From: Modestobacter italicus
Lineage (GTDB): Bacteria > Actinomycetota > Actinomycetes > Mycobacteriales > Geodermatophilaceae
Reading direction: 5' to 3'
Assembly: GCF_000306785.1 (NCBI RefSeq)
Contig: NC_017955.1
Span: 3,410,001 to 3,474,000, forward strand
Length of the DNA: 64,000 nucleotides
In this document: positions 1-64,000 of the stretch, piece after piece
Layout of the letters: every line of letters begins with the position of its first letter
Position numbering within the stretch: the stretch's first letter is position 1
Notes under the pieces: model-generated
What the model saw: only the letters and a program-made list of their open reading frames with translations
Database searches by the model: none
What the model was told of the DNA's origin: nothing
Translations under genes and position numbers: made by a program

Positions 1-1825
1 AGCCGTCCAGGTACGCCGCGGTCCAGCCGACCGGGTCGTCCTCGGTGCTGATCCACCAGGCCTCACCGCGGTCGGCGTCCAGGGCGTACATCAGCTGCGT
101 CGGGACCGGGTGGGCGGCGTCGAACCGGTCGACGGCCAGGCCGGTGCCGAACAGCGCCAGCGTGAGCAGCACGGCCACCCCCGGCACCAGGGCGCGCGCG
201 GCCCGCCCCGCGCCGGTGGAGCCGAACAGCGGCTCGAGCACCGGCAGCAGCACCAGCCCGAGCAGGACGGCGAACAGCGCGGGCGCCGCGCCGGTGGCCA
301 GCCCCAGCGCCGGGAAGAACAGCGCGATGGTGGGCGCCAGGACCAGCACCGCCACCGCGCCGGCCACCAGCCCGGCCAGCGGCCGCACCCACGCCGGGGT
401 CTCCAGCAGGCCGACGACGCCGACGAGCGCGGCCACCAGCGCCGGCACCGCGGTCAGGTAGGAGCCGCCCGGAGCGGCGGCCGCCAGCACGACGCCGAGC
501 ACGGCCAGCCAGCCGAGGCCGCCGACCGCCAGGGCGTCCGCACCGACCCGGCGGCGGAGCAGGGCGTACCAGACCAGCAGCACGGCGAGCACGAGCGCGA
601 CCACCCCGAGGCGGTACCAGCCCGGCCGCCACGGGTCGATCAGACCGGCGTACCCGGGCCGGACGGCGACCAGCAGCGCCCACGCCCCCTGGGCGGCCAG
701 CGGCGCCAGCACCACCGGCACCGCCGCCAGCCCGAAGCCCGCCAGCGACCGGCGCAGCGACGTCCCGGTCCGTCGCCGCGCGACGACGGCCAGCGCGCCC
801 ACGGCGACCACCGCCAGCCCGGCCACCGGCCAGACCAGCGCACCGGGGTACCGGACCAGCCCGCCGAGCACCGGGAAGTACACGGCGTCGCCGGCGGCCG
901 GCTCGGCGAGCGCCCCGAGGTCGTCGTCGCCCAGCGCCCGGGTCAGCGCCAGGGTGTTGTCGCCCATCGCCTGCAGGCTGCCGCGGTCCATCCGCTCCGG
1001 GGTGTCCTCGGGCGTGTGGTACGCCGCCGACCCGTCGATGTAGGCGGTGTTCAGGCCGGTGAAGCCCGCAGCCAGCAGCGGGCTGAAGTCGGTGTCGTTG
1101 GGCAGCGCGCGGTAGACCTCGACGGCGAAGCTGGTGGCCACCGGGTGCGGGGCGGCGCCAGCGTAGACGCCGGCCAGGTCGGCGTTGCCCAGCGCCGTCT
1201 CGAACATGATCGGCGGCCCGCCGGTACCGCGGGCCTCCAGGTTGAGCACCACGCCGCCGTCGGCGGCCAGCGGGTCGGCGTCGGCGAAGGCCTCCGCCCC
1301 GCACAGGCAGGCCTCCTCGGCGTCGGTGAGCACGACGACGACGTCGTTGCGCAGCCGCGGCCCCTGGCTGAGCGCGCGCACGGTCTCCAGCACCGAGGAG
1401 ACCCCCGCGGCGTCGTCGTTGCCACCGGGCCCGGTCTCGACCGAGTCGTGGTGGGCGACCAGGAACAGCCGGCCGGTGGGGTCGGTGCCCGGCAGCACGG
1501 CCACGACGTTGCGGACCCGGGCCATCTCGACCTCGCCCGGGTCGCCGGGGTCGGCCCCGACGGCGTCCTGCACCCGGGTCTGCAGACCGAGCCCCTGCAG
1601 GGTGTCGACGACATACCGGCGCACCCGGTCGTTGGCCGGGCTGCCGGTCACGTGCGTCTCCGCGGCCAGCTGCTGGACGTGCTCGAACGCCCGGCCGGCG
1701 CTGAACTCGTCGGCCGGGGCGTCGACCGGGGCGGGTGCCGGTGGCTGCAGCGCCGCGATGCTCAGCGCCGCGAGCGCCCCGAGCAGGAGCAGGGCGACCA
1801 GCCCGAGCAGACGACCAGCACGCAC
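1..1825 (-). CDS. M28-family metallopeptidase with multi-pass membrane C-terminus (partial)
   Basis: A zinc-dependent aminopeptidase-like protein of family M28, anchored in the membrane with its catalytic domain outside by inference. About 608 codons are visible; the C-terminus runs off the window start. The GTG start lies six bases after a clean GGAGG. Residues 2-25 form a signal-anchor helix. The peptidase domain follows, with metal-site motifs [18 protein letters not shown] and [13 protein letters not shown] and a later NDTDFSP. The last visible third is a run of hydrophobic helices, for example [14 protein letters not shown]. This layout resembles the vacuolar Pff1-type M28 branch. It reads in the same direction as hisH, 65 bp downstream of that gene. 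The substrate is unknown. The family call is firm and the exact role is not. Confidence 0.85.
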
Positions 1826-1890
1826 CGCAGACCTCCGGGAGACGAGAGCCGGATCACCCTAGGGGGCGGCCGGCCGACGTCCGGAGAGGG

Positions 1891-2547
1891 TCAGTCCAGC
1901 GTGCCCAGCCAGTTGGTGAGCAGCTGGGCGCCGGCGTCGCCGCTCTTCTCGGGGTGGAACTGGGTCGCCGACAGCGGCCCGTTCTCGACCCCGGCGACGA
2001 ACCGGTCGCCGTGCTCGGCCCAGGTGACCGACGGCGGCGTCAGCCGGCCGGTGACGCCGGGCTCGGCGAGCGGGAACTCGCGGACCCCGTAGGAGTGCAC
2101 GAAGTAGAAGCGCTGATCTTCCAGCCCGGCGAAGAGCGTGGAACCCTCCGGCGCCTGCACGGTGTTCCAGCCCATGTGCGGCAGCACGGGGGCCTGCAGC
2201 TGCTCGACGACACCGGGCCACTCCCCGCAGCCCTCGGAGTCCTGGCCGTGCTCCACCCCGCGCTCGAAGAGCACCTGCATGCCCACGCAGATGCCGAGCA
2301 CCGGACGCCCGCCGGCCAGCCGGCGGCCGATCACCTTCGGCCCGTCGACGGCGCGCAGGCCGTCCATGCAGGCGGCGTAGGCGCCCACGCCGGGCACGAC
2401 CAGACCGTCGGCCTCCAGCGCGGCGTGCGGGTCGTCGGTCACCGTGACGTCGGCGCCGACCCGCGCCAGCGCCCGCTCGGCCGAGCGCAGGTTGCCCGAC
2501 CCGTAGTCCAGCACGACGACCTTCTTCACAGCTGCCACGCTACCCAT
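1891..2547 (-). CDS. hisH: imidazole glycerol phosphate synthase, glutaminase subunit HisH
   Basis: HisH hydrolyses glutamine and passes ammonia to HisF for the fifth step of histidine synthesis. The class I glutamine amidotransferase triad is visible: the nucleophile in [14 protein letters not shown], then FHPEKS near the C-terminus. [18 protein letters not shown] near residue 10 is the usual HisH start. The ATG at 2547 gives 218 residues and overlaps the upstream acetyltransferase by 8 bp. A GTG at 2529 would give [10 protein letters not shown], closer to relatives, so the true start could be 18 bp shorter. hisB, its usual upstream neighbour, is 2.6 kb away behind a transporter block, and hisF and hisA are not in the window. 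Confidence 0.95.
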
Positions 2548-3031
2548 CAGCGGCCGGAGGCCCCGCGGGATTCCCGGGTGGCAGCACCAGCTCCCCGACC
2601 ACCTCCCCGAACAGCTCCTCCCCCGTCGGCCGGAAGCCCAGCCGCAGGTAGAAGCCCTCCGGGCCGTGCGGGTGCCGCTCCCACAGCACCGTGATCCGGT
2701 CGTTCCCGCGGCGCCGTGCCTCCTCGGCCACCGCCCGGACGGCGAACCGGCCGACGCCCAGCCCCTGCGCGTCGGCGGCCACGTTGAGCCGCCAGATGCC
2801 GCAGCGGAACGCCTCGATCTCGTTGCCCGGGTCGAAGGACGCCATGACGAAGCCGAGCACCTCGTCCTCGGCACCGAGCACCAGCCGGGGCCAGGCGACG
2901 TCCGGGCTGGCGTAGGCCTCGGCGAGCGAGACCGCGACGGGCGCCACCACGCCCTCCTGCTCCGGCCGGATCCGCAACCGGCAGGCGGCGGCGACGTTGT
3001 CGGGGGTGACGGGTGCCAGGCGCAGCTCCAT
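2540..3031 (-). CDS. GNAT-family N-acetyltransferase
   Basis: A 163-residue protein with the GNAT fold, which moves an acetyl group from acetyl-CoA to an amine. The acetyl-CoA loop is the stretch [20 protein letters not shown] around residues 90-110, followed by the C-terminal [13 protein letters not shown] typical of the fold. The start is ATG in [12 protein letters not shown]. It overlaps the hisH start and probably shares its transcript. Upstream, 35 bp away, lies a near-perfect palindrome also positioned for the divergent SulP gene, so this gene may share that control. The substrate cannot be read from the sequence. Confidence 0.85.
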
Positions 3032-3066
3032 GCCGGCACGGTGCCCGACGGGTCCGACAGTCCCCG

Positions 3067-3092
3067 ACCCTCCTCTCACGTGAGAGTAGGGT
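3067..3092. promoter_or_regulatory. near-perfect 26-bp palindrome, candidate MerR operator
   Basis: The core CTCTCACGTGAGAG (3073-3086) is a perfect 14-bp palindrome. Its flanks ACCCT and AGGGT extend it to 26 bp with one mismatched pair. It sits between two divergent genes, 35 bp from the acetyltransferase start and 51 bp from the SulP start. MerR-family regulators bind long dyads of this kind between promoter elements, and a merR gene ends the SulP operon, so it is the likely ligand. The link is inference. Confidence 0.6.
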
Positions 3093-3143
3093 CCGCCCGA
3101 GCCCGCAGCGTCGCGGTCGACCTCCACGACCCCGATCGGCGCC

Positions 3144-4613
3144 ATGGCCTCCCCGCTCTCCCTGCCCCGCCCTGCCTGGCTCAGCCCGCGCGTCGCCCGC
3201 ACCGAGGTGCTGGCCGGCCTCGTCGTCGCCCTGGCGCTCATCCCCGAGGCCATCTCGTTCTCGATCATCGCCGGCGTCGACCCCCGGGTCGGTCTCTTCG
3301 CCTCGTTCACGATGGCGGTGACCATCGCGTTCACCGGCGGCCGGCCGGCGATGATCTCCGCAGCCACCGGCGCGGTCGCCCTGGTCGTCGCACCGCTGGT
3401 GGCCAGCCACGGTCTGCAGCACCTGATCGCCGCGGTGCTGCTCGGTGGGCTCCTCCAGGTGCTCCTGGGCCTGCTCGGCGTCGCGCGGGTCATGCGGTTC
3501 GTGCCGCGCAGCGTGATGGTCGGGTTCGTCAACGCCCTGGCGATCCTGATCTTCACCGCCCAGCTGCCGCAGCTGGTCGACGTCCCCTGGGCGGTCTACC
3601 CGCTGGCCGCCGCCGGCCTGGCGATCATCTTCGGGCTGCCGCGCCTGACCACCGCCGTCCCCGCCCCGCTGGTGGCCATCGTCGTGCTGACCGCGTTCAC
3701 CATGACCGCGGGGATCCCCGTGCCCACCGTCGGGGACGAGGGCGCCCTGCCCGACAGCCTGCCCGGCCTCAGCCTGCCCGACGTCCCGTTCACCACCGAC
3801 ACCCTGCGGGTCATCGCCCCCTACGCGCTGGCCATCGCCCTGGTCGGGCTGATGGAGTCGCTGATGACGGCCAAGCTGGTCGACGAGCTCACCGACACGC
3901 CCTCGAACAAGACCCGCGAGTCGGTCGGTCAGGGCGTCGCGAACCTGGTCACCGGCTTCTTCGGCGGCATGGGCGGCTGCGCCATGATCGGCCAGACGAT
4001 GATCAACGTCCGGTCCGGCGCCCGCACCCGGCTGTCGACCTTCCTGGCCGGCGCCTTCCTGCTGGTCCTGGTGCTCGTGCTCAGCCCGGTGGTCGCGGTG
4101 ATCCCGATGGCCGCGCTGGTCGCCGTCATGGTGTTCGTCTCGATCGTGACCTTCGACTGGCACAGCCTGCGCACCCTGCGGCGGATGCCCCGCAGCGAGA
4201 CCGCGGTGATGCTGGTGACCGTCGCCGTCGTGCTGGCGACGTCCAACCTGGCGATCGGCGTGGCCGTCGGTGTCCTGGTCGCCTGCGTGCTGTTCGCCCG
4301 GCGGGTCGCCCACCTGGTCACCGTCACGCCCGCGGACGAACCGGACGGCAGCCGCCGCTACGTCGTCCGGGGTGCGCTGTTCTTCGCCTCCACCAACGAG
4401 ATGGTCGGCCGGTTCGACTACGCCGGTGACCCCGAGCGGGTGACGATCGACCTGTCCGCGGCGCACGTCTGGGACGCCTCGTCCGTCGCCGTCCTGGACG
4501 CCGTCGAGCACAAGTACGCCACCCGCGGGAAGACGGTGGCGATCACCGGGCTCACCGACGTCACCGGCCACTACCACCGGCGGCTGGCCGGGCAGCTCGG
4601 CGGCGGCGAGTGA
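3144..4613 (+). CDS. SulP-family anion permease with STAS domain
   Basis: A 489-residue secondary transporter of the SulP (SLC26) family, which moves sulfate, bicarbonate or other anions across the cytoplasmic membrane. Residues 20-390 form about a dozen hydrophobic helices. The family signature region is near residues 24-50 (LALIPEAISFSIIAGVDP). A cytoplasmic STAS domain fills residues 400-489 and contains LSAAHVWDASSVAVLD, including the conserved DxSS loop. The ATG at 3144 has only a weak ribosome site. The stop overlaps the start of the merR gene, so both are translated together. Which anion is carried cannot be told; sulfate and bicarbonate are the main options. Confidence 0.9.
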   Translation: MASPLSLPRPAWLSPRVARTEVLAGLVVALALIPEAISFSIIAGVDPRVGLFASFTMAVTIAFTGGRPAMISAATGAVALVVAPLVASHGLQHLIAAVLLGGLLQVLLGLLGVARVMRFVPRSVMVGFVNALAILIFTAQLPQLVDVPWAVYPLAAAGLAIIFGLPRLTTAVPAPLVAIVVLTAFTMTAGIPVPTVGDEGALPDSLPGLSLPDVPFTTDTLRVIAPYALAIALVGLMESLMTAKLVDELTDTPSNKTRESVGQGVANLVTGFFGGMGGCAMIGQTMINVRSGARTRLSTFLAGAFLLVLVLVLSPVVAVIPMAALVAVMVFVSIVTFDWHSLRTLRRMPRSETAVMLVTVAVVLATSNLAIGVAVGVLVACVLFARRVAHLVTVTPADEPDGSRRYVVRGALFFASTNEMVGRFDYAGDPERVTIDLSAAHVWDASSVAVLDAVEHKYATRGKTVAITGLTDVTGHYHRRLAGQLGGGE

Positions 4614-4960
4614 GCACCGCGGGCCGGATGCAGATCGGCGAGGTCGCCGAGCAGATCGGCCTGTCGCTGCGCACCATCCGGTACTACGAGGAGGTCGGCC
4701 TGGCGGTGCCCTCGGCGCGGTCCGAGGGCGGCTTCCGGCTCTACGTCGCCGACGACGTCGAGCGGCTGCGGGTGATCATGCAGATGAAGCCGCTGGGCTT
4801 CAGCCTCGAGGAGATGCGCGAGCTGCTGGAGCTGCTCGACGCCGGCGACGCCGCCGACCCGGCCCGGCTGGCCGCGTTTCGGGACCAGGCCGCCGACCGG
4901 GTGGCGACGCTGCGCCGCCAGCTGCGCACGGCCGAGGAGTTCGCCGCCCGCCTCGGCTGA
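4610..4960 (+). CDS. MerR-family transcriptional regulator
   Basis: A 116-residue regulator with an N-terminal winged helix (MQIGEVAEQIGLSLRTIRYY, residues 7-26) and a C-terminal coiled coil for dimerisation (RDQAADRVATLRRQLRTAEE). No cysteine pair typical of metal sensors is seen, so it is not an obvious MerR, ZntR or CueR protein. The GTG start overlaps the SulP stop by 4 bp. It therefore probably senses a condition linked to the transported anion and regulates the operon through the palindrome at 3067-3092. The ligand is unknown. Confidence 0.9.
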   Translation: MSTAGRMQIGEVAEQIGLSLRTIRYYEEVGLAVPSARSEGGFRLYVADDVERLRVIMQMKPLGFSLEEMRELLELLDAGDAADPARLAAFRDQAADRVATLRRQLRTAEEFAARLG

Positions 4961-5137
4961 CTAGACCAGGTAGAGGACGCCGGCCACCGAGGACAGCAGC
5001 GCCGCCAGCAGCAGGACGACGGCGAAGGCCACCTGCGGGCCGGTGCGCCCCCCGGTGTCGGAGTCGGCCTTGAAGATGCTGTACGAGCCGCCGAGCAGGA
5101 AGCCGCCGATGACGAGCAGGCCGACCCCGAAGGTCAC
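4961..5137 (-). CDS. small two-helix membrane protein
   Basis: A 58-residue protein with one hydrophobic segment at residues 3-20 and another at 36-57, joined by a polar loop ([12 protein letters not shown]). The GTG start overlaps the hisB stop by 4 bp, so it is the last gene of the hisDCB operon. It abuts the convergent merR gene at its 3' end. No known family is recognised. Its place in the operon suggests only co-expression, not a role in histidine synthesis. Confidence 0.75.
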
Positions 5138-5745
5138 AGAGCTCCCTTGGTGGAGGGCACGTCGGTGACCCGCGGGTCCAGGGCGACGGCGGTGCGCAGC
5201 GCCCGGGCCAGCGCCTTGAACTGCCCCTCGACGATGTGGTGGGCGTCGCGACCGGCGTAGAGCACCCGCACGTGCAGGCTGATCCGCGCGTTGAACGCGA
5301 AGGACTCCAGCACGTGCTTGGTCAGCGACGTCGGGTAGTCCGGGCCGATCATCGGCGTCATGCCCTCGGGCTCGGCGTGCACGAAGTACGGCCGGCCGGA
5401 CAGGTCGACGGCGGCCTGCACCAGCACCTCGTCCATCGGGATGGTGGCGTCGCCGTAGCGGGTGATGCCGCGCTTGTCGCCGAGCGCCTCGGCGAAGGCG
5501 TGCCCGAGCGCGATGGCGACGTCCTCGACGGTGTGGTGCGCGTCGATGTGCAGGTCGCCGTCGGCGTGCACGGTCAGGTCGATGCCGCTGTGCTTGGACA
5601 GCGCGGTGAGCATGTGGTCGTAGAACCCGACCCCGGTGGCGACGTCGGCCTTGCCGGTGCCGTCGAGGTCGACCTCGACGACCAGCTTGGTCTCGTTGGT
5701 CGCCCGCTCGATGCGTGCGGTGCGGTGCCTGGACGGAGCGGTCAT
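5134..5745 (-). CDS. hisB: imidazoleglycerol-phosphate dehydratase HisB
   Basis: HisB converts imidazole-glycerol phosphate to imidazole-acetol phosphate, step six of histidine synthesis. The 203-residue monofunctional form is typical of actinobacteria; the phosphatase domain of enteric HisB is absent. The two manganese-binding repeats are clear: [14 protein letters not shown] near residue 70 and [18 protein letters not shown] near 165. The ATG start overlaps the hisC stop by 4 bp, and the next gene overlaps its own stop by 4 bp. Confidence 0.97.
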
Positions 5746-6863
5746 GCCGGTGATCCTCCCAGTCGTGGTGCCGGTGTCCCAGCCACCTCACCCAGCGCGG
5801 TGAGGAAGGCGTCGGTCTCCTCGGTCGTCCCGGCGGTGACCCGCAGCCAGCCGGGCAGCCCGACGTCGCGCACCAGCACCCCGCGGTCCAGCAGGGCCTG
5901 CCAGGTGGCGGCGGAGTCGGCGAAGTGCCCGAACAGCACGAAGTTCGCGTCGCTGGGGACGCTGGTCAGCCCGAGCCCGGGGAGCGCGGTGACGATCCGG
6001 TCGCGTTCCGTCTTGACCGCGTCGACTGTCGCCAGCAGCTGCTCGGTGTGCGCCAGGGCGGTGCGCGCGGCCGCCTGGGTCAGCGAGCTCAGGTGGTAGG
6101 GCAGCCGCACCAGCTGCAGCGCGTCGACCACCGCGGGGTCCGCGGCCAGGTAGCCCAGCCGCAGCCCGGCCATGCCGAACGCCTTGCTCATCGTCCGGCT
6201 GACGACCAGCCGCGGCCGCCCGGGCAGCAGGGTCAGCGCCGACGGCGTGCCCGGCCGGGCGAACTCGGCGTAGGCCTCGTCGACGACCAGCACACCGGAG
6301 CTCGCCTCGTACAGCGCGGCGATCGTGTCGAGCTCGACCGCGGTGCCGGTCGGGTTGTTCGGGCTGGTCACGAAGACGACGTCCGGCTGCACCTCGCGCA
6401 CCTGGGCGGTGGCCTGCGCGCGGTCGATGGTGAAGTCGTCGCGGCGGTGGCCGTCGACCCAGGAGGTGCCGGTGCCTGCGCTGATGATCGGGTGCATCGA
6501 GTACGACGGGGTGAAGCCCAGCGCCGTCCGCCCGGCGCCGCCGAAGGTCTGCAGCACCTGCTGCAGCACCTCGTTGGACCCGTTGGCGGCCCAGACCTGA
6601 CCCGGTGCCACCGGCTCACCGCTGCTCCGGGACAGATAGGCGGCCAGGTCCGTGCGCAGCGCCGTGGCGTCGCGGTCGGGGTAGCGGTTCAGCCCGGCCG
6701 CGGCGTCGGCGAGCGCCACCTGCAGGTCGGCGAGCAGCGCCGGCGGCAGCGGGTGCGGGTTCTCGTTGGTGTTGAGCGCGTACCGGACCGCGAGCTGCGG
6801 GGCGCCGTAGGGCGTGCGGCCACGCAGCTCCGGCCGCAGCGGGAGCTCCTCCATCGCGGTCAC
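5742..6863 (-). CDS. hisC: histidinol-phosphate aminotransferase HisC
   Basis: HisC is a PLP enzyme that transaminates imidazole-acetol phosphate to histidinol phosphate. The class I/II aminotransferase fold shows [10 protein letters not shown] near the N-terminus, NNPTGTAVE for PLP binding, and the Schiff-base lysine in [17 protein letters not shown]. The GTG at 6863 gives 373 residues and a GTGA overlap with hisD, the pattern seen throughout this operon. An ATG nine bases later (6854) is the alternative. The C-terminal RLGGSPA tail is short and unremarkable. Confidence 0.96.
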
Positions 6864-8164
6864 CGGCGCTGACGGGCCCGGACGGCGGCGGCGTGCGCCG
6901 GCAGGTCCTCGGCGTTCGCCAGGGCGTCGACGTGGTCGGCGACCTCGGCGAGCGCCTGCTCGTCGTACTCCACGACGTGGATGCCGCGCAGGAAGGACTG
7001 CACGCTCAGCCCGCTGGAGTGCCGCGCGCACCCGCCGGTGGGGAGCACGTGGTTGGACCCGGCGATGTAGTCACCGAGGGAGACCGGCGCCCACGGGCCG
7101 ACGAAGACCGCGCCGGCGTTGCGCACCCGCATCGCCACCTCGCGGGCGTCGCGGGTCTGGATCTCCAGGTGCTCCGCGGCGTAGGCGTCGACGACGGCGA
7201 GGCCGGCGTCCACGTCGTCGACCAGGACGACACCGGACTGGCTGCCGCCCAGCGCGGTGAGGATGCGGTCGCTGTGCTTGGTGGCGGCGACCTGCCCGGG
7301 CACCGCCTCCAGCACGGCGTCGGCGAGCTGCTCGCTGGTGGTCACCAGCACCGCCCCGGCCAGCGGGTCGTGCTCGGCCTGGCTGATCAGGTCGGCGGCC
7401 ACGTGCACCGGGTCGGCGGTGTCGTCGGCCAGCACGGCGACCTCGGTCGGCCCGGCCTCCGAGTCGATCCCGATCAGGCCGCGGAGCAGCCGCTTGGCCG
7501 CGGTCGTATAGACGTTGCCCGGGCCGGTGACCAGGTCGACCGGCAGGCAGGGCCCGGCGCCGTAGCCGAAGACGGCGATCGCCTGCGCGCCGCCGACGGC
7601 GTACACCTCGGTGACCCCCAGCAGCGCGCAGGCGGCCAGCACACCCGGGTCGGGCAGCCCGCCGTTGTCCCGCTGCGGCGGGCTGGCCACGGCGATCGAC
7701 TCGACCCCGGCCAGCTGCGCGGGGACGACGTTCATCACCACGGAGCTCAGCAGCGGCGCGAGGCCACCGGGCACGTAGAGCCCGACCCGGCGGACCGGCA
7801 CCCAGCGCTCGGTGACCCGGCCACCGCGGACCACGTCGGTGGTCACGTCGGTGCGGCGCTGGTCGGCGTGCACCCGGCGCACCCGGGCGATCGACTCCTC
7901 GAGGGCGGCGCGCACCGCCGGGTCGATGGTGGCCAGCGCCTCCTCCAGCGCGGCCGCGGGCACGGCGATGTCCGGGACGTCGACGCCGTCGAGCCGGGCG
8001 GTGATCTCGCGGACCGCCTGCGCGCCGCGGATCCGGACGTCCTCGCAGATGGGGCGGACGACGGCGAGCACCGAGTCGATGTCGGTGGCGGCGCGGGGCA
8101 GCAGGGACGCGAGCTCACGCGGCCCGGGCAGCGCGGACCCTCGCAGGTCGATGCGGGACAGCAC
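6860..8164 (-). CDS. hisD: histidinol dehydrogenase HisD
   Basis: HisD oxidises histidinol to histidine in two NAD-dependent steps. The 434-residue protein carries the family block [15 protein letters not shown] and [13 protein letters not shown] in the middle, and zinc-site motifs toward the C-terminus ([15 protein letters not shown]). The GTG start at 8164 has GGAGG six bases upstream, which fixes it against longer frames. It is the first gene of the hisD-hisC-hisB operon. The 82-bp gap to the divergent LON-domain gene must hold both promoters; no clear -35/-10 pair stands out. Confidence 0.97.
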
Positions 8165-8246
8165 GGAGCACCTCCGGGTACGAGCGGGAGAACACCCCAC
8201 GGTAGACGCCCGGGTGGTCCGCCCCCGCTGCCCGTAGGCTCCCGGC

Positions 8247-9161
8247 GTGACCGAGGCGGGCGGGACGGGTGGTCGGGAGGTCATCCCGCTGTTCCCGCTG
8301 GAGACCCCGCTGTTCCCCGGGGTGGTGCTGCCGCTGCACGTCTTCGAGCCGCGCTACCGCCGGCTGGTCGCCGACCTCACCGCCCTGCCCGACGGCGCCC
8401 AGCGGCGGTTCGGCGTGGTGGCGATCCGGCAGGGCTGGGAGGTCGAGCACGTCGCGCCCGCCGAGGCGCTCTACGACGTCGGCTGCACCGCGGCGCTGCG
8501 GATGGTCGCCCCGCAGCGGGACGGCGGCTACCGGGTGGCCGCGGTCGGCGCGGACCGGTTCCGGCTGCTCGACGTGCTGGTGCCGACCCCGGGCGCCGGG
8601 GACGACGAGGCGGGCGAACCGCCCTACCTGCGGGCGCTGGTCGAGTGGCTCGCCGAGGAGGAGGCCGCCGAGGAGGCGGCCGGGGACGTCGACGGCCTGG
8701 CCGGCGCCGGGACCACGGCCGGGGTGGTCCCCGACGACGTGGCGAGCGACGTGGCCCGGGCCTCCCTCGGCCTGCTCGCCGACAACGTGCGCGACCTGTT
8801 CGCCCGGTACGTCGCCGACGTGGCCGTGCGGCAGAGCGGCGCCCCGGACGGGCTGCCCGACGAGGTGCTCGACGCGCTCTCCCCCGACGACCTGCCCGAC
8901 GACGACGCCGCCGGTGAGGTCGCGGCGACGGCGGCGCTGCTGCGCGAGGTGAGCGACGACGCCCGCGGGCTGTCCTACCTGGTCGCCTCCTCGGCGCTGC
9001 TCACCACCGAGGACCGGCAGGCGCTGCTGGCCGAGTCCGCCACCCGGCGGCGGCTGGCGCTGGAGTCCCGACTGCTCCGCCGTGAGCTGACCCTGCTCCG
9101 CGCGCTGGGGGCGGTGCCGGTCCCCCTCCGGCAGTTCGCCACACCGATGACCGCGAACTGA
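8247..9161 (+). CDS. LON substrate-binding-domain protein
   Basis: A 304-residue protein whose first 200 residues match the LON N-terminal domain, starting with [20 protein letters not shown] and [11 protein letters not shown]. The AAA+ ATPase and Ser-Lys protease parts of Lon are absent. Stand-alone proteins of this type are common in actinobacteria and are thought to bind peptides or unfolded proteins; the role is not settled. The middle (residues 115-150) is acidic and low-complexity. The start is GTG. The gene is monocistronic: divergent from hisD and convergent with the DUF2567 gene, with a hairpin repeat between the two stops. Confidence 0.88.
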
Positions 9162-9163
9162 AC

Positions 9164-9221
9164 AAGGACCCCCTCGCCCCCCACCCCTCGCAGGCTCGGG
9201 GCGGGCCCCTGCGAGGGGGCC
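9164..9221 (+). repeat. stop-proximal hairpin repeat, copy 1
   Basis: Copy 1 of a 58-bp imperfect palindrome found seven times. It opens AAGGACCCCC two bases after the stop of the LON-domain gene. The outer arms CCCCCTCGC and GCGAGGGGG pair; an inner arm is capped by CTCGCAGGCTCG. It fills most of the space to the convergent DUF2567 stop and likely ends transcription from the LON gene, perhaps from both sides. Confidence 0.85.
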
Positions 9222-9228
9222 GGGGCCG

Positions 9229-9909
9229 TCAGGGCCGGGGTGCGGGCGGGGGGACGGGCGGCAGCGGCGGCCGGATCGGTTCGTCCACCGGGTCGGGTCC
9301 GGTCCGGCCCAGGTCGTCGCGGGACGTGAGCGCGGTGGCCGCCAGGTAGACGAGGACGGCGATGAACGGCCCGACCGCCAGGGCGGCCGTGGCCCCGAGC
9401 GACAGCGCGGTGGTCACCGTCCGGCCGACGTCCTCCAGCTCGGCGTGGGTCGGGCCCGGTCCGGCCCACTGGCCCAGCTGCCAGGCCACGACCCCCGCGG
9501 CGAGCATCCCGGTGGCCAGGGCGACCAGGGTGAGCGGCCCGCGGCGCTGCCGGCGCAGCCAGACGACCAGCCCCGCCACCAGCCCGAGGGCCGCCAGGAC
9601 GCAGACGAACACCCCGTCGTCGGCCATGAACAGCTCCGCGGACGGTGCCCGGCCGATCGGCTCGACGCTGGTGGCGGTGACCCGGTAGTCCGCCCGGGGG
9701 GCGAGCCAGATCCACACCCCACCGGCCAGCAGCCCGGCCAGCGCCAGCGCGAGCACGGTGAGCAGCGCGCTGCGCAGGTCCGCACGGGTGCCGCGCAGGC
9801 CCGGCACGCCCGCCGGCCGGGCCGGCTGCCAGTGCGCCACCGGACCGTCGGACACCGCCGGCGCGGTCGGGAACGGGGCCGCCGGGCCGGGCGGACGAGC
9901 GTCGGTCAC
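9229..9909 (-). CDS. DUF2567 membrane protein
   Basis: A 226-residue membrane protein matching the actinobacterial DUF2567 family by its pattern: GTRADLRSALLTVLALALAG, then WLAPRADYRV, then MADDGVFVCVLAALG. Four hydrophobic segments are visible (about residues 45-65, 95-115, 125-145 and 170-200). The N-terminus is proline-rich and the tail PPLPPVPPPAPRP is polyproline-like. The GTG at 9909 is preferred to an ATG 30 bases upstream, where the sequence looks unlike relatives. The function is unknown. It lies downstream of dnaE1 on the same strand, separated by repeat copy 2. Confidence 0.75.
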   Translation of the reverse strand: MTDARPPGPAAPFPTAPAVSDGPVAHWQPARPAGVPGLRGTRADLRSALLTVLALALAGLLAGGVWIWLAPRADYRVTATSVEPIGRAPSAELFMADDGVFVCVLAALGLVAGLVVWLRRQRRGPLTLVALATGMLAAGVVAWQLGQWAGPGPTHAELEDVGRTVTTALSLGATAALAVGPFIAVLVYLAATALTSRDDLGRTGPDPVDEPIRPPLPPVPPPAPRP

Positions 9910-9979
9910 GGCCCCAGTGTCGCTGGCCCGGCTGTGCAACCGGCAACCACCCGGCGCACCTGCGGCGCGCCGGCCGCCC

Positions 9980-10037
9980 GGCCCCGCTGCAGGGGCCCGC
10001 CACGAGCTCGCGAGTGGTGGGGGGCAGCGGGGTCCTT
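9980..10037 (-). repeat. stop-proximal hairpin repeat, copy 2
   Basis: On the minus strand it begins AAGGACCCCGCTGC two bases after the dnaE1 stop. The outer arms CCCCGCTGC and GCAGCGGGG pair, and the inner arms around CTCGCGAGCTCG extend the hairpin with CCAC and GTGG. It separates dnaE1 from the co-directional DUF2567 gene. Confidence 0.85.
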
Positions 10038-10039
10038 CG

Positions 10040-13000
10040 TCACAGGAGGGCGACGCTGGTCGGGCCCAGCAGCGCCTTGATGTCGCCCATCAGCGCGGTG
10101 CTCGGCCGGACCCGCAGCCCCTGGTCCAGCCGGAGCACGGTCTCCCGGCCGCCGTTGAGCAGCTTGAGCTGCACCTCGGTCGTGCCCGGGTGGCTGCCCA
10201 GCACCTCGCGGAGCCGCTCCACGACCGGCGGGGTGCAGCGGGCGGCGGGCAGCGAGACCAGCACCGGCCCGCGCGGGCCCTCGGTCAGCTCGGGGATGGT
10301 GACCTCGGAGGCGAACAGCGACGGGGTGTCGTCCCGGCGGCTGATCCGGCCCTTGACCACGATGATCTGGTCGCGGACGACCTTCTCCGACACCTCGGCC
10401 CAGGTCTTGGGGAAGAACAGCACCTCGATGCCCGCCTCGAGGTCCTCGAGGGTGGCGATCGCCCAGGGGGCGCCCTGCTTGTTCGTCCGCGGCCCGACGG
10501 CGGTGAGGATGCCGGCGATGGTGACGTTCGCGCCGTCCTCGACACCGCCGGCGAGGATCTCGGCCAGCGCGGTGTCGGCGTGCGAGGTGAGCACGTGCTC
10601 GACGCCGTGCAGCGGGTGGTCGGAGACGTAGAGGCCGAGCATGTCGCGCTCGAAGACCAGCCGCTCGGACTTCGACCAGTCCGCGGTCGGGATGGGGATG
10701 TCCAGCGCGGCGCTGAGCGGGTCGCCCAGCCCGCTGTCGCCGTCGTCGTCACCGAAGCCGCCGAACAGGTCGAACTGCCCCTCGGCCTCCTTGCGCTTGA
10801 GGCTCATCGCCGAGTCGACCGCCTGGGCGTGGATCGCGGCGATGCCCTGCCGCGAGTGGCCCAGCGAGTCGAAGCCGCCGGCCTTGGCCAGGGACTCGAT
10901 GACCTTCTTGTTGCAGGCCACCGTGTCGATCTTGCGCATGAAGTCGGCGAAGTCCTTGAACGCGCCCTTCTCCTCGCGCGCCCGCACGATCGAGTCGACG
11001 ACGTTGTGCCCGACGTTGCGCACCGAGGCCATGCCGAACCGGATGTCGCCGCCGACGGCGGTGAAGTCCCAGGAGGACTCGTTGACGTCCGGCGGCAGCA
11101 CCTTGATGCCCATCCGCCGGCACTCGGCCAGGTAGACCGGCCGCCGGTCCTTGTCGTCGCCGACGCTGGTGAGCAGCCCGGCCATGTACTCGGCCGGGTA
11201 GTTGGCCTTGAGGTAGGCCGTCCAGTACGACACCAGCCCGTACGCGGCCGAGTGCGCCTTGTTGAAGGCGTAGTCGGCGAAGGGCACCAGGATGTCCCAC
11301 AGCGTCTTGACCGCCGCGGCGGAGAAGCCGTTGGCCTTCATCCCGGCCTCGAAGCCGACGTACTCGGCGTCCAGGACCGACTTCTTCTTCTTGCCCATCG
11401 CCCGGCGCAGCAGGTCGGCCTTGCCCAGCGAGTACCCGGCGACCTTCTGGGCGATCGCCATGACCTGCTCCTGGTACACGATCAGGCCGTAGGTCTGGCC
11501 CAGGATCTCCGCGAGCGGCTCGGCCAGCTCGGGGTGGATCGGGGTGATCTCCTGCTGGCCGTTCTTGCGCAGCGCGTAGTTCGTGTGCGAGTTCGCGCCC
11601 ATCGGGCCCGGGCGGTACAGCGCGCCGACGGCAGAGATGTCCTCGAAGTTGTCCGGGCGCATCAGCCGCAGCAGGGACCGCATCGGGCCGCCGTCGAACT
11701 GGAAGACGCCGAGGGTCTCACCGCGGGCCAGCAGGGCGTAGGTGGCCGGGTCGGTGAGGTCCTTGCTGATCTCGTCGAGGTCGACCGGCTCCTTGCCGTT
11801 GATCACGATGTTGCGCAGCGCGTCGTCGATGACGGTGAGGTTGCGCAGGCCCAGGAAGTCCATCTTGAGCAGGCCGAGCGTCTCGCAGGTCGGGTAGTCG
11901 AACTGCGTGATGATCGCGCCGTCGGCCTCGCGCCGCATGATCGGGATGCTGTCGATCAGCGGGTAGCGGCCGATGATCACGCCGGCCGCGTGCACGCCCC
12001 ACTGCCGCTTCAGGCCCTCGAGCTTGCGGGCCTGGTCGACGACCTCGGCCGCGCCCGGGTCCGACTCGTACCGGGCCCGGAACTCCGCGGCCTCCTTGTA
12101 GCGGTCGTGCTTGGGGTCGAAGATCCCCGACAGCGGGATGTCCTTGCCCATGACGCCCGGCGGCATGAGCTTGGTCAGCTCGTCGCCCACCGAGTAGGGC
12201 CGGTCCAGCACCCGGGCGGCGTCCTTGATGGCGGCCTTGGCCTTGATGGTCCCGTAGGTGACGATCTGGCTGACCCGCTCCTCGCCGTACTTCTGCGACA
12301 CGTACTGGATGACCTCGCCGCGGCGGCGGTCGTCGAAGTCGATGTCGACGTCGGGCATGGAGACGCGCTCGGGGTTGAGGAACCGCTCGAAGATCAGCCC
12401 GTGCGCCAGCGGGTCGAGGTCGGTGATGCCCATCGCGTAGGCGGCCAGCGAACCGGCGGCCGAGCCACGGCCCGGGCCGACCCGGATGCCGTTGTCCTTC
12501 GCCCAGTTGATGAAGTCGGCGACCACGAGGAAGTACCCCGGGAAGCCCATCTGGCAGATGATCCCGGTCTCGTAGTCGGCCTGCTTGCGCACGTGGTCGG
12601 GGATGCCGCCGGGGTAGCGCTTGTGCAGCCCACGCTCGACCTCCTTGATGAACCAGGAGGTCTCGTCCTCGCCCTCGGGCAGCGGGAAGCGGGGCATGAG
12701 GTCGGCGCCCTCGGTGAACTGCACCTCGCACTGCTCGGCGATCAGCAGGGTGTTGTCGCAGGCCTCGGGGTGCTCGCGGAACAGCGCCCGCATCTCGGCG
12801 GCGGACTTGAGGTAGTAGCCGTCGCCGTTGAACTTGAAGCGGTTGGTCTCGTTGAGCCGCGACCCGGTCTGGATGCACAGCAGGGCGTCGTGCGCCTGGG
12901 CGTCCTCGCGGTGGGTGTAGTGCAGGTCGTTGGTGCCCAGCAGCGGGATGCCGAGGTCCTTCGCGATCTCCAGCAGCGCCGGCTTGGTCTTCTTCTCGAT

Positions 13001-13612
13001 GGACAGCCCGTGGTCCATGATCTCGGCGTAGAAGTTCTCACGCCCGAAGATGTCCTGGAAGTCCGCGGCGGCCTGCCGGGCGCGGTCGACCTTGCCGGCC
13101 CGCAGCCACATGTTGACCTCGCCCGACGGGCAGCCGGTCGTGGCGATCAGGCCCTTCCCGTACCGCTCCAGCAGGTCCCGGTCGAAGCGCGGCTTGCGGT
13201 ACTGGCCCTCGAGGCTGGCCAGCGAGGAGATGCGGAAGAGGTTGTGCATCCCCTCGGTGGTGCGGGCCAGCAGCGTCATGTGGGTGTAGGCGGCCTTGCC
13301 GCGGTTGTTGCCGCCGTCGCCCTCCTCGTCGATCAGCTTGTCACCGAAGTCGAAGGGGGCGCGGTCGAACCGGGAGCCGGGGGTGTAGTAGCCCTCCATG
13401 CCGATGATCGGCTTGACCCCGGCGGCGTTGGCCTGCTTGTAGAAGTCGTAGGCGCCGAACACGTTGCCGTGGTCGGTCATCGCCAGCGCCGGCATCCCCT
13501 CGGCCGCGGCGGCCTTGGTGACCTCGCCGAGCTTCGCCGCCCCGTCGAGCATCGAGTACTCGGTGTGCACGTGCAGGTGCACGAAGTTCTCTGATCTGGC
13601 GGGGCTGCTCAC
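10040..13612 (-). CDS. dnaE: DNA polymerase III alpha subunit DnaE1
   Basis: The catalytic subunit of the replicative C-family polymerase, 1190 residues. An N-terminal PHP domain starts with FVHLHVHTEYSMLDGAAKLG, and TDHGNVFGAYDFY follows. The palm domain has GPGRGSAAGSLAAYA and the catalytic aspartates in MPDVDIDFDDRRR near residue 420. Helix-hairpin-helix, OB-fold and tau-binding regions follow, with NVTIAGILTAVGPRTNKQG in the OB fold. It starts at GTG 13612 with GAGGAG about 12 bases upstream. The length is usual for actinobacterial DnaE1. A second, shorter C-family polymerase (DnaE2) lies at 59890-63627, so this one is the processive replicase. Confidence 0.98.
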   Translation of the reverse strand: MSSPARSENFVHLHVHTEYSMLDGAAKLGEVTKAAAAEGMPALAMTDHGNVFGAYDFYKQANAAGVKPIIGMEGYYTPGSRFDRAPFDFGDKLIDEEGDGGNNRGKAAYTHMTLLARTTEGMHNLFRISSLASLEGQYRKPRFDRDLLERYGKGLIATTGCPSGEVNMWLRAGKVDRARQAAADFQDIFGRENFYAEIMDHGLSIEKKTKPALLEIAKDLGIPLLGTNDLHYTHREDAQAHDALLCIQTGSRLNETNRFKFNGDGYYLKSAAEMRALFREHPEACDNTLLIAEQCEVQFTEGADLMPRFPLPEGEDETSWFIKEVERGLHKRYPGGIPDHVRKQADYETGIICQMGFPGYFLVVADFINWAKDNGIRVGPGRGSAAGSLAAYAMGITDLDPLAHGLIFERFLNPERVSMPDVDIDFDDRRRGEVIQYVSQKYGEERVSQIVTYGTIKAKAAIKDAARVLDRPYSVGDELTKLMPPGVMGKDIPLSGIFDPKHDRYKEAAEFRARYESDPGAAEVVDQARKLEGLKRQWGVHAAGVIIGRYPLIDSIPIMRREADGAIITQFDYPTCETLGLLKMDFLGLRNLTVIDDALRNIVINGKEPVDLDEISKDLTDPATYALLARGETLGVFQFDGGPMRSLLRLMRPDNFEDISAVGALYRPGPMGANSHTNYALRKNGQQEITPIHPELAEPLAEILGQTYGLIVYQEQVMAIAQKVAGYSLGKADLLRRAMGKKKKSVLDAEYVGFEAGMKANGFSAAAVKTLWDILVPFADYAFNKAHSAAYGLVSYWTAYLKANYPAEYMAGLLTSVGDDKDRRPVYLAECRRMGIKVLPPDVNESSWDFTAVGGDIRFGMASVRNVGHNVVDSIVRAREEKGAFKDFADFMRKIDTVACNKKVIESLAKAGGFDSLGHSRQGIAAIHAQAVDSAMSLKRKEAEGQFDLFGGFGDDDGDSGLGDPLSAALDIPIPTADWSKSERLVFERDMLGLYVSDHPLHGVEHVLTSHADTALAEILAGGVEDGANVTIAGILTAVGPRTNKQGAPWAIATLEDLEAGIEVLFFPKTWAEVSEKVVRDQIIVVKGRISRRDDTPSLFASEVTIPELTEGPRGPVLVSLPAARCTPPVVERLREVLGSHPGTTEVQLKLLNGGRETVLRLDQGLRVRPSTALMGDIKALLGPTSVALL

Positions 13613-13868
13613 GGTGCGGGGTGCTCCTCACGGGTCGTGCGGCCGGCTGGCACCGGCAGGTGCGCAGGGGCGGCAGGTGGTTCTGGTGACCGGCGGGAAA
13701 GGCCGTTCGAGGTCGGGCTGGCACTACGGGTGGCACTGCCGGGGCACTGCACTCACCACAGGCGGTGTCGCCCGGGGTGGAGGCCGTCCGCGGTGTCCCG
13801 ATCCTCGCACCTCCGGAGGTCTACCCGAAGGGTCTGACGGAACGTGTCCCGCGATCCGGACCACTCCG

Positions 13869-14342
13869 TCACACCACCCCGGGGTGCCCCTCCGCCAGCG
13901 ACCGGCGCATCGTCACGTGGACGATGCCGGCCTCCTCGTACTCCTCGCCCAGGACCCGGTAGCCGGCCCGCTCGTAGAACCGCCGGGCGGTGACCTGGGC
14001 GTGCAGCTCGACCTCCGTCTGGCCCCGCGCCGCCGCCTCGCGGTGCAGCGCCGCGAGGACCGCGCCGCCGTGTCCGCGCCCCCGCACCGCCGGGTCGGCG
14101 GCCATCCGGCCGATCAGCGCGCGCCCCGGGCCGGCGGCGTCGGGCAGCAGCCGGCCGGTGGCGCACACCCGCCCGGCGTCGTCCCGGCTGAGGGCGTGCA
14201 CGGCGGTGGCGTCGGCGTCGTCCCGCTCCAGCTCGGCGGGCACGCCCTGCTCCAGAACGAACACCCGGTGCCGCAGTGCGGCGACCTCCGGCCAGTCGGC
14301 GGCGGTGGCGGTGGTCGCGGTCGGCCGCGCGGGCCCGGTCAC
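13869..14342 (-). CDS. ElaA-like GNAT acetyltransferase
   Basis: A 157-residue GNAT protein. The N-terminal LRHRVFVLEQGVPAELERDD resembles the ElaA/YjdJ branch. The acetyl-CoA loop is DPAVRGRGHGGAVLAALHRE, and the C-terminal block is TARRFYERAGYRVLGEEYEE. The GTG start overlaps the stop of the CPBP protease gene by 4 bp, so the two are co-translated. The 256 bp between it and dnaE1 (13613-13868) hold the dnaE1 promoter region and no further gene. The substrate is unknown. Confidence 0.85.
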   Translation of the reverse strand: MTGPARPTATTATAADWPEVAALRHRVFVLEQGVPAELERDDADATAVHALSRDDAGRVCATGRLLPDAAGPGRALIGRMAADPAVRGRGHGGAVLAALHREAAARGQTEVELHAQVTARRFYERAGYRVLGEEYEEAGIVHVTMRRSLAEGHPGVV

Positions 14343-15124
14343 CCGGCCGCCCTCGGCAGCGCGGACGTCGGGACGAGCAGGAAGCGCAGGTCGATGGCGG
14401 CGTGCAGCAGCACCGGCAGCAGCAACGACCCGGTGGCGAGGTACAGCCCGGCGAGCACCCCACCGAGCACGCCGGTGGTCAGGACCCCGGACAGGCCCTG
14501 GTAGGCGTGCGCCAGGCCGAACCCGGCAGCGGCCACCAGCACCAGGCCCGCGGTGGGCAGCCCCGGCACGAGCGCGCCGACGACGGCGAGGAAGAACCCG
14601 CGGTAGAGCCACTCCTCGCACACCCCCGCCGTCACCCCGACCAGGGCGAAGAGGTGCCGCTCCGACCGGCTGCGGGGCAGCAGCGCGAGGGTCGCCTGCC
14701 CCGGCGGCTCGGCGTGCCGCGCCTCCCCCGGCCGGGTCCGGCGGAGCACCTCCGGCGGCGGGCCGGCCAGCGCCCCCGAGCGCAGCGCCCGGGTGGAGGC
14801 CAGCACCAGCGCCAGCAGCGCCGCGATCGCCAGCCAGCTCAGCGGGCCCGGCCAGCGCTGCGGCAGCACCAGCCCGACCTGCGCGGCCCCGACGTCGGAC
14901 GCGGACACCCAGACGACCAGGCCGACGGCGGCCAGCCCCCACTCGAGCACCAGCAGCCGGCGGTAGAAGGACCGCCGGGCCGCCGGGTCGGTGCGCAGCC
15001 GGCCCTCGAACCGGCGGTGCAGCACGTAGCCGACGAACGGCTCCCCCACCACCAGGTAGGTGGCGATGACCGCCGCCGACAGCTGCGCCGGACCGAAGTC
15101 GGCGAACGCGGGCAGGTCGGTCAC
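14339..15124 (-). CDS. CPBP-family intramembrane metalloprotease
   Basis: A 261-residue membrane protein of the CPBP (CAAX protease and bacteriocin-processing) family. The three family motifs are present in order: CEEWLYRGFF near residue 172, FGLAHAYQG near 205, and LLHAAIDLRF near 240. About seven hydrophobic helices are visible. Relatives cleave proteins inside the membrane or give immunity to peptides, but the role of this member cannot be told. The start is GTG. It is nine bases from the upstream pseudouridine synthase stop and overlaps the downstream acetyltransferase. Confidence 0.85.
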   Translation of the reverse strand: MTDLPAFADFGPAQLSAAVIATYLVVGEPFVGYVLHRRFEGRLRTDPAARRSFYRRLLVLEWGLAAVGLVVWVSASDVGAAQVGLVLPQRWPGPLSWLAIAALLALVLASTRALRSGALAGPPPEVLRRTRPGEARHAEPPGQATLALLPRSRSERHLFALVGVTAGVCEEWLYRGFFLAVVGALVPGLPTAGLVLVAAAGFGLAHAYQGLSGVLTTGVLGGVLAGLYLATGSLLLPVLLHAAIDLRFLLVPTSALPRAAG

Positions 15125-15133
15125 CGCCGCCGC

Positions 15134-16099
15134 TCAGCTCTCGGCGCGCAGCACAGCGAGCGCGCCGGCCAGGTCGGCCGGGTACTCGCTGGTGAACTCC
15201 ACCCAGCGCCCGTCGGCGGGGTGGGCGAAGCCGAGCCGGACGGCGTGCAGCCACTGCCGGGTCACGCCGAGCCGGGCGGCCAGCGTCGGGTCGGCGCCGT
15301 AGGCCATGTCGCCGACGCAGGGGTGCCGGAGCGCGGAGAAGTGCACCCGGATCTGGTGGGTGCGGCCGGTCTCCAGGTGGACGTCGACCAGGCTGGCCGC
15401 CGGGAAGGCCTCGACCACCTCGTAGTGGGTGACCGACGGGCGCCCGCCGGAGACGACGGCGAATCGCCAGTCGTGCTTGGGGTGCCGGTCGATGGGCGCG
15501 TCGATGGTGCCCTTCGACGGGTCCGGGTGCCCCTGCACGAGGGCGTGGTAGCCCTTGTCGACCGTGCGCTCCTTGAACGCGGCCTTGAGCAGCGTGTACG
15601 CCCGCTCGCTCTTGGCGACCACCATCAGGCCGGTGGTCGCGGCGTCGAGCCGGTGGACGATGCCCTGCCGCTCGGCCGCGCCGCTGGTGGAGATGCGGTA
15701 GCCGGCCGCGGCGAGGCCGCCGGTGACGGTCGGGCCGTCCCAGCCGGGGCTGCCGTGCGCGGCGACGCCGACCGGTTTGTCCACGACCACGATGTCGTCG
15801 TCGTCGTGCACCACGCGCAGCCCGGCGACCGGCTGCGGGGCGGCGGGCTCGCCCGGCGGGGGCGGCAGCTCGACCTCCAGCCAGCTGCCGGCGGTCAGCC
15901 GGTCGCCCTTGCCCCGGGCCCGGCCGTCGACGAGCACGTTGCCGGCGTCGGCGAGGTCGGCGGCCACCGCCCGGGAGACCCCGAAGAGCCGGGTGAGGGC
16001 CTGGTCGACGCGCTGCCCCTCGAGCCCGTCGGGCACCGGCAGCGAGCGGAGCTCGCCGGGGCGGCCGGCGGAGGTGGTCGGGCCGGGACTGCTGGTCAC
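15134..16099 (-). CDS. RluD-family 23S rRNA pseudouridine synthase
   Basis: A 321-residue RluA/RluD-type pseudouridine synthase. An S4 RNA-binding domain lies at about residues 30-80 ([19 protein letters not shown]). The catalytic aspartate is in [19 protein letters not shown], and [21 protein letters not shown] closes the core. By family it isomerises uridines in the large-subunit rRNA; which sites is not shown. The GTG at 16099 is chosen because the sequence upstream of it is low-complexity and unlike relatives; a weak GGTGAG lies close by. lspA lies 55 bp upstream, a pairing common in bacteria. Confidence 0.92.
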
Positions 16100-16154
16100 C
16101 TCACCATTGTGACCGGTGGGGCCGACGGGACCGGCGGCGCCGGGCCGGGTCGGC

Positions 16155-16730
16155 CTACTCGCCCACGCCGGCGTTGTCGGTGGCGCCGGCCTCGCGGCCG
16201 CTGCCGGGGCGCCCGCCGTCGAACTCGACCCCGCGGAAGGCCAGCACCGCGCCGAGCACGCCACCGCAGACGATCGCCGAGTCCGCGACGTTGAAGATCG
16301 GCCAGACCTGGCCGTAGGGGTCGAACAGCGAGATGGAGTCGACGACGCCGCCGCGCAGGAAGCCCGGGTCGCGGAACACGCGGTCGACCAGGTTGCCCAG
16401 CGCCCCGCCGAGCACCAGCGCCAACGCCACCGCCCAGCCGGTGGAGAACAGCCGCCGGGCGCTGCGCACGATGACCACCACGACCACCACGGCGATCAGC
16501 GTGAAGACCACGGTCGCACCCTCGGCGAAGGAGAACGCGGCGCCGGTGTTGCGCGCCTCGGTGAGGTACACCGCGCCGCCGAGCAGCCGCAGCGGCTCGC
16601 GGTCGGACAGGGTGGCGACGACGAGCAGCTTGGTGCCGACGTCGAGGGCGAGCACCGCGGCCGCAAGGCCCAGCAGCAGCCGGGCCTTCGACCGTCGGGG
16701 GCGCACCGGCTGATCGGCCTGCTCGGTCAC
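16155..16730 (-). CDS. lspA: lipoprotein signal peptidase LspA
   Basis: Signal peptidase II, which removes the signal peptide from diacylglyceryl-modified prolipoproteins. The 191-residue protein has four membrane helices and both aspartyl motifs: [12 protein letters not shown] and [11 protein letters not shown]. The conserved NTGAAFSF block is also present. The GTG at 16730 has GGGAGGG at good distance; longer frames upstream are not supported. An unusual tail ([19 protein letters not shown]) follows the last helix. Confidence 0.95.
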
Positions 16731-16966
16731 CGCGCCGCCCTCCCGCTCGTGCGGCCGGTCGGCCACCTCGGGGACGACGATAGCCGTGGGGACCCGGCCG
16801 ACCACGGCGCGACGGCCCGCCCTGCGCGGCGGGCGCGCGGCGGGCACCCTCGACCTGTGACCCATCTCATCACCCCAGAACGGAGGTCGAGCGCCGTTCG
16901 GCGCGTGCCGACCCGGAGACGGGACGACGATGGTGCGCAGACGTCCCGACTGCACGGAGGCAGATC

Positions 16967-18451
16967 TTGAGCACGGCTGGTCCTTCCAACCCCGACGTGG
17001 TCCTCGTCGGCGGCGGCATCATGAGCGCGACGCTGGCCGCGCTGCTGGGCATCGTCGCGCCGGACTGGACCGTCGAGGTGTTCGAGTCCGGCGCCGCCGT
17101 GGCCGAGGAGAGCTCCGGCCCGTGGAACAACGCCGGGACCGGGCACTCCGCGCTGTGCGAGCTGAACTACACCCCGGCGCGGCCCGACGGCACCGTCGAC
17201 CCGGCCAAGGCCGTGGGCATCAACGAGCAGTTCCAGGTCTCCCGGCAGTTCTGGTCTCACCTGGTGCGGGCCGGCCTCACCGACTCCCCGAAGACGTTCA
17301 TCACCTCGGTGCCGCACATCAGCTTCGTCTCCGGCGAGGAGGGCCGCCGGTACATGCGCAACCGGTACGAGGCGCTGGCCCCGCAGCCGCTCTTCGCCGG
17401 CCTGGAGTACTCCGACGACCCCGCCGTCCTGACCGACTGGGTGCCGCTGATGATGCAGGACCGGTCGCCGAAGGAGCCGGTCGCGGCGACCCGGTCGCTG
17501 GCCGGCACCGACGTCAACTTCGGCGCGCTGACCCGGCTGCTGCTCGACGACGCCGTCCGCCGCGGGGTGCAGCTGCACCTGCAGCACCGGGTGCTCAAGG
17601 TGCGGCGCGAGCGCGACGGGCGCTGGGCCACCACGGTCCGCGACCTGGCCACCGGCAAGCGTCGCACCGTGCGCAGCCGGTTCCTGTTCGTCGGGGCCGG
17701 CGGTGGGGCGCTGCCGCTGCTGCAGGGCGCCGGCATCCCGGAGATCGCGGGCTTCGGCGGCTTCCCGGTCAGCGGCCAGTTCCTGCGCACCCGCAACCCG
17801 CAGCTGGTCGCCCAGCACCAGGCGAAGGTCTACGGCCAGGCGAAGGTGGGTGCCCCGCCGATGTCGGTGCCGCACCTGGACCTGCGGCTGATCGACGGCG
17901 AGCAGGCGCTGCTGTTCGGCCCCTACGCCGGCTTCTCCCCCAAGTTCCTCAAGGCCGGGTCGATGTGGGACCTCCCGCGGTCGGTGCGGACGGGCAACCT
18001 CGGCTCCATGCTCGGCGCGGGCTGGGCGAACATCCCGCTCACCCGCTACCTCATCGGCCAGGTGCTCCAGTCGGAGAAGTCCCGCTTCCGGGCGCTGGAG
18101 GAGTTCGTCCCGACCGCCGAGCAGGACGACTGGGAGCTCATCACCGCCGGCCAGCGGGTGCAGGTGATCAAGCAGGACACCGCCGGGCGCGGCGTGCTGC
18201 AGTTCGGCACCGAGCTCATCGTCGGGGCCGACGGGACGGTCGCCGGGCTGCTCGGCGCCTCCCCGGGCGCCTCCACCGCCACCGCGGCGATGCTCACGCT
18301 GCTCGAGCGCTGCTTCCCCGACCGGATCGACGGCTGGCGCCCGCTGCTGCAGGAGGCCATCCCCTCCTACGGGCACACGCTGTCCGACGAGCCCGAGCTG
18401 CTCGCCCGGGTCGTCGCCGACACCACCCGCACCCTGGAGCTGCACAGCTGA
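16967..18451 (+). CDS. mqo: malate:quinone oxidoreductase
   Basis: A membrane-associated FAD enzyme that oxidises malate to oxaloacetate and passes electrons to quinone. The FAD-binding start DVVLVGGGIMSATLAALLG is at residues 10-28, followed by SSGPWNNAGTGHSALCELNY, a hallmark of Mqo. The 494-residue length matches the family. The start is TTG with GGAGG six bases upstream; no ATG or GTG is placed as well. It is monocistronic, divergent from lspA with about 236 bp between, and convergent with the antiporter gene. Confidence 0.96.
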   Translation: MSTAGPSNPDVVLVGGGIMSATLAALLGIVAPDWTVEVFESGAAVAEESSGPWNNAGTGHSALCELNYTPARPDGTVDPAKAVGINEQFQVSRQFWSHLVRAGLTDSPKTFITSVPHISFVSGEEGRRYMRNRYEALAPQPLFAGLEYSDDPAVLTDWVPLMMQDRSPKEPVAATRSLAGTDVNFGALTRLLLDDAVRRGVQLHLQHRVLKVRRERDGRWATTVRDLATGKRRTVRSRFLFVGAGGGALPLLQGAGIPEIAGFGGFPVSGQFLRTRNPQLVAQHQAKVYGQAKVGAPPMSVPHLDLRLIDGEQALLFGPYAGFSPKFLKAGSMWDLPRSVRTGNLGSMLGAGWANIPLTRYLIGQVLQSEKSRFRALEEFVPTAEQDDWELITAGQRVQVIKQDTAGRGVLQFGTELIVGADGTVAGLLGASPGASTATAAMLTLLERCFPDRIDGWRPLLQEAIPSYGHTLSDEPELLARVVADTTRTLELHS

Positions 18452-18453
18452 CG

Positions 18454-18510
18454 AAGGACCCCGCTGCCCCCACGCCTCGCAAGCTCGGCGCGGGCCCCTG
18501 CAGCGGGGCC
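18454..18510 (+). repeat. stop-proximal hairpin repeat, copy 3
   Basis: It begins AAGGACCCCGCTGC two bases after the mqo stop and ends GCAGCGGGGCC one base before the antiporter stop. It therefore fills the whole gap between two convergent genes. The inner arms GCC and GGC flank the cap CTCGCAAGCTCG. Likely a bidirectional terminator. Confidence 0.85.
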
Positions 18511-18511
18511 G

Positions 18512-20026
<1,515 letters not shown>

Positions 20027-20122
20027 CGGCGGGGACCCATGGGCGCAGTCTCCCGTACCGGCATGTCGCCGTCGTGACAGCGGTTGCGCGGGGCCGGTGG
20101 CGGGGTCGGGGATGATGGGGGC

Positions 20123-23266
<3,144 letters not shown>

Positions 23267-23280
23267 TCGCCCGGGCCTTG

Positions 23281-23979
23281 TCAGGCGCGGCGGGCGCGCT
23301 CCCGCTGCGCCAGGTGGTGGTCGGGGGCGCAGGTGGCGCACGGGGTGAACCCGTCGGCGCGGGCCTCGGTCAGCGGCAGCGGGACCGTCTCCAGGCCGGA
23401 CACGTGCGGGCACCGCGGCAGGTGGTAGCGGGGGTGCTCGTCGACCACCAGCACCTCGTCGGTCAGGTCGATGACCATCAGCTGGTCGGTGAACGCGACG
23501 TCCTCGACCGCCGGCTCGCCGGGCGCGGGGACGGCGGGCCCCTCGGCGCTGCGCGGACCCAGCGGCGCCCGGAGTCCCGCGCCGTCCGACGGCGGGCCGC
23601 CGACCGGTCTGGCGAGGTCCCCGAGACCCGAGCCGCTGGGCGGGCCGGCGACCCGCGGGATGCTCGGCGAGCTCGGCGGCACCGGCGGCGGCGACACCCG
23701 CCGCAGCGGCTCCCCGTCGTCGGTCCCGGCTGCCGGGTCGTACCGCGGCGGCACCGGCGGCCGCCCGGGCGCCGGCACCTCGCGGTGGGCGCCCCCGCCG
23801 TCGGCCCGGCCGCCCTGCCGCTCGGCCCGCCGCTGCCGGAGCTCGCCCACCACGAGCAGCACGGCGGCCAGCGCGCTCGCCGCGAAGGACCCCCACTGCA
23901 GGCCCGGCGACCCCTGGACCAGCCCGGCGACGAGCAGCCCCACGGCGACCAGGAGCAGCAGCGCCGCGGCCAGGATCAC
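23281..23979 (-). CDS. membrane protein with Ada-like zinc-binding C-terminus
   Basis: A 232-residue protein with two N-terminal helices (residues 2-20 and 28-46), a long proline-rich linker (about 55-155), and a C-terminal domain. The last 45 residues hold RYHLPRCPHVSG and ARADGFTPCATCAPD, the spacing of an Ada-type metal-binding fold, so four ligands (Cys or His) for one zinc are likely. The start is GTG. It is convergent with ileS, only 14 bp apart. The function is unknown; the layout suggests a membrane-tethered protein with a small sensing or binding head. Confidence 0.7.
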   Translation of the reverse strand: MILAAALLLLVAVGLLVAGLVQGSPGLQWGSFAASALAAVLLVVGELRQRRAERQGGRADGGGAHREVPAPGRPPVPPRYDPAAGTDDGEPLRRVSPPPVPPSSPSIPRVAGPPSGSGLGDLARPVGGPPSDGAGLRAPLGPRSAEGPAVPAPGEPAVEDVAFTDQLMVIDLTDEVLVVDEHPRYHLPRCPHVSGLETVPLPLTEARADGFTPCATCAPDHHLAQRERARRA

Positions 23980-24049
23980 AGCCGGATGCTAGCGGCGCGC
24001 GCTATCACCGCGTCCGCCGTGGCAGCCAGTCCGGGACGGAGAAGCCGAC

Positions 24050-24078
24050 GCCCCTCCGGACCCGTGGTCCGGAGGGGC
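24050..24078. terminator. hairpin downstream of wag31
   Basis: A perfect 13-bp stem (GCCCCTCCGGACC paired with GGTCCGGAGGGGC) with a 3-base loop. It starts 17 bases after the wag31 stop on the minus strand. There is no T-run, as is usual in such GC-rich genomes. It is the likely end of the dcw transcript. Confidence 0.7.
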
Positions 24079-24094
24079 GTGGTGACGTGCTGAC

Positions 24095-24841
24095 TTATGC
24101 GCTGACGTGCTGGTTCTGCCGGCTGTTCGTGGCCGGCTCGGCCGAGCCGCGGCTGTCGAGGTCGCGCAGGTGCGACTCGAGGTAGGACCGCAGCCGGGTG
24201 CGGTACTCGCGCTCGAAGGTGCGCAGCTCCTCGACCTTGCGGTCCAGGCTCGCCCGCTTCTCCTCCAGCGAGCCCATCGCCTCGACGTGCTTGCGCTCGG
24301 CGTCCTGGGCCAGCGCGGTCGCCTTGGCGCGCGCCTCGCGCTCCATCGTGTCGGCCCGGGTGCGGGCGTCGCCCAGCATCGAGTCGGCGCGGTTCTTGGC
24401 CTCGGTGACCATCTGCTCGCTCTTGGCCCGCGCCTCGGACAGCATCCGGTCGCTGGTGCTCTTGGCGCTGCCGACCATCTGGTCGGCCTGGGCCTTGGCC
24501 TCACCGACGTGCCGCTCGGCCGTCTCGGTGGCCAGGGCCAGCATGCGGGAGGCGCGGATGGCCTCGTCCTCGCGGACGGCCGACGGCGTCATCTGCGTCT
24601 GCGCCGGCGGGGGCGGCGGGGCCGCGACCGTCATCGGCGCGGACTCGGGGCGCTCCTCGCGCGGGGCGGCAGCCTGCCCGCCACCGGAGGCCCGCAGGTC
24701 GTTGTTCTCCTCGATCAGGCGGGCCAGCTCGGCCTCGACGACGTCGAGGAAGGCGTCGACCTCGTCCTCGTCGTAGCCGCGCTTGCCGATCGGCGGCTTC
24801 TTGAAGACGACGTTGTGCACGTCGGCGGGAGTCAGTGGCAT
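24095..24841 (-). CDS. wag31: polar growth protein Wag31 (DivIVA)
   Basis: The DivIVA-family scaffold that marks the poles and directs wall growth in actinobacteria. The lipid-binding N-terminal domain is plain: [20 protein letters not shown] and [20 protein letters not shown]. After a proline-rich linker, residues 90-230 form a long coiled coil rich in Ala, Glu and Lys. The ATG at 24841 has GAGGTGA eight bases upstream and matches relatives; a GTG three codons earlier is less likely. It is the last gene of the dcw group. Confidence 0.96.
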
Positions 24842-24902
24842 GCGGCTCACCTCAGGTCGGACGGGAGGAACAGAGACAGGCGCGGACCGGCGGCGAGCCG
24901 CT

Positions 24903-24917
24903 GGGGCGCCACGCCCC
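24903..24917. terminator. short hairpin between yggT and wag31
   Basis: A 6-bp GC stem (GGGGCG and CGCCCC) around a CCA loop, in the 97-bp gap between yggT and wag31. It could trim or attenuate the transcript ahead of wag31. It is short and could be chance in DNA this rich in G and C. Confidence 0.25.
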
Positions 24918-24938
24918 GCTCCGGCTGGGAACGCGAGG

Positions 24939-25235
24939 TCACAGGGAGTAGGCCAGGTTGGTCAGCAGGCTCCGCAGCAGGATCACGGCGATCAGGAGCA
25001 CCATAAACCCCAGGTCCAGGCGGATCGTCCCGAGGTTCAGCGGTGGGATGACCTTGCGCACGGCCTTCAGCGGCGGGTCTGTCGTCGCGTAGACGACCTC
25101 CAGGCCGGCCGCGACCAGACCCTGCGGGCGCCAGCTCCGGGCCAGCACCATCACCCAGTCCACGACGAACCGGGCGAACAGCAGGATCAGGAACACGAGC
25201 AGGACCGAGGAGATGATCTGCAGAAGGAGAGCCAC
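24939..25235 (-). CDS. YggT-family membrane protein
   Basis: A 98-residue membrane protein of the YggT family, with two hydrophobic helices (residues 5-30 and 75-95). The family signature [12 protein letters not shown] and [20 protein letters not shown] lie between them. The GTG at 25235 gives [13 protein letters not shown], close to relatives; another GTG 21 bases upstream is possible. It sits between sepF and wag31, its standard place in actinobacterial dcw clusters. The molecular role is unknown. Confidence 0.88.
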
Positions 25236-25285
25236 GGTCCTCGATCGTTCGGGCACCCGTGCGCGGGGCGCGCAGGTGCGGCGGG

Positions 25286-26140
25286 TCAGGACTGACTGAA
25301 GAAGCCGCCCTCGCGGATCCGGGCCTTGTCCTCAGCCGTCACGTCCACGTCCTGCGGGCTGAGCAGGAACACCTTGGCCGTGACCCGCTCGATACTACCG
25401 TGCAGGCCGAACGTGAGGCCGATGGCGAAGTCGACGAGTCGCTTCGCGTCGGCGTGCTCCATGTCGGTCAGGTTCATGATCACCGGCATGCCGTCGCGGA
25501 ACCGCTCGCCGATGGTGCGCGCCTCGTTGTAGGAGGCGGGGTGCACCGTGGTGATCCGGTAGCCCTTGGGCTTCGGCTCGGGCGCCGGCGTGGGAGCGGG
25601 GGCCGGCTCGGGCTCGGCGGCGACGGGCTCGCTCATCGCCAGGCCGGCGGCACCCGACGTCCCCCCGGACAGGCCGATCGGGGCCCGACCGCGGCCGGCG
25701 GAGGCGCTGATCCCGGAGCCGCCGGCGGCGCTGAGCCCACCGCCCAGACGGGAGGCGGCCGTGCTGCCCGCGGGGCTGCCGGCGAGGCCGAGGGTGCGCG
25801 GGGTCGCCGGGCGGCGACCGAGGGAGACCTCGGGCTCGGGCACCCGGTCCTCGACCCGCTCCTCGGCGCGCTCGCCGGCCGGGTAGTCGGTGTCGTAGCC
25901 GGAGGCCCCGTAGCCGCTGCCGTAGCCGTAGCGGTCGCCGCCGGCCGGCGTCGCCGGGTCGTCGACGTAGTCGGTCGCGGCGTAGCGGTCGTAGCCCCGG
26001 TCGTAGCCGTGGTCGTCGTAGCCGCGGTCGGCGTACTCGTGGTCGCTCTGCCGCGCGGCGTAGCGGTCGTAACCGCCCCGGGCGTCGTCGTCCTCGACGA
26101 GGCCCAGGTAGACCCCCATCCTCCTCATGGCTCCGGCCAT
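25286..26140 (-). CDS. sepF: cell division protein SepF
   Basis: SepF anchors FtsZ to the membrane, the main anchor in actinobacteria since they lack FtsA. The 284-residue protein has a short amphipathic N-terminus ([18 protein letters not shown]), a long linker rich in Tyr, Asp and Gly (residues 25-75, with repeated GYDRYAA-like motifs), and the SepF core at residues 195-275 ([20 protein letters not shown], then [18 protein letters not shown]). It has a good AGGGAGA ribosome site. It is longer than many SepF proteins because of the linker. Confidence 0.95.
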
Positions 26141-26189
26141 CGGACGTCTCCCTCTGGTCTCGTCGCAGGACGACTCGTGGTGCGGACGG

Positions 26190-26210
26190 CCGGTCGGCGG
26201 GGCCGACCGG
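26190..26210. terminator. hairpin between yggS and sepF
   Basis: A perfect 9-bp stem (CCGGTCGGC and GCCGACCGG) with a GGG loop in the 93-bp gap. No T-run follows. It may partly terminate or protect the message ahead of sepF. Confidence 0.45.
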
Positions 26211-26233
26211 TGGTGCGGGTGGTGCTGGTGTGA

Positions 26234-26968
26234 CTACCGCGGGCGCACGGGTCCTGCGGCGGTCGGTCCCTCGGAGGCTAGGGGGCGCGCGCCGAACAAC
26301 GCGGTACCGACACGCACCACGGTGGCCCCAGCTGCCACAGCAGCCTCCAGGTCGCCGCTCATGCCTGCCGATGTCTCCGATGCGGTGGGGTGGGCGGCGC
26401 GGACCCGGGCACCGATCTCGGCCAGCCGGGCGAACGCCGGCGCGGGGTCCTCCCCGCGCGGCGCGACGGCCATGAGGCCGCGCAGCCGGAGCCCCCCGGC
26501 CGCGGCCACGGCGTCGGCCAGCCCCGGGACGTCGCCGGGTGCGGCCCCGCCGCGCCCGCCGAGCTCGCCCTCGGGGCCACCGAGGTCGACCTGGACATAG
26601 ACGTCCACGACCCGGTCGGCCCGCTCGGCGGCCCGGTCCAGCGCCTCCACCAGCGGCGGCCGGTCGACGGAGTGCACGGTCGCACCCAGCCGGACGACGG
26701 CGGCTGCCTTGTTGCGCTGCAGCTGGCCGACCAGGTGCCAGCGCAGGTCCGGCAGGTCGGCGAGCTCGGCCGCCTTGCTGCTGAGCTCCTGCACCCGGTT
26801 CTCCGCGAAGTGCCGCTGCCCCAGCGCGGCGAGCGCGCGGACGTCCGCGGCCGGCCAGGTCTTGCTCACCGCGAGCAGCCGGACCTCGGCCGGGTCGCGC
26901 CCGGCCGCCCTCGCCGCGGCGTCGATCCGCGCCCGCACCGCACGCAGGTTCTCGCCCAACGAGCTCAT
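26234..26968 (-). CDS. YggS-family PLP homeostasis protein
   Basis: A 244-residue PLP-binding protein of the YggS/PLPBP family, with the fold of the alanine racemase barrel. The PLP lysine is in LLAVSKTWPAADVRAL near residue 36, and the conserved FAENRVQELSSKA and WHLVGQLQRNKA follow. It has no known catalytic activity in the family; it keeps free PLP in balance. It lies between pgeF and sepF, the usual dcw position. The ribosome site GGGGAGG overlaps a possible hairpin stem. Confidence 0.93.
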   Translation of the reverse strand: MSSLGENLRAVRARIDAAARAAGRDPAEVRLLAVSKTWPAADVRALAALGQRHFAENRVQELSSKAAELADLPDLRWHLVGQLQRNKAAAVVRLGATVHSVDRPPLVEALDRAAERADRVVDVYVQVDLGGPEGELGGRGGAAPGDVPGLADAVAAAGGLRLRGLMAVAPRGEDPAPAFARLAEIGARVRAAHPTASETSAGMSGDLEAAVAAGATVVRVGTALFGARPLASEGPTAAGPVRPR

Positions 26969-26979
26969 GGGCCGATCCT

Positions 26980-27013
26980 CCCCTGCCGGTGACGCGCGAC
27001 CTCCGTGCAGGGG
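26980..27013. promoter_or_regulatory. possible hairpin covering the yggS ribosome site
   Basis: On the minus strand CCCCTGC and GCAGGGG (7 bp) can pair across a 20-base loop. The second arm runs into the yggS ribosome site GGGGAGG. Just after the pgeF stop the sequence GGACCCC also recalls the start of the seven-copy repeat, so this may be a worn copy. Weak evidence. Confidence 0.25.
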
Positions 27014-27020
27014 TCCGGGT

Positions 27021-27754
27021 TCAGCCGAGCCAGACGATGCCGGCCTGGCGGCCGGTGACCCTGTCGCGGCGGTGGCTGAACAGCCGGGGGTCCTCCACCG
27101 TGCAGCGCGGGTCGTGCACGACCTGCCGGACGCCGGCCCCGCGCAGCACCTCGGCGATGCCGGCCCGCAGGTCCAGCCCCGGCGTCCCCGTCCGGGTGCG
27201 GACCGCGCTCGCCGGGGCGACCCGGGCGACCTCGGCCTGCATCTGGACGGGCACCTCGTAGTCCAGGCCGCAGACCGCGGGGCCGAGCAGCGCCTCGACG
27301 TCCGCAGGCCGCGCGCCGAGCCGGGTCATGGCCGCCAGGGCGGCGGGCACGACGCCGCGCCGGACGCCCTTCCGCCCGCGATGCCCGGTCGGCAACGAGA
27401 CCGGCGACCCGGGGGGTCCAGCAGCACCGGGACGCAGTCGGCGACCAGCACGCACAGCACCAGGCCGGGGGTGGCCGTGACGAGCGCGTCGACGTCGGCC
27501 ACCGGGTTCTCCTCGGCGTCCTCCACGATCGCGACCCCGGTGCCGTGCACCTGGGTCATCCAGACCACCTGGTCCCCGGCGACGCCGAGCTCAGCGGCGA
27601 GCCGGTCGCGGTTCGCGGCGACGTCCGCCGGGTCGTCGCCGACGTGCCCGCCGAGGTTGAACGAGTCGTACGGGGACGAGGAACGGCCGCCCCGCCGGTC
27701 GGTGACGACCCGCCGGGGTCGCACCGCCGGCGGAGCGGCCGGACCGTCACTCAC
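27021..27754 (-). pseudogene. pgeF: frameshifted pgeF (purine nucleoside phosphorylase, YfiH/laccase-domain family)
   Basis: Members are purine nucleoside phosphorylase / adenosine deaminase-type enzymes, long called polyphenol oxidases. The N-terminal half (start GTG 27754) reads VVWMTQVHGTGVAIVED with the first metal histidine and LVADCVPVLLD with the cysteine. That frame then diverges. The second half is in another frame: HRGRKGVRRGVVPAALAAMT, with the third ligand His, then GPAVCGLDYEVP and the stop at 27021. The shift lies in about 27375-27415, between the Cys and the second His. The intervening bases spell VAGLVA in the third frame, so more than one indel is possible. It may be a true lesion or a sequencing error in a GC run. 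Confidence 0.75.
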
Positions 27755-27774
27755 TGGACGCGACGTGCTGGAAC

Positions 27775-27832
27775 GGCCCCTCTGCAGGGACCCGGGGCGA
27801 GCTTGCGAGTCCCGGGGGGCAGAGGGGTCCTT
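27775..27832 (-). repeat. stop-proximal hairpin repeat, copy 4
   Basis: It begins AAGGACCCCTCTGC directly after the ftsZ stop with no spacer. The arms CCCCTCTGC and GCAGAGGGG pair, and the inner arms CCCGGG and CCCGGG flank CTCGCAAGCTCG. The inner arm differs from the other copies yet still pairs. It separates ftsZ from pgeF. Confidence 0.85.
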
Positions 27833-29128
27833 TCACTGGGAGCGGAGGAACTCGGGGATGTCGAGCTCCTCCTCGAAGTCCTCCGAGGCCAGCGGACGGC
27901 GGGTGCCGTTGCCCGGCCCGGCGATGGGCGGCAGCGGCGGCACGGTGATGCCGCCGCCCTGCGGCGCGACGCCGGGCTGGCCCGGGCGGGGTGCCGCCGG
28001 GGACGCCTGGGTGGTGGGCGCGGCCGCCGTGGGGGCCGGCGAGACGAGCCGCTCGCCGGTCTGCGCCGGGACGGACGGCCGCGGGGCGGCCGGCGCGACC
28101 GGGGCAGCGGCGACCGGTGCCGGGGCCGGCGGAGCAGCCGGGGCGACCGACGTGACCGCGGCGTCCTTGCGCTGACCGGGCTTGCCCTGGTCGAAGCCGG
28201 CCGCGATGACCGTCACCCGCACCTCGTCGCCGAGGGCGTCGTCGATGACGGCCCCGAAGATGATGTTGGCGTCGGGGTGCGCGGCGTCGGAGACCAGCGA
28301 GGCGGCCTCGTTGATCTCGAACAGGCCCAGGTCCGAGCCGCCGGAGATCGACAGCAGGACGCCGTGGGCGCCCTCCATCGAGGCCTCCAGCAGCGGGCTG
28401 GCGATCGCCTGCTCGGCGGCGAGCAGGGCGCGGTTGTCACCGCGCGCGCTGCCGATGCCCATCAGCGCCGAGCCCGCACCGGACATGACCGACTTGACGT
28501 CGGCGAAGTCCAGGTTGATCAGGCCGGGGGTGGTGATCAGGTCGGTGATGCCCTGGACGCCGGAGAGGAGCACCTGGTCGGCGGTCCGGAAGGCGTCCAT
28601 CACGCTGACGTTCCGGTCGCCCAGCTGCAGCAGCCGGTCGTTCGGGATCACGATCAGCGTGTCGCACTCGTTGCGCAGCTCCTCGATGCCCGACTCGGCC
28701 TGGACCGCCCGCCGCTTCCCCTCGAAGGAGAACGGACGGGTGACCACGCCGATGGTCAGGGCGCCGAGCTTCCGCGCGATGGAGGCGACGACGGGTGCGC
28801 CACCGGTGCCGGTGCCACCGCCCTCGCCCGCCGTCACGAAGACCATGTCGGCGCCCTTGAGCACCTCCTCGATCTCCTCGCGGTGGTCCTCTGCGGCCTG
28901 CCGGCCGACATCGGGCTGCGCGCCCGCGCCCAGGCCGCGGGTGAGCTCACGGCCGACGTCGAGCTTGACGTCCGCGTCGCTCATCAGCAGTGCCTGTGCG
29001 TCGGTGTTGATCGCGATGAACTCGACCCCCTTGAGGCCGACCTCGATCATGCGATTGACCGCGTTCACCCCGCCGCCGCCGATGCCGACGACCTTGATGA
29101 CCGCGAGGTAGTTGTGCGGAGGTGTCAT
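27833..29128 (-). CDS. ftsZ: cell division GTPase FtsZ
   Basis: The tubulin-like GTPase that forms the division ring. The 431-residue protein has the nucleotide-binding [17 protein letters not shown], the tubulin signature [13 protein letters not shown] near residue 100, and the T7 catalytic region [16 protein letters not shown] Pro/Ala-rich linker (about 320-410) leads to the C-terminal tail DIPEFLRSQ, which binds SepF and other partners. ATG 29128 has GGGGAG upstream. It is separated from ftsQ by an AhpD-like gene, which is unusual, and has its own 333-bp leader. Confidence 0.98.
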
Positions 29129-29461
29129 GCTGCGCTCCCCAACTGGACCCTCATCCTCAGGTTAAGCCTTATAGTTATGTCAACTACGTCCGTGTGAGGA
29201 CGAAGTTAGGTGCGCCCTCATCGGGCAGCAAGCACCCTCTCCGGGTCGGCGTGTCCATCGGGCGGAGTCGCACCAGAACCCGTCGACCCGTCTGTCACAT
29301 CCGGCTCACGAGCCGTGACGACATGCCAGGCCACGGTCTCATGCCCGGGTGGAGACGTCCGCAGGCACGTCCGTCGGTGCGACGCAGCGCACGTCGAGAC
29401 TCTTTTCTGCCCGGGCGTGTCGGCGCGCCGCCCACCGGGGACGCCGGTGAGCTGCTCCCGC
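29129..29461 (-). promoter_or_regulatory. ftsZ upstream region with AT-rich promoter patch
   Basis: A 333-bp stretch without a gene, between the AhpD-like stop and ftsZ. The one AT-rich patch is at 29160-29185; on the minus strand it reads TTGACATAACTATAAGGC, with a good -35-like TTGACA and a TATAAG, though their spacing (4 bp) does not fit one promoter. They may belong to two overlapping promoters. A separate ftsZ promoter is expected in actinobacteria. The rest shows no clear element. Confidence 0.5.
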
Positions 29462-30046
29462 TCAGCTCCGGGGCACCCGCCCGAGCAGGTGGAACTCCTC
29501 GTTCGGCGGCACGGCGGCCCAGTGGACGAGGCGGTTGGACAGCGCGAACAGCGCGACGATCGCGCCGACGTCCCACACGTCGTCCTGGGTGAGGCCGTGC
29601 CCGCGCAGCGCGTCCTGCTCCTGCGCGGTCACCGACACCGGGTCGACGGCGAGCCGGACGCCGACCTCCACCACCGCCCGCAGCCGCGGCGACAGCGGCG
29701 CCTTCCGCCAGTCGACGGCCACCTGGTCGGCCAGGTACCGGTCCCGCGCGCGGATCCGGACCAGGGCGCCGTGGGCCACCACGCAGTAGAGGCAGCTGTT
29801 GGCCGCGCTGGTGGCCACCACCAGCACCTCGCGGTCGGCCTGGGTGAGCCCCGGGGTGTCCTTGTCCATCAGGGCGTCGTGCAGCGCGAAGAAGGCCCGC
29901 GCCTCGTCGGGGCGCCAGGCGAGCGCGGCGAAGACGTTGGGCAGGAAGCCGCTCTTGTCGGCGACCTCGGTGAAGCGCGCCTGCAGGTCCGGGGGCAGCT
30001 CGGCCAGCGGGACGACGGGGAATCGGCTGATCGGGGGCTCGGTCAC
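29462..30046 (-). CDS. AhpD-like peroxidase-related protein (carboxymuconolactone decarboxylase fold)
   Basis: A 194-residue protein of the AhpD/CMD superfamily, peroxidase-related subgroup. The active-site motif SCLYCVVAHGALVR near residue 90 has the CxxC-x3-H pattern of AhpD, where the cysteines reduce peroxides or disulfides. NEEFHLLGRVP closes the protein. The GTG at 30046 is chosen; a GTG 18 bases upstream is possible. It lies between ftsQ and ftsZ, where actinobacterial dcw clusters normally have nothing, on the same strand. It has no evident link to division. Confidence 0.85.
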   Translation of the reverse strand: MTEPPISRFPVVPLAELPPDLQARFTEVADKSGFLPNVFAALAWRPDEARAFFALHDALMDKDTPGLTQADREVLVVATSAANSCLYCVVAHGALVRIRARDRYLADQVAVDWRKAPLSPRLRAVVEVGVRLAVDPVSVTAQEQDALRGHGLTQDDVWDVGAIVALFALSNRLVHWAAVPPNEEFHLLGRVPRS

Positions 30047-30079
30047 CCGGTCACTCTGCCGCACCTCGCGTGGCTTGTC

Positions 30080-30137
30080 GGCCCCGCTGCAGGGGCCCGC
30101 CGCGAGCTCGCGAGCGGTGGGGGGCAGCGGGGTCCTT
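30080..30137 (-). repeat. stop-proximal hairpin repeat, copy 5
   Basis: It begins AAGGACCCCGCTGC two bases after the ftsQ stop. The arms CCCCGCTGC and GCAGCGGGG pair, and the inner palindrome CTCGCGAGCTCG is flanked by CCACCG and CGGCGG. Almost identical to copy 2. It would close the long mraZ-to-ftsQ transcript. Confidence 0.85.
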
Positions 30138-30139
30138 CC

Positions 30140-30955
30140 TCACCGCAGGACGACGGAGTCCGGGGTGCTGACGTCGAGGGTGCCGGCGGGGTCGAGCGTC
30201 CCGGCGTCGATCTGGTCGAGCAGCGCGCCGAGCACCTCGGCCTTCCGGTCGGTCTGGGCCGCGCTCCCCCACAGCACCGACCGGCCGTCGGTGAGGGTCA
30301 GGGTGACGGCGTCCGGGCTGGTGGCGGCCACGCCGGTCACCTGGTCGCGCACGTCCGGCGGCAGCGCGGTCAGCGCCCCGAGCGCAGCGGTGGTCGCCGC
30401 GTCGTCCGGACCGGGGTCCGGCACGTCGAGCGGGACGACGCCGTCCGGCGGGGTGCCGGTGATCGTCTCGAACACCACGCCCTCGGCGTCCACCAGCCGG
30501 CGCGTGCCCCCGTCGGTGACCACCGCCACCGGCACCCGCTCGGCCAGCGTCACGACCACCGTGCGGGGCCAGCCCCGGGTGACCTCGACCGAGGCGACCT
30601 GCGGGAGCGCGGCGACCCGGGCGGCCGCGGCCGCGGTGTCGACCCGCGCCAGCGGCGTGCCCGCGGCGATGCCGGCCACCTGGACCACCTGCTCCGCGGA
30701 GAGCCGCGCCTCGCCGTCGACCTGGACCGTGCGGACCGCGAAGACCGGGCTGCCCAGCACCACCCAGGCGAGGACGCCGACGACCAGCACGGCCGCGCCC
30801 AGCGCGACGAGCGCCCGCCGGCCCGGGTGGGCCGGGCGCCGCGACCGGCGCCGGCGGGGGCGCAGCGGGGTGACCGGGGACGGGGTGTCCCCGCCCGTGC
30901 CGCCGCCCCGCCGTCCGCCCCGGGCGCGGTCGCGGGTCGTCGCGGCGCGGCTCAC
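30140..30955 (-). CDS. ftsQ: cell division protein FtsQ
   Basis: A bitopic divisome protein that links early and late division proteins through FtsL and FtsB. The 271 residues comprise an Arg-rich cytoplasmic head (1-50), one membrane helix (ALVALGAAVLVVGVLAWVVL), and a periplasm-side POTRA domain starting FAVRTVQVDGEARLSAEQVV. A beta domain follows, with GWPRTVVVTLAERVPVAVV. The GTG start overlaps murC by 4 bp. Its stop is followed by repeat copy 5. Confidence 0.94.
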   Translation of the reverse strand: MSRAATTRDRARGGRRGGGTGGDTPSPVTPLRPRRRRSRRPAHPGRRALVALGAAVLVVGVLAWVVLGSPVFAVRTVQVDGEARLSAEQVVQVAGIAAGTPLARVDTAAAAARVAALPQVASVEVTRGWPRTVVVTLAERVPVAVVTDGGTRRLVDAEGVVFETITGTPPDGVVPLDVPDPGPDDAATTAALGALTALPPDVRDQVTGVAATSPDAVTLTLTDGRSVLWGSAAQTDRKAEVLGALLDQIDAGTLDPAGTLDVSTPDSVVLR

Positions 30956-32424
30956 CGCGCCGGCCCCGACCCGTCCCCGTGCGGCGGCTCGACCCCCTCG
31001 TCGGGCTCGCTGAGCGCGGCCAGGACCTCGGGGCCGACCATCGACACGTCGCCGGCGCCCATGGTGACCACCAGGTCGCCGGGGCGGGCGCGGGCGGCCA
31101 TCGCCGGTGCGGCGGCCGACCAGGACGGTTCGTAGGCGACCGCGTCGGCCGGCAGCGGCACCGCGTCGGCGACCAGCGCGCCGGTCACGCCGGGCACCGG
31201 GTCCTCGCGGGCACCGTAGACCTCCATCACCACGACCTGGTCGGCCAGGCCCAGCGCCTCGCCGAAGCCGGTGGCGAACTGCGCGGTCCGGCTGTAGAGG
31301 TGCGGCTGGAAGAGCACCAGCAGCCGCCCCGACCCGGTGACCGCGCGGGCCGCCCGCAGCTGCGCGGCGACCTCGGTGGGGTGGTGGGCGTAGTCGTCGT
31401 AGACCCGGACGCCGGCGGCGACGCCCTTGAGCTCGAACCGCCGGTGCACGCCGCCGAACCGGCCCAGCCCGCCGATCAGGCCGGCCGCGGGGAGCCCGAG
31501 CTCGAGCCCGGCCAGCAGCGCCGCGGCGCTGTTGAGCGCCATGTGCGCCCCGGGCAGCCGGATGTGCACCTCGCCGAGGGACTGCCCGTCGAGGACGGCG
31601 GTGTACCGCGTCCCGTCCGGTGCCACCCGCAGGTCCAGCAGCTGCAGGTCCGCCCCCGGCTGCAGGCCGTAGGTCCGCAGCCGCACCGGGGTGCCCGCCG
31701 CCACGCCGGCCAGCCGGGCCGCACCCGGGTCGTCGGCGCAGAGCACCAGGAACCCGTCGTCGGCGACGGTGCGCACGAAGGCGTCGAAGGCCGCCTCGAC
31801 CGCGGCCAGGTCGCCGTAGTTGTCCAGGTGGTCGGCCTCGACGTTGGTGACGATCGCCCCGTGCGGGGCCAGCAGCAGGAACGACCGGTCGCTCTCGTCG
31901 GCCTCGGCCAGGAAGACGTCGCCCTGGCCGGCGTGGGCGTTGGAGCCGGACTCGTTGAGGGTGCCGCCGATGGCGAACGACGGGTCGACGCCGCAGGCCT
32001 GCACGGCGACGGTGAGCATCGACGTCGTCGAGGTCTTGCCGTGGGTGCCGGCCACCGCGACGCTGCGCCGTCCGGCCATCACCGCGGCCAGCGCGACCGC
32101 CCGGGGCACCACCCGCAGCCCCCGCTCGCGGGCCGCGACCAGCTCGGGGTTCTCCGCGCGGATCGCGGTGGAGACCACGACGGTCGCCGCGTCGCCGAGG
32201 TGCTCGGCGTCGTGGCCGACCTCCACCCGGGCGCCGAGCGCGGCGAGCCCGCGCATCGCCGGGGAGTCCCGGCGGTCGGTGCCCGACACCCGCAGGCCGC
32301 GGGCGAGCATGATCCGCGCGATGCCGCTCATCCCGGCGCCGCCGATGCCGATGAAGTGCACCGCGCCGAGGTCCTCGAGGGCGGGGATCGGGTCCTTCCA
32401 CGCCGCCACGTCCGCGGCGCTCAT
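30952..32424 (-). CDS. murC: UDP-N-acetylmuramate--L-alanine ligase MurC
   Basis: It adds L-alanine to UDP-MurNAc, the first peptide step of peptidoglycan synthesis. The 490-residue protein shows [20 protein letters not shown] for UDP binding, the ATP loop [15 protein letters not shown], and [12 protein letters not shown] and [11 protein letters not shown] of the C-terminal domain. ATG 32424 overlaps the murG stop by 4 bp. The C-terminal tail ([16 protein letters not shown]) is longer than usual. Confidence 0.97.
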
Positions 32425-33602
32425 CGCGACACCACCTCGAGCACCATGTCCGCGAGTCGCTCGTCGGCGTCGGGGGTGCCGGCCGCCGCGGCGTTGGCGG
32501 CCAGCGCGGCCAGCGCCGCCGGGTCGGTGAGCAGCGGCACCAGGTTCTCCGTCACCCACGCCGGGGTGAGCTCGGCGTCGTCGACCAGCAGCCCTCCCCC
32601 GGCCTCGACCACCGGCAGCGCGTTGAGCCGCTGCTCGCCGTTGCCGATCGGCAGCGGGACGAACGCCCCGGGCAGCCCGACCGCGGAGAGCTCGGCGACG
32701 GTGACCGCCCCCGACCGGCACAGCGCCAGGTCCGCGGCGGCGTAGGCGAGGTCCATCCGCTCCAGGTAGTCCACGACCACGTAGGGCGCGGCGCCGGCCG
32801 GCCGGGGCGGGACGGTGACGTCGGTGTTCCTCGGCCCGCGGGCGTGCAGCACCTGCACCCCGGCGGCGGTGAGCGCGTCAGCGGCGGCGACCGCGGCCCG
32901 GTTCAGCGAGGCGGCGCCCTGCGACCCGCCGAAGACCAGCAGCGTCGGGCGGTCGGCGTCCAGGCCGAAGGCGGCCCGGGCCTCGGCGCGCAGGCCGGCC
33001 CGGTCGAGGTGGCTGATCGAGGGGCGCAGCGGCATGCCGACGTGCTCACCGGCGTGCAGCGGGGTGCCGGGCGTGCTCACCGCCACCCGGGCGGCCAGCC
33101 GCGCGCCGACCCGGTTGGCCAGGCCGGGGAGCGGGTTGCCCTCGTGCACGACGACCGGCACCCCGGCGCGGCGGGCGGCGAGGTAGGCGGGCAGCGCGAC
33201 GTAGCCGCCGAACCCGACCAGCACGTCGGCGCCGAGCCCGGTGAGCAGCGCGCGGGTCTCGGCGACCGCGCGCCAGACCCGGGCGGGCACCCGGAGCAGG
33301 TCCGGCGTGGGCCTGCGCGGCAGCGGGACCGGCGGGATCAGCCGCAGGTCGTAGCCGCGGGCCGGCACCAGCCGGGTCTCCAGCCCGCGGGCGGTGCCCA
33401 GGCAGGTGACCTGCACGGCGGGGCCGCCGCCGGGGGCGGTGCGGCGGGTGAGCGCGTCGGCGAGGGCGAGCATCGGCTCGATGTGCCCGGCGGTGCCGCC
33501 GCCGGCGAGCACGACGTGCACGGGCCGGGGCACGGGCAGGGCAGCGGCGGCCGAGGGCTCAGCCGCTCCGGGCGTGCCTGGGGCGGGCTGGGGGTGGGTC
33601 AC
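32421..33602 (-). CDS. murG: UDP-GlcNAc:lipid I transferase MurG
   Basis: It adds GlcNAc to lipid I to make lipid II on the inner face of the membrane. The 393-residue GT28 enzyme has [20 protein letters not shown] near residue 30, [17 protein letters not shown] in the middle, and [18 protein letters not shown] for UDP-GlcNAc binding. The N-terminal 28 residues are Ala/Pro-rich. The GTG start overlaps ftsW by 4 bp. Confidence 0.97.
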
Positions 33603-35275
33603 TGCAGACGTCCTGGCCGTTCCGTTCTCGGGGGGTGGGGCCGCGTCGCCGGCCGGACCCGCGCAGCGGGCGGCTCACCGGACCGCGGGCGTTCGCGGGG
33701 CACGTCCCGGAGGACGGGCACCGCGGGGGGCACGGGCCGGTTGCGGACGGAGGGGCGGTCACCGGCGTTCGGCCGGCCGGGGACAGTCTGCCGCTCCGGA
33801 GCCCGCCGCCGCTCGTCCGGGGTGCCCCGCCGCGGGTCGGGCCACCGGCGGGGCGGGGGCGCCCCGGCCCGGCCGCGACCGGCACCGGGGTCGGGCACCC
33901 GGGTCACCGTCCGCCCGTCGTGCCGCTCGGGACGGCGGACCGGCCCCAGGTCGCGCCCGGGGTCGGCACCCCGGCGGCCGCGCCGGCGGCGGGGCGGCGG
34001 CACCGGGTCGACGGCGGTCGGCGGGACCGGGAGCAGCAGCCGGGCGAGCCGGCCGCGCGGCTGGCTGCGCTGGAAGGCGATCGCCGCGGGCTCGGCCCGG
34101 GCGAACCGGGCGAGCAGCCCGATCACGAACAGGGTGAGCACCAGCGACGTCCCGCCGGCCGAGATCAGCGGCAGGGTGACCCCGGTGACCGGCAGCAGCC
34201 CCACGACGTAGCCCATGTTCATGGTGGCCTGGCCGATCAGCCAGACGGTGATGGCGATGCTGGCGAGCTGGATGAACCGGTCGGTCGAGCGGCGGGCGAT
34301 CCGGAAGCCGGCCCAGCCGAGGATGGCGTACAGGCAGACGACGACCAGGCAGCCGAGGAAGCCGAGCTCCTCGCCGATGATCGCGAAGATGTAGTCGGAC
34401 TCGGCGTGCGGCAGCAGGTTCCACTTCATCGCGCTGTTGCCCAGCCCGACGCCCCAGAAGCCGCCGGTGGCCAGCGCGTACAGCCCGTGGCAGGCCTGGT
34501 AGCCGCTGTCGCTGACGTCGGCGCAGGGGTCGATGAAGCCGGTGACCCGGGCCATCCGGTACGGCGCGAGGACGACCATCAGCGCGACCACGACCCCGAC
34601 CGCCAGCACGGCGACCCCGACCCAGCGGCGGGACAGCCCACCGGCCCACATCAGCCCGGCGACGACCAGCAGCAGGCTGACCACCGCGCCCATGTCCGGC
34701 TCGGCGAGGAGCAGCAGGCTCATCAGCAGGAAGACCGGCAGCACCGGCACCAGCAGCGACCTCGTCGTCAGGTACTTCTCCCGGACGGCGATGACGTGCG
34801 CGCCCCACAGCGCGAAGACCAGCTTGGCCAGCTCGGAGGGCTGGAAGTTGGTGAACCCCAGGTTGAACCAGGCGCGGGCACCGTTGAGCTCCAGGCTGAC
34901 CCCGGGGATGGGCACCAGCACCAGCGCCAGCAGCCCGAAGACCACCAGCATCCCCGGGCCCGACCACCGGCGGAGCCGGCCGATCGGCAACCGCAGCGCC
35001 ACCAGCATGCCGAGCAGCCCGACCAGGGCGAACCCGATCTGGCGCACGCCGGGCAGCCAGGCCGGCTGGCCGGCCTTGGCGGCCTCGATCGAGGACGCGG
35101 AGAAGACCATCACCAGGCCGACGACCAGCAGCAGGCCGGCCGAGCCGAGCACCAGGTGCGAGCTGGTCATCGGGCCGTCCAGCCAGGCCGGTCCGCGCCA
35201 GCGCACGCCGCCGCCGGTGCGCGCGCCGCCCGGCGACGGGCGGGCCGCCCGGCGCTCGCGCGTGCTGGCGGTCAC
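33599..35275 (-). CDS. ftsW: septal peptidoglycan polymerase FtsW
   Basis: A SEDS-family glycosyltransferase that polymerises lipid II at the septum with FtsI. The 558-residue protein has ten hydrophobic helices from residue 40 to 415. Family motifs include [15 protein letters not shown] and [19 protein letters not shown]. After the last helix a 140-residue tail rich in Arg and Pro follows, far longer than in E. coli FtsW; similar tails occur in actinobacteria and may bind FtsZ or FtsI. The GTG at 35275 lies four bases after the murD stop. Confidence 0.96.
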
Positions 35276-35279
35276 CGGG

Positions 35280-36683
35280 TCAGCCCAGCGCGCGGACCGC
35301 GTCGGCGAAGGCCCGGCCGCGGTGCGCGTAGTCGGTGAAGACGTCCATCGAGGCGGCGGCGGGGGCCAGCAGCACGGTGTCGCCGGGGCGGGCCAGCCGG
35401 ACGGCGGCCGCCACGACCTCACGCATCACCCGGTCCCCGTCCGTCACATCCGCCACGCCCCCATCGTCGCCGCTGGGGACCACGGTGCGCGGGACCGACG
35501 GGGCGTGTCGCGCCAGCGACCTGGCCAGCTGCTCCCGGTCGCGGCCCAGCAGCACCACCCCGGCCAGCCGCGGGGCGACCGCGGCGACCAGCGGGTCGAC
35601 GTCGGCGCCCTTGAGCAGACCGCCGGCGATCCACACCACCCGCGGGTAGGCGGCCAGCGAGGCGCCGGCGGCGTGCGGGTTGGTCGCCTTGCTGTCGTCG
35701 ACGAAGTCCACGCCGTTGACGGTGCCGACCAGGACGTTGCGGTGCGCCCCGCCGCGGAACCGGGACAGGCCAGCACCGATGGCCGCGGCGTCGACCCCGG
35801 CGACCCGGGCCAGCGCCGCCGCGGCGAGCGCGTTGACGGTGTTGTGCGGGCCGCGCACCTGCAGCGCGTCGGTCTCCACCAGCACCTCCCCGGCCGGGCT
35901 GGCGCTGAACGCCCGGTCGACGAGTGCGCCGGCCCGCACCCCGAGCTGGCCGGGCTCCGGTTCCCCGAGGGTGACGGTGACCGGGTGCCGGTGCCGGGCG
36001 ACCAGCGAGGCCGCCACCGGGTTGCCCGCGTCGGCGACGGCCACCCCGGCCAGCCGCAGCAGCTGGGCCTTGGCGTCCCGGTAGGCGTCGAACGAGCCGT
36101 GCCAGTCGACGTGGTCGTCGGCGACGTTGAGCACGCAGGCCCCCGCCGGGGCGATCGAGGAGGACCAGTGCAGCTGGAAGCTGGACAGCTCGACGGCGAT
36201 GGCGTCGTAGGCGGCCCGGCCGTCGGCGTCCCGGGCGGTGACGACCTCGACCAGCGGCCGGCCGACGTTGCCCGCCGCGACCGCCCGCAGACCCCCGGCC
36301 TGCAGCACGGACTCCAGCATGGTGACGGTGGTGGTCTTGCCGTTGGTGCCGGTGACGGCGTACCAGGGCGCGGGTGCCCCGCCGTCCGGTCCGGGGACGC
36401 GCAGCCGCCAGGCGAGCTCGGGCTCGCCGATGACCTCCAGCCCGCGGTCGGCCGCCGCCCGCAGCAGCGGGTGGTCCGGCCGCCAGCCCGGGGAGGTGAC
36501 GACCAGGTCGACGTCCTCGGGCGGGGCGGTCAGCGGACCCAGCCAGCGCGCACCGGCGGCGACCAGTTCGGCCAGCACGGCGGGCTCCGCGGCGTCGGTG
36601 AGGACGACGTCGTCGCCCCGGCCGAGCAGCACCCGGGCCGCCGCGGCACCGGAGATGCCGAGGCCCGCCACCAGCACGGTCAC
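35280..36683 (-). CDS. murD: UDP-N-acetylmuramoylalanine--D-glutamate ligase MurD
   Basis: It adds D-glutamate to UDP-MurNAc-Ala. The 467-residue ligase begins VTVLVAGLGISGAAAARVLL and has the ATP loop YAVTGTNGKTTTVTMLESV, the block DDHVDWHGSFDAYRDAKAQL, and FVDDSKATNPHAAG with the conserved DSKATN. GTG 36683 is one base after the mraY stop. Alanine-rich loops are typical of this genome. Confidence 0.96.
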   Translation of the reverse strand: MTVLVAGLGISGAAAARVLLGRGDDVVLTDAAEPAVLAELVAAGARWLGPLTAPPEDVDLVVTSPGWRPDHPLLRAAADRGLEVIGEPELAWRLRVPGPDGGAPAPWYAVTGTNGKTTTVTMLESVLQAGGLRAVAAGNVGRPLVEVVTARDADGRAAYDAIAVELSSFQLHWSSSIAPAGACVLNVADDHVDWHGSFDAYRDAKAQLLRLAGVAVADAGNPVAASLVARHRHPVTVTLGEPEPGQLGVRAGALVDRAFSASPAGEVLVETDALQVRGPHNTVNALAAAALARVAGVDAAAIGAGLSRFRGGAHRNVLVGTVNGVDFVDDSKATNPHAAGASLAAYPRVVWIAGGLLKGADVDPLVAAVAPRLAGVVLLGRDREQLARSLARHAPSVPRTVVPSGDDGGVADVTDGDRVMREVVAAAVRLARPGDTVLLAPAAASMDVFTDYAHRGRAFADAVRALG

Positions 36684-36684
36684 G

Positions 36685-37764
36685 TCACAGCCCCGCGAAG
36701 GAGAGCCAGTCGGCGTAGAACAGCCCGATCCCGAACGCAACGGCCATCCCGGTCACCAGCCAGAAGCGCACGATCACCGTGTTCTCCGTCCAGCCGGCCA
36801 GCTCGAAGTGGTGGTGCAGCGGCGCCATCCGGAACACCCGCCGCCGGGTGGCCCGGAAGAACGCCACCTGGATGACCACCGACAGCGTGACGGCCACGAA
36901 CAGCCCGCCGAGCACGACCAGCAGCAGCTCGGTGCGGGTGACGATGGCGAGCCCCGACATCAGCCCGCCGAGCGCCAGCGAGCCGGTGTCGCCCATGAAG
37001 ATCCGGGCCGGGGAGGTGTTCCACCACAGGAAGCCCAGGCAGGCGCCCATCGCCGCCGCGGCGACCAGGGTGACGTCCAGCGGGTCGCGCACGGTGTAGC
37101 AGCCGTCGGTGGCCAGCACCGAGCTGCAGTCGTGCCCGAACTGCCAGAACGAGATGATCACGTAGGAGGAGAAGACCATCGCCGAGCAGCCGGCGGCCAG
37201 GCCGTCCAGGCCGTCGGTGAGGTTCACCGCGTTGGAGAACCCGGCGATGAACAGGTAGGCGACCGCGATGAACAGGAACGTCGGCAGCACCAGCGGCTCG
37301 ATGTCGCGGACGAAGGAGATCGCGGTGGTGGCCACCGCCGTCCCGCCGTCGTCCTCGACCAGCGCGAGCACCGCGAAGGTCACCCCGATGACCAGCTGGC
37401 CGACGAGCTTGGCGGTCTTGTTCAGCCCCAGGCTGCGCCGGTAGCGGATCTTCAGGTAGTCGTCGAGGAAGCCGACGGTGCCCAGCCCGACCATCAGGAA
37501 CAGCAGCAGCAGACCCGTCGAGCTGACCCCGCGCCCGTCCTGGTCGATGAGGAAGAGGTGGGCCACCAGGTAGCCCAGCACCGTGGCCAGCACCATGACG
37601 GTGCCGCCCATGGTGGGCGTGCCCTTCTTCGACAGGTGGCTCTCCGGGCCGTCGTCCCGGATCTCCTGGCCGAAGCCGTGCTGGCGGAACGCCTTGATCG
37701 CCAGCGGGGTCACCAGGATCGACACGATCAGCCCGACGGCCGCCGCGATCAGGACCGACTTCAC
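36685..37764 (-). CDS. mraY: phospho-MurNAc-pentapeptide translocase MraY
   Basis: It transfers phospho-MurNAc-pentapeptide to undecaprenyl phosphate to make lipid I. The 359-residue membrane enzyme has ten helices and all catalytic motifs: FLDDYLKIRYRRSLGLNK, SNAVNLTDGLDGLAAG, FMGDTGSLALGG and MAPLHHHFELAGW. GTG 37764 overlaps the murF stop by 4 bp. murD follows after one base. Confidence 0.97.
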   Translation of the reverse strand: MKSVLIAAAVGLIVSILVTPLAIKAFRQHGFGQEIRDDGPESHLSKKGTPTMGGTVMVLATVLGYLVAHLFLIDQDGRGVSSTGLLLLFLMVGLGTVGFLDDYLKIRYRRSLGLNKTAKLVGQLVIGVTFAVLALVEDDGGTAVATTAISFVRDIEPLVLPTFLFIAVAYLFIAGFSNAVNLTDGLDGLAAGCSAMVFSSYVIISFWQFGHDCSSVLATDGCYTVRDPLDVTLVAAAAMGACLGFLWWNTSPARIFMGDTGSLALGGLMSGLAIVTRTELLLVVLGGLFVAVTLSVVIQVAFFRATRRRVFRMAPLHHHFELAGWTENTVIVRFWLVTGMAVAFGIGLFYADWLSFAGL

Positions 37765-39188
37765 GAGGCGGCCCCGTCGGCCAGCAGGTCGGCGGCCAGC
37801 CGCTCCAGCCCGTAGGACCGCGAGGCCTTCACCAGGACGACGTCGTCGGCGCCGAGCTCCGCGGTCAGCAGCCGCAGGGCCGCCTCCCTGTCCGGCACGT
37901 GCTGCACGCTGTCCAGCGCTCCGTCCTCCTGTCCGTGTCCTCCCCCGTCCCGCGCCGAACGCTCGGCGAGGGCCCCGGTGTGCACACCGACCGCGTCCGG
38001 GCCGACGGAGACCAGCAGGTCCACCCCGGCGCGCACCACGTCCCGGCCCAGCCGGTCGTGCTCGGCGTCCGCCTCCGCCCCCAGCTCGCCCATGGCGCCC
38101 AGCACCGCGACCCGGCGCCGTCCGGGCAGCCGGGTCAGCGCGGCGAGCGCCGCCCGCATCGACTCGGGGTTGGCGTTGTAGGCGTCGTTGACCACGGTCA
38201 CGCCATCGGCGCGCCGGGTGACCTCCATCCGCCACCGGCTGCGCGGCCCGGCGGCCGACAGCGCGGCGGCCACCGCACCGGGGCTCATGCCGGCGGCCAG
38301 CGCGGCGGCGGCGGCCGACAGCGCGTTGGCCACCTGGTGGGCGCCGACGACCTGCAGCGCGACCGGGTGCTCCTCACCGCCGGCGACCAGGGTGAACCGG
38401 GCCCGGGCGGCGTCGTCGAGGTCGACGTCGGCGGCCCGGACGTCGGCGTCGGCGCCCAGCCCGGTGGTGACCACCCGGGCCGTGGTGCGCGGGGCCATGC
38501 CGAGCACCCGCGGGTCGTCGGCGTTGAGCACGGCGGTGCCCTCGGCGGGCAGCGCCTCGACCAGCTCGCCCTTGCTCTGGGCGATGACCTCGGCGCTGCC
38601 GAACTCGCCGAGGTGCGCGGAGCCGACGTTGAGCACCACGCCGATGTCCGGGCGGGCGACGCGGCACAGCCGGGCGATGTGCCCGGGGCCGCGCGCGCCC
38701 ATCTCCAGCACCAGCGACCGGGTGGCGGGGTCGGCGCTGAGCACGGTCAGCGGCAGGCCGATGTCGTTGTTGAAGGAGCCCTCCGGGCTCACCGTCGGGC
38801 CGGCCGCGGCCAGCACCTGGCCGAGCAGGTCCTTGGTCGAGGTCTTGCCCGAGGAGCCGGTGATCCCGACGGTCACCAGGCCGCCCTCGACCAGCCGGCG
38901 GTGCACCGCGCCGGCCAGCCGGCCCAGCGCCTCGACCGGGTCGGGGACGACGACGACCGGCAGCCCGGGCTCGGGCCGGGTGGCCAGCGCACCGGCCGCA
39001 CCGGCCGCGACGGCGGCGGGCAGGAAGTCCGCGCCGTCCACCCGCTCGCCCGGCAGCGCCACGAACAGGTCGCCCGGCGTCAGCGCCCGGGAGTCCGTCC
39101 GCACCGCGCCGGTGACGACGGCGGAGGGGTCCCCGGCCAGCTCGCCGCCGACGGCCGCAGCCACCTCGGCGAGGGTCAGTTCGATCAT
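37761..39188 (-). CDS. murF: UDP-MurNAc-tripeptide--D-alanyl-D-alanine ligase MurF
   Basis: It adds D-Ala-D-Ala to complete the pentapeptide precursor. The 475-residue ligase starts MIELTLAEVAAAVGGELAGD, with the ATP loop VGITGSSGKTSTKDLLGQV near residue 108 and VVNDAYNANPESMRAALAAL near 340, a MurF hallmark. A less conserved insertion (ERSARDGGGHGQEDGAL) interrupts the C-terminal domain. The ATG overlaps murE by 4 bp. Confidence 0.97.
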   Translation of the reverse strand: MIELTLAEVAAAVGGELAGDPSAVVTGAVRTDSRALTPGDLFVALPGERVDGADFLPAAVAAGAAGALATRPEPGLPVVVVPDPVEALGRLAGAVHRRLVEGGLVTVGITGSSGKTSTKDLLGQVLAAAGPTVSPEGSFNNDIGLPLTVLSADPATRSLVLEMGARGPGHIARLCRVARPDIGVVLNVGSAHLGEFGSAEVIAQSKGELVEALPAEGTAVLNADDPRVLGMAPRTTARVVTTGLGADADVRAADVDLDDAARARFTLVAGGEEHPVALQVVGAHQVANALSAAAAALAAGMSPGAVAAALSAAGPRSRWRMEVTRRADGVTVVNDAYNANPESMRAALAALTRLPGRRRVAVLGAMGELGAEADAEHDRLGRDVVRAGVDLLVSVGPDAVGVHTGALAERSARDGGGHGQEDGALDSVQHVPDREAALRLLTAELGADDVVLVKASRSYGLERLAADLLADGAAS

Positions 39189-40750
39189 GCGTCCACCGTC
39201 CGGGCCCCGCGGCCCTGCTCGAGCACCTCGCGGAGCACGTCTCGGTCGTCGAAGGGCAGCACCCGACCCCCCACCTCCTGGCCCGTCTCGTGGCCCTTGC
39301 CGGCCACCAGCAGGGTGTCACCCGGCCGCGCCGCCGCGACGGCGGCCGCGAGGGCGGCCCGCCGGTCGCCGATCTCCAGCACCTGCGCGCGCTGCCCGGC
39401 GGGCACCTCCTCGGTGCCCGCGCGCATCGCGGCCCGGATCGCGGCGGGGTCCTCCGAGCGCGGGTTGTCGTCGGTGATCACGAGGACGTCGCTGCCGGCC
39501 GCCGCAGCGGCGCCCATCGCCGCTCGCTTGCCCGGGTCGCGGTCACCCCCACAGCCCAGCACGGTGAGCAGCCGCCCGCCCGTCGCGGCGCGCAGCGAGG
39601 CCAGCGCGGTCTGCACCGCGTCCGGGGTGTGCGCGTAGTCGACGACGGCGACGAAGGGCTGCCCGGCGTCCACCGGCTCCATCCGCCCCGGCACCACGGT
39701 GTCCGCGAGCCCGGCCAGCGCGACCTCGGGCGGGATGCCGACGGCGTCGAGCAGGGCGACGGCGAGGACGGCGTTGGCGACGTTGAAGCCGCCGGGGAGC
39801 CGGAGCCGGCCGGGCCAGCTGCGGCCGCCGGGCCCGTGCAGGGTGAACGTCGAGCCGCCGGTGCCCACCGCCGCGACGTCGCTCGCCGACCAGTCGGCGG
39901 GCGCCCCGGCGGTGCTGACGGTGACCGTTCCGGGCTCGACCAGCCGCCGGCCGGCCGGGTCGTCGACGTCGACGACCTCGACCGCGGCCCGCCCGTCGAA
40001 CAGCAGCGCCTTGGCCTGGAAGTAGCTCTCCGGGTCACCGTGGAAGTCCAGGTGGTCGCGGGAGAGGTTGGTGAACCCGGCCGCGGCGAAGCGGACGCCG
40101 TTGACCCGGCCCATGACCAGCGCGTGGCTGGAGACCTCCATGACCACGGCGCGCACGCCCGAGGCCACCATCGAGGCCAGCAGCGCGTGCAGGTCCGTCG
40201 CCTCCGGGGTGGTCCGGGTGCTGGGCAGCGCGGTGGTCACCGGGGCGCCGGCCGCGTCGCGCCCGCGGGTGCGGGTCTGCACGGTGCCGATCAGCCCGCT
40301 GGTCCAGCCGGCGGCGGCCAGCCCGGCCTCGACCAGGTAGCTCGTCGTCGTCTTGCCGTTGGTACCGGTGATGCCCAGCACGGTCAGCTGCTCGCTGGGG
40401 CGGCCGTGCACCCGGGAGGCCACCGCGCCCAGCACCCCCCGCGGGTCGTCGACGACGCAGGTGGGCAGGCCGGTGGCCCGGGCCTCGGCCTCCCCGGCCG
40501 GGTCGGTGAGCACGGCGACCGCGCCGCGCGCGGCGGCGTCGGCGGCGTAGCGGGCGCCGTGGGTGCGGGCACCGGGCAGCGCGGCGTAGAGGTCGCCCGG
40601 CCCGACCGTGGTCGACGCGAGGGTCACCCCGCCGACCGGGGTGGCGGGGTCGCCCTGGACCGGCGGACCGATCAGGTCGGCCAGTTCGGCGAGGGGGAGC
40701 GGGCGGTTCCCCGCAGGCCGGGGCACCGACCCGGGCACGGTCGGACTCAC
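39185..40750 (-). CDS. murE: UDP-MurNAc-tripeptide ligase MurE, meso-diaminopimelate type
   Basis: It adds the third amino acid of the stem peptide. The 521-residue protein has the ATP loop GITGTNGKTTTSYLVEAG, the HALVMGRVNGVRF region, and the substrate motif ITDDNPRSEDPAAIR. DNPR at this place marks enzymes that use meso-diaminopimelate, so the wall should be of that type. GTG 40750 has GGAG five bases upstream. The 116-bp gap to ftsI (40751-40866) is the largest inside the mur group and may hold an extra promoter. Confidence 0.97.
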   Translation of the reverse strand: MSPTVPGSVPRPAGNRPLPLAELADLIGPPVQGDPATPVGGVTLASTTVGPGDLYAALPGARTHGARYAADAAARGAVAVLTDPAGEAEARATGLPTCVVDDPRGVLGAVASRVHGRPSEQLTVLGITGTNGKTTTSYLVEAGLAAAGWTSGLIGTVQTRTRGRDAAGAPVTTALPSTRTTPEATDLHALLASMVASGVRAVVMEVSSHALVMGRVNGVRFAAAGFTNLSRDHLDFHGDPESYFQAKALLFDGRAAVEVVDVDDPAGRRLVEPGTVTVSTAGAPADWSASDVAAVGTGGSTFTLHGPGGRSWPGRLRLPGGFNVANAVLAVALLDAVGIPPEVALAGLADTVVPGRMEPVDAGQPFVAVVDYAHTPDAVQTALASLRAATGGRLLTVLGCGGDRDPGKRAAMGAAAAAGSDVLVITDDNPRSEDPAAIRAAMRAGTEEVPAGQRAQVLEIGDRRAALAAAVAAARPGDTLLVAGKGHETGQEVGGRVLPFDDRDVLREVLEQGRGARTVDA

Positions 40751-40866
40751 GGGGCTCCAATCTACCGGCGGCGGACCCGCAGGCCCGATGACCACCGGTT
40801 CGTCCTCGTGTCGGTCGCCTGCGTCCTGCCCGGGCCGGCGTGCCGGGTCCGGGCCCGGTCGGGGGT

Positions 40867-42729
40867 TCAGTCGACCTGGAGGGTGAAGGCGGGGCGGGGC
40901 GTCCCGGAGGGGACGACGCCCCCGGCGGTGAGCGCGTAGCGCATGACGTCGGAGAACACCGGTGCGGCGACCTGGCCGCCCTCGGCCGCGCTGGTCGGGC
41001 GCTCGAGGTCCACGGCGACGACGTACTGCGGGTCGTCGGCCGGTGCGTAGCCGACGAAGGTGGTGAAGTAGCCGCCGCCGGCGTAGCAGCCGCAGTCGGG
41101 GTTGGCGCGCTGCGCGGTGCCGGTCTTGCCGACCACCCGGAAGCCGTCGACCTCGCCCAGCGGCGCGGTGCCGCCCTTGCCGACCACCGCCTCCAGCATG
41201 TAGGTCAGCTGGCCGGCGGTGTCCGCGCTGACCACCCGGGTGGCGGCCGGCCGGGGCGCCTCGGTGACCGTGCCGTCGGCGGCGGTGACCGAGGAGACGA
41301 CCCGCGGCGGGATGCGCACGCCCCCGTTGGCCAGGGTCTGGTACACCGACGCCATCTGCAGCGTGGTCACCGACACGCCCTGCCCGATCGGCACGTTGGC
41401 CGCGCGGCTCTCCGTCCAGTCGGCCGAGGGCTCCAGGATGCCGGCGCTCTCCCCGGGCAGCTCGATGCCGGTCTCCGAGCCGATGCCGAAGGCCTGCAGG
41501 TACCGCTCCAGGGTGCTGTTGCCGATCTCGCGGGCCAGCATGATCGCGCCGACGTTGCTGGACTTGGCGAGCACGCCGGTGACGGTGAACTTCTTCACGG
41601 GGTGGTCGGTGGCGTCGGTGACCACGACGTCGCCGGCCTGGATGTGGCCGGGGACGTCGAGCACGGTGTCCTTGGTGGCCTTGCCCTCCTCGATGGCGGC
41701 GGCGGCGGTCACCGCCTTCATCACCGAGCCGGGCTCGTAGACGTCGGAGACCACCGGGTTGCCCAGCAGGTCCGGGTCGGTCTCGTTGTAGCGGCCGGGG
41801 TCGTACCCGGGGCAGCCGGCCATCGCGGCGACCTCACCGGTCTGCACGTCCAGCACGACCGCCGACGCCGAGGTGGTGTCGCCGTCGGCGCAGGCCGCGT
41901 CCAGCCGCTGCTGCACCACGAACTGCAGGTCCTCGTCCAGGGTGAGCTGCACGGTGCCGCCGTCGGTGGCCGGGGTGGACTCGTCGATGCCCGAGGGGAT
42001 CTGGTTGCCGCTGCCGTCGACCTCGACCCGCTTCTCGCCGTCGGTGCCGGCCAGCACGTCCTGGTAGGTCTGCTCGATGCCGGCCAGCCCGTCGCCGTCC
42101 TTGCCGACGAACCCGACGACCTGCCCGCCGACGGCGCCGGCGGGGTAGAGCCGGACCGGGTCGTCCTCGAACGCGAGCCCGGTCCGGGTGGCCAGCGGCA
42201 GCGCCCGGACCTGGTCGGTGACGTCGGTGGCCACCTGGTCGGCCAGCACGACGTACCGGGTGTCACGGGAGAGCTTCTCGACCAGGTCGGCGACCGGCAC
42301 GTCCAGCAGCGTGGTGAGCGCCAGCGCGGTGCGGGTCGGGTCGGTGACGACGGAGGGGTCGGCGGTGACCCGCTCAGCGTCCACGGAGTAGGCGAGCACG
42401 TTGCCGGTCCGGTCGGTGATCTCCCCGCGGACGGCCTCGATCGGGTAGGTGCGCATCCGGTCGTTGGTGGCCGCCTGCGCGTAGGAGGCGCCGTCGACGC
42501 CCTGCAGGACGACCAGCCGGCCGACGACGATCACCAGCAGGGCGATCAGGAAGACCAGCCCCCAGCGGTTGCGGGCGTCCCGCTGCAGCATGCCCAGCGG
42601 CTGCCGGCGCCGGCTGCCCGCCTCCCGGCGCGGCCGCAGGTCGCCCCGGCCGGCCGGGCCGGTGCCGCGACCGGGGGTGCGCCGCACCCCGCTGGACCGG
42701 GAGGGCGGCGGTGGACCTGCTGGCGGCAC
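40867..42729 (-). CDS. ftsI: septal transpeptidase FtsI (PBP2b/PBP3 class)
   Basis: A class B penicillin-binding protein that crosslinks septal peptidoglycan, partner of FtsW. The 620 residues comprise an Arg/Pro-rich cytoplasmic head (1-50), one membrane helix (WGLVFLIALLVIVVGRLVVL), a dimerisation domain, and the transpeptidase domain. The catalytic motifs are SxxK in YEPGSVMKAVTAAA, SxN in LAKSSNVGAIML and KTG in RVVGKTGTAQRAN. The start is GTG. It lies three bases after the ftsL-like stop. Confidence 0.96.
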   Translation of the reverse strand: MPPAGPPPPSRSSGVRRTPGRGTGPAGRGDLRPRREAGSRRRQPLGMLQRDARNRWGLVFLIALLVIVVGRLVVLQGVDGASYAQAATNDRMRTYPIEAVRGEITDRTGNVLAYSVDAERVTADPSVVTDPTRTALALTTLLDVPVADLVEKLSRDTRYVVLADQVATDVTDQVRALPLATRTGLAFEDDPVRLYPAGAVGGQVVGFVGKDGDGLAGIEQTYQDVLAGTDGEKRVEVDGSGNQIPSGIDESTPATDGGTVQLTLDEDLQFVVQQRLDAACADGDTTSASAVVLDVQTGEVAAMAGCPGYDPGRYNETDPDLLGNPVVSDVYEPGSVMKAVTAAAAIEEGKATKDTVLDVPGHIQAGDVVVTDATDHPVKKFTVTGVLAKSSNVGAIMLAREIGNSTLERYLQAFGIGSETGIELPGESAGILEPSADWTESRAANVPIGQGVSVTTLQMASVYQTLANGGVRIPPRVVSSVTAADGTVTEAPRPAATRVVSADTAGQLTYMLEAVVGKGGTAPLGEVDGFRVVGKTGTAQRANPDCGCYAGGGYFTTFVGYAPADDPQYVVAVDLERPTSAAEGGQVAAPVFSDVMRYALTAGGVVPSGTPRPAFTLQVD

Positions 42730-42732
42730 GGC

Positions 42733-43317
42733 TCAGTTCCCCGGGGTCGGTGCGGCGGGGTCAGGGACGGCGGGGACGGCGGGCGGCGCCGGCGTGGCGG
42801 TGCCCAGCAGCACCGAGCTGCCGTCGGGCTGCAGCACCAGGTGGGCCGCCGCCCCGGGCGGGACCAGGCCGGCGGCGGCGGCGACCCGGGCCAGCTGCGC
42901 CGCGGTGTCGGCGGCGATCACCTGCTGCTCCAGCCGGTCGACCACCTCGGCCTGCTCGGCGTTGGCCTGGCGCTGCTGGGTGGCGTCCAGGGAGTCCACC
43001 GCGACGGCCGTGTTGAGCAGCAGCAGGCCGAGCACGGTGGTCACCAGCAGACCGACGAGCAGCACCACGAACGGCGCCCGGCGGCGGCCGGTGGCCCGGG
43101 CCCGGGCGGGCACCCGGGTGGGCGTGGTGCGGGCCGGTGGCACCAGGCGCAGGTGCGGCCCGGACGCGACCGGCCCGCTGCGCCGGGTCGCGCCGGTGCG
43201 TGGCAGGTGCACCGGACCGGTGGTGGCCCGGGAGGTGGGCCGCGGCGTCGTCCGGGCGGTGGTGCGGGCGGCGCCGCGGGCGGCGCGGGCCGACGACGTG
43301 CGGGCGGGCTGGGTCAC
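42733..43317 (-). CDS. FtsL-like divisome protein
   Basis: A 194-residue bitopic protein in the place of ftsL, between rsmH and ftsI. The first 80 residues are very rich in Arg, Thr and Pro and should be cytoplasmic. One helix follows ([20 protein letters not shown]), then a short heptad-rich stretch ([20 protein letters not shown]) that could form the FtsL coiled coil with an FtsB/DivIC protein. The tail is Pro/Ala-rich. Sequence identity in FtsL is always low, so the call rests on position and topology. The start is GTG, overlapping rsmH by 4 bp. Confidence 0.8.
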
Positions 43318-44291
43318 GACGCCCGCCGGACGCGCTCGGCGGCCCGGACCCGCGCCGAGGCGGCCCGCGGGTTGACCGCGAGCTCGTCGTCGCCGGGGGC
43401 CTCTCCCCCGCGGGTCACCAGCTTCAGCACCGGGGCGTGCTCGGGCATCGGCACCGGCATCCCCGGCGGGGTCCGGTCGACCGCCTCGGCGGCGAGGGTC
43501 TGCTTCACGATGCGGTCCTCGAGGGAGTGGAAGCTGATGACGACGACCCGGCCGCCGACGGCCAGCGCGTCGATGGCCGCGGGCAGCGCCCGGGTCAGCA
43601 CACCGAGCTCGTCGTTGACCTCGATGCGCAGCGCCTGGAAGGCGCGCTTGGCCGGGTGGCCCCCGGTGCGCCGGGTCGCGGCCGGGATCGACTCGCGGAC
43701 CAGCTCGGCGAGCCGGGCGGTGCCGGTGAAGGGCTCGCGGGCCCGCTCGCGCTCGATGGCGGAGGCGATCCGGCCGGCGAAGCGCTCCTCGCCGTAGACC
43801 CGCAGGACCCGGGTCAGCTCGCCGCGGGAGTAGGTGTTGACCACGTCGGCCGCGGTGAGCGGGCCGGCGGGGTCCATCCGCATGTCCAGCGGGGCGTCGG
43901 TGGAGTAGCTGAAGCCGCGGGTGGGCCGGTCCAGCTGCAGCGAGGAGACCCCGAGGTCGAACAGCACGCCCTGGACCTCGCCGACGCCCTGGTCGGCCAG
44001 CACGTCGGGCAGCTCGTCGAACACCGCGGGCACGAGGGTGGCCCGGTCGCCGAACCCGGCGGCGGCGATCCGGGCGCCGGCCTCGGCGCGCGCGTCGGGG
44101 TCGCGGTCCAGGCCGATCAGCCGGAGGCCGGGGTGGGCGGCGAGCAGGGCCAGGGAGTGCCCGGCCAGGCCGAGCGTGCAGTCGACCAGGACGGCGCCGT
44201 CGGCGGCGAGGGCGGGAGCGAGCAGCTCGACCACCCGGTCGAGGAGGACGGGGACGTGCAGCGCGGGCCCATCGGGCTCGGGGCTGCTCAT
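43314..44291 (-). CDS. rsmH: 16S rRNA (cytosine-1402-N4)-methyltransferase RsmH
   Basis: It methylates N4 of C1402 in 16S rRNA. The 325-residue protein begins with [15 protein letters not shown] and has the SAM motif [17 protein letters not shown], then [15 protein letters not shown] and [17 protein letters not shown], all hallmarks of the family (formerly MraW). ATG 44291 has GAGGAG upstream. It is separated from mraZ by 384 bp with paired hairpins, so it may be set apart from the mraZ message. Confidence 0.97.
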
Positions 44292-44675
44292 CGACTGCTC
44301 CTCGGGGGCTCTGGGTGGCGGTGCGCTCTCCGCGGGGGGTCCGGACGGGCGGGCGGGTGGGGCGGGCCGGGGCGGGTGGGGCGGGGTGGGGATCGTGGTG
44401 CGGGGCGGCGCCCGGGTGGGGCGCCTGCCCTGGCCCGCCGCCCCGCAGGGCCCGCCTGGCGCCGGGGAAGCGGTGCCAGGTGGAGCCCTGCGATCGGGCG
44501 GTGGGGCGGGCCGGGCGGGTGGACCGGTGGTGCGGCGGGCGTCGAGCCGGGGGGAAGTCGGCTCGCTGCCCGGGTCGGTCGAGCCGCGGGGAAGTCGGCT
44601 CGACCGGGGTGGCGCGGGGTGGGGCTGGGTGGTGCTGGTCTCGGTGGTGGGGTCGGGTGGGGAGCTGTCCGCGGG
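44292..44675. other. 384-bp gap between mraZ and rsmH
   Basis: No gene is supported here. The left half is a G-rich stretch of GGGCGGG/GGGTGGG-like sequence with strong strand bias. The right part holds the twin hairpins at 44541-44604. No clear promoter is seen, though rsmH may need one if the hairpins stop transcription. Confidence 0.5.
44541..44604. repeat. two near-identical hairpins in tandem
   Basis: Two copies of a 25-27 base hairpin, 12 bases apart. The second (44578-44604) has perfect 9-bp arms GTCGAGCCG and CGGCTCGAC with a loop CGGGGAAGT. The first (44541-44565) has the same left arm, a loop differing by one base (GGGGGAAGT), and 7 bp of pairing. Matching loops as well as arms point to duplication of one element. 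It may be an attenuator or a dispersed intergenic repeat. Confidence 0.75.
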
Positions 44676-45110
44676 TCAGGACAAGGTCGGCATCCCCTCG
44701 CTCTCCATCGCCGCGAAGACGGCCTCCTGCTCGGCCTCGTAGGCGGCCCAGGTGGCGGCGTCCCAGATCTCGAAGCGGGTGTCGACACCGACGACCACGA
44801 CGTCGCGGTCCAGGCCGGCGTACTCCCGCAGGGTGGCCGGGATGGTGATCCGGCCGGTCTTGTCGGCCTCGACCTCGACCATCGAGCCGAAGCTCATCCG
44901 GGCGTGCATCCGGCCGGCGGTGGTGTCCGCGGGCGCCATCTGCTTGAGCGCGGCGCTCTGCTCGGCGACCCGGGCCATGGTGAGGCCGTAGATGCAGCGC
45001 TCCTGGCCCTTCTTGATCACCATGCCGCCGGCCACGAGCTCGCGGTAGCGGACAGGGAGGGCGAGCCGGCCCTTCTCGTCGAGCCGCAGGGGGTAGCTGC
45101 CGACGAACAC
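44676..45110 (-). CDS. mraZ: transcriptional regulator MraZ
   Basis: The AbrB-like regulator at the head of dcw clusters; it binds repeats in its own promoter. The 144-residue protein has two MraZ half-domains: FVGSYPLRLDEKGRLALPVR at residues 2-21, and VEVEADKTGRITIPATLREY near 75-95. GTG 45110 is chosen because it gives the usual start; it has GGGGGTG upstream. It is followed by the 384-bp gap before rsmH. Confidence 0.95.
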   Translation of the reverse strand: MFVGSYPLRLDEKGRLALPVRYRELVAGGMVIKKGQERCIYGLTMARVAEQSAALKQMAPADTTAGRMHARMSFGSMVEVEADKTGRITIPATLREYAGLDRDVVVVGVDTRFEIWDAATWAAYEAEQEAVFAAMESEGMPTLS

Positions 45111-45194
45111 CGGATCACCCCCAACATCTGTCCTCCTGTGGTCGTGCGGGGCACCATCCGTGGTCCCTGCCTCCCCATTGCGCGACACAGTAAC

Positions 45195-45219
45195 CCACTG
45201 GCCCCCACTGGACACCACT
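45195..45219 (-). promoter_or_regulatory. MraZ box: three AGTGG repeats at 10-bp spacing
   Basis: On the minus strand AGTGG occurs three times at exactly 10-bp steps (CCACT at 45195, 45205 and 45215 on the plus strand). Direct GTGG-type repeats with this period are the known MraZ binding site in other bacteria. It lies 85 bp upstream of the mraZ start, just before TTACTG, a possible -10 part, so binding should control mraZ and the genes after it. Confidence 0.8.
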
Positions 45220-45354
45220 TCTCACCGTGTCGTCCCCGTCCCCCCACCAGCCCCCACCGGACGACGACCGGGCGGGCCTGCGACTGCCGTCCGGCGGGGG
45301 CCCGCGCTGCGCTGACCAGTCACCTCCGTCCGGAACCCACGTACCGTGGGACCG

Positions 45355-46386
45355 GTGACGGAGAGCACGGCCGCGCTGGACGCCGCAGGGACCACCGCCC
45401 CCCCGACCTCCGGCGCCGGGGTGCCCGGCCCGGTCGACGGCACGGAGATCGACGTCGCCGCGGAGGGCGCCCGGCTCGCTGCCGCCATCAGCCGCGTGGT
45501 GGAGGGCAAGCCCGACGTCGTCCGGCTCGCGCTGGCCGTCCTGCTGGCCGAGGGCCACCTGCTGATCGAGGACGTGCCCGGCGTCGGCAAGACCACCCTG
45601 GCCAAGGCACTGGCCAAGTCGATCGACGGCAGCGTGCGGCGCATCCAGTTCACCCCGGACCTGCTGCCCAGCGACGTCACCGGCGTGGCCGTCTACGACC
45701 AGGAGTCCCGGGCCTTCGAGTTCAAGCCCGGCGCCGTCTTCGCCAACATCGTGGTCGCCGACGAGATCAACCGGGCCTCGCCGAAGACCCAGTCGGCCCT
45801 GCTGGAGTGCATGGAGGAGCGGCAGGTCACCGTCGACGGCGTCACCTACGAGCTGGCCCGGCCGTTCATGGTCGTGGCCACCCAGAACCCGCTGGAGATG
45901 GAGGGCACCTACCCCCTCCCGGAGGCCCAGCGGGACCGGTTCACCGCCCGGGTGTCGATGGGCTACCCCGACCGGGACGCCGAGCTGGCCATGCTCGACG
46001 AGCGCGCCACCACCGACCCGCTCACCGAGCTGACGCCGGTCACCGACGCCGCGGCCATCCGCCGGCTGGTGGCGGCGGTGGGCCGGCTGCACGTCGCCGA
46101 GCCGCTGCGCCGCTACGTCGTCTCGCTGGTCGAGGCCACCCGCCGCTCCCCCGACCTGCGGCTGGGCGCCTCACCGCGGGCCGGGCTGCAGCTGCTCCGC
46201 GCCGCCCGCGCCACCGCGGCGCTGGCCGGCCGCGACCACGTCCTGCCCGACGACGTGCAGGCGATGGCCGTGCCGGTGCTCGCCCACCGGCTGCTGCTGA
46301 CCCCCGACGCCGCTCTCGCCCGGCGGGACACCCAGCGGGTGGTCACCGACCTGCTCGCCACCGTCCCGGTCCACCGCGGCCGCTGA
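45355..46386 (+). CDS. MoxR-family AAA+ ATPase
   Basis: A 343-residue AAA+ ATPase of the MoxR type, likely a chaperone for assembly or activation of a partner complex. Walker A is IEDVPGVGKTTLAKALAKS near residue 75, Walker B is VVADEINRASPKTQSALLE near 140, and sensor 1 follows in VVATQNPLEMEGTYPLPEAQ. It starts at GTG 45355 or at 45346. It is the first of three genes (moxR, DUF58, transglutaminase), a conserved set in many bacteria. It diverges from mraZ across 244 bp. Confidence 0.94.
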   Translation: MTESTAALDAAGTTAPPTSGAGVPGPVDGTEIDVAAEGARLAAAISRVVEGKPDVVRLALAVLLAEGHLLIEDVPGVGKTTLAKALAKSIDGSVRRIQFTPDLLPSDVTGVAVYDQESRAFEFKPGAVFANIVVADEINRASPKTQSALLECMEERQVTVDGVTYELARPFMVVATQNPLEMEGTYPLPEAQRDRFTARVSMGYPDRDAELAMLDERATTDPLTELTPVTDAAAIRRLVAAVGRLHVAEPLRRYVVSLVEATRRSPDLRLGASPRAGLQLLRAARATAALAGRDHVLPDDVQAMAVPVLAHRLLLTPDAALARRDTQRVVTDLLATVPVHRGR

Positions 46387-46406
46387 GCCCGGCACCGGAG
46401 CCTGCG

Positions 46407-47792
46407 ATGGCACGCACCCGTCTCGGCGACGCCGCCTCCAGCCTCACCCTGCGCGGGCGCTGCCTGGTCGCCGCCGGGCTGACCCTCGGCCTGCTCGGCG
46501 CCCTGCTGGGCGAGCGGGCGCTGGTCCAGCTCGCCGTCTTCGTGCTCGCCCTACCGGTGGTGTCCGCGGTGGGGGTGGCGCGCCAGCGGTTCCGGATCGC
46601 CACCCGGCGCACCCTGTCGGTCCCCCGGCTGCCCCGCGGCGAGGACGCCGACGTGCTGCTGGAGGTGGCCAACACCGACCGGCGGGCCGGCGGCCTCTGG
46701 TTGCTCACCGAGCAGCTGCCCGCCGAGCTGGGCAGCCGGCCGCACTTCGTGGTCGAGCGGCTGGCCAGCGGGGCGACCGCACCCCTGCGCTACCGGCTGC
46801 ACGGCAGCCGCCGCGGCCGCTTCCCGCTCGGCCCGGTCCGGCTGCGGCTGGTCGACCCCTTCGGGCTGGTGCTGCGCACGGCCGCGGGCAGCGACACCTC
46901 CACGCTGCTGGTCACCCCGCGGGTGCAGCCGCTGCAGGGCAGCGGTGCCCTGACCGGCGCCGGGGGCAGCGGGGGCGAGGGCTCCCGCCGGTCGATCGCG
47001 GTGCACGGTGAGGACGACGTCAGCACCCGCGAGTACCGCTACGGCGACGACCTGCGGATGGTGCACTGGCGGGCCACCGCGCGCACCGGTGAGCTGATGG
47101 TCCGGCTGGAGGAGCGGCCGTGGCGCGCCGCGGCCAGCCTGCTCGTCGACACCCGGCTCTCCGCCCACCTCACCGGCGGCGCCGTCCGCGGCCCGGCCGC
47201 CGACCCGGCCGCCCCCACCGACACCCTGGAGTGGGTCGTCGAGGCCGCGGCCAGCATCGGGGTGCACCTGCTCCGCGGCGGCGCCGGGCTCCGGGTGCTC
47301 ACCGACACCGGCGAGCTCACCCCCTCCCTCGGGCGGGGCCCGCTGGGGCCGGAGGAGCTGCTCGAGCGGCTCGCCGAGCTCAGCGGCTCCCGGGCCACCG
47401 GCCTGCAGGCCGGGCTGGACTCCCTCCGCCGGGCCGACGTCGAGGGCCCTGCCATCTGCCTGCTCGGCCTGGTCGGTCCGGAGGACGTGCACGCCCTGGC
47501 CCGCATCCGCTCCGGCCCGGGCAGCGACGTCGCCGTGCTGGTCGACGCCGCGGCGTGGCTGGACGCCGGGGCGTCCCGGAGCCGCCGGCCGCTGGCCCCC
47601 GCCGCCCGCGCGGAGCTGGTCACCCGCCAGCAGCAGGCGATCGCGCTGCTGCGGTCGGCCGGCTGGCAGGTGGCAGCGGTCCGGCCGGACCAGGGCATCG
47701 CGGAGGTGTGGGGCCGGCTGGGTGGGTCGGGCGGCGACTTCGGCGCCGTCGGCAGCCCCGGCGCAGCACCGGTCGGGCAGGTGCCGGCATGA
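46407..47792 (+). CDS. DUF58 domain protein
   Basis: A 461-residue protein with two N-terminal helices (residues 20-60), a beta-rich middle, and a DUF58 domain with [20 protein letters not shown] near residue 210, the family signature. The C-terminal part resembles a von Willebrand A fold. DUF58 proteins work with MoxR ATPases; the process is not settled but often involves the cell envelope. ATG 46407 has GGAG upstream. The stop overlaps the next start by 4 bp. Confidence 0.9.
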
Positions 47793-50137
47793 GCTCCACC
47801 CCCGACGAGCTGCCCCGCGCTCCCCGCGACCACGCCGGCACCGCCCTCGCGGCCGGCGTCGGCGTGCTGCTCGGCTCGCTCGCCCTCGACCCGGTGTTCG
47901 CCGCCCGCAACTGGGTCCCGCCGGTGGTGCTGGCCGTCGCGGCGGTCACCCTCGGCGGGATCGCGCTGCGCGCCGGGTTCTCCCGGCTGCTGGACCAGCG
48001 CGGTCCCGGGTCGGCGCTGCTCGGGACGCTCGGCCGGGTCGCCGTCCCGCTGGGCCAGCTGCTGCTGGTGCTGGTCGTGCTCGGCCGGGTGTTCGCCCCC
48101 GAGCACCTGCTGTGGGGGCTGCTGCCGACCCCCGGCAGCATCACCGACCTGGCCGGCGTGCTCGCCGACGGCGTGGACGAGATCGCCGAGCAGGCGACCC
48201 CGGCCCTGCCGCTCGACGGCCTGGTCGCGCTGACCACGCTGTTCGTCGCGCTGGTCGCGCTCGCCGCCGACCTGCTCGCCGTCCCCGCCCGGCAGCCCGC
48301 CCTGGGCGGCCTGGGCCTGCTCGTCCTCTACTGCGTCCCGGTCAGCACGGTCACCGGCAGCGTCGCCTTCCTCTCCTTCGCCGGCCCCGCCTGCGGGTTC
48401 GCCGTCCTGCTGTGGGCCGACCAGCGCGGCCGGCTGGTGGACAGCGCGCGCGGCGGCAGCGGCTCCCTGCTGGGCACCGCGACGCTGCCCGCGCTGCGCG
48501 CCGGGGCGGTCGCCCTGGTGGCCGGCCTGGTGCTGCCGGTGTTCGTGCCGACCCTCGCCGAGGGCTCGCTGGCCAGCGGGTTCGGCGGGGCCGGCACCGG
48601 CAACGGCCTGGGCTCCTCGCTGGACCCGGTCGCCGAGATGGCCGGCCAGCTCAACCGGCCCGAGCCGATGGACCTGCTGCGGCTGCAGGCCTCCGTCGAC
48701 GACCCGGGCTTCCTGCGCGCGGTCGCCCTGGACGAGTACGGCGACAACGGCTGGCACATGTCCAACCTGGACGGCGAGGAGTCGATCGCCGACGACACGA
48801 CCCTGGCCCCGCTGCCCGCGGACGTGGTCAGCCGGGAGGTCCGGGCCCGAGTCACCGTCCTGGGGCACGACGACCAGTTCCTGCCGGTGGGCTACGCCCC
48901 GCAGCAGGTCGACGTGGCCGGCGACGACGACCGGGCCTGGCGAATCGACCAGGCCGGCACGACGATCTACGGCCGCGACGTCACCACCGGTGGGATCACC
49001 TACCAGTTCTCCGCAGAGCAGCCCGACCCGTCGGTCCAGGACCTGGAGGCCGCGCCCGAGCTGGCCGCCGACGACCCGATGCTGCGGTACACCGAGCTGC
49101 CGGTCATCGCCACCAGCGTCACCGACCTGGCCGCGAACCTGACCGCGGACGCCGGCACGCCCTACGACCGGGTGCGCGCCGTGCTGTCGCACTTCACCGA
49201 CCCGGCCAACCGGTTCGTCTACAGCCTGTCCACCGCGCCGGGCACCACCGGGGACGACCTGGTCGACTTCCTCCGCCTCAAGCGCGGCTACTGCGAGCAG
49301 TACGCCGGCGCGATGGCGGTGCTGGTGCGGGCCGCCGGCGTCCCGGCCCGGGTCGTGCTGGGCTACACCCCCGGCCAGGTGCAGGAGGACGGCAGCCGGC
49401 TGGTGACCACCGACGACGCGCACGCCTGGGTGGAGGCGTGGTTCGCCGGGCTGGGCTGGATCCCCTTCGACCCCACCCCGATCGCCGCCGACCGGGCGGT
49501 CACGCTGCCGTGGGCACCGCGCACGGTGATCCCCGCGGACACCACCGCCGAGCCGACCGCGCCGGACGCCGGGGTGCCGGTGCCGGCCGGCCCGACCGCG
49601 ACCATCGACCGGGACGACCAGTACGTGCCCATCGACGTCGAGGCGCTGCAGGGCGACCGCTCGCTGACCCCGTGGTTCGCCGGGGCCGGCGGGGCCGTCG
49701 TCCTGCTCGCGCTGCTGGCCGCGCCGGGCCTGCTGCGCCGGCGCACCCGGCGCCGGCGGCTGGCCGACGGGAGCGCCGGCGCGCTGTGGGAGGAGCTGCT
49801 GGCCACCGCGGCCGACCTCCGCGTCGACGTGCCGGTCACCGGCACCACCCGCCAGGTCGCCCGCGACCTGGCCGAGCGGCTGGCCGGCAGCGAGCCGGCG
49901 GCGGTCCCGGCGGTGCGCTCGCTCGCCCTCGCCCAGGAGCGCGCCGTCTACGGCCGGCCGACGGGCACCGGCCCGGACCCCGAGTCGGCGACCGCGCTGC
50001 GCACCGTCCGGCGGGCGCTGCTGCGCCGGGCGACCCGCGCCCAGCGGCTGCGGGCGGCCGGGTGGCCGGCCTCGACGCTGGCCGACGTGACCGGCTGGCT
50101 GTCGGCCCACACCCCCCGGCGGCTCCGCGCCGCCTGA
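47789..50137 (+). CDS. TgpA-like transglutaminase-domain membrane protein
   Basis: A 782-residue protein with six to seven N-terminal helices (residues 18-230), an extracytoplasmic transglutaminase-like domain and one more helix (near 645), then a cytoplasmic DUF4129-like tail. The Cys-His-Asp triad is visible: [32 protein letters not shown] and GWIPFDPTP. TgpA-type proteins may process or link wall proteins; the substrate is unknown. The ATG start overlaps the DUF58 stop. It ends the moxR operon, followed by repeat copy 6. Confidence 0.92.
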
Positions 50138-50146
50138 ACAAGGTGG

Positions 50147-50203
50147 AAGGACCCCCTTGCCCCCACCCTTCGCGAGCTCAGGGCGGGGCCCTGCAAGGGG
50201 GCC
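50147..50203 (+). repeat. stop-proximal hairpin repeat, copy 6
   Basis: It begins AAGGACCCCC nine bases after the transglutaminase stop; the extra spacing comes from an inserted stretch beginning ACAAGGTGG. The arms CCCCCTTGC and GCAAGGGGG pair, and the cap is TTCGCGAGCTC. The two-base change in the arm is matched on the other side. It lies between convergent genes. Confidence 0.82.
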
Positions 50204-50269
50204 GGGGGCGGGCCCTGCACGGGTTGACGCTGGGGGCCTGCACTGGGGCCGTACGTCGCCTGGGACGAC

Positions 50270-50300
50270 AGCAGCCGCCGTCCTGGGGACGGCGGCTGCT
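50270..50300. terminator. hairpin between the transglutaminase and DUF3040 genes
   Basis: A perfect 14-bp stem (AGCAGCCGCCGTCC with GGACGGCGGCTGCT) and a TGG loop, 14 bases after the DUF3040 stop on the minus strand. It likely terminates DUF3040 and can act on both strands. Confidence 0.7.
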
Positions 50301-50314
50301 GGAGGAGGTGGGGG

Positions 50315-50713
50315 CTACTGGTCGTAGCGGCGGCGGAAGCGCTCCTCGAGGCGGTTCTTCAGCGGCTGGCGGCGGGCCTTGGGGCCCTTGCCCGCGGCGG
50401 TGCTGCCCCCGGTCGGGCCGGGCGCCGCACCGGGCTGGACGGCGCCGGTCGCGTTCTTGTAGTTGAGGATGCCCAGGACGGCCCCGCCGAACATGACCAG
50501 GAAGCCCAGCACGCCCAGCGGCCAGAACTCCAACGCCCCGATGACCAGGACTATCAGGCCCACGAGGACCAGGCCGATGCCGATCTGGAGCTTCCGCCGG
50601 GCCTTCTGACGGCGGTCGCCGGTACGTACCGTCGAAGCGAACTTCGGGTCGTCGTCGACGAGGGCACGCTCGATCTGCTCCAGCAGACGCTGCTCGTGCT
50701 CGGAGAGCGGCAC
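50315..50713 (-). CDS. DUF3040 membrane protein
   Basis: A 132-residue protein of the actinobacterial DUF3040 family. It starts with MPLSEHEQRLLEQIERAL, the family hallmark, followed by two helices (residues 42-60 and 65-85) and a basic tail (KARRQPLKNRLEERFRRRYDQ). The GTG start has GGAGG at good distance. The function is unknown. It commonly lies next to dinB in actinobacteria, as here. Confidence 0.92.
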   Translation of the reverse strand: MPLSEHEQRLLEQIERALVDDDPKFASTVRTGDRRQKARRKLQIGIGLVLVGLIVLVIGALEFWPLGVLGFLVMFGGAVLGILNYKNATGAVQPGAAPGPTGGSTAAGKGPKARRQPLKNRLEERFRRRYDQ

Positions 50714-50879
50714 GTCGACCTCCAGGTGCGCAGTGCTTCACAGCCACCGGCGGCAGTCCGCCCGCGGTGACACCGAGGATACGAGCCGATTGCAGGCGGC
50801 GAAAGGCGAGTCGTCGCCGACACACCCGTCGGAGCTGTCGCCCACCCCACAGCGCCGCCCGCCGGGGTGCGGACGGGGC

Positions 50880-52115
50880 TCAGCGACCGGTGCCCGGCGG
50901 GGGTCGGCGGCGGCTGGGACCCGCTCCGGGGACGTGCGTCCGGGTGATCAGCGTGGCCGGCCGGACCGCGCCCGCGCCGAACCGGCGGGCCGCCCGGTCG
51001 GCGGCCAGCTCGGCGTCCCGCCGGCCGTGCTCCCGCGCACCCAGCTCGAGCTGCCGGGCGGTCGCGGCGGCCTCCACCAGCCCCTCGGCCCGGACGCCGA
51101 CCAGCCGGATCCGCGCCCGGTCCAGCCCCAGGGCGTCGAACAGCGCCCGGGCGGTGTCGTAGAGCTCCTGGCCGACGTCGGTGGGGACCTTGAGGGTGCG
51201 CGAGCGGGTGATCGTGGTGAAGTCGGCGAAGCGCACCTTGATGCTGACCGTGCGGGTGAGGTGGCCGGTCGAGCGCAGCCGCCCCGCCGTCCGCTCGGCC
51301 AGGTGCAGCAGCTCCCGGTGGATGACCGCCGGGTCGTCGACGTCGGTGCCGAACGTCTCCTCCGCGCCGGTCGAGCGGTCGGGCTCGTCGGGCACCACCC
51401 GGCGCGGGTCGCGGCCCCACGCCAGCTCGTGCAGGTGCGCCCCGGCGGCCTGACCCACCGCGCGCTGCAGGGTCCGCGCCGGCACGTGCGCCAGGTCGCC
51501 CACGGTGCGCAGCCCCAGCCGCAGCAGCACCTCCTCGGTCTTGGCGCCGACGCCCCACAGCGCACCGACCGGCAGCGGGTGCAGGAAGTCCATGACCTCG
51601 GCCGGGCGGACGACCAGCAGCCCGTCGGGCTTGGACCGGGTGGAGGCCAGCTTGGCGACGAACTTGCTGCCGGCCACCCCCACCGAGCAGGTGATGCCCT
51701 GCTCGTCGAAGACCCGGCCGCGGATGTACTCGCCGATCGCGACCGGGTCGCCCAGCCGTCGGCCCGCACCGGAGACGTCGAGGAACGCCTCGTCCAGGCT
51801 GAGCGGCTCGACCAGCGGGGTGATCGAGCGGAACAGCGCCATGACCGAGCGCGAGACCTCGGCGTAGAGGGCCATGTCGCCCGGGAGCACGGTGGCCGTC
51901 GGGCACAGCCGCAGGGCCCGGGAGGTCGGCATGGCGCTGTGCACCCCGTACCGGCGGGCCTCGTAGGTGGCTGAGGTGACGACCCCGCGGTTGCCCGCAC
52001 CGCCGACGATCACCGGGGTGCCGGCCAGCTCGGGGTGCCGGCGCACCTCCACGCTGGCGAAGAAGGCGTCCATGTCGACGTGCAGCACCGTGCAACCGGT
52101 AGCGCGATCGGACAC
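50880..52115 (-). CDS. dinB: DNA polymerase IV (DinB)
   Basis: A Y-family polymerase for translesion synthesis. The 411-residue protein has CTVLHVDMDAFFASVEVRRH at the start and PLSLDEAFLDVSG near residue 105, carrying the catalytic acidic residues. A little-finger domain covers about 240-350. The tail is basic and Pro/Gly-rich with no clear clamp-binding QxxLF motif. It starts at GTG 52115, with a perfect LexA box 22 bases upstream, so it should be part of the SOS response. Confidence 0.95.
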   Translation of the reverse strand: MSDRATGCTVLHVDMDAFFASVEVRRHPELAGTPVIVGGAGNRGVVTSATYEARRYGVHSAMPTSRALRLCPTATVLPGDMALYAEVSRSVMALFRSITPLVEPLSLDEAFLDVSGAGRRLGDPVAIGEYIRGRVFDEQGITCSVGVAGSKFVAKLASTRSKPDGLLVVRPAEVMDFLHPLPVGALWGVGAKTEEVLLRLGLRTVGDLAHVPARTLQRAVGQAAGAHLHELAWGRDPRRVVPDEPDRSTGAEETFGTDVDDPAVIHRELLHLAERTAGRLRSTGHLTRTVSIKVRFADFTTITRSRTLKVPTDVGQELYDTARALFDALGLDRARIRLVGVRAEGLVEAAATARQLELGAREHGRRDAELAADRAARRFGAGAVRPATLITRTHVPGAGPSRRRPPPGTGR

Positions 52116-52137
52116 CTGGCACCCCTACAACTTGTGG

Positions 52138-52153
52138 TCGAACACGTGTTCGA
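52138..52153. promoter_or_regulatory. LexA (SOS) box upstream of dinB
   Basis: TCGAACACGTGTTCGA is a perfect 16-bp palindrome and an exact match to the actinobacterial LexA consensus TCGAAC-N4-GTTCGA. It lies in the 50-bp gap between the glycosyltransferase stop and dinB, so it should repress dinB until DNA damage. Confidence 0.88.
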
Positions 52154-52165
52154 GAGGGTAGCCGA

Positions 52166-52708
52166 TCAACCGCCGTCGACACGCGCCGACAGGCGCTGCA
52201 GGTCGGTCCCGAGCCCACCTCGTGCCCGGGCGACCCGGCGGGAGGAGGTGCGGACCGGGCTCGCCGGGGTGCGCAGCACGGTCCCGCCGCCGAGCAGGAC
52301 GGCACCGACCAGGCCGTGGTCCTCGCTCACCACCAGCGGCGGGAACCCCCCGGCACGCAGGTAGGCGCTGCCCCGGACGCCCAGGTTGGCGCCGTGCACG
52401 TGCGGGTGGACCGCACCCGGCCCCCCGGCGCGCCAGGCGTCGTAGCCGGCGGTGAAGGCGGCGACGGCCTCGGGGGTGAACCCGGTCCAGTCGTCGACCA
52501 CCACCGTGCCGGCCAGCGCGTCGACGCCGGACTCGGCCGCGGTGCGCTGCACCGCCAGCCAGTCGACCGGCACCCGGCTGTCGGCGTCGGTGCTGGCCAG
52601 CCACACCCGGTCGGCCGGGACCCAGGCCCGGGCGGCCCGGGCCAGCAGGGCCAGCGCACCCCGGTGCCGGGCCGGCACCACCACGCCCAGCAGGTCGACG
52701 CCGCTCAC
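52166..52708 (-). CDS. family 2-like glycosyltransferase with internal deletion
   Basis: A 180-residue protein. It opens with GVDLLGVVVPARH, like a GT2 start, but then jumps to WLASTDADSRVPVDWLAVQR, a block that in relatives follows about 60 residues later. The rest is typical: HPHVHGANLGVRGSAYLRAG and SEDHGLV near the C-terminus. The missing part includes much of the nucleotide-binding half, so activity is doubtful unless the TDADS motif suffices. The GTG start overlaps the methyltransferase stop by 4 bp. It is the last gene of a four-gene operon. Confidence 0.75.
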   Translation of the reverse strand: MSGVDLLGVVVPARHRGALALLARAARAWVPADRVWLASTDADSRVPVDWLAVQRTAAESGVDALAGTVVVDDWTGFTPEAVAAFTAGYDAWRAGGPGAVHPHVHGANLGVRGSAYLRAGGFPPLVVSEDHGLVGAVLLGGGTVLRTPASPVRTSSRRVARARGGLGTDLQRLSARVDGG

Positions 52709-53319
52709 CACAGCTGCTCGGCGGCGGCCACGGACGCCGCCCGGACGTCGCCCGGCTCCGCGGCCACCCAGCAGTCCAGCAGCAGGTCCGGCTCCTCGTG
52801 CGCGGCGACGCGCGGCCAGGGCAGCGCCGCCCGCAGCGCGCGGTGGACGGCGTCGCCGGTCTGCGGGTAGTCCGCGACCGGGTGCCGCCAGTGGACGGCG
52901 AGCAGCGTCCCGCCGGGCCGGACCGCGGCGCGGGCCTGGGCCAGGAACCGCGCCAGGTCCGGCTCGTCCAGGTAGTACAGGACCTCGGAGAGCACCAGCA
53001 GGTCCACCTCCGGCAGCGCCCGGTCCGGGACGACGGCCTGCTCGATCCGCACGTGCGCCGCAGCCGCGACCCGGTCGGCGGCCCGGGCGACCGCCGCCGC
53101 GCTCGCGTCCCAGCCGGCGAGCCGGTCGCACCGCTCCGCCAGCCGGGCGGTGAGCTCGCCGACCGAGCAGCCGACCTCGAGCCCGTCGGCGTAGCGCTCG
53201 CGCGGGAGCACCGCGGTCGTGAGGGCGTACTTGCGCCGCTCGTACCACCGGGAGCGCATCGACCAGGGATCGTCGGCGGCGGCGTACACGGCGTCGAAGT
53301 AGGAGGTCGGCAGGGTCAC
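52705..53319 (-). CDS. NodS-like SAM-dependent methyltransferase
   Basis: A 204-residue class I methyltransferase. The opening FDAVYAAADDPWSMRSRWYE and RRKYALTTAVLPRERY resemble NodS-type N-methyltransferases. Motif I is GLEVGCSVGELTARLA near residue 45, and VDLLVLSEVLYYLDEPDLAR is motif IV. It lies directly after a PIG-L deacetylase with a GTGA overlap, which suggests that it methylates an amine freed by deacetylation. The substrate is not known. Confidence 0.85.
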   Translation of the reverse strand: MTLPTSYFDAVYAAADDPWSMRSRWYERRKYALTTAVLPRERYADGLEVGCSVGELTARLAERCDRLAGWDASAAAVARAADRVAAAAHVRIEQAVVPDRALPEVDLLVLSEVLYYLDEPDLARFLAQARAAVRPGGTLLAVHWRHPVADYPQTGDAVHRALRAALPWPRVAAHEEPDLLLDCWVAAEPGDVRAASVAAAEQLW

Positions 53320-54065
53320 CGGAACAGGACCTCCCGGTCGCGGTCGAAGTGGGCGAGCACGTCCGGGGGCAGCACCGCCCGGTCGGCGGGCGCCGGCCCC
53401 AGCGGCCGGACCTGGCTGCCGAAGCAGGCCACCGCGGCACGCTTGGCCGCCTGCACCGGCGCCGGCAGCGCGACCGTGCGTGCGGTGGCCCAGGGCACCC
53501 GCGCGTCCCCGGGGGTCGCCCAGTGCCAGGCCCACACGAGGTACTGCCAGACCGGGGTGCCCGACGCCGAGCCGGCGGCCACGGCGGCCCGGCCGACCGC
53601 CTCGTGGTCGGGGTGCGCGTCCCCCGTCCACGGCGCCAGGACGGCGTCGCAGCCGCGCACCGCGTCGGCCAGGAGCGCGGTCAGCTCCGGTTCCCGGCCG
53701 GCCAGGCCCGAGTCCGGCAGGCCGAGCCGGACGACCCGCGCGGGGACCCCCAGGGCGGCCAGCGCCGCGGCGGTCTCGGCCGTCCGCACCCCGGCCAGCT
53801 GGGTCGGCGTCAGGACCGTGCTGCCGGGGTGGCTGCCCTCGCCGTCGGTGACCGCGACCAGGTCGACCTGCACCCCGGCCGTGGCGAGCAGCGCGAGCAC
53901 CCCGCCGACGCCGAGGACCTCGTCGTCGGGGTGGGCGGCGCAGACCGCGACCCGGGTCCACGCCGGGTCCGGCGTCCAGACCGGCCAGTCGACGCCGGGC
54001 AGCCACGCGGCCCAGCGCTCCTCCGCGGTGCCCGGCGCGGCGATCCGGTCCTCGGCGGCGGTCAC
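53316..54065 (-). CDS. PIG-L family deacetylase
   Basis: A 249-residue zinc-dependent deacetylase of the PIG-L/LmbE family, which removes acetyl groups from GlcNAc-type substrates such as those of mycothiol. The metal motif is VCAAHPDDEVLGVGG near residue 45, and the third ligand His is in PWTGDAHPDHEAVG near 140. The first 35 residues are an unusual leader. Both ends overlap neighbours by 4 bp. Mycothiol enzymes MshB and Mca are close relatives, but the context here points to another sugar or amine. Confidence 0.9.
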   Translation of the reverse strand: MTAAEDRIAAPGTAEERWAAWLPGVDWPVWTPDPAWTRVAVCAAHPDDEVLGVGGVLALLATAGVQVDLVAVTDGEGSHPGSTVLTPTQLAGVRTAETAAALAALGVPARVVRLGLPDSGLAGREPELTALLADAVRGCDAVLAPWTGDAHPDHEAVGRAAVAAGSASGTPVWQYLVWAWHWATPGDARVPWATARTVALPAPVQAAKRAAVACFGSQVRPLGPAPADRAVLPPDVLAHFDRDREVLFR

Positions 54066-55060
54066 CGGGGCGCCCGCTGCCGGAGCAGCGCACCGAGGGC
54101 GGCGTCGTCCCGGCTGCCGTGGTGCTGGCGCAGGTAGACGGTGAGGTCGGCGACCCGGGTGGCGTGCCCGGCGTCGTGGGCCAGCGGGCCGGCGCCGAGC
54201 GCGCGCCCGACGACGCCCAGCACCTCCTCCCCGGCCCGGGCGGCGAGCCCGCGCACCCGGTGGGCCCGGAGCTGCGCGTCCCCGGCGTCGTCCCGGGGGT
54301 CGGCGTCGACCTCGGCCGCGGCGACCTGCAGTGCTGCCTCGACCCCGGCGAGGGCCAGGTCGGCGGCACCCAGGGCGGCGTCGCGCAGCGGGTCGGCCCC
54401 GCGCTGCACGGCGACGTCGGTGAGCGTCGCCGCCACGCCGCGGGCGCCCCCGACCCACACGGCGGCCACGCCGATCCCGCCGTGCCAGAAGCCCGGCCGG
54501 TCCAGGTAGGCCCGCGGACCGCCGACCGGCCGGGCGGGGACGTCGACCAGCAGGACGTCGGCGGTGTCGCTGCCGGCCATGCCCGCGCCCACCCAGGCGC
54601 CCGGGTCCACCCGCACCCCGGGGTGGGCCAGGTCGACCAGGAAGAGCCGCCGCCCGTCGTCCGCGGTGGCGGTGACCAGCGCGGCGGTGAGCGCGCGGGC
54701 TCCCGAGCACCACTGCTTGCGTCCGGAGAGCCGCCAGCCGCGCGCGGTCCGCACCGCGGTGACCTCCCCGCCCGGTGGTTCGGCGGCCCACACCCCCAGC
54801 CGCTGGCCGGCCGCCACGGGCGGCCCGTCGAGCTCGGCCAGCACGGCGACCGCGTCGGCGTGGCCCTCGACCAGCCGGGCGAGCGCCAGGTCCTGCTCGC
54901 CGACCGCGGCCAGCGCCCGCCACCGGGCCAGCGTCGCGCCCGCCCCGGGGAGCGGCACCGACCAGCCCGCGGTGACCAGGTCGCGGAAGGCCGCGGCCGT
55001 CGCCGTCACCGCCTCGTCGACCGGTCCGACCTGCGGTCCGCCGGCCTCGAGTGCGCTCAT
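54062..55060 (-). CDS. acyl-CoA dehydrogenase-like protein
   Basis: A 332-residue flavoprotein-like member of the acyl-CoA dehydrogenase superfamily, shorter than the usual 380-400. The middle beta domain has GRKQWCSGARALTAALV near residue 115. C-terminal helices include GVEAALQVAAAEVD and RVRGLAARAGEEVLGVVGRA. The usual catalytic glutamate could not be placed, so the reaction may differ. It starts at ATG 55060, or at GTG 55063 one codon earlier. It is the first gene of the operon with PIG-L, methyltransferase and glycosyltransferase. The promoter lies in the 137-bp gap to the divergent GGAD gene. Confidence 0.82.
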   Translation of the reverse strand: MSALEAGGPQVGPVDEAVTATAAAFRDLVTAGWSVPLPGAGATLARWRALAAVGEQDLALARLVEGHADAVAVLAELDGPPVAAGQRLGVWAAEPPGGEVTAVRTARGWRLSGRKQWCSGARALTAALVTATADDGRRLFLVDLAHPGVRVDPGAWVGAGMAGSDTADVLLVDVPARPVGGPRAYLDRPGFWHGGIGVAAVWVGGARGVAATLTDVAVQRGADPLRDAALGAADLALAGVEAALQVAAAEVDADPRDDAGDAQLRAHRVRGLAARAGEEVLGVVGRALGAGPLAHDAGHATRVADLTVYLRQHHGSRDDAALGALLRQRAPR

Positions 55061-55197
55061 CACCGCGGACCATGCCACATCCGGTTGTGGGCCACCGAGA
55101 TGTGCGCCCCCCTGAGGTGTGGGGAGTCGATCATCGCGGTAGAACTGCCCCAGGTGGTCTCCGTCCGGTGGCCACGACGACGACGATCGGAGGAGCC

Positions 55198-55509
55198 ATG
55201 GCGCTCGACGACGACGACATGACCAGCACCGAGGGCCCCGCGGACTCGGGTGCGGGCGAGGGCACGCCCGGCCAGCACGACGGTGGAGCAGACGGCGGCG
55301 CCGACGGCGGTGCCGATGGTGGCGCGGACGGCGGTGCCGATGGTGGCGCGGACGGCGGTGCCGATGGTGGCGCCGACGGCGGTGCCGACGGTGGCGCTGA
55401 CGGTGGCGCGGACGGCGGTGCCGACGGTGGCGCCGAGGGCCCGGCCGACTCCGGGGCCGGTGGCGGTACGCCCGGTCAGCACGACGGCGGCGCGGACGGC
55501 TCGGCCTGA
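55198..55509 (+). CDS. acidic GGAD-repeat peptide
   Basis: A 103-residue protein with a strong ribosome site (GGAGGAG) six bases before its ATG. Residues 1-28 are a leader ending EGPADSGAGEGTPGQHD. Residues 29-80 are thirteen tandem tetrapeptides, twelve GGAD and a final GGAE. Residues 81-103 repeat the leader motif, GPADSGAGGGTPGQHD, then GGADGSA. It has no Cys, Lys, Arg, aromatic residue or hydrophobic stretch, so it is soluble and highly acidic. Codons in the repeats vary at third positions, which suggests selection on protein. The JmjC gene starts two bases after its stop. It may be a substrate of that oxygenase; this is inference. No family is recognised. Confidence 0.8.
   Translation: MALDDDDMTSTEGPADSGAGEGTPGQHDGGADGGADGGADGGADGGADGGADGGADGGADGGADGGADGGADGGADGGAEGPADSGAGGGTPGQHDGGADGSA
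55282..55437 (+). repeat. 12-bp tandem repeat coding for GGAD
   Basis: Thirteen units of 12 bp. Many alternate between GACGGCGGTGCC and GATGGTGGCGCG, so a 24-bp super-unit is visible and copy number may change by slippage. It lies wholly inside the acidic peptide gene and keeps the frame. Confidence 0.9.
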
Positions 55510-55511
55510 GC

Positions 55512-56843
55512 GTGCCTGACCCGGAACGGCAGGACCGGGCGTCGTCCTCCACCTCGGAGGGCGGCGCCCGTCCCGCGCTGAGCCGCTGCATCCGCGTCGA
55601 CCCCGAGGTCTTCGCCGCCGAGCACTGGGCCCGGCGCCCGCTGCTGTCCACCGCCGAGCAGCTCGGGAGCACCTTCACCGACCTGCTGACCCTGGACGCG
55701 GTCGACGAGCTGCTGAGCACCCGCGGGCTGCGCACGCCGTTCCTCCGCATCGCCAAGGACGGCGCCGTCGTCGACACCAAGCGCTTCACCAGCCCCCAGG
55801 GCGCGGGCGCCGAGGTCGCCGACCAGGTGTCCTCCGACGCGGTGCTCCGGCTCTTCGCCGACGGCAGCACCGTCGTGCTGCAGGGGCTGCACCGGCTGTG
55901 GCCGCCGCTGATCGCGTTCGCCGGCCAGCTCGCCGCCGACCTCGGGCACCCCACCCAGGTCAACGCCTACATCACCCCGCCGTCCTCGCGCGGGTTCTCC
56001 CCGCACTACGACGTGCACGACGTCTTCGTGCTGCAGGTCGCCGGCGAGAAGCACTGGACGATCCACGAGCCGTTGCTCGCCGACCCGCTGCGCACCCACC
56101 CGTGGGCCGACCGGGCCGCGGAGGTCGCCGCCGCCGCCGAGCGCGCGCCGGTGATCGACACCGTGCTGCGCCCCGGCGACGCCCTCTACCTGCCGCGCGG
56201 CTACATCCACTCGGCGGTCGCGCTCGGCGAGATCAGCGCCCACCTCACCGTCGGGGTCCACTCGGTGACCCGGTGGGGCGCGGTCGAGTCCGCGCTGGAC
56301 CTGGTCCGCACCCTCGCCGCCGACGACCCCGCGCTGCGCGGTTCGCTGCCGCTCGGCGTCGACCTCGCCGATCCCGCGGCCACCGCCGATGACGTCGCGG
56401 CCGTGCTCACCGGTCTGCACCGCTGGCTGGACCAGGTCGACCCGGCCGCCGTCGCCGACTCGCTGCGGGCCCGGACCTGGGCCCAGGTGCGCCCGGCCCC
56501 GGTGTCGCCGCTGGCCCAGTCCAGCGCCCTCACCGCCCTGGACGCCGACTCCGTGCTGCAGGTGCGCCCGCTGCTCCGGGTCAAGCTGCACGACCCGGTC
56601 GGGGGCCGGGTGGCGCTGGTCGCCGGCCGCCGCACGCACGACCTCCCGGCCGCCACCCACCCGGCGCTGGCCGCGCTGCTGGCCGCGGGCGAGCTGAAGG
56701 TCGGCGACCTGCCCGGGCTGGACGCCGACGAGCGGCTCACGCTGGCCCGCCGGCTGGTGACCGAGGCGATCGCGGTCGTCCCGGACGCCCGCCCCGCGGG
56801 CGGCGGGCACGATGGAGACCGTGGCGGCCATCCCGGACGGTGA
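55512..56843 (+). CDS. JmjC-domain (cupin) oxygenase, YcfD/ROXA-like
   Basis: A 443-residue Fe(II)/2-oxoglutarate oxygenase of the ROXA type, whose members hydroxylate ribosomal proteins or peptides. The iron ligands are visible: HYDVHDVFVLQVAGEKHW near residue 165 (HxD) and the distal His in LPRGYIHSAVALG near 232. A winged-helix-like C-terminal part follows. The N-terminal RCIRVDPEVFAAEHWARRPL is typical of the family. It starts with GTG two bases after the GGAD peptide gene. Its end overlaps the next gene by 32 bp. The substrate could be the adjacent acidic peptide or a ribosomal protein. Confidence 0.88.
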   Translation: MPDPERQDRASSSTSEGGARPALSRCIRVDPEVFAAEHWARRPLLSTAEQLGSTFTDLLTLDAVDELLSTRGLRTPFLRIAKDGAVVDTKRFTSPQGAGAEVADQVSSDAVLRLFADGSTVVLQGLHRLWPPLIAFAGQLAADLGHPTQVNAYITPPSSRGFSPHYDVHDVFVLQVAGEKHWTIHEPLLADPLRTHPWADRAAEVAAAAERAPVIDTVLRPGDALYLPRGYIHSAVALGEISAHLTVGVHSVTRWGAVESALDLVRTLAADDPALRGSLPLGVDLADPAATADDVAAVLTGLHRWLDQVDPAAVADSLRARTWAQVRPAPVSPLAQSSALTALDADSVLQVRPLLRVKLHDPVGGRVALVAGRRTHDLPAATHPALAALLAAGELKVGDLPGLDADERLTLARRLVTEAIAVVPDARPAGGGHDGDRGGHPGR

Positions 56844-57831
56844 CCCGGCGGGCCGGGACGGCTCGACCGGACCCGAGTTCTGCCGCGACGCCGAGACGCC
56901 CGCGCCCCGCTCGACCCCCGTCGGCCGGCTGGACCCGGCGCGTTGCTCGGTCCAGGCCCTGGTGCGCGGCGACTCCGGTCTCGCCACCGCTCCCCCGGCA
57001 CGGCGCTGGCTGCTGGTCGAGCAGCCGGGGCCGTGGGGGCGGGACGCGCTGCTGGAGTCCCGGTTCGACCGGCGGGTGGCGTCCCGGCTGGCCGCCCGGG
57101 CCCGGGAGCTGGGGCTGCGGATCCAGATGGTGCGGCGGGCGGGGGGCCGGCTGGCGGAGTCCGGCCGGCGCTGGGCGGTCGCGGACACCACCCCCGGGGT
57201 GGAAACCATCTGGTGGTCCACCCGGGAGTCCGACGCCGACCTGCTGCAGCTGCCGTGGGACGGGTCGGCCGGCACGCCGTCGCAGGCACCGACGTACCTG
57301 GTGTGCACGCACGGCGCGCACGACGTCTGCTGCGCCGTCCGCGGCCGCCCGCTCACCCGCACGCTGGAGGCCACCGGGGAGGCCGCCGACGTGTGGGAGA
57401 CCAGCCACCTCGGCGGGTGCCGGTTCGCGGCCAACGTCGTCGTGCTGCCCTCCGGGCTCTACTACGGGCAGGTGCCCGAGGACGGCGGCGGGCTGGTCGC
57501 GGCCTCCGCTGCCGGCCAGGTGGTGCTGCCGCTGCTGCGCGGGCGGGCCGGGCTCGTCCCGGCGGCCCAGGCGGCGCAGCACGCTGCCCGCCGGGAGCTC
57601 GGCCTGCTCGGCGTCCGCGACCTGCCGGTGCGGCGGGTCCAGGCGCTGCCGGCACCGGCGCCCGGCGTGGACCGCTTCGACGTCGTGCTCACCGGCCCGG
57701 ACGGGGACGTGGTCGTCACCGTCGAGAGCCGGCTGTCCGGCACCGCGGAGCGGCTGACCTGCTCCGCGGCGTCGCCGGGCCACTGGCGCAGCTGGCACGC
57801 GCCGGCGCTGCGGGTCATCGCCCCGGTCTGA
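56812..57831 (+). CDS. sucrase/ferredoxin-like protein
   Basis: A 339-residue protein of the sucrase/ferredoxin-like (SUC-FdL) family, a thioredoxin-like fold that holds a [2Fe-2S] cluster. Cysteines lie in CTHGAHDVCCAVRGRPL near residue 165 and HLGGCRFAANVVVLPSGLYY near 200. An early block RWLLVEQPGPWGRDALLES is also typical. It may supply electrons or iron to the JmjC oxygenase. The ATG at 56812 overlaps that gene by 32 bp; a GTG nine bases later is an alternative. Its own role is unproven in the family. Confidence 0.85.
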   Translation: METVAAIPDGDPAGRDGSTGPEFCRDAETPAPRSTPVGRLDPARCSVQALVRGDSGLATAPPARRWLLVEQPGPWGRDALLESRFDRRVASRLAARARELGLRIQMVRRAGGRLAESGRRWAVADTTPGVETIWWSTRESDADLLQLPWDGSAGTPSQAPTYLVCTHGAHDVCCAVRGRPLTRTLEATGEAADVWETSHLGGCRFAANVVVLPSGLYYGQVPEDGGGLVAASAAGQVVLPLLRGRAGLVPAAQAAQHAARRELGLLGVRDLPVRRVQALPAPAPGVDRFDVVLTGPDGDVVVTVESRLSGTAERLTCSAASPGHWRSWHAPALRVIAPV

Positions 57832-57836
57832 GCCCC

Positions 57837-57858
57837 GGCCCGGACCCTGGTCCGGGCC
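57837..57858. terminator. bidirectional hairpin terminator
   Basis: A perfect 10-bp stem (GGCCCGGACC with GGTCCGGGCC) and a 2-base loop in the 27-bp gap between convergent genes. It probably serves both. It is not a copy of the seven-fold repeat. Confidence 0.7.
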
Positions 57859-59031
57859 TCAGGCCAGCGCGCGGCCGCGGGCGGCGAGCAGCGGGACGGC
57901 CAGCTCGGCCGAGGTGAGCGAGCCGTGGAAGGCCGCGAGCAGCGAGGTGTGCGGCTCGCTCGCCAGGTCGGTGAACGCCCAGCTGCTGCGGGCCAGCGCG
58001 ACCACGTCGCCGATCCGGTCGGCCAGCTGCTCCTGGACGTCGCCGAATACGCCGCTGGCGATCGCCTCCGCCCGGCTGACCACCCAGGCGCGGTGCCCGA
58101 GCACCGACCGCCAGGTGGCGAGGACGTCGTCCGCGGCGCCGGGCTCGGTGTGCAGGTACCGGGCGCGGGGCTCGCCGGTGACCAGCCGCACGCCGTCGGT
58201 CAGGCCGGGCTCCTCCCCCACGTCCAGCCGGGTGGAGGCCGGCACGTCGACCATGCCGTGGTCGGCGGTGACCAGCAGGACGGCGTCGTCGGGCAGCCCG
58301 GCGGCGAGCTGCTCGACCATCCGGTCGACGACGCCGAGCTGGTGCCGCCAGCTGGCGGAGTCGACCCCGCGGACGTGCCCGGTGAGGTCGAGCTCGGCGG
58401 TGTAGCCGTAGACCAGGCTGCGGTCGCCGGCGGCCAGCGCGGCGTGCACGACGCCCACCAGGTCGCCGGGGCTGTAGGCGTTGGCGTAGTCGGCGCCGCG
58501 GTAGGCGGCCCGGGTGAGCCCGGAGCGGGCGAAGGAGTGCGGCCCGACCGCGGTGCAGGTGACGCCGTGCGCGGTGGCCTGCTCGAAGACCGTCGGCTGG
58601 GCCTGCCACTGCAGCGGGTCGGGGTCGTCCCGCCAGTGGACGTGGTTGAGGGTGCGGCCCTCGCCGGGCACCTCGGTGACGAAGCCGAGCACGCCGTGCC
58701 CGCCCGGCGGGAGCCCGGTGCCCAGCGTGGTGAGGCTGACCGGGGTGGTGCTCGGGCACGGCGCGGACAGCACGCCGGCCGGGGTGCCGAGCGCGTTGAG
58801 CACCGGGGCCTCGTCGGGGTGCGCGGCGAGCAGCTCGGCGCCCAGCCCGTCGACCAGCAGGACGGCGACCCGCCGGGCGCCGCCCAGGGCCGGGGTCAGG
58901 TCCAGCGGGTCGGCCGGCAGGTCGCCGCGGCGGACCGGCACCCCGAGCGCGGTGGCGACGCTGGGCAGCACGTCGGCGAGGGTGCGGGCGCCGTAGGCGG
59001 GGACCGCGAGGTCGTCGGGTGGGACCGTCAC
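57859..59031 (-). CDS. alkaline-phosphatase-fold phosphodiesterase/nucleotide pyrophosphatase
   Basis: A 390-residue protein of the type I phosphodiesterase / nucleotide pyrophosphatase family. Metal and nucleophile motifs are visible: AVLLVDGLGAELLAAH near residue 60, the Thr nucleophile region PSTTPVSLTTLGTG near 95, TAELDLTGHVRG near 220 and VTADHGMVDVP near 260. No signal peptide is seen. The GTG start overlaps the methyltransferase stop by 4 bp. The substrate is unknown. Confidence 0.9.
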   Translation of the reverse strand: MTVPPDDLAVPAYGARTLADVLPSVATALGVPVRRGDLPADPLDLTPALGGARRVAVLLVDGLGAELLAAHPDEAPVLNALGTPAGVLSAPCPSTTPVSLTTLGTGLPPGGHGVLGFVTEVPGEGRTLNHVHWRDDPDPLQWQAQPTVFEQATAHGVTCTAVGPHSFARSGLTRAAYRGADYANAYSPGDLVGVVHAALAAGDRSLVYGYTAELDLTGHVRGVDSASWRHQLGVVDRMVEQLAAGLPDDAVLLVTADHGMVDVPASTRLDVGEEPGLTDGVRLVTGEPRARYLHTEPGAADDVLATWRSVLGHRAWVVSRAEAIASGVFGDVQEQLADRIGDVVALARSSWAFTDLASEPHTSLLAAFHGSLTSAELAVPLLAARGRALA

Positions 59032-59765
59032 GGCCGGGTGGCCAGCACGTGCAGCCCGGTCGCGACGTCGCGGTAGGGCGACGTGGTCGCCAGCGAGAGC
59101 TCCAGGGCGCGCAGCGCGTCGGCGTCGGCACCGGTGGAGGCGCCGAGCAGGTCGGTGACGACGGAGACCCCGCGCCACTCCCCCGGCTCCAGGCCGGCGC
59201 CGGCGAGCAGGCCGATCAGCTCCTCGGGGCCGAACCGGCGGCGGGCCGGGCCGCCGCGGGCCGGGGCCGGGTCCTGCCCGGTGAGCAGGGCGCGGGCCTC
59301 CACCGGGTGGCCGCCGACGGCGCGGGCGAGCACGGCGCCGGCCCGGTTCGCCGAGGCGGTGGAGAGCAGGCCGCCGGGGCGCAGGACACCGGCGACCTGC
59401 TGCAGCGTGCTGGCCGGGTCGTCGACGACCTCGAGGACGAAGTGGCAGAGCACCAGGTCGAACAGGTCGGCCGAGGGCAGCGCGGTGAGCATCCGGTCGC
59501 CGTCGCCCTGCACGCCGCGGACCCGCTCGCCGACCCCGGCGGTCGCGGCCCGCCGGTGCAGGGTGGCCAGCGCGTCGGCGCTGGGGTCGACCACGGTGAC
59601 GTGGTGGCCCAGCTCGGCCAGCGGCACGGCGAACATCCCGCTGCCGCCACCGACGTCGAGCACCTGCAGCGGGGCACCGGTGGTGACCACGGGGTCGAGC
59701 GCGGCCCAGATCGCGGCCGTGCGGGCAGGTGCCTGGGCGACGGCTGCGGGCGGGGTGGGCGGCAC
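59028..59765 (-). CDS. class I SAM-dependent methyltransferase
   Basis: A 245-residue methyltransferase. Motif I is VLDVGGGSGMFAVPLAELGH near residue 36, the acidic loop is VTVVDPSADALATL, and motif IV is FDLVLCHFVLEVVDDP near 105. Overall it resembles the UbiE/SmtA type, but the target cannot be told. The start is GTG. It overlaps the phosphodiesterase and lies after dnaE2, separated by repeat copy 7. Confidence 0.88.
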   Translation of the reverse strand: MPPTPPAAVAQAPARTAAIWAALDPVVTTGAPLQVLDVGGGSGMFAVPLAELGHHVTVVDPSADALATLHRRAATAGVGERVRGVQGDGDRMLTALPSADLFDLVLCHFVLEVVDDPASTLQQVAGVLRPGGLLSTASANRAGAVLARAVGGHPVEARALLTGQDPAPARGGPARRRFGPEELIGLLAGAGLEPGEWRGVSVVTDLLGASTGADADALRALELSLATTSPYRDVATGLHVLATRP

Positions 59766-59829
59766 GAGCGGAGCCTAGTGGCGCGCCCCGGGCACCGCCG
59801 TCCACGGGGAGGGCGGCACCCGACGGCCC

Positions 59830-59887
59830 GGCCCCGCCGCAGGGCCCCGCCGCGAGCCTGCGAGTGGCGGGGGGCGGCGGGGTCCTT
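59830..59887 (-). repeat. stop-proximal hairpin repeat, copy 7
   Basis: On the minus strand it begins AAGGACCCCGCCGC two bases after the dnaE2 stop. The arms CCCCGCCGC and GCGGCGGGG pair, and the cap is CTCGCAGGCTCG. It separates dnaE2 from the co-directional methyltransferase gene. Confidence 0.85.
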
Positions 59888-59889
59888 CT

Positions 59890-62800
59890 TCAGTGGCCGG
59901 AGCTTCCGGGGCTGGAGTGCCACAGCTTCCTCGGCGGGCCGGCTGCCGCGCGGCGGGCGGCCGTCGCGGCGTCCTCGCCGGCCGGCTTGATGTCGGCGTA
60001 GGGCGACATCCGGAACCCGGTCGGGTGCACCAGCACCGGCCGCACCACCACCGGGCGCGGACCGTGCGAGGCGGCCGCCCCGGCGATCGCCTGCTCGGTG
60101 TAGCCGCCCGGGGCCGCCATCAGCTCGGCGACCGCGGCCAGCCCGCCGGTCTCCCACGCCTCGTGCAGCGCCGGCAGCTCCCACGCCCCGGTGGCCCGCA
60201 TCGACACCCCGCGCGGCCCCGTCCGGCGCATCACCCCGCGGACCACCAGCAGCCAGGAGTGGAAGACCGTCGCGGCGTACGGGCCCTGCACGTCCTCGAA
60301 GAAGGTCGAGTCCGCGCACCCGGTGCCGTCGTCGAGGGTCACGAACACCACCCGCCGGCCGGACCGGATCGGCGGGGTCTGGGTGGCCACCTTCACCCCG
60401 CCGACCAGCACCTCGGCCCCGCTGCGGCAGCCCAGCAGCTCACCGGCGGGCACCGCACCGAGCGCGGCGAGGAACGGCCGGTAGAACTCCACGACGTGCC
60501 GGCTGGCGTCCAGCCCGAGCACCTCCAGCTCGGCCCGCACCCGCTCGGCGTCGGTGAACTCCGGCAGCCCGGAGCTGACGAACTCCGGCATCACGCCCCC
60601 GGCCCCGGGGTCGTCGAACAGCCCCGGCTCCTCGTCCGGGCCGGTGCCGGCGCCGAACAGCTCCAGCCCGAGCTGCCCGGTGCTGCTCGCCCGGGCGCCG
60701 CTGCGGCTCCAGCGGTCCAGCTCGCCGATCTGCAGCAGCAGGTCGCGGCGGGTCAGCTGCTCCCGCCGGCGGGTCGGCCGGCCGCCCTCGCTGTCGCGCA
60801 CCCCGAAGCCGTAGACGGAGTCGAAGCCGCCGGCGAGCACCAGCCGCTCCACCACCGGCCGGGACACCTTCGCCCGGTTCCAGAAGTCGGCGAGCGAGCG
60901 GTAGGGCTGACCGGCGACGACCCGGGCGACCTCGTCGTCGGTGATGCCCTTGACGTCGGCCAGCGACAGCCGGATGCCGTACCGCCCCGGGTCGGGCATC
61001 GACGCCGGCATCCAGCCCGGCCGCGGCCGGGTGCCGTCGTCCTCCTCCTCGGGGGCCTCGGCCACCTGCTCGACCCGGTAGCTGCCGACCGAGGCGTTCA
61101 CGTCCAGCCCCAGCACCCGCACCCCGAAGTTGCGGGCGTCGTCGAGGATCAGCCGCTTGGGGTACATGCCCGGGTCGTGGGTGAGCACCCCGGCGAGGAA
61201 GGCCGCGGTGTGGTGGGTCTTCAGCCAGGCCGACTGGTAGGTGGGCAGCGCGAACGCCGCGGCGTGGGCCTTGCAGAAGCCGAAGGAGCCGAAGGCGACC
61301 AGCACCTCCCACACCTTCTCCACCACCTCGACGGCGAAGCCCTCCTCCAGCGCCCGGGGGGCGAACCAGGCCTTCACCTCGGGGTGCGCGTCCTTCTCCC
61401 CCAGCGCCCGGCGCACCTCGTCGGCCTCGGCCAGCGAGCAGCCGGTCATCGCGGCCACGATCATCAGCACCTGCTCGTGGAAGACCACCACCCCGGCGGT
61501 CTGCTCCAGCGCCGGCTGCAGCGCCGGGTGCAGGTACACCGGGTCGCGCCAGCCGTTCCGGGCCATCAGGAACGGGGTGACCATGTCGCTCTTGACCGGG
61601 CCGGGCCGGAACAGCGAGATGTCGACGATGAGGTCCTCGAAGGTCTGCGGACCGAACTTGCCGACCAGCTCGCGCTGCCCCGGGGACTCGATCTGGAACA
61701 TGCCCAGCGTCCGGGTGCTGCGGATCAGCTCGAAGGTCGCCGGGTCGTCCCGGGGCACGGCGTCGATGTCGACCTGCTCCCCGTCGACCCGGGCCACCTC
61801 GTCCATCGCGTGCGCGATCGCCGACTGCATCCGGATGCCGAGCAGGTCCAGCTTGAGCAGCCCGAGCTCCTCGACGTCGTCCTTGTCGAACTGGCTCATC
61901 GGGTAGCCCAGGTAGCTGCTCTCCACCGGGGTGCGGTCCAGCAGCGTCGCGTCCGACAGCAGCACCCCGCACGGGTGCAGGGCGATGTGCCGGGGCAGCC
62001 CGTCGAGCCGGGCGACCAGGTCGAACAGCAGGTCCAGGTCACCGCTGCCGCCGCTGCGCCGGGAGCCCATCCGGCTGGCCCGCAGCTCCGGCAGGTCGCG
62101 CAGCGCGGCGTGCACCTGGTCGGCCCGGATGTGCGGGAACGCCTTGGCCACCGCGTCGACCTCCGCCGGCGGGAGCCCGAGGGCCGCCCCGACGTCGCGG
62201 ATCGCGTGCCGCACCCGGTAGGTGTCCATCATCGAGATGCAGCTGACCCGGTGCGCGCCGAACCGCGCGATCACCGCGTCGTAGACCTCCATCCGCCGGG
62301 CGGACTCGACGTCGATGTCGATGTCGGGCAGCTGGTGGCGCAGCGGGGAGAGGAAGCGCTCCATCAGCAGGCCGTAGCGGATCGGGTCGACGTCGGAGAT
62401 GCCCAGCAGGTAGGTGACCAGGCTGCCGGCCCCCGACCCGCGGGCCGCCGCCCGCACCCGCAGCTCCTTGATCAGCGCGACCACGTCGGCGACGGTGAGG
62501 AAGTAGGAGGGGTAGCCGAGCTGGTCGATGACCGCCAGCTCGTCCTCCAGCCGCTCGCGCACCGCGGCCGACGGGGTCATCGCCCGCCGGCCGAAGCCCG
62601 CCTCGCAGCGCGCCCGGAGCACCCCGGAGGGGCCCATCCCGCGCTCGGCCGCCGTGGTGACCACGTCGAGCTCGGGGTAGCGGACGGTGCCGATGCCCAG
62701 GTCGGCGCGGACGTCGACCGCGCACTGCTCGGCGATGCCGGCGGTGGTGGCCAGCAGCCGCCGGGCGGCGTCCCGGTCGGGGCCGGCCAGCTCCTCGGCG

Positions 62801-63627
62801 AGGTCGGCCATCTCCTTGCCCGACTTCAGGTACCCCTCGGCCGTGCGCCGGTCGACGTGCCGCTGCCCCAGCGGCACCAGCCGGCGGCTGGCGTCCAGCA
62901 CGTCGGCGGTGGGCGCGTCGAGGGCGTCGACGTAGCGGACCGCGTTGGTGAGCACCGCCGGCACCCCGGTCTCGGCGGCGAACCGCAGCAGCGCCTGGGC
63001 GCGGGACCGGTCGCCCTGGCCGCGGTGGTGCACCACCTCCAGGGCGAGCTGGCCGGGACCGAACACCGCCTGCCAGGCCGCCAACCGGGCGCGGGCCAGG
63101 TCGGCGTGGCCCTCCGCGAGCGCCCGGCCCACCGAGGACCCCGGCCCCAGCAGGGCCAGCAGCCCGGTGGCGTGCGCGGCGGCCAGCGGCAGCGAGCTGA
63201 CCGGCTCCCCGCGGGTGCCGCCCAGGTGGGTGGCGCTGGTCAGCCGGCACAGCGACGCCCAGCCGGCGCCGTCCTTGGCGAGGAAGGTGACCCGGGGCAG
63301 GCGCGGGTCGACGCTGGCGCCACCGCGGGCCGGTGCCCGGCGCCCGACCGGGTGCCGCGCCCGGTGCAGGTCGGCGGCCCGGACCCGACCCGGTTCGCCA
63401 CCGGCCACGGGGTCGACGGCGAGGTCGACCCCGAACAGCGGGCGGATCCCCGCCGCCCGGCAGGCGACGGCGAACTTCACCGCCCCGTACAGGCCGTCCC
63501 GGTCGGTCAGCGCCAGGGCGCCCATGCCGTGCTCGGCGGCCCGGGCGACGAGGTCGGCCGGGTGGTTGGCGCCGTGCCGCATCGAGTACCCGGACGCGAC
63601 GTGCAGGTGGACGAAGGGGTCGCTCAC
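59890..63627 (-). CDS. dnaE2: error-prone DNA polymerase DnaE2
   Basis: The second C-family polymerase, used with the ImuA'/ImuB partners for damage-induced mutagenesis in relatives. The 1245-residue protein has a PHP domain starting FVHLHVASGYSMRHGANHP, a palm with the catalytic aspartates in LPDIDIDVESARRMEVYDA near residue 435, and an OB fold near 1100 (VEVLVGGVKVATQTPPIRSG by position). GTG 63627 overlaps the HEPN gene by 4 bp. It lacks the tau-binding end of DnaE1. imuA' and imuB are not in the window, and its own promoter lies beyond the end. Confidence 0.95.
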   Translation of the reverse strand: MSDPFVHLHVASGYSMRHGANHPADLVARAAEHGMGALALTDRDGLYGAVKFAVACRAAGIRPLFGVDLAVDPVAGGEPGRVRAADLHRARHPVGRRAPARGGASVDPRLPRVTFLAKDGAGWASLCRLTSATHLGGTRGEPVSSLPLAAAHATGLLALLGPGSSVGRALAEGHADLARARLAAWQAVFGPGQLALEVVHHRGQGDRSRAQALLRFAAETGVPAVLTNAVRYVDALDAPTADVLDASRRLVPLGQRHVDRRTAEGYLKSGKEMADLAEELAGPDRDAARRLLATTAGIAEQCAVDVRADLGIGTVRYPELDVVTTAAERGMGPSGVLRARCEAGFGRRAMTPSAAVRERLEDELAVIDQLGYPSYFLTVADVVALIKELRVRAAARGSGAGSLVTYLLGISDVDPIRYGLLMERFLSPLRHQLPDIDIDVESARRMEVYDAVIARFGAHRVSCISMMDTYRVRHAIRDVGAALGLPPAEVDAVAKAFPHIRADQVHAALRDLPELRASRMGSRRSGGSGDLDLLFDLVARLDGLPRHIALHPCGVLLSDATLLDRTPVESSYLGYPMSQFDKDDVEELGLLKLDLLGIRMQSAIAHAMDEVARVDGEQVDIDAVPRDDPATFELIRSTRTLGMFQIESPGQRELVGKFGPQTFEDLIVDISLFRPGPVKSDMVTPFLMARNGWRDPVYLHPALQPALEQTAGVVVFHEQVLMIVAAMTGCSLAEADEVRRALGEKDAHPEVKAWFAPRALEEGFAVEVVEKVWEVLVAFGSFGFCKAHAAAFALPTYQSAWLKTHHTAAFLAGVLTHDPGMYPKRLILDDARNFGVRVLGLDVNASVGSYRVEQVAEAPEEEDDGTRPRPGWMPASMPDPGRYGIRLSLADVKGITDDEVARVVAGQPYRSLADFWNRAKVSRPVVERLVLAGGFDSVYGFGVRDSEGGRPTRRREQLTRRDLLLQIGELDRWSRSGARASSTGQLGLELFGAGTGPDEEPGLFDDPGAGGVMPEFVSSGLPEFTDAERVRAELEVLGLDASRHVVEFYRPFLAALGAVPAGELLGCRSGAEVLVGGVKVATQTPPIRSGRRVVFVTLDDGTGCADSTFFEDVQGPYAATVFHSWLLVVRGVMRRTGPRGVSMRATGAWELPALHEAWETGGLAAVAELMAAPGGYTEQAIAGAAASHGPRPVVVRPVLVHPTGFRMSPYADIKPAGEDAATAARRAAAGPPRKLWHSSPGSSGH

Positions 63628-64000
63628 GAACCCGAGCGCCCGGCCGGACGGCGGGAGCCCGAGCCCATCGACCGGAGGCGGGCCGGGGACTGCGGGGGCA
63701 CCGCCCGGCTGATCGACGTCTCGACGACGCCGAGGAAGGTGGCGACGTCGCGGACCAGGTCGTCGGCCTCCCGCTCGGTCACCGCGGAGGAGAGCCCGGC
63801 CTCGGCCGCGGCGCGCTTGGCCGCACCGGCGGCGAAGAACGCCGCCCACTCGCCCAGCTCGGGCGCGACCTGGCCGATGAGCACCCAGGCGCTGCGCGGT
63901 CGGCGGCGCCCCGGCTCGGGCTGGGTGCGGGCAGCCAGCACCGCGGCCGCGCCGCGGAGCGCGGCCAGGTGGGCGGTGGCGTAGCGCCAGCCGGCGTCGG
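63624..64000 (-). CDS. SAV_6107-type HEPN protein (partial)
   Basis: About 125 C-terminal residues are visible; the start is beyond the window end. The stretch RYATAHLAALRGAAAVLAAR and then SAWVLIGQVAPELGEWAAFF with AAGAAKRAAAEAGL match the actinobacterial HEPN family named for SAV_6107. HEPN domains often act as RNases or as toxin parts, but the RxxxxH motif was not seen in the visible part. It overlaps dnaE2 by 4 bp, so the two are co-expressed. This gene commonly lies next to dnaE2 or dinB in the group. Confidence 0.8.
   Translation of the reverse strand, partial: DAGWRYATAHLAALRGAAAVLAARTQPEPGRRRPRSAWVLIGQVAPELGEWAAFFAAGAAKRAAAEAGLSSAVTEREADDLVRDVATFLGVVETSISRAVPPQSPARLRSMGSGSRRPAGRSGS

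Follow-up and report, generated by a model that had tools for sequence, protein, structure and literature searches.

REP and REPIN sequences are short, high-copy palindromes that lie between genes, mostly 3′ of them, with variable stems and species-dependent versions. Some REPs sit within other palindromes, CGTC REPs lack a dedicated transposase, and GTAG REPs often give the flanking ORF its TAG stop codon (PMC3733652, PMC3116915). Untagged REP-like families are also mentioned for Mycobacterium tuberculosis and others; a repeat of this kind in the phylum is therefore not in itself unheard of, although the word Actinobacteria is absent from the main text of that source (PMC3733652). MIRU, the mycobacterial interspersed repetitive unit, is described as inserting at start codons and as carrying an ORF that is coupled, at −4 spacing, to the gene (PMC12548453). 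For Streptomyces clavuligerus Term-seq, the published account gives a U-rich criterion of at least three U in the 8 nt past the stem (PMC8269248).

Here we describe a hairpin element from Modestobacter italicus that, like REP and REPIN sequences, is a high-copy intergenic palindrome with variable stems. Unlike them, it spans 59 nt and has two stems (REPs are 20–40 nt), lacks GTAG, and by inspection carries CGTC only inside a 16-nt extension and never at the stem foot. It has one prevailing orientation relative to genes and lies at a set distance from the stop codon, and unlike REPs associated with a RAYT it belongs to a family in which a Y1 transposase was found in none of 112 genomes. With MIRU the element shares being a short, apparently mobile actinobacterial repeat at a codon-defined place; it differs in adjoining stops, as a structured hairpin, whereas a MIRU is a repeat with an internal ORF at an NTGA start/stop overlap. 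Integron attC sites are bottom-strand hairpins with variable arms, directly past the stop codon, and have the R boxes RYYYAAC and GTTRRRY. The element is likewise a bottom-strand hairpin with variable arms adjoining a stop, but by inspection those R boxes are absent from its consensus, and its copies adjoin ordinary chromosomal genes. It resembles the intrinsic and bidirectional terminators of GC-rich actinobacteria in being a GC-rich hairpin, U-rich on its antisense side by the definition in PMC8269248; unlike them, it faces into the gene, recurs genome-wide in similar form and has a tail that is partly stop-codon complement.

Results

The window analyzed is a 64-kb stretch of the M. italicus genome, for which an initial annotation reported seven copies of the hairpin 0–9 nt past stop codons. 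All seven were found again in place, with a length of 58–59 nt as delimited here. They lie at 9164–9222 (+), 2 nt 3′ of the TGA of a gene ending at 9161 (+); at 9979–10037 (−), 2 nt 3′ of the TGA of dnaE1 (10040..13612, −); at 18454–18511 (+), 2 nt from the mqo stop, where the copy occupies the gap to the convergent stop of a gene at 18512–20026 (−); at 27774–27832 (−), 0 nt from the TGA of ftsZ (27833..29128, −); at 30079–30137 (−), 2 nt 3′ of the TGA of ftsQ (30140–30955, −); at 50147–50204 (+), 9 nt 3′ of the TGA of a gene ending at 50137 (+); and at 59829–59887 (−), 2 nt 3′ of the TGA of a dnaE-type polymerase gene (59890–63849, −). The ftsZ-adjoining copy, present at the same place in seven of the ten relatives examined, is followed by a 16-nt 3′ extension, TTCCAGCACGTCGCGT (27758..27773, −), the first G of which is the final base of the 59-nt element. 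The family form of this extension, GTTCCAGCACGTCACC, stands behind a minority of copies. The genes served had been called unrelated, which is supported. In NCBIfam, the dnaE1, mqo, ftsZ and dnaE-type polymerase labels exceed their curated cut-offs. The ftsQ label has a match at 5e-40, yet under its curated cut-off, and the LON label given earlier was not recovered, with no NCBIfam match at 1e-10.

The window has eight exact occurrences of AAGGACCCC, one of which (23885, +) has no element behind it. With at most one mismatch there are 28 matches against 13.8 expected, a number reached in one of 100 shuffles; the 9-mer by itself thus says little, and the signal proper is the structured 59-nt match. 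A search of the window with 4227 Rfam models gave no match at gathering thresholds, and around one copy the best E value was 0.84, with all scores far under gathering. No description of the repeat was found in the open-licence PMC papers searched.

A covariance model built from the seven copies, with 150 candidates scored, identified at least 147 copies in the M. italicus genome. Matches are present in 101 of 112 genomes, one per species, of the Geodermatophilaceae, a family of soil and rock actinobacteria, and copy number is uneven within genera, from 0 in complete genomes to at least 49 in others. None of eight genomes from other families had the element; in a sample of 397 genomes of the order, three outside the family had one or two matches each. 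One of these matches (G173:C6:469) is identical in coordinate and score to a locus of a named MAG (L148), and both matches of another genome (G164) share one contig; we therefore suspect mis-binned contigs, short of proof.

Placement was counted over 861 copy-rich kb of the M. italicus genome, which hold 103 copies. Relative to the stop of the preceding gene, 87 of the 103 lie between −2 and +14 nt, and 57 lie exactly at TGA+2. About half of the copies sit in gaps between codirectional genes, where the gene-sense orientation prevails by 51 to 4 and 43 of 51 copies are within 3 nt of the stop (7.5 expected). The same holds in named species (53 of 63 codirectional copies, 6.6 expected). Enrichment after stop codons is thus supported for both the M. 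italicus genome and named relatives. Convergent gene ends are modestly enriched (39 of 326 ends versus 50 of 679). A −10 motif downstream of the element, sought as a mark of a transcription-unit boundary, was seen in 7 of 48 cases (control, 7.8; shuffled control, 3.5). Replication-strand bias, from strand counts alone, is mild: +43/−28 in the first half of the contig and +32/−44 in the second. Placement is precise, and the element may target stop codons as suggested; yet by eye only 1 of 16 M. italicus copies lacking a called stop ahead has the usual TGA at +2. About five of these 16 have TAG or TAA nearby and may follow genes missed by the gene caller. By eye, some element-free genomes have other hairpins at equivalent places.

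The arms had been noted to differ between copies while remaining complementary, with the structure kept under selection, and larger sets of copies agree. RNAalifold assigned 18 pairs to the seven copies, seven of them changed on both sides. Among 108 matches from the 861 kb, in an alignment itself fitted to the covariance model, standard pairs make up 95.7% of pair cells (80.7% in shuffles), with 266 cells changed on both sides (76 in shuffles) and three changed on one side. Of 57 gap-free 59-mers drawn from the 103 copies, 49 have full complementarity between their 3-nt variable arms, against a shuffled mean of 7.7. Read on the antisense strand, an asymmetric internal loop separates an 11-bp stem from an 8-bp one, which is capped by a conserved apical loop; the gene strand also folds strongly.

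Mismatches in the stems distinguish the two strands. In 151 distinct gap-free 59-mers the gene strand has 191 A.C versus 10 G.U mismatch cells, and 33 versus 10 when pairs 20–39 and 23–36 are left out (p=0.0006). In 79 other copies the counts are 39 A.C versus 12 G.U; in the 12 gap-free copies of relatives, with the two special pairs left out, they are 5 G.U versus 3 A.C. Each A.C on the gene strand reads as a G.U wobble on the opposite strand, whose stem is continuous. Because the gene strand tolerates A.C and hardly any G.U, the retained fold looks like that of the strand opposite the preceding gene. Pair 20–39 forms in 150 of the 151 59-mers when read antisense and in 35 when read sense, and an apparent A bulge (5–57) is a pair on the antisense strand in 147. 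RNA fold energy is lower for the antisense strand in 149 of 151 (mean, −39.7 versus −33.2 kcal/mol), and the DNA fold is more stable there in 138. In the register best for the sense strand, 2602 of 2718 cells are paired in sense and 2668 in antisense.

In the antisense reading, the hairpin runs straight into CUUC and then into UCA, CUA or UUA, complementary to the stop codon. A U-rich tail, defined as at least three T in the 8 nt past the stem (4.9% of random 8-mers), follows the antisense hairpin in 90 of 103 M. italicus copies and the sense hairpin in 4; the numbers are 99 and 11 of 124 in named species, and 18 and 2 of 34 in relatives. This tail has only about three U, some from the stop-codon complement, and 47% of 8-mers starting with CTT have three T regardless. 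In codirectional gaps whose best perfect inverted repeat is the element, the tail is antisense in 30 of 32 cases and sense in 1; for other hairpins in such gaps it is sense in 17 of 82 and antisense in 6, and most other gene-end hairpins have no U-rich tail.

Orthologous sites carry different versions of the element, and site occupancy turns over between genomes; with the dispersal of at least 147 copies, these properties fit the earlier suggestion of a REP-like element. Several apparently clean empty sites proved to bear element remnants, which points to gain and decay rather than fresh insertion alone. In named species, 10 of 124 copies lie within the split arms of another (3.1 in a swapped-flank control), and nested examples were also seen by eye; by the automatic rule there is no clear excess in M. 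italicus (2 of 103 versus 1.1) or in ten relatives (2 of 34 versus 1.05). 5′-truncated half copies occur. Mobility driven by a RAYT or IS200-type enzyme was rejected on the Y1_Tnp domain count, 0 of 112 family genomes (5 of 14 controls positive). The reverse transcriptase domain RVT_1 is present in 49 of the 112, and it too was rejected as the driver of mobility, being missing from high-copy genomes (G114, G004) and present in low-copy ones (G026, G042).

Discussion

We tentatively favor, at somewhat less than even confidence, the explanation of the element as a short, non-autonomous dispersed repeat of the REP-like kind in Geodermatophilaceae, with its meaningful fold on the antisense strand, and as a putative intrinsic terminator facing into the gene. 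Such an element would halt RNA arriving from the opposite direction once it reaches the gene's final codon, be it the mRNA of a convergent gene or spurious antisense RNA, and the complement of the stop codon would complete the U-rich tail of the antisense hairpin. The mismatch polarity, the lower antisense fold energy, the antisense tail, the placement and the turnover of sites speak for this explanation. Against it stand the short tail, the weaker tail and mismatch signals in the relatives, the high sense pairing in the register best for that strand and the modest enrichment at convergent ends; moreover, with about half of the copies in codirectional gaps, the explanation has to presuppose that antisense RNA arises there. 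We infer that termination would take place in the cell and may benefit the gene. Through time, gene ends would gain and lose copies or have them replaced. With more reserve, we regard it as possible that across the family the repeat places antisense-facing terminators flush on stop codons, with the stop complement in the U-tract, and that it would spread without a known REP transposase.

A less probable account is that the element is a selfish single-strand DNA hairpin with no role in transcription, the bottom-strand fold being needed by a mobilizing enzyme and the stop-side site being either a target preference or the sole harmless place. The large number of similar copies in one genome, their strong variation inside genera, the nesting in named species, the half copies, the differing versions at orthologous sites and the more stable antisense DNA fold would all suit such a hairpin. 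It leaves the antisense U-rich tail unexplained, however; family genomes lack the Y1 domain, RVT_1 is missing from two high-copy genomes, and the nesting excess is unclear in M. italicus and the ten relatives.

It is improbable that the hairpin acts at the 3′ end of the mRNA of the upstream gene, as a terminator or exonuclease barrier. The gene-sense orientation and constant place past the stop are consistent with such a function, as are the strong sense-strand fold and the other hairpins seen by eye at equivalent places in some element-free genomes. Selection on the RNA of the gene would, however, predict the opposite of the A.C excess found on the gene strand, and a U-rich tail is rare on the sense side; these two results speak against the terminator or stabilizer of the gene's own mRNA that the initial annotation had considered.

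Least probable of all is a purely mutational origin of the paired changes, in which template switching during replication perfects inverted repeats and many versions are exchanged between sites: double changes nearly without wobble intermediates and differing versions at orthologous sites agree with it, but it offers no evident reason for one-sided changes that pair on the antisense strand alone or for the constant spacing from the stop.

U-tracts are scarce in very GC-rich bacteria, and how these delimit transcription and antisense RNA is poorly known. If the reading as an antisense-facing terminator is true, the repeat would borrow the stop codon for its U-tract while being wrongly oriented to act on the mRNA of that gene, and it would be gained and replaced at many gene ends. 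The polarity of A.C versus G.U mismatches is a simple and reusable test of the functional strand in palindromic repeats, and the element itself would provide a testable case of repeated DNA setting transcript boundaries.

Anatomy and copy number of the element

All seven hairpin copies that the initial annotation had placed in the window were borne out, both in position and in anatomy. The consensus of the 59-nt element is roughly AAGGACCCC-nnn-GC-CCCCCACnn-CTCGCrrGCTCG-nnGGCGGG-nCCCT-GC-nnn-GGGGCCG. The Modestobacter italicus genome (G000) is a single contig of 5,575,517 bases, of which the window is C1:3410001-3474000. Using R1, a covariance model built from the seven window copies, we found at least 147 copies in this genome (147 of 150 candidates scored); a histogram of these copies shows G000:C1 to be poor in them at ~1.75-2.5 Mb, 2.75-3.25 Mb and 5.25-5.5 Mb. 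We examined 861 kb, comprising the window and 40 tiles picked for their richness in copies. Of 108 matches at E ≤ 0.1, the best 103 (E ≤ 3.5e-5) were used and five weak ones left out. Two further sets comprised 34 copies from ten relatives and 124 from loci of named species. Among 76 named loci, the top DNA match to the window is a Modestobacter locus (92.9%), and the highest mean identity is also to Modestobacter (84.3%).

The element occurs in at least two subtypes, the second with an inner stem of CTC/GAG instead of CCC/GGG. A 16-nt extension, GTTCCAGCACGTCACC, is present on a minority of copies, and 5′-truncated half copies lie behind some of those so extended. Plus-strand positions 50205-50230 of the window, after the copy at 50147, resemble a 3′ half copy (GGCGGGCCCTGCACGGG).

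Placement at stop codons

Genes were called with a simple codon-usage caller trained on the M. italicus genome itself. A same-strand gene precedes 93 of the 103 copies, and in 87 of those 93 the distance from its stop is -2 to +14 nt. The exact position TGA+2 accounts for 57/103 copies; four of the six copies at TAG stops lie at +0. By neighbor layout, 51 copies are codirectional sense, 4 codirectional antisense, 42 convergent and 6 divergent; gene-calling errors may account for some of the ten cases on the opposite strand. The proposed enrichment after stop codons held in every set: within codirectional gaps, 43 of 51 copies lie ≤3 nt from the stop versus 7.5 expected from random placement in the gap, with 53/63 versus 6.6 in the named loci (a set independent of the M. 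italicus genome) and 18/22 versus 2.3 in the ten relatives.

Six of the 103 copies overlap a called gene. At L048:3197-3253 and L040:5864-5922 (tiles of the same genome), the called gene continues across the element to a stop 21 or 17 nt beyond, and part of its C-terminus would thus be encoded by the element. At the mqo site, the copies of M. italicus and of another genome, G114, differ in strand, and each follows a different one of the two convergent genes.

The strand that folds

Stem mismatches were counted in 151 distinct gap-free 59-nt copies, drawn from 266 matches in the three sets. On the gene strand, A.C or C.A mismatches occupy 191 cells versus 10 for G.U or U.G. Two pairs dominate the A.C class, 20-39 (115) and 23-36 (43, element numbering); with both excluded, the count is 33 A.C versus 10 G.U (p = 0.0006). 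A further 79 copies of other length from the M. italicus and named sets gave 39 A.C versus 12 G.U, although the aligner's RNA scoring is expected to favor G.U. The 12 gap-free copies from the ten relatives ran contrary to this, with 5 G.U versus 3 A.C once the two special pairs were set aside.

An A.C mismatch on the gene strand is a G.U pair on the other, and both irregularities of the sense fold vanish there: on the antisense strand, pair 20-39 is formed in 150/151 copies, and pair 5-57, an A bulge in the sense fold, in 147/151. In a continuous 19-pair model, 2817 of 2869 cells are paired on the antisense strand versus 2494 on the sense strand. The 18-pair register suited to the sense strand gave 2668/2718 antisense and 2602/2718 sense. 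Predicted RNA energy is lower for the antisense strand in 149 of the 151 copies. Across sense-strand pairs, both sides have changed in 266 cells, and one-sided standard pairs number 3. Mismatch polarity could also stem from a G to A mutational bias; the unpaired columns hold 15/453 G to A changes, 14 of them at the last base, and 14/1359 C to T changes.

A U-rich tail on the antisense strand

Downstream of the stem, the antisense strand reads CUUC and then, as a rule one base on, the complement of the stop codon. With the U-rich criterion given in a Streptomyces clavuligerus Term-seq study (≥3 U in 8 nt; PMC8269248), an antisense tail was found in 90/103 M. italicus copies, 18/34 in relatives and 99/124 in named loci, versus sense tails in 4/103, 2/34 and 11/124. 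The criterion holds for 4.9% of random 8-mers and 47% of 8-mers starting CTT. Codirectional gaps whose best perfect inverted repeat is the element have the tail antisense in 30/32 cases and sense in 1/32; among other hairpins of codirectional gaps it is sense in 17/82 and antisense in 6/82. In polarity the element is thus the reverse of the other gene-end hairpins examined. Separately, gene ends in M. italicus tiles L038-L077 and L275-L285 carry long perfect inverted repeats with stems of up to 17-23 bp, mostly between convergent genes, without T-tracts and unrelated to the element.

Taken together, the fold and U-rich tail of the antisense strand and the position at the stop codon would best be accounted for by an intrinsic terminator that faces antisense, at which transcripts would end in a tail using the stop codon's complement. 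Between convergent genes, the element would also end the mRNA of the neighboring gene.

Turnover and nesting

The ftsZ end is occupied by a copy in 7/10 relatives, the gene of one (G051) being called too short for judgment, and most other sites turn over across these genomes. Within Modestobacter, 14 of 23 ftsZ ends were readable: 10 hold clear copies, G003 and G113 altered hairpins, and G107 and G001 none. The G113 hairpin (L123) has the element's first bases with a different inner stem and could represent another subtype or a hybrid. Arms vary among most ftsZ copies while remaining largely complementary, and some species have a version in common.

We compared M. italicus with G007 over 341 kb (~90-93% DNA identity where the two align). 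Of 243 orthologous gene ends scored, 7 are filled in both genomes, 16 in one and 220 in neither; arm sequence differs at six of the seven common sites and is nearly the same at one. Among ends with a conserved C-terminus (36 with diverged C-termini were excluded), the stop codon differs at 8/21 with the element in at least one genome versus 9/186 without it (p = 3.9e-5). Remnants at some empty sites indicate that turnover includes decay by deletion.

Some copies in the named loci are nested in the loop or the arms of a second, like-oriented copy (for example L186:7519, L149:6792, L216:2635 and L156:5080). An automatic test found nesting in 10/124 named-locus copies versus 3.1 in swapped flanks, with no clear excess in M. 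italicus (2/103 versus 1.1) or the relatives (2/34 versus 1.05).

Relation to known repeats

Its repetitiveness, nesting and turnover are consistent with a non-autonomous, REP-like element, which would have spread in the genome. REPs are the nearest class (PMC3733652; PMC3116915), and untagged REP-like families are mentioned in M. tuberculosis and elsewhere (PMC3733652). Neither the REP tag nor the transposase was found, and the element is therefore filed as REP-like rather than REP. Y1_Tnp was detected in 0/112 family genomes; RVT_1 occurs in 49/112, without evident fit to copy number. A reverse-transcriptase domain lies at G000:C1:1091468-1092118 (-) within an open frame of 484 codons, and 13 other Modestobacter genomes have domain-bearing frames of 476-490 codons; presence of the 484-codon frame does not evidently track copy number. 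The nearest actinobacterial case of codon-defined insertion is that of the MIRUs (PMC12548453). No Rfam family matches the element, the literature searched yielded no description, and the 'palindromic' and 'repeat' passages of a Geodermatophilaceae genome comparison (PMC9686282) make no mention of it.

Distribution across genomes

R1 matches (E ≤ 1e-6) were found in 101/112 Geodermatophilaceae genomes and 9/12 genera. In a sample of the order, 76/397 genomes were positive, three of them outside the family with 1-2 matches each, and none of eight genomes from other families gave a match. Scanning named genomes for the pattern gave at least 115 matching stretches; 79 of the 80 among the matches listed bear the names Blastococcus, Geodermatophilus, Modestobacter or Goekera, which we take to be members of Geodermatophilaceae, or that of the family itself, and the remaining one is a 'Frankiales bacterium' MAG.

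Copy number is uneven within genera, from 2 (G036), 3 (G095), 4 (G026) and 7 (G040) to at least 49 in many genomes. The 11 of 112 family genomes without an R1 match are nine of genera g14-g16 together with G020 and G048, both complete. The latter two (99-100% complete) lack any R1 match, yet their same-genus relatives are rich in copies. G020 and G048 form a natural comparison set for the function of the element.
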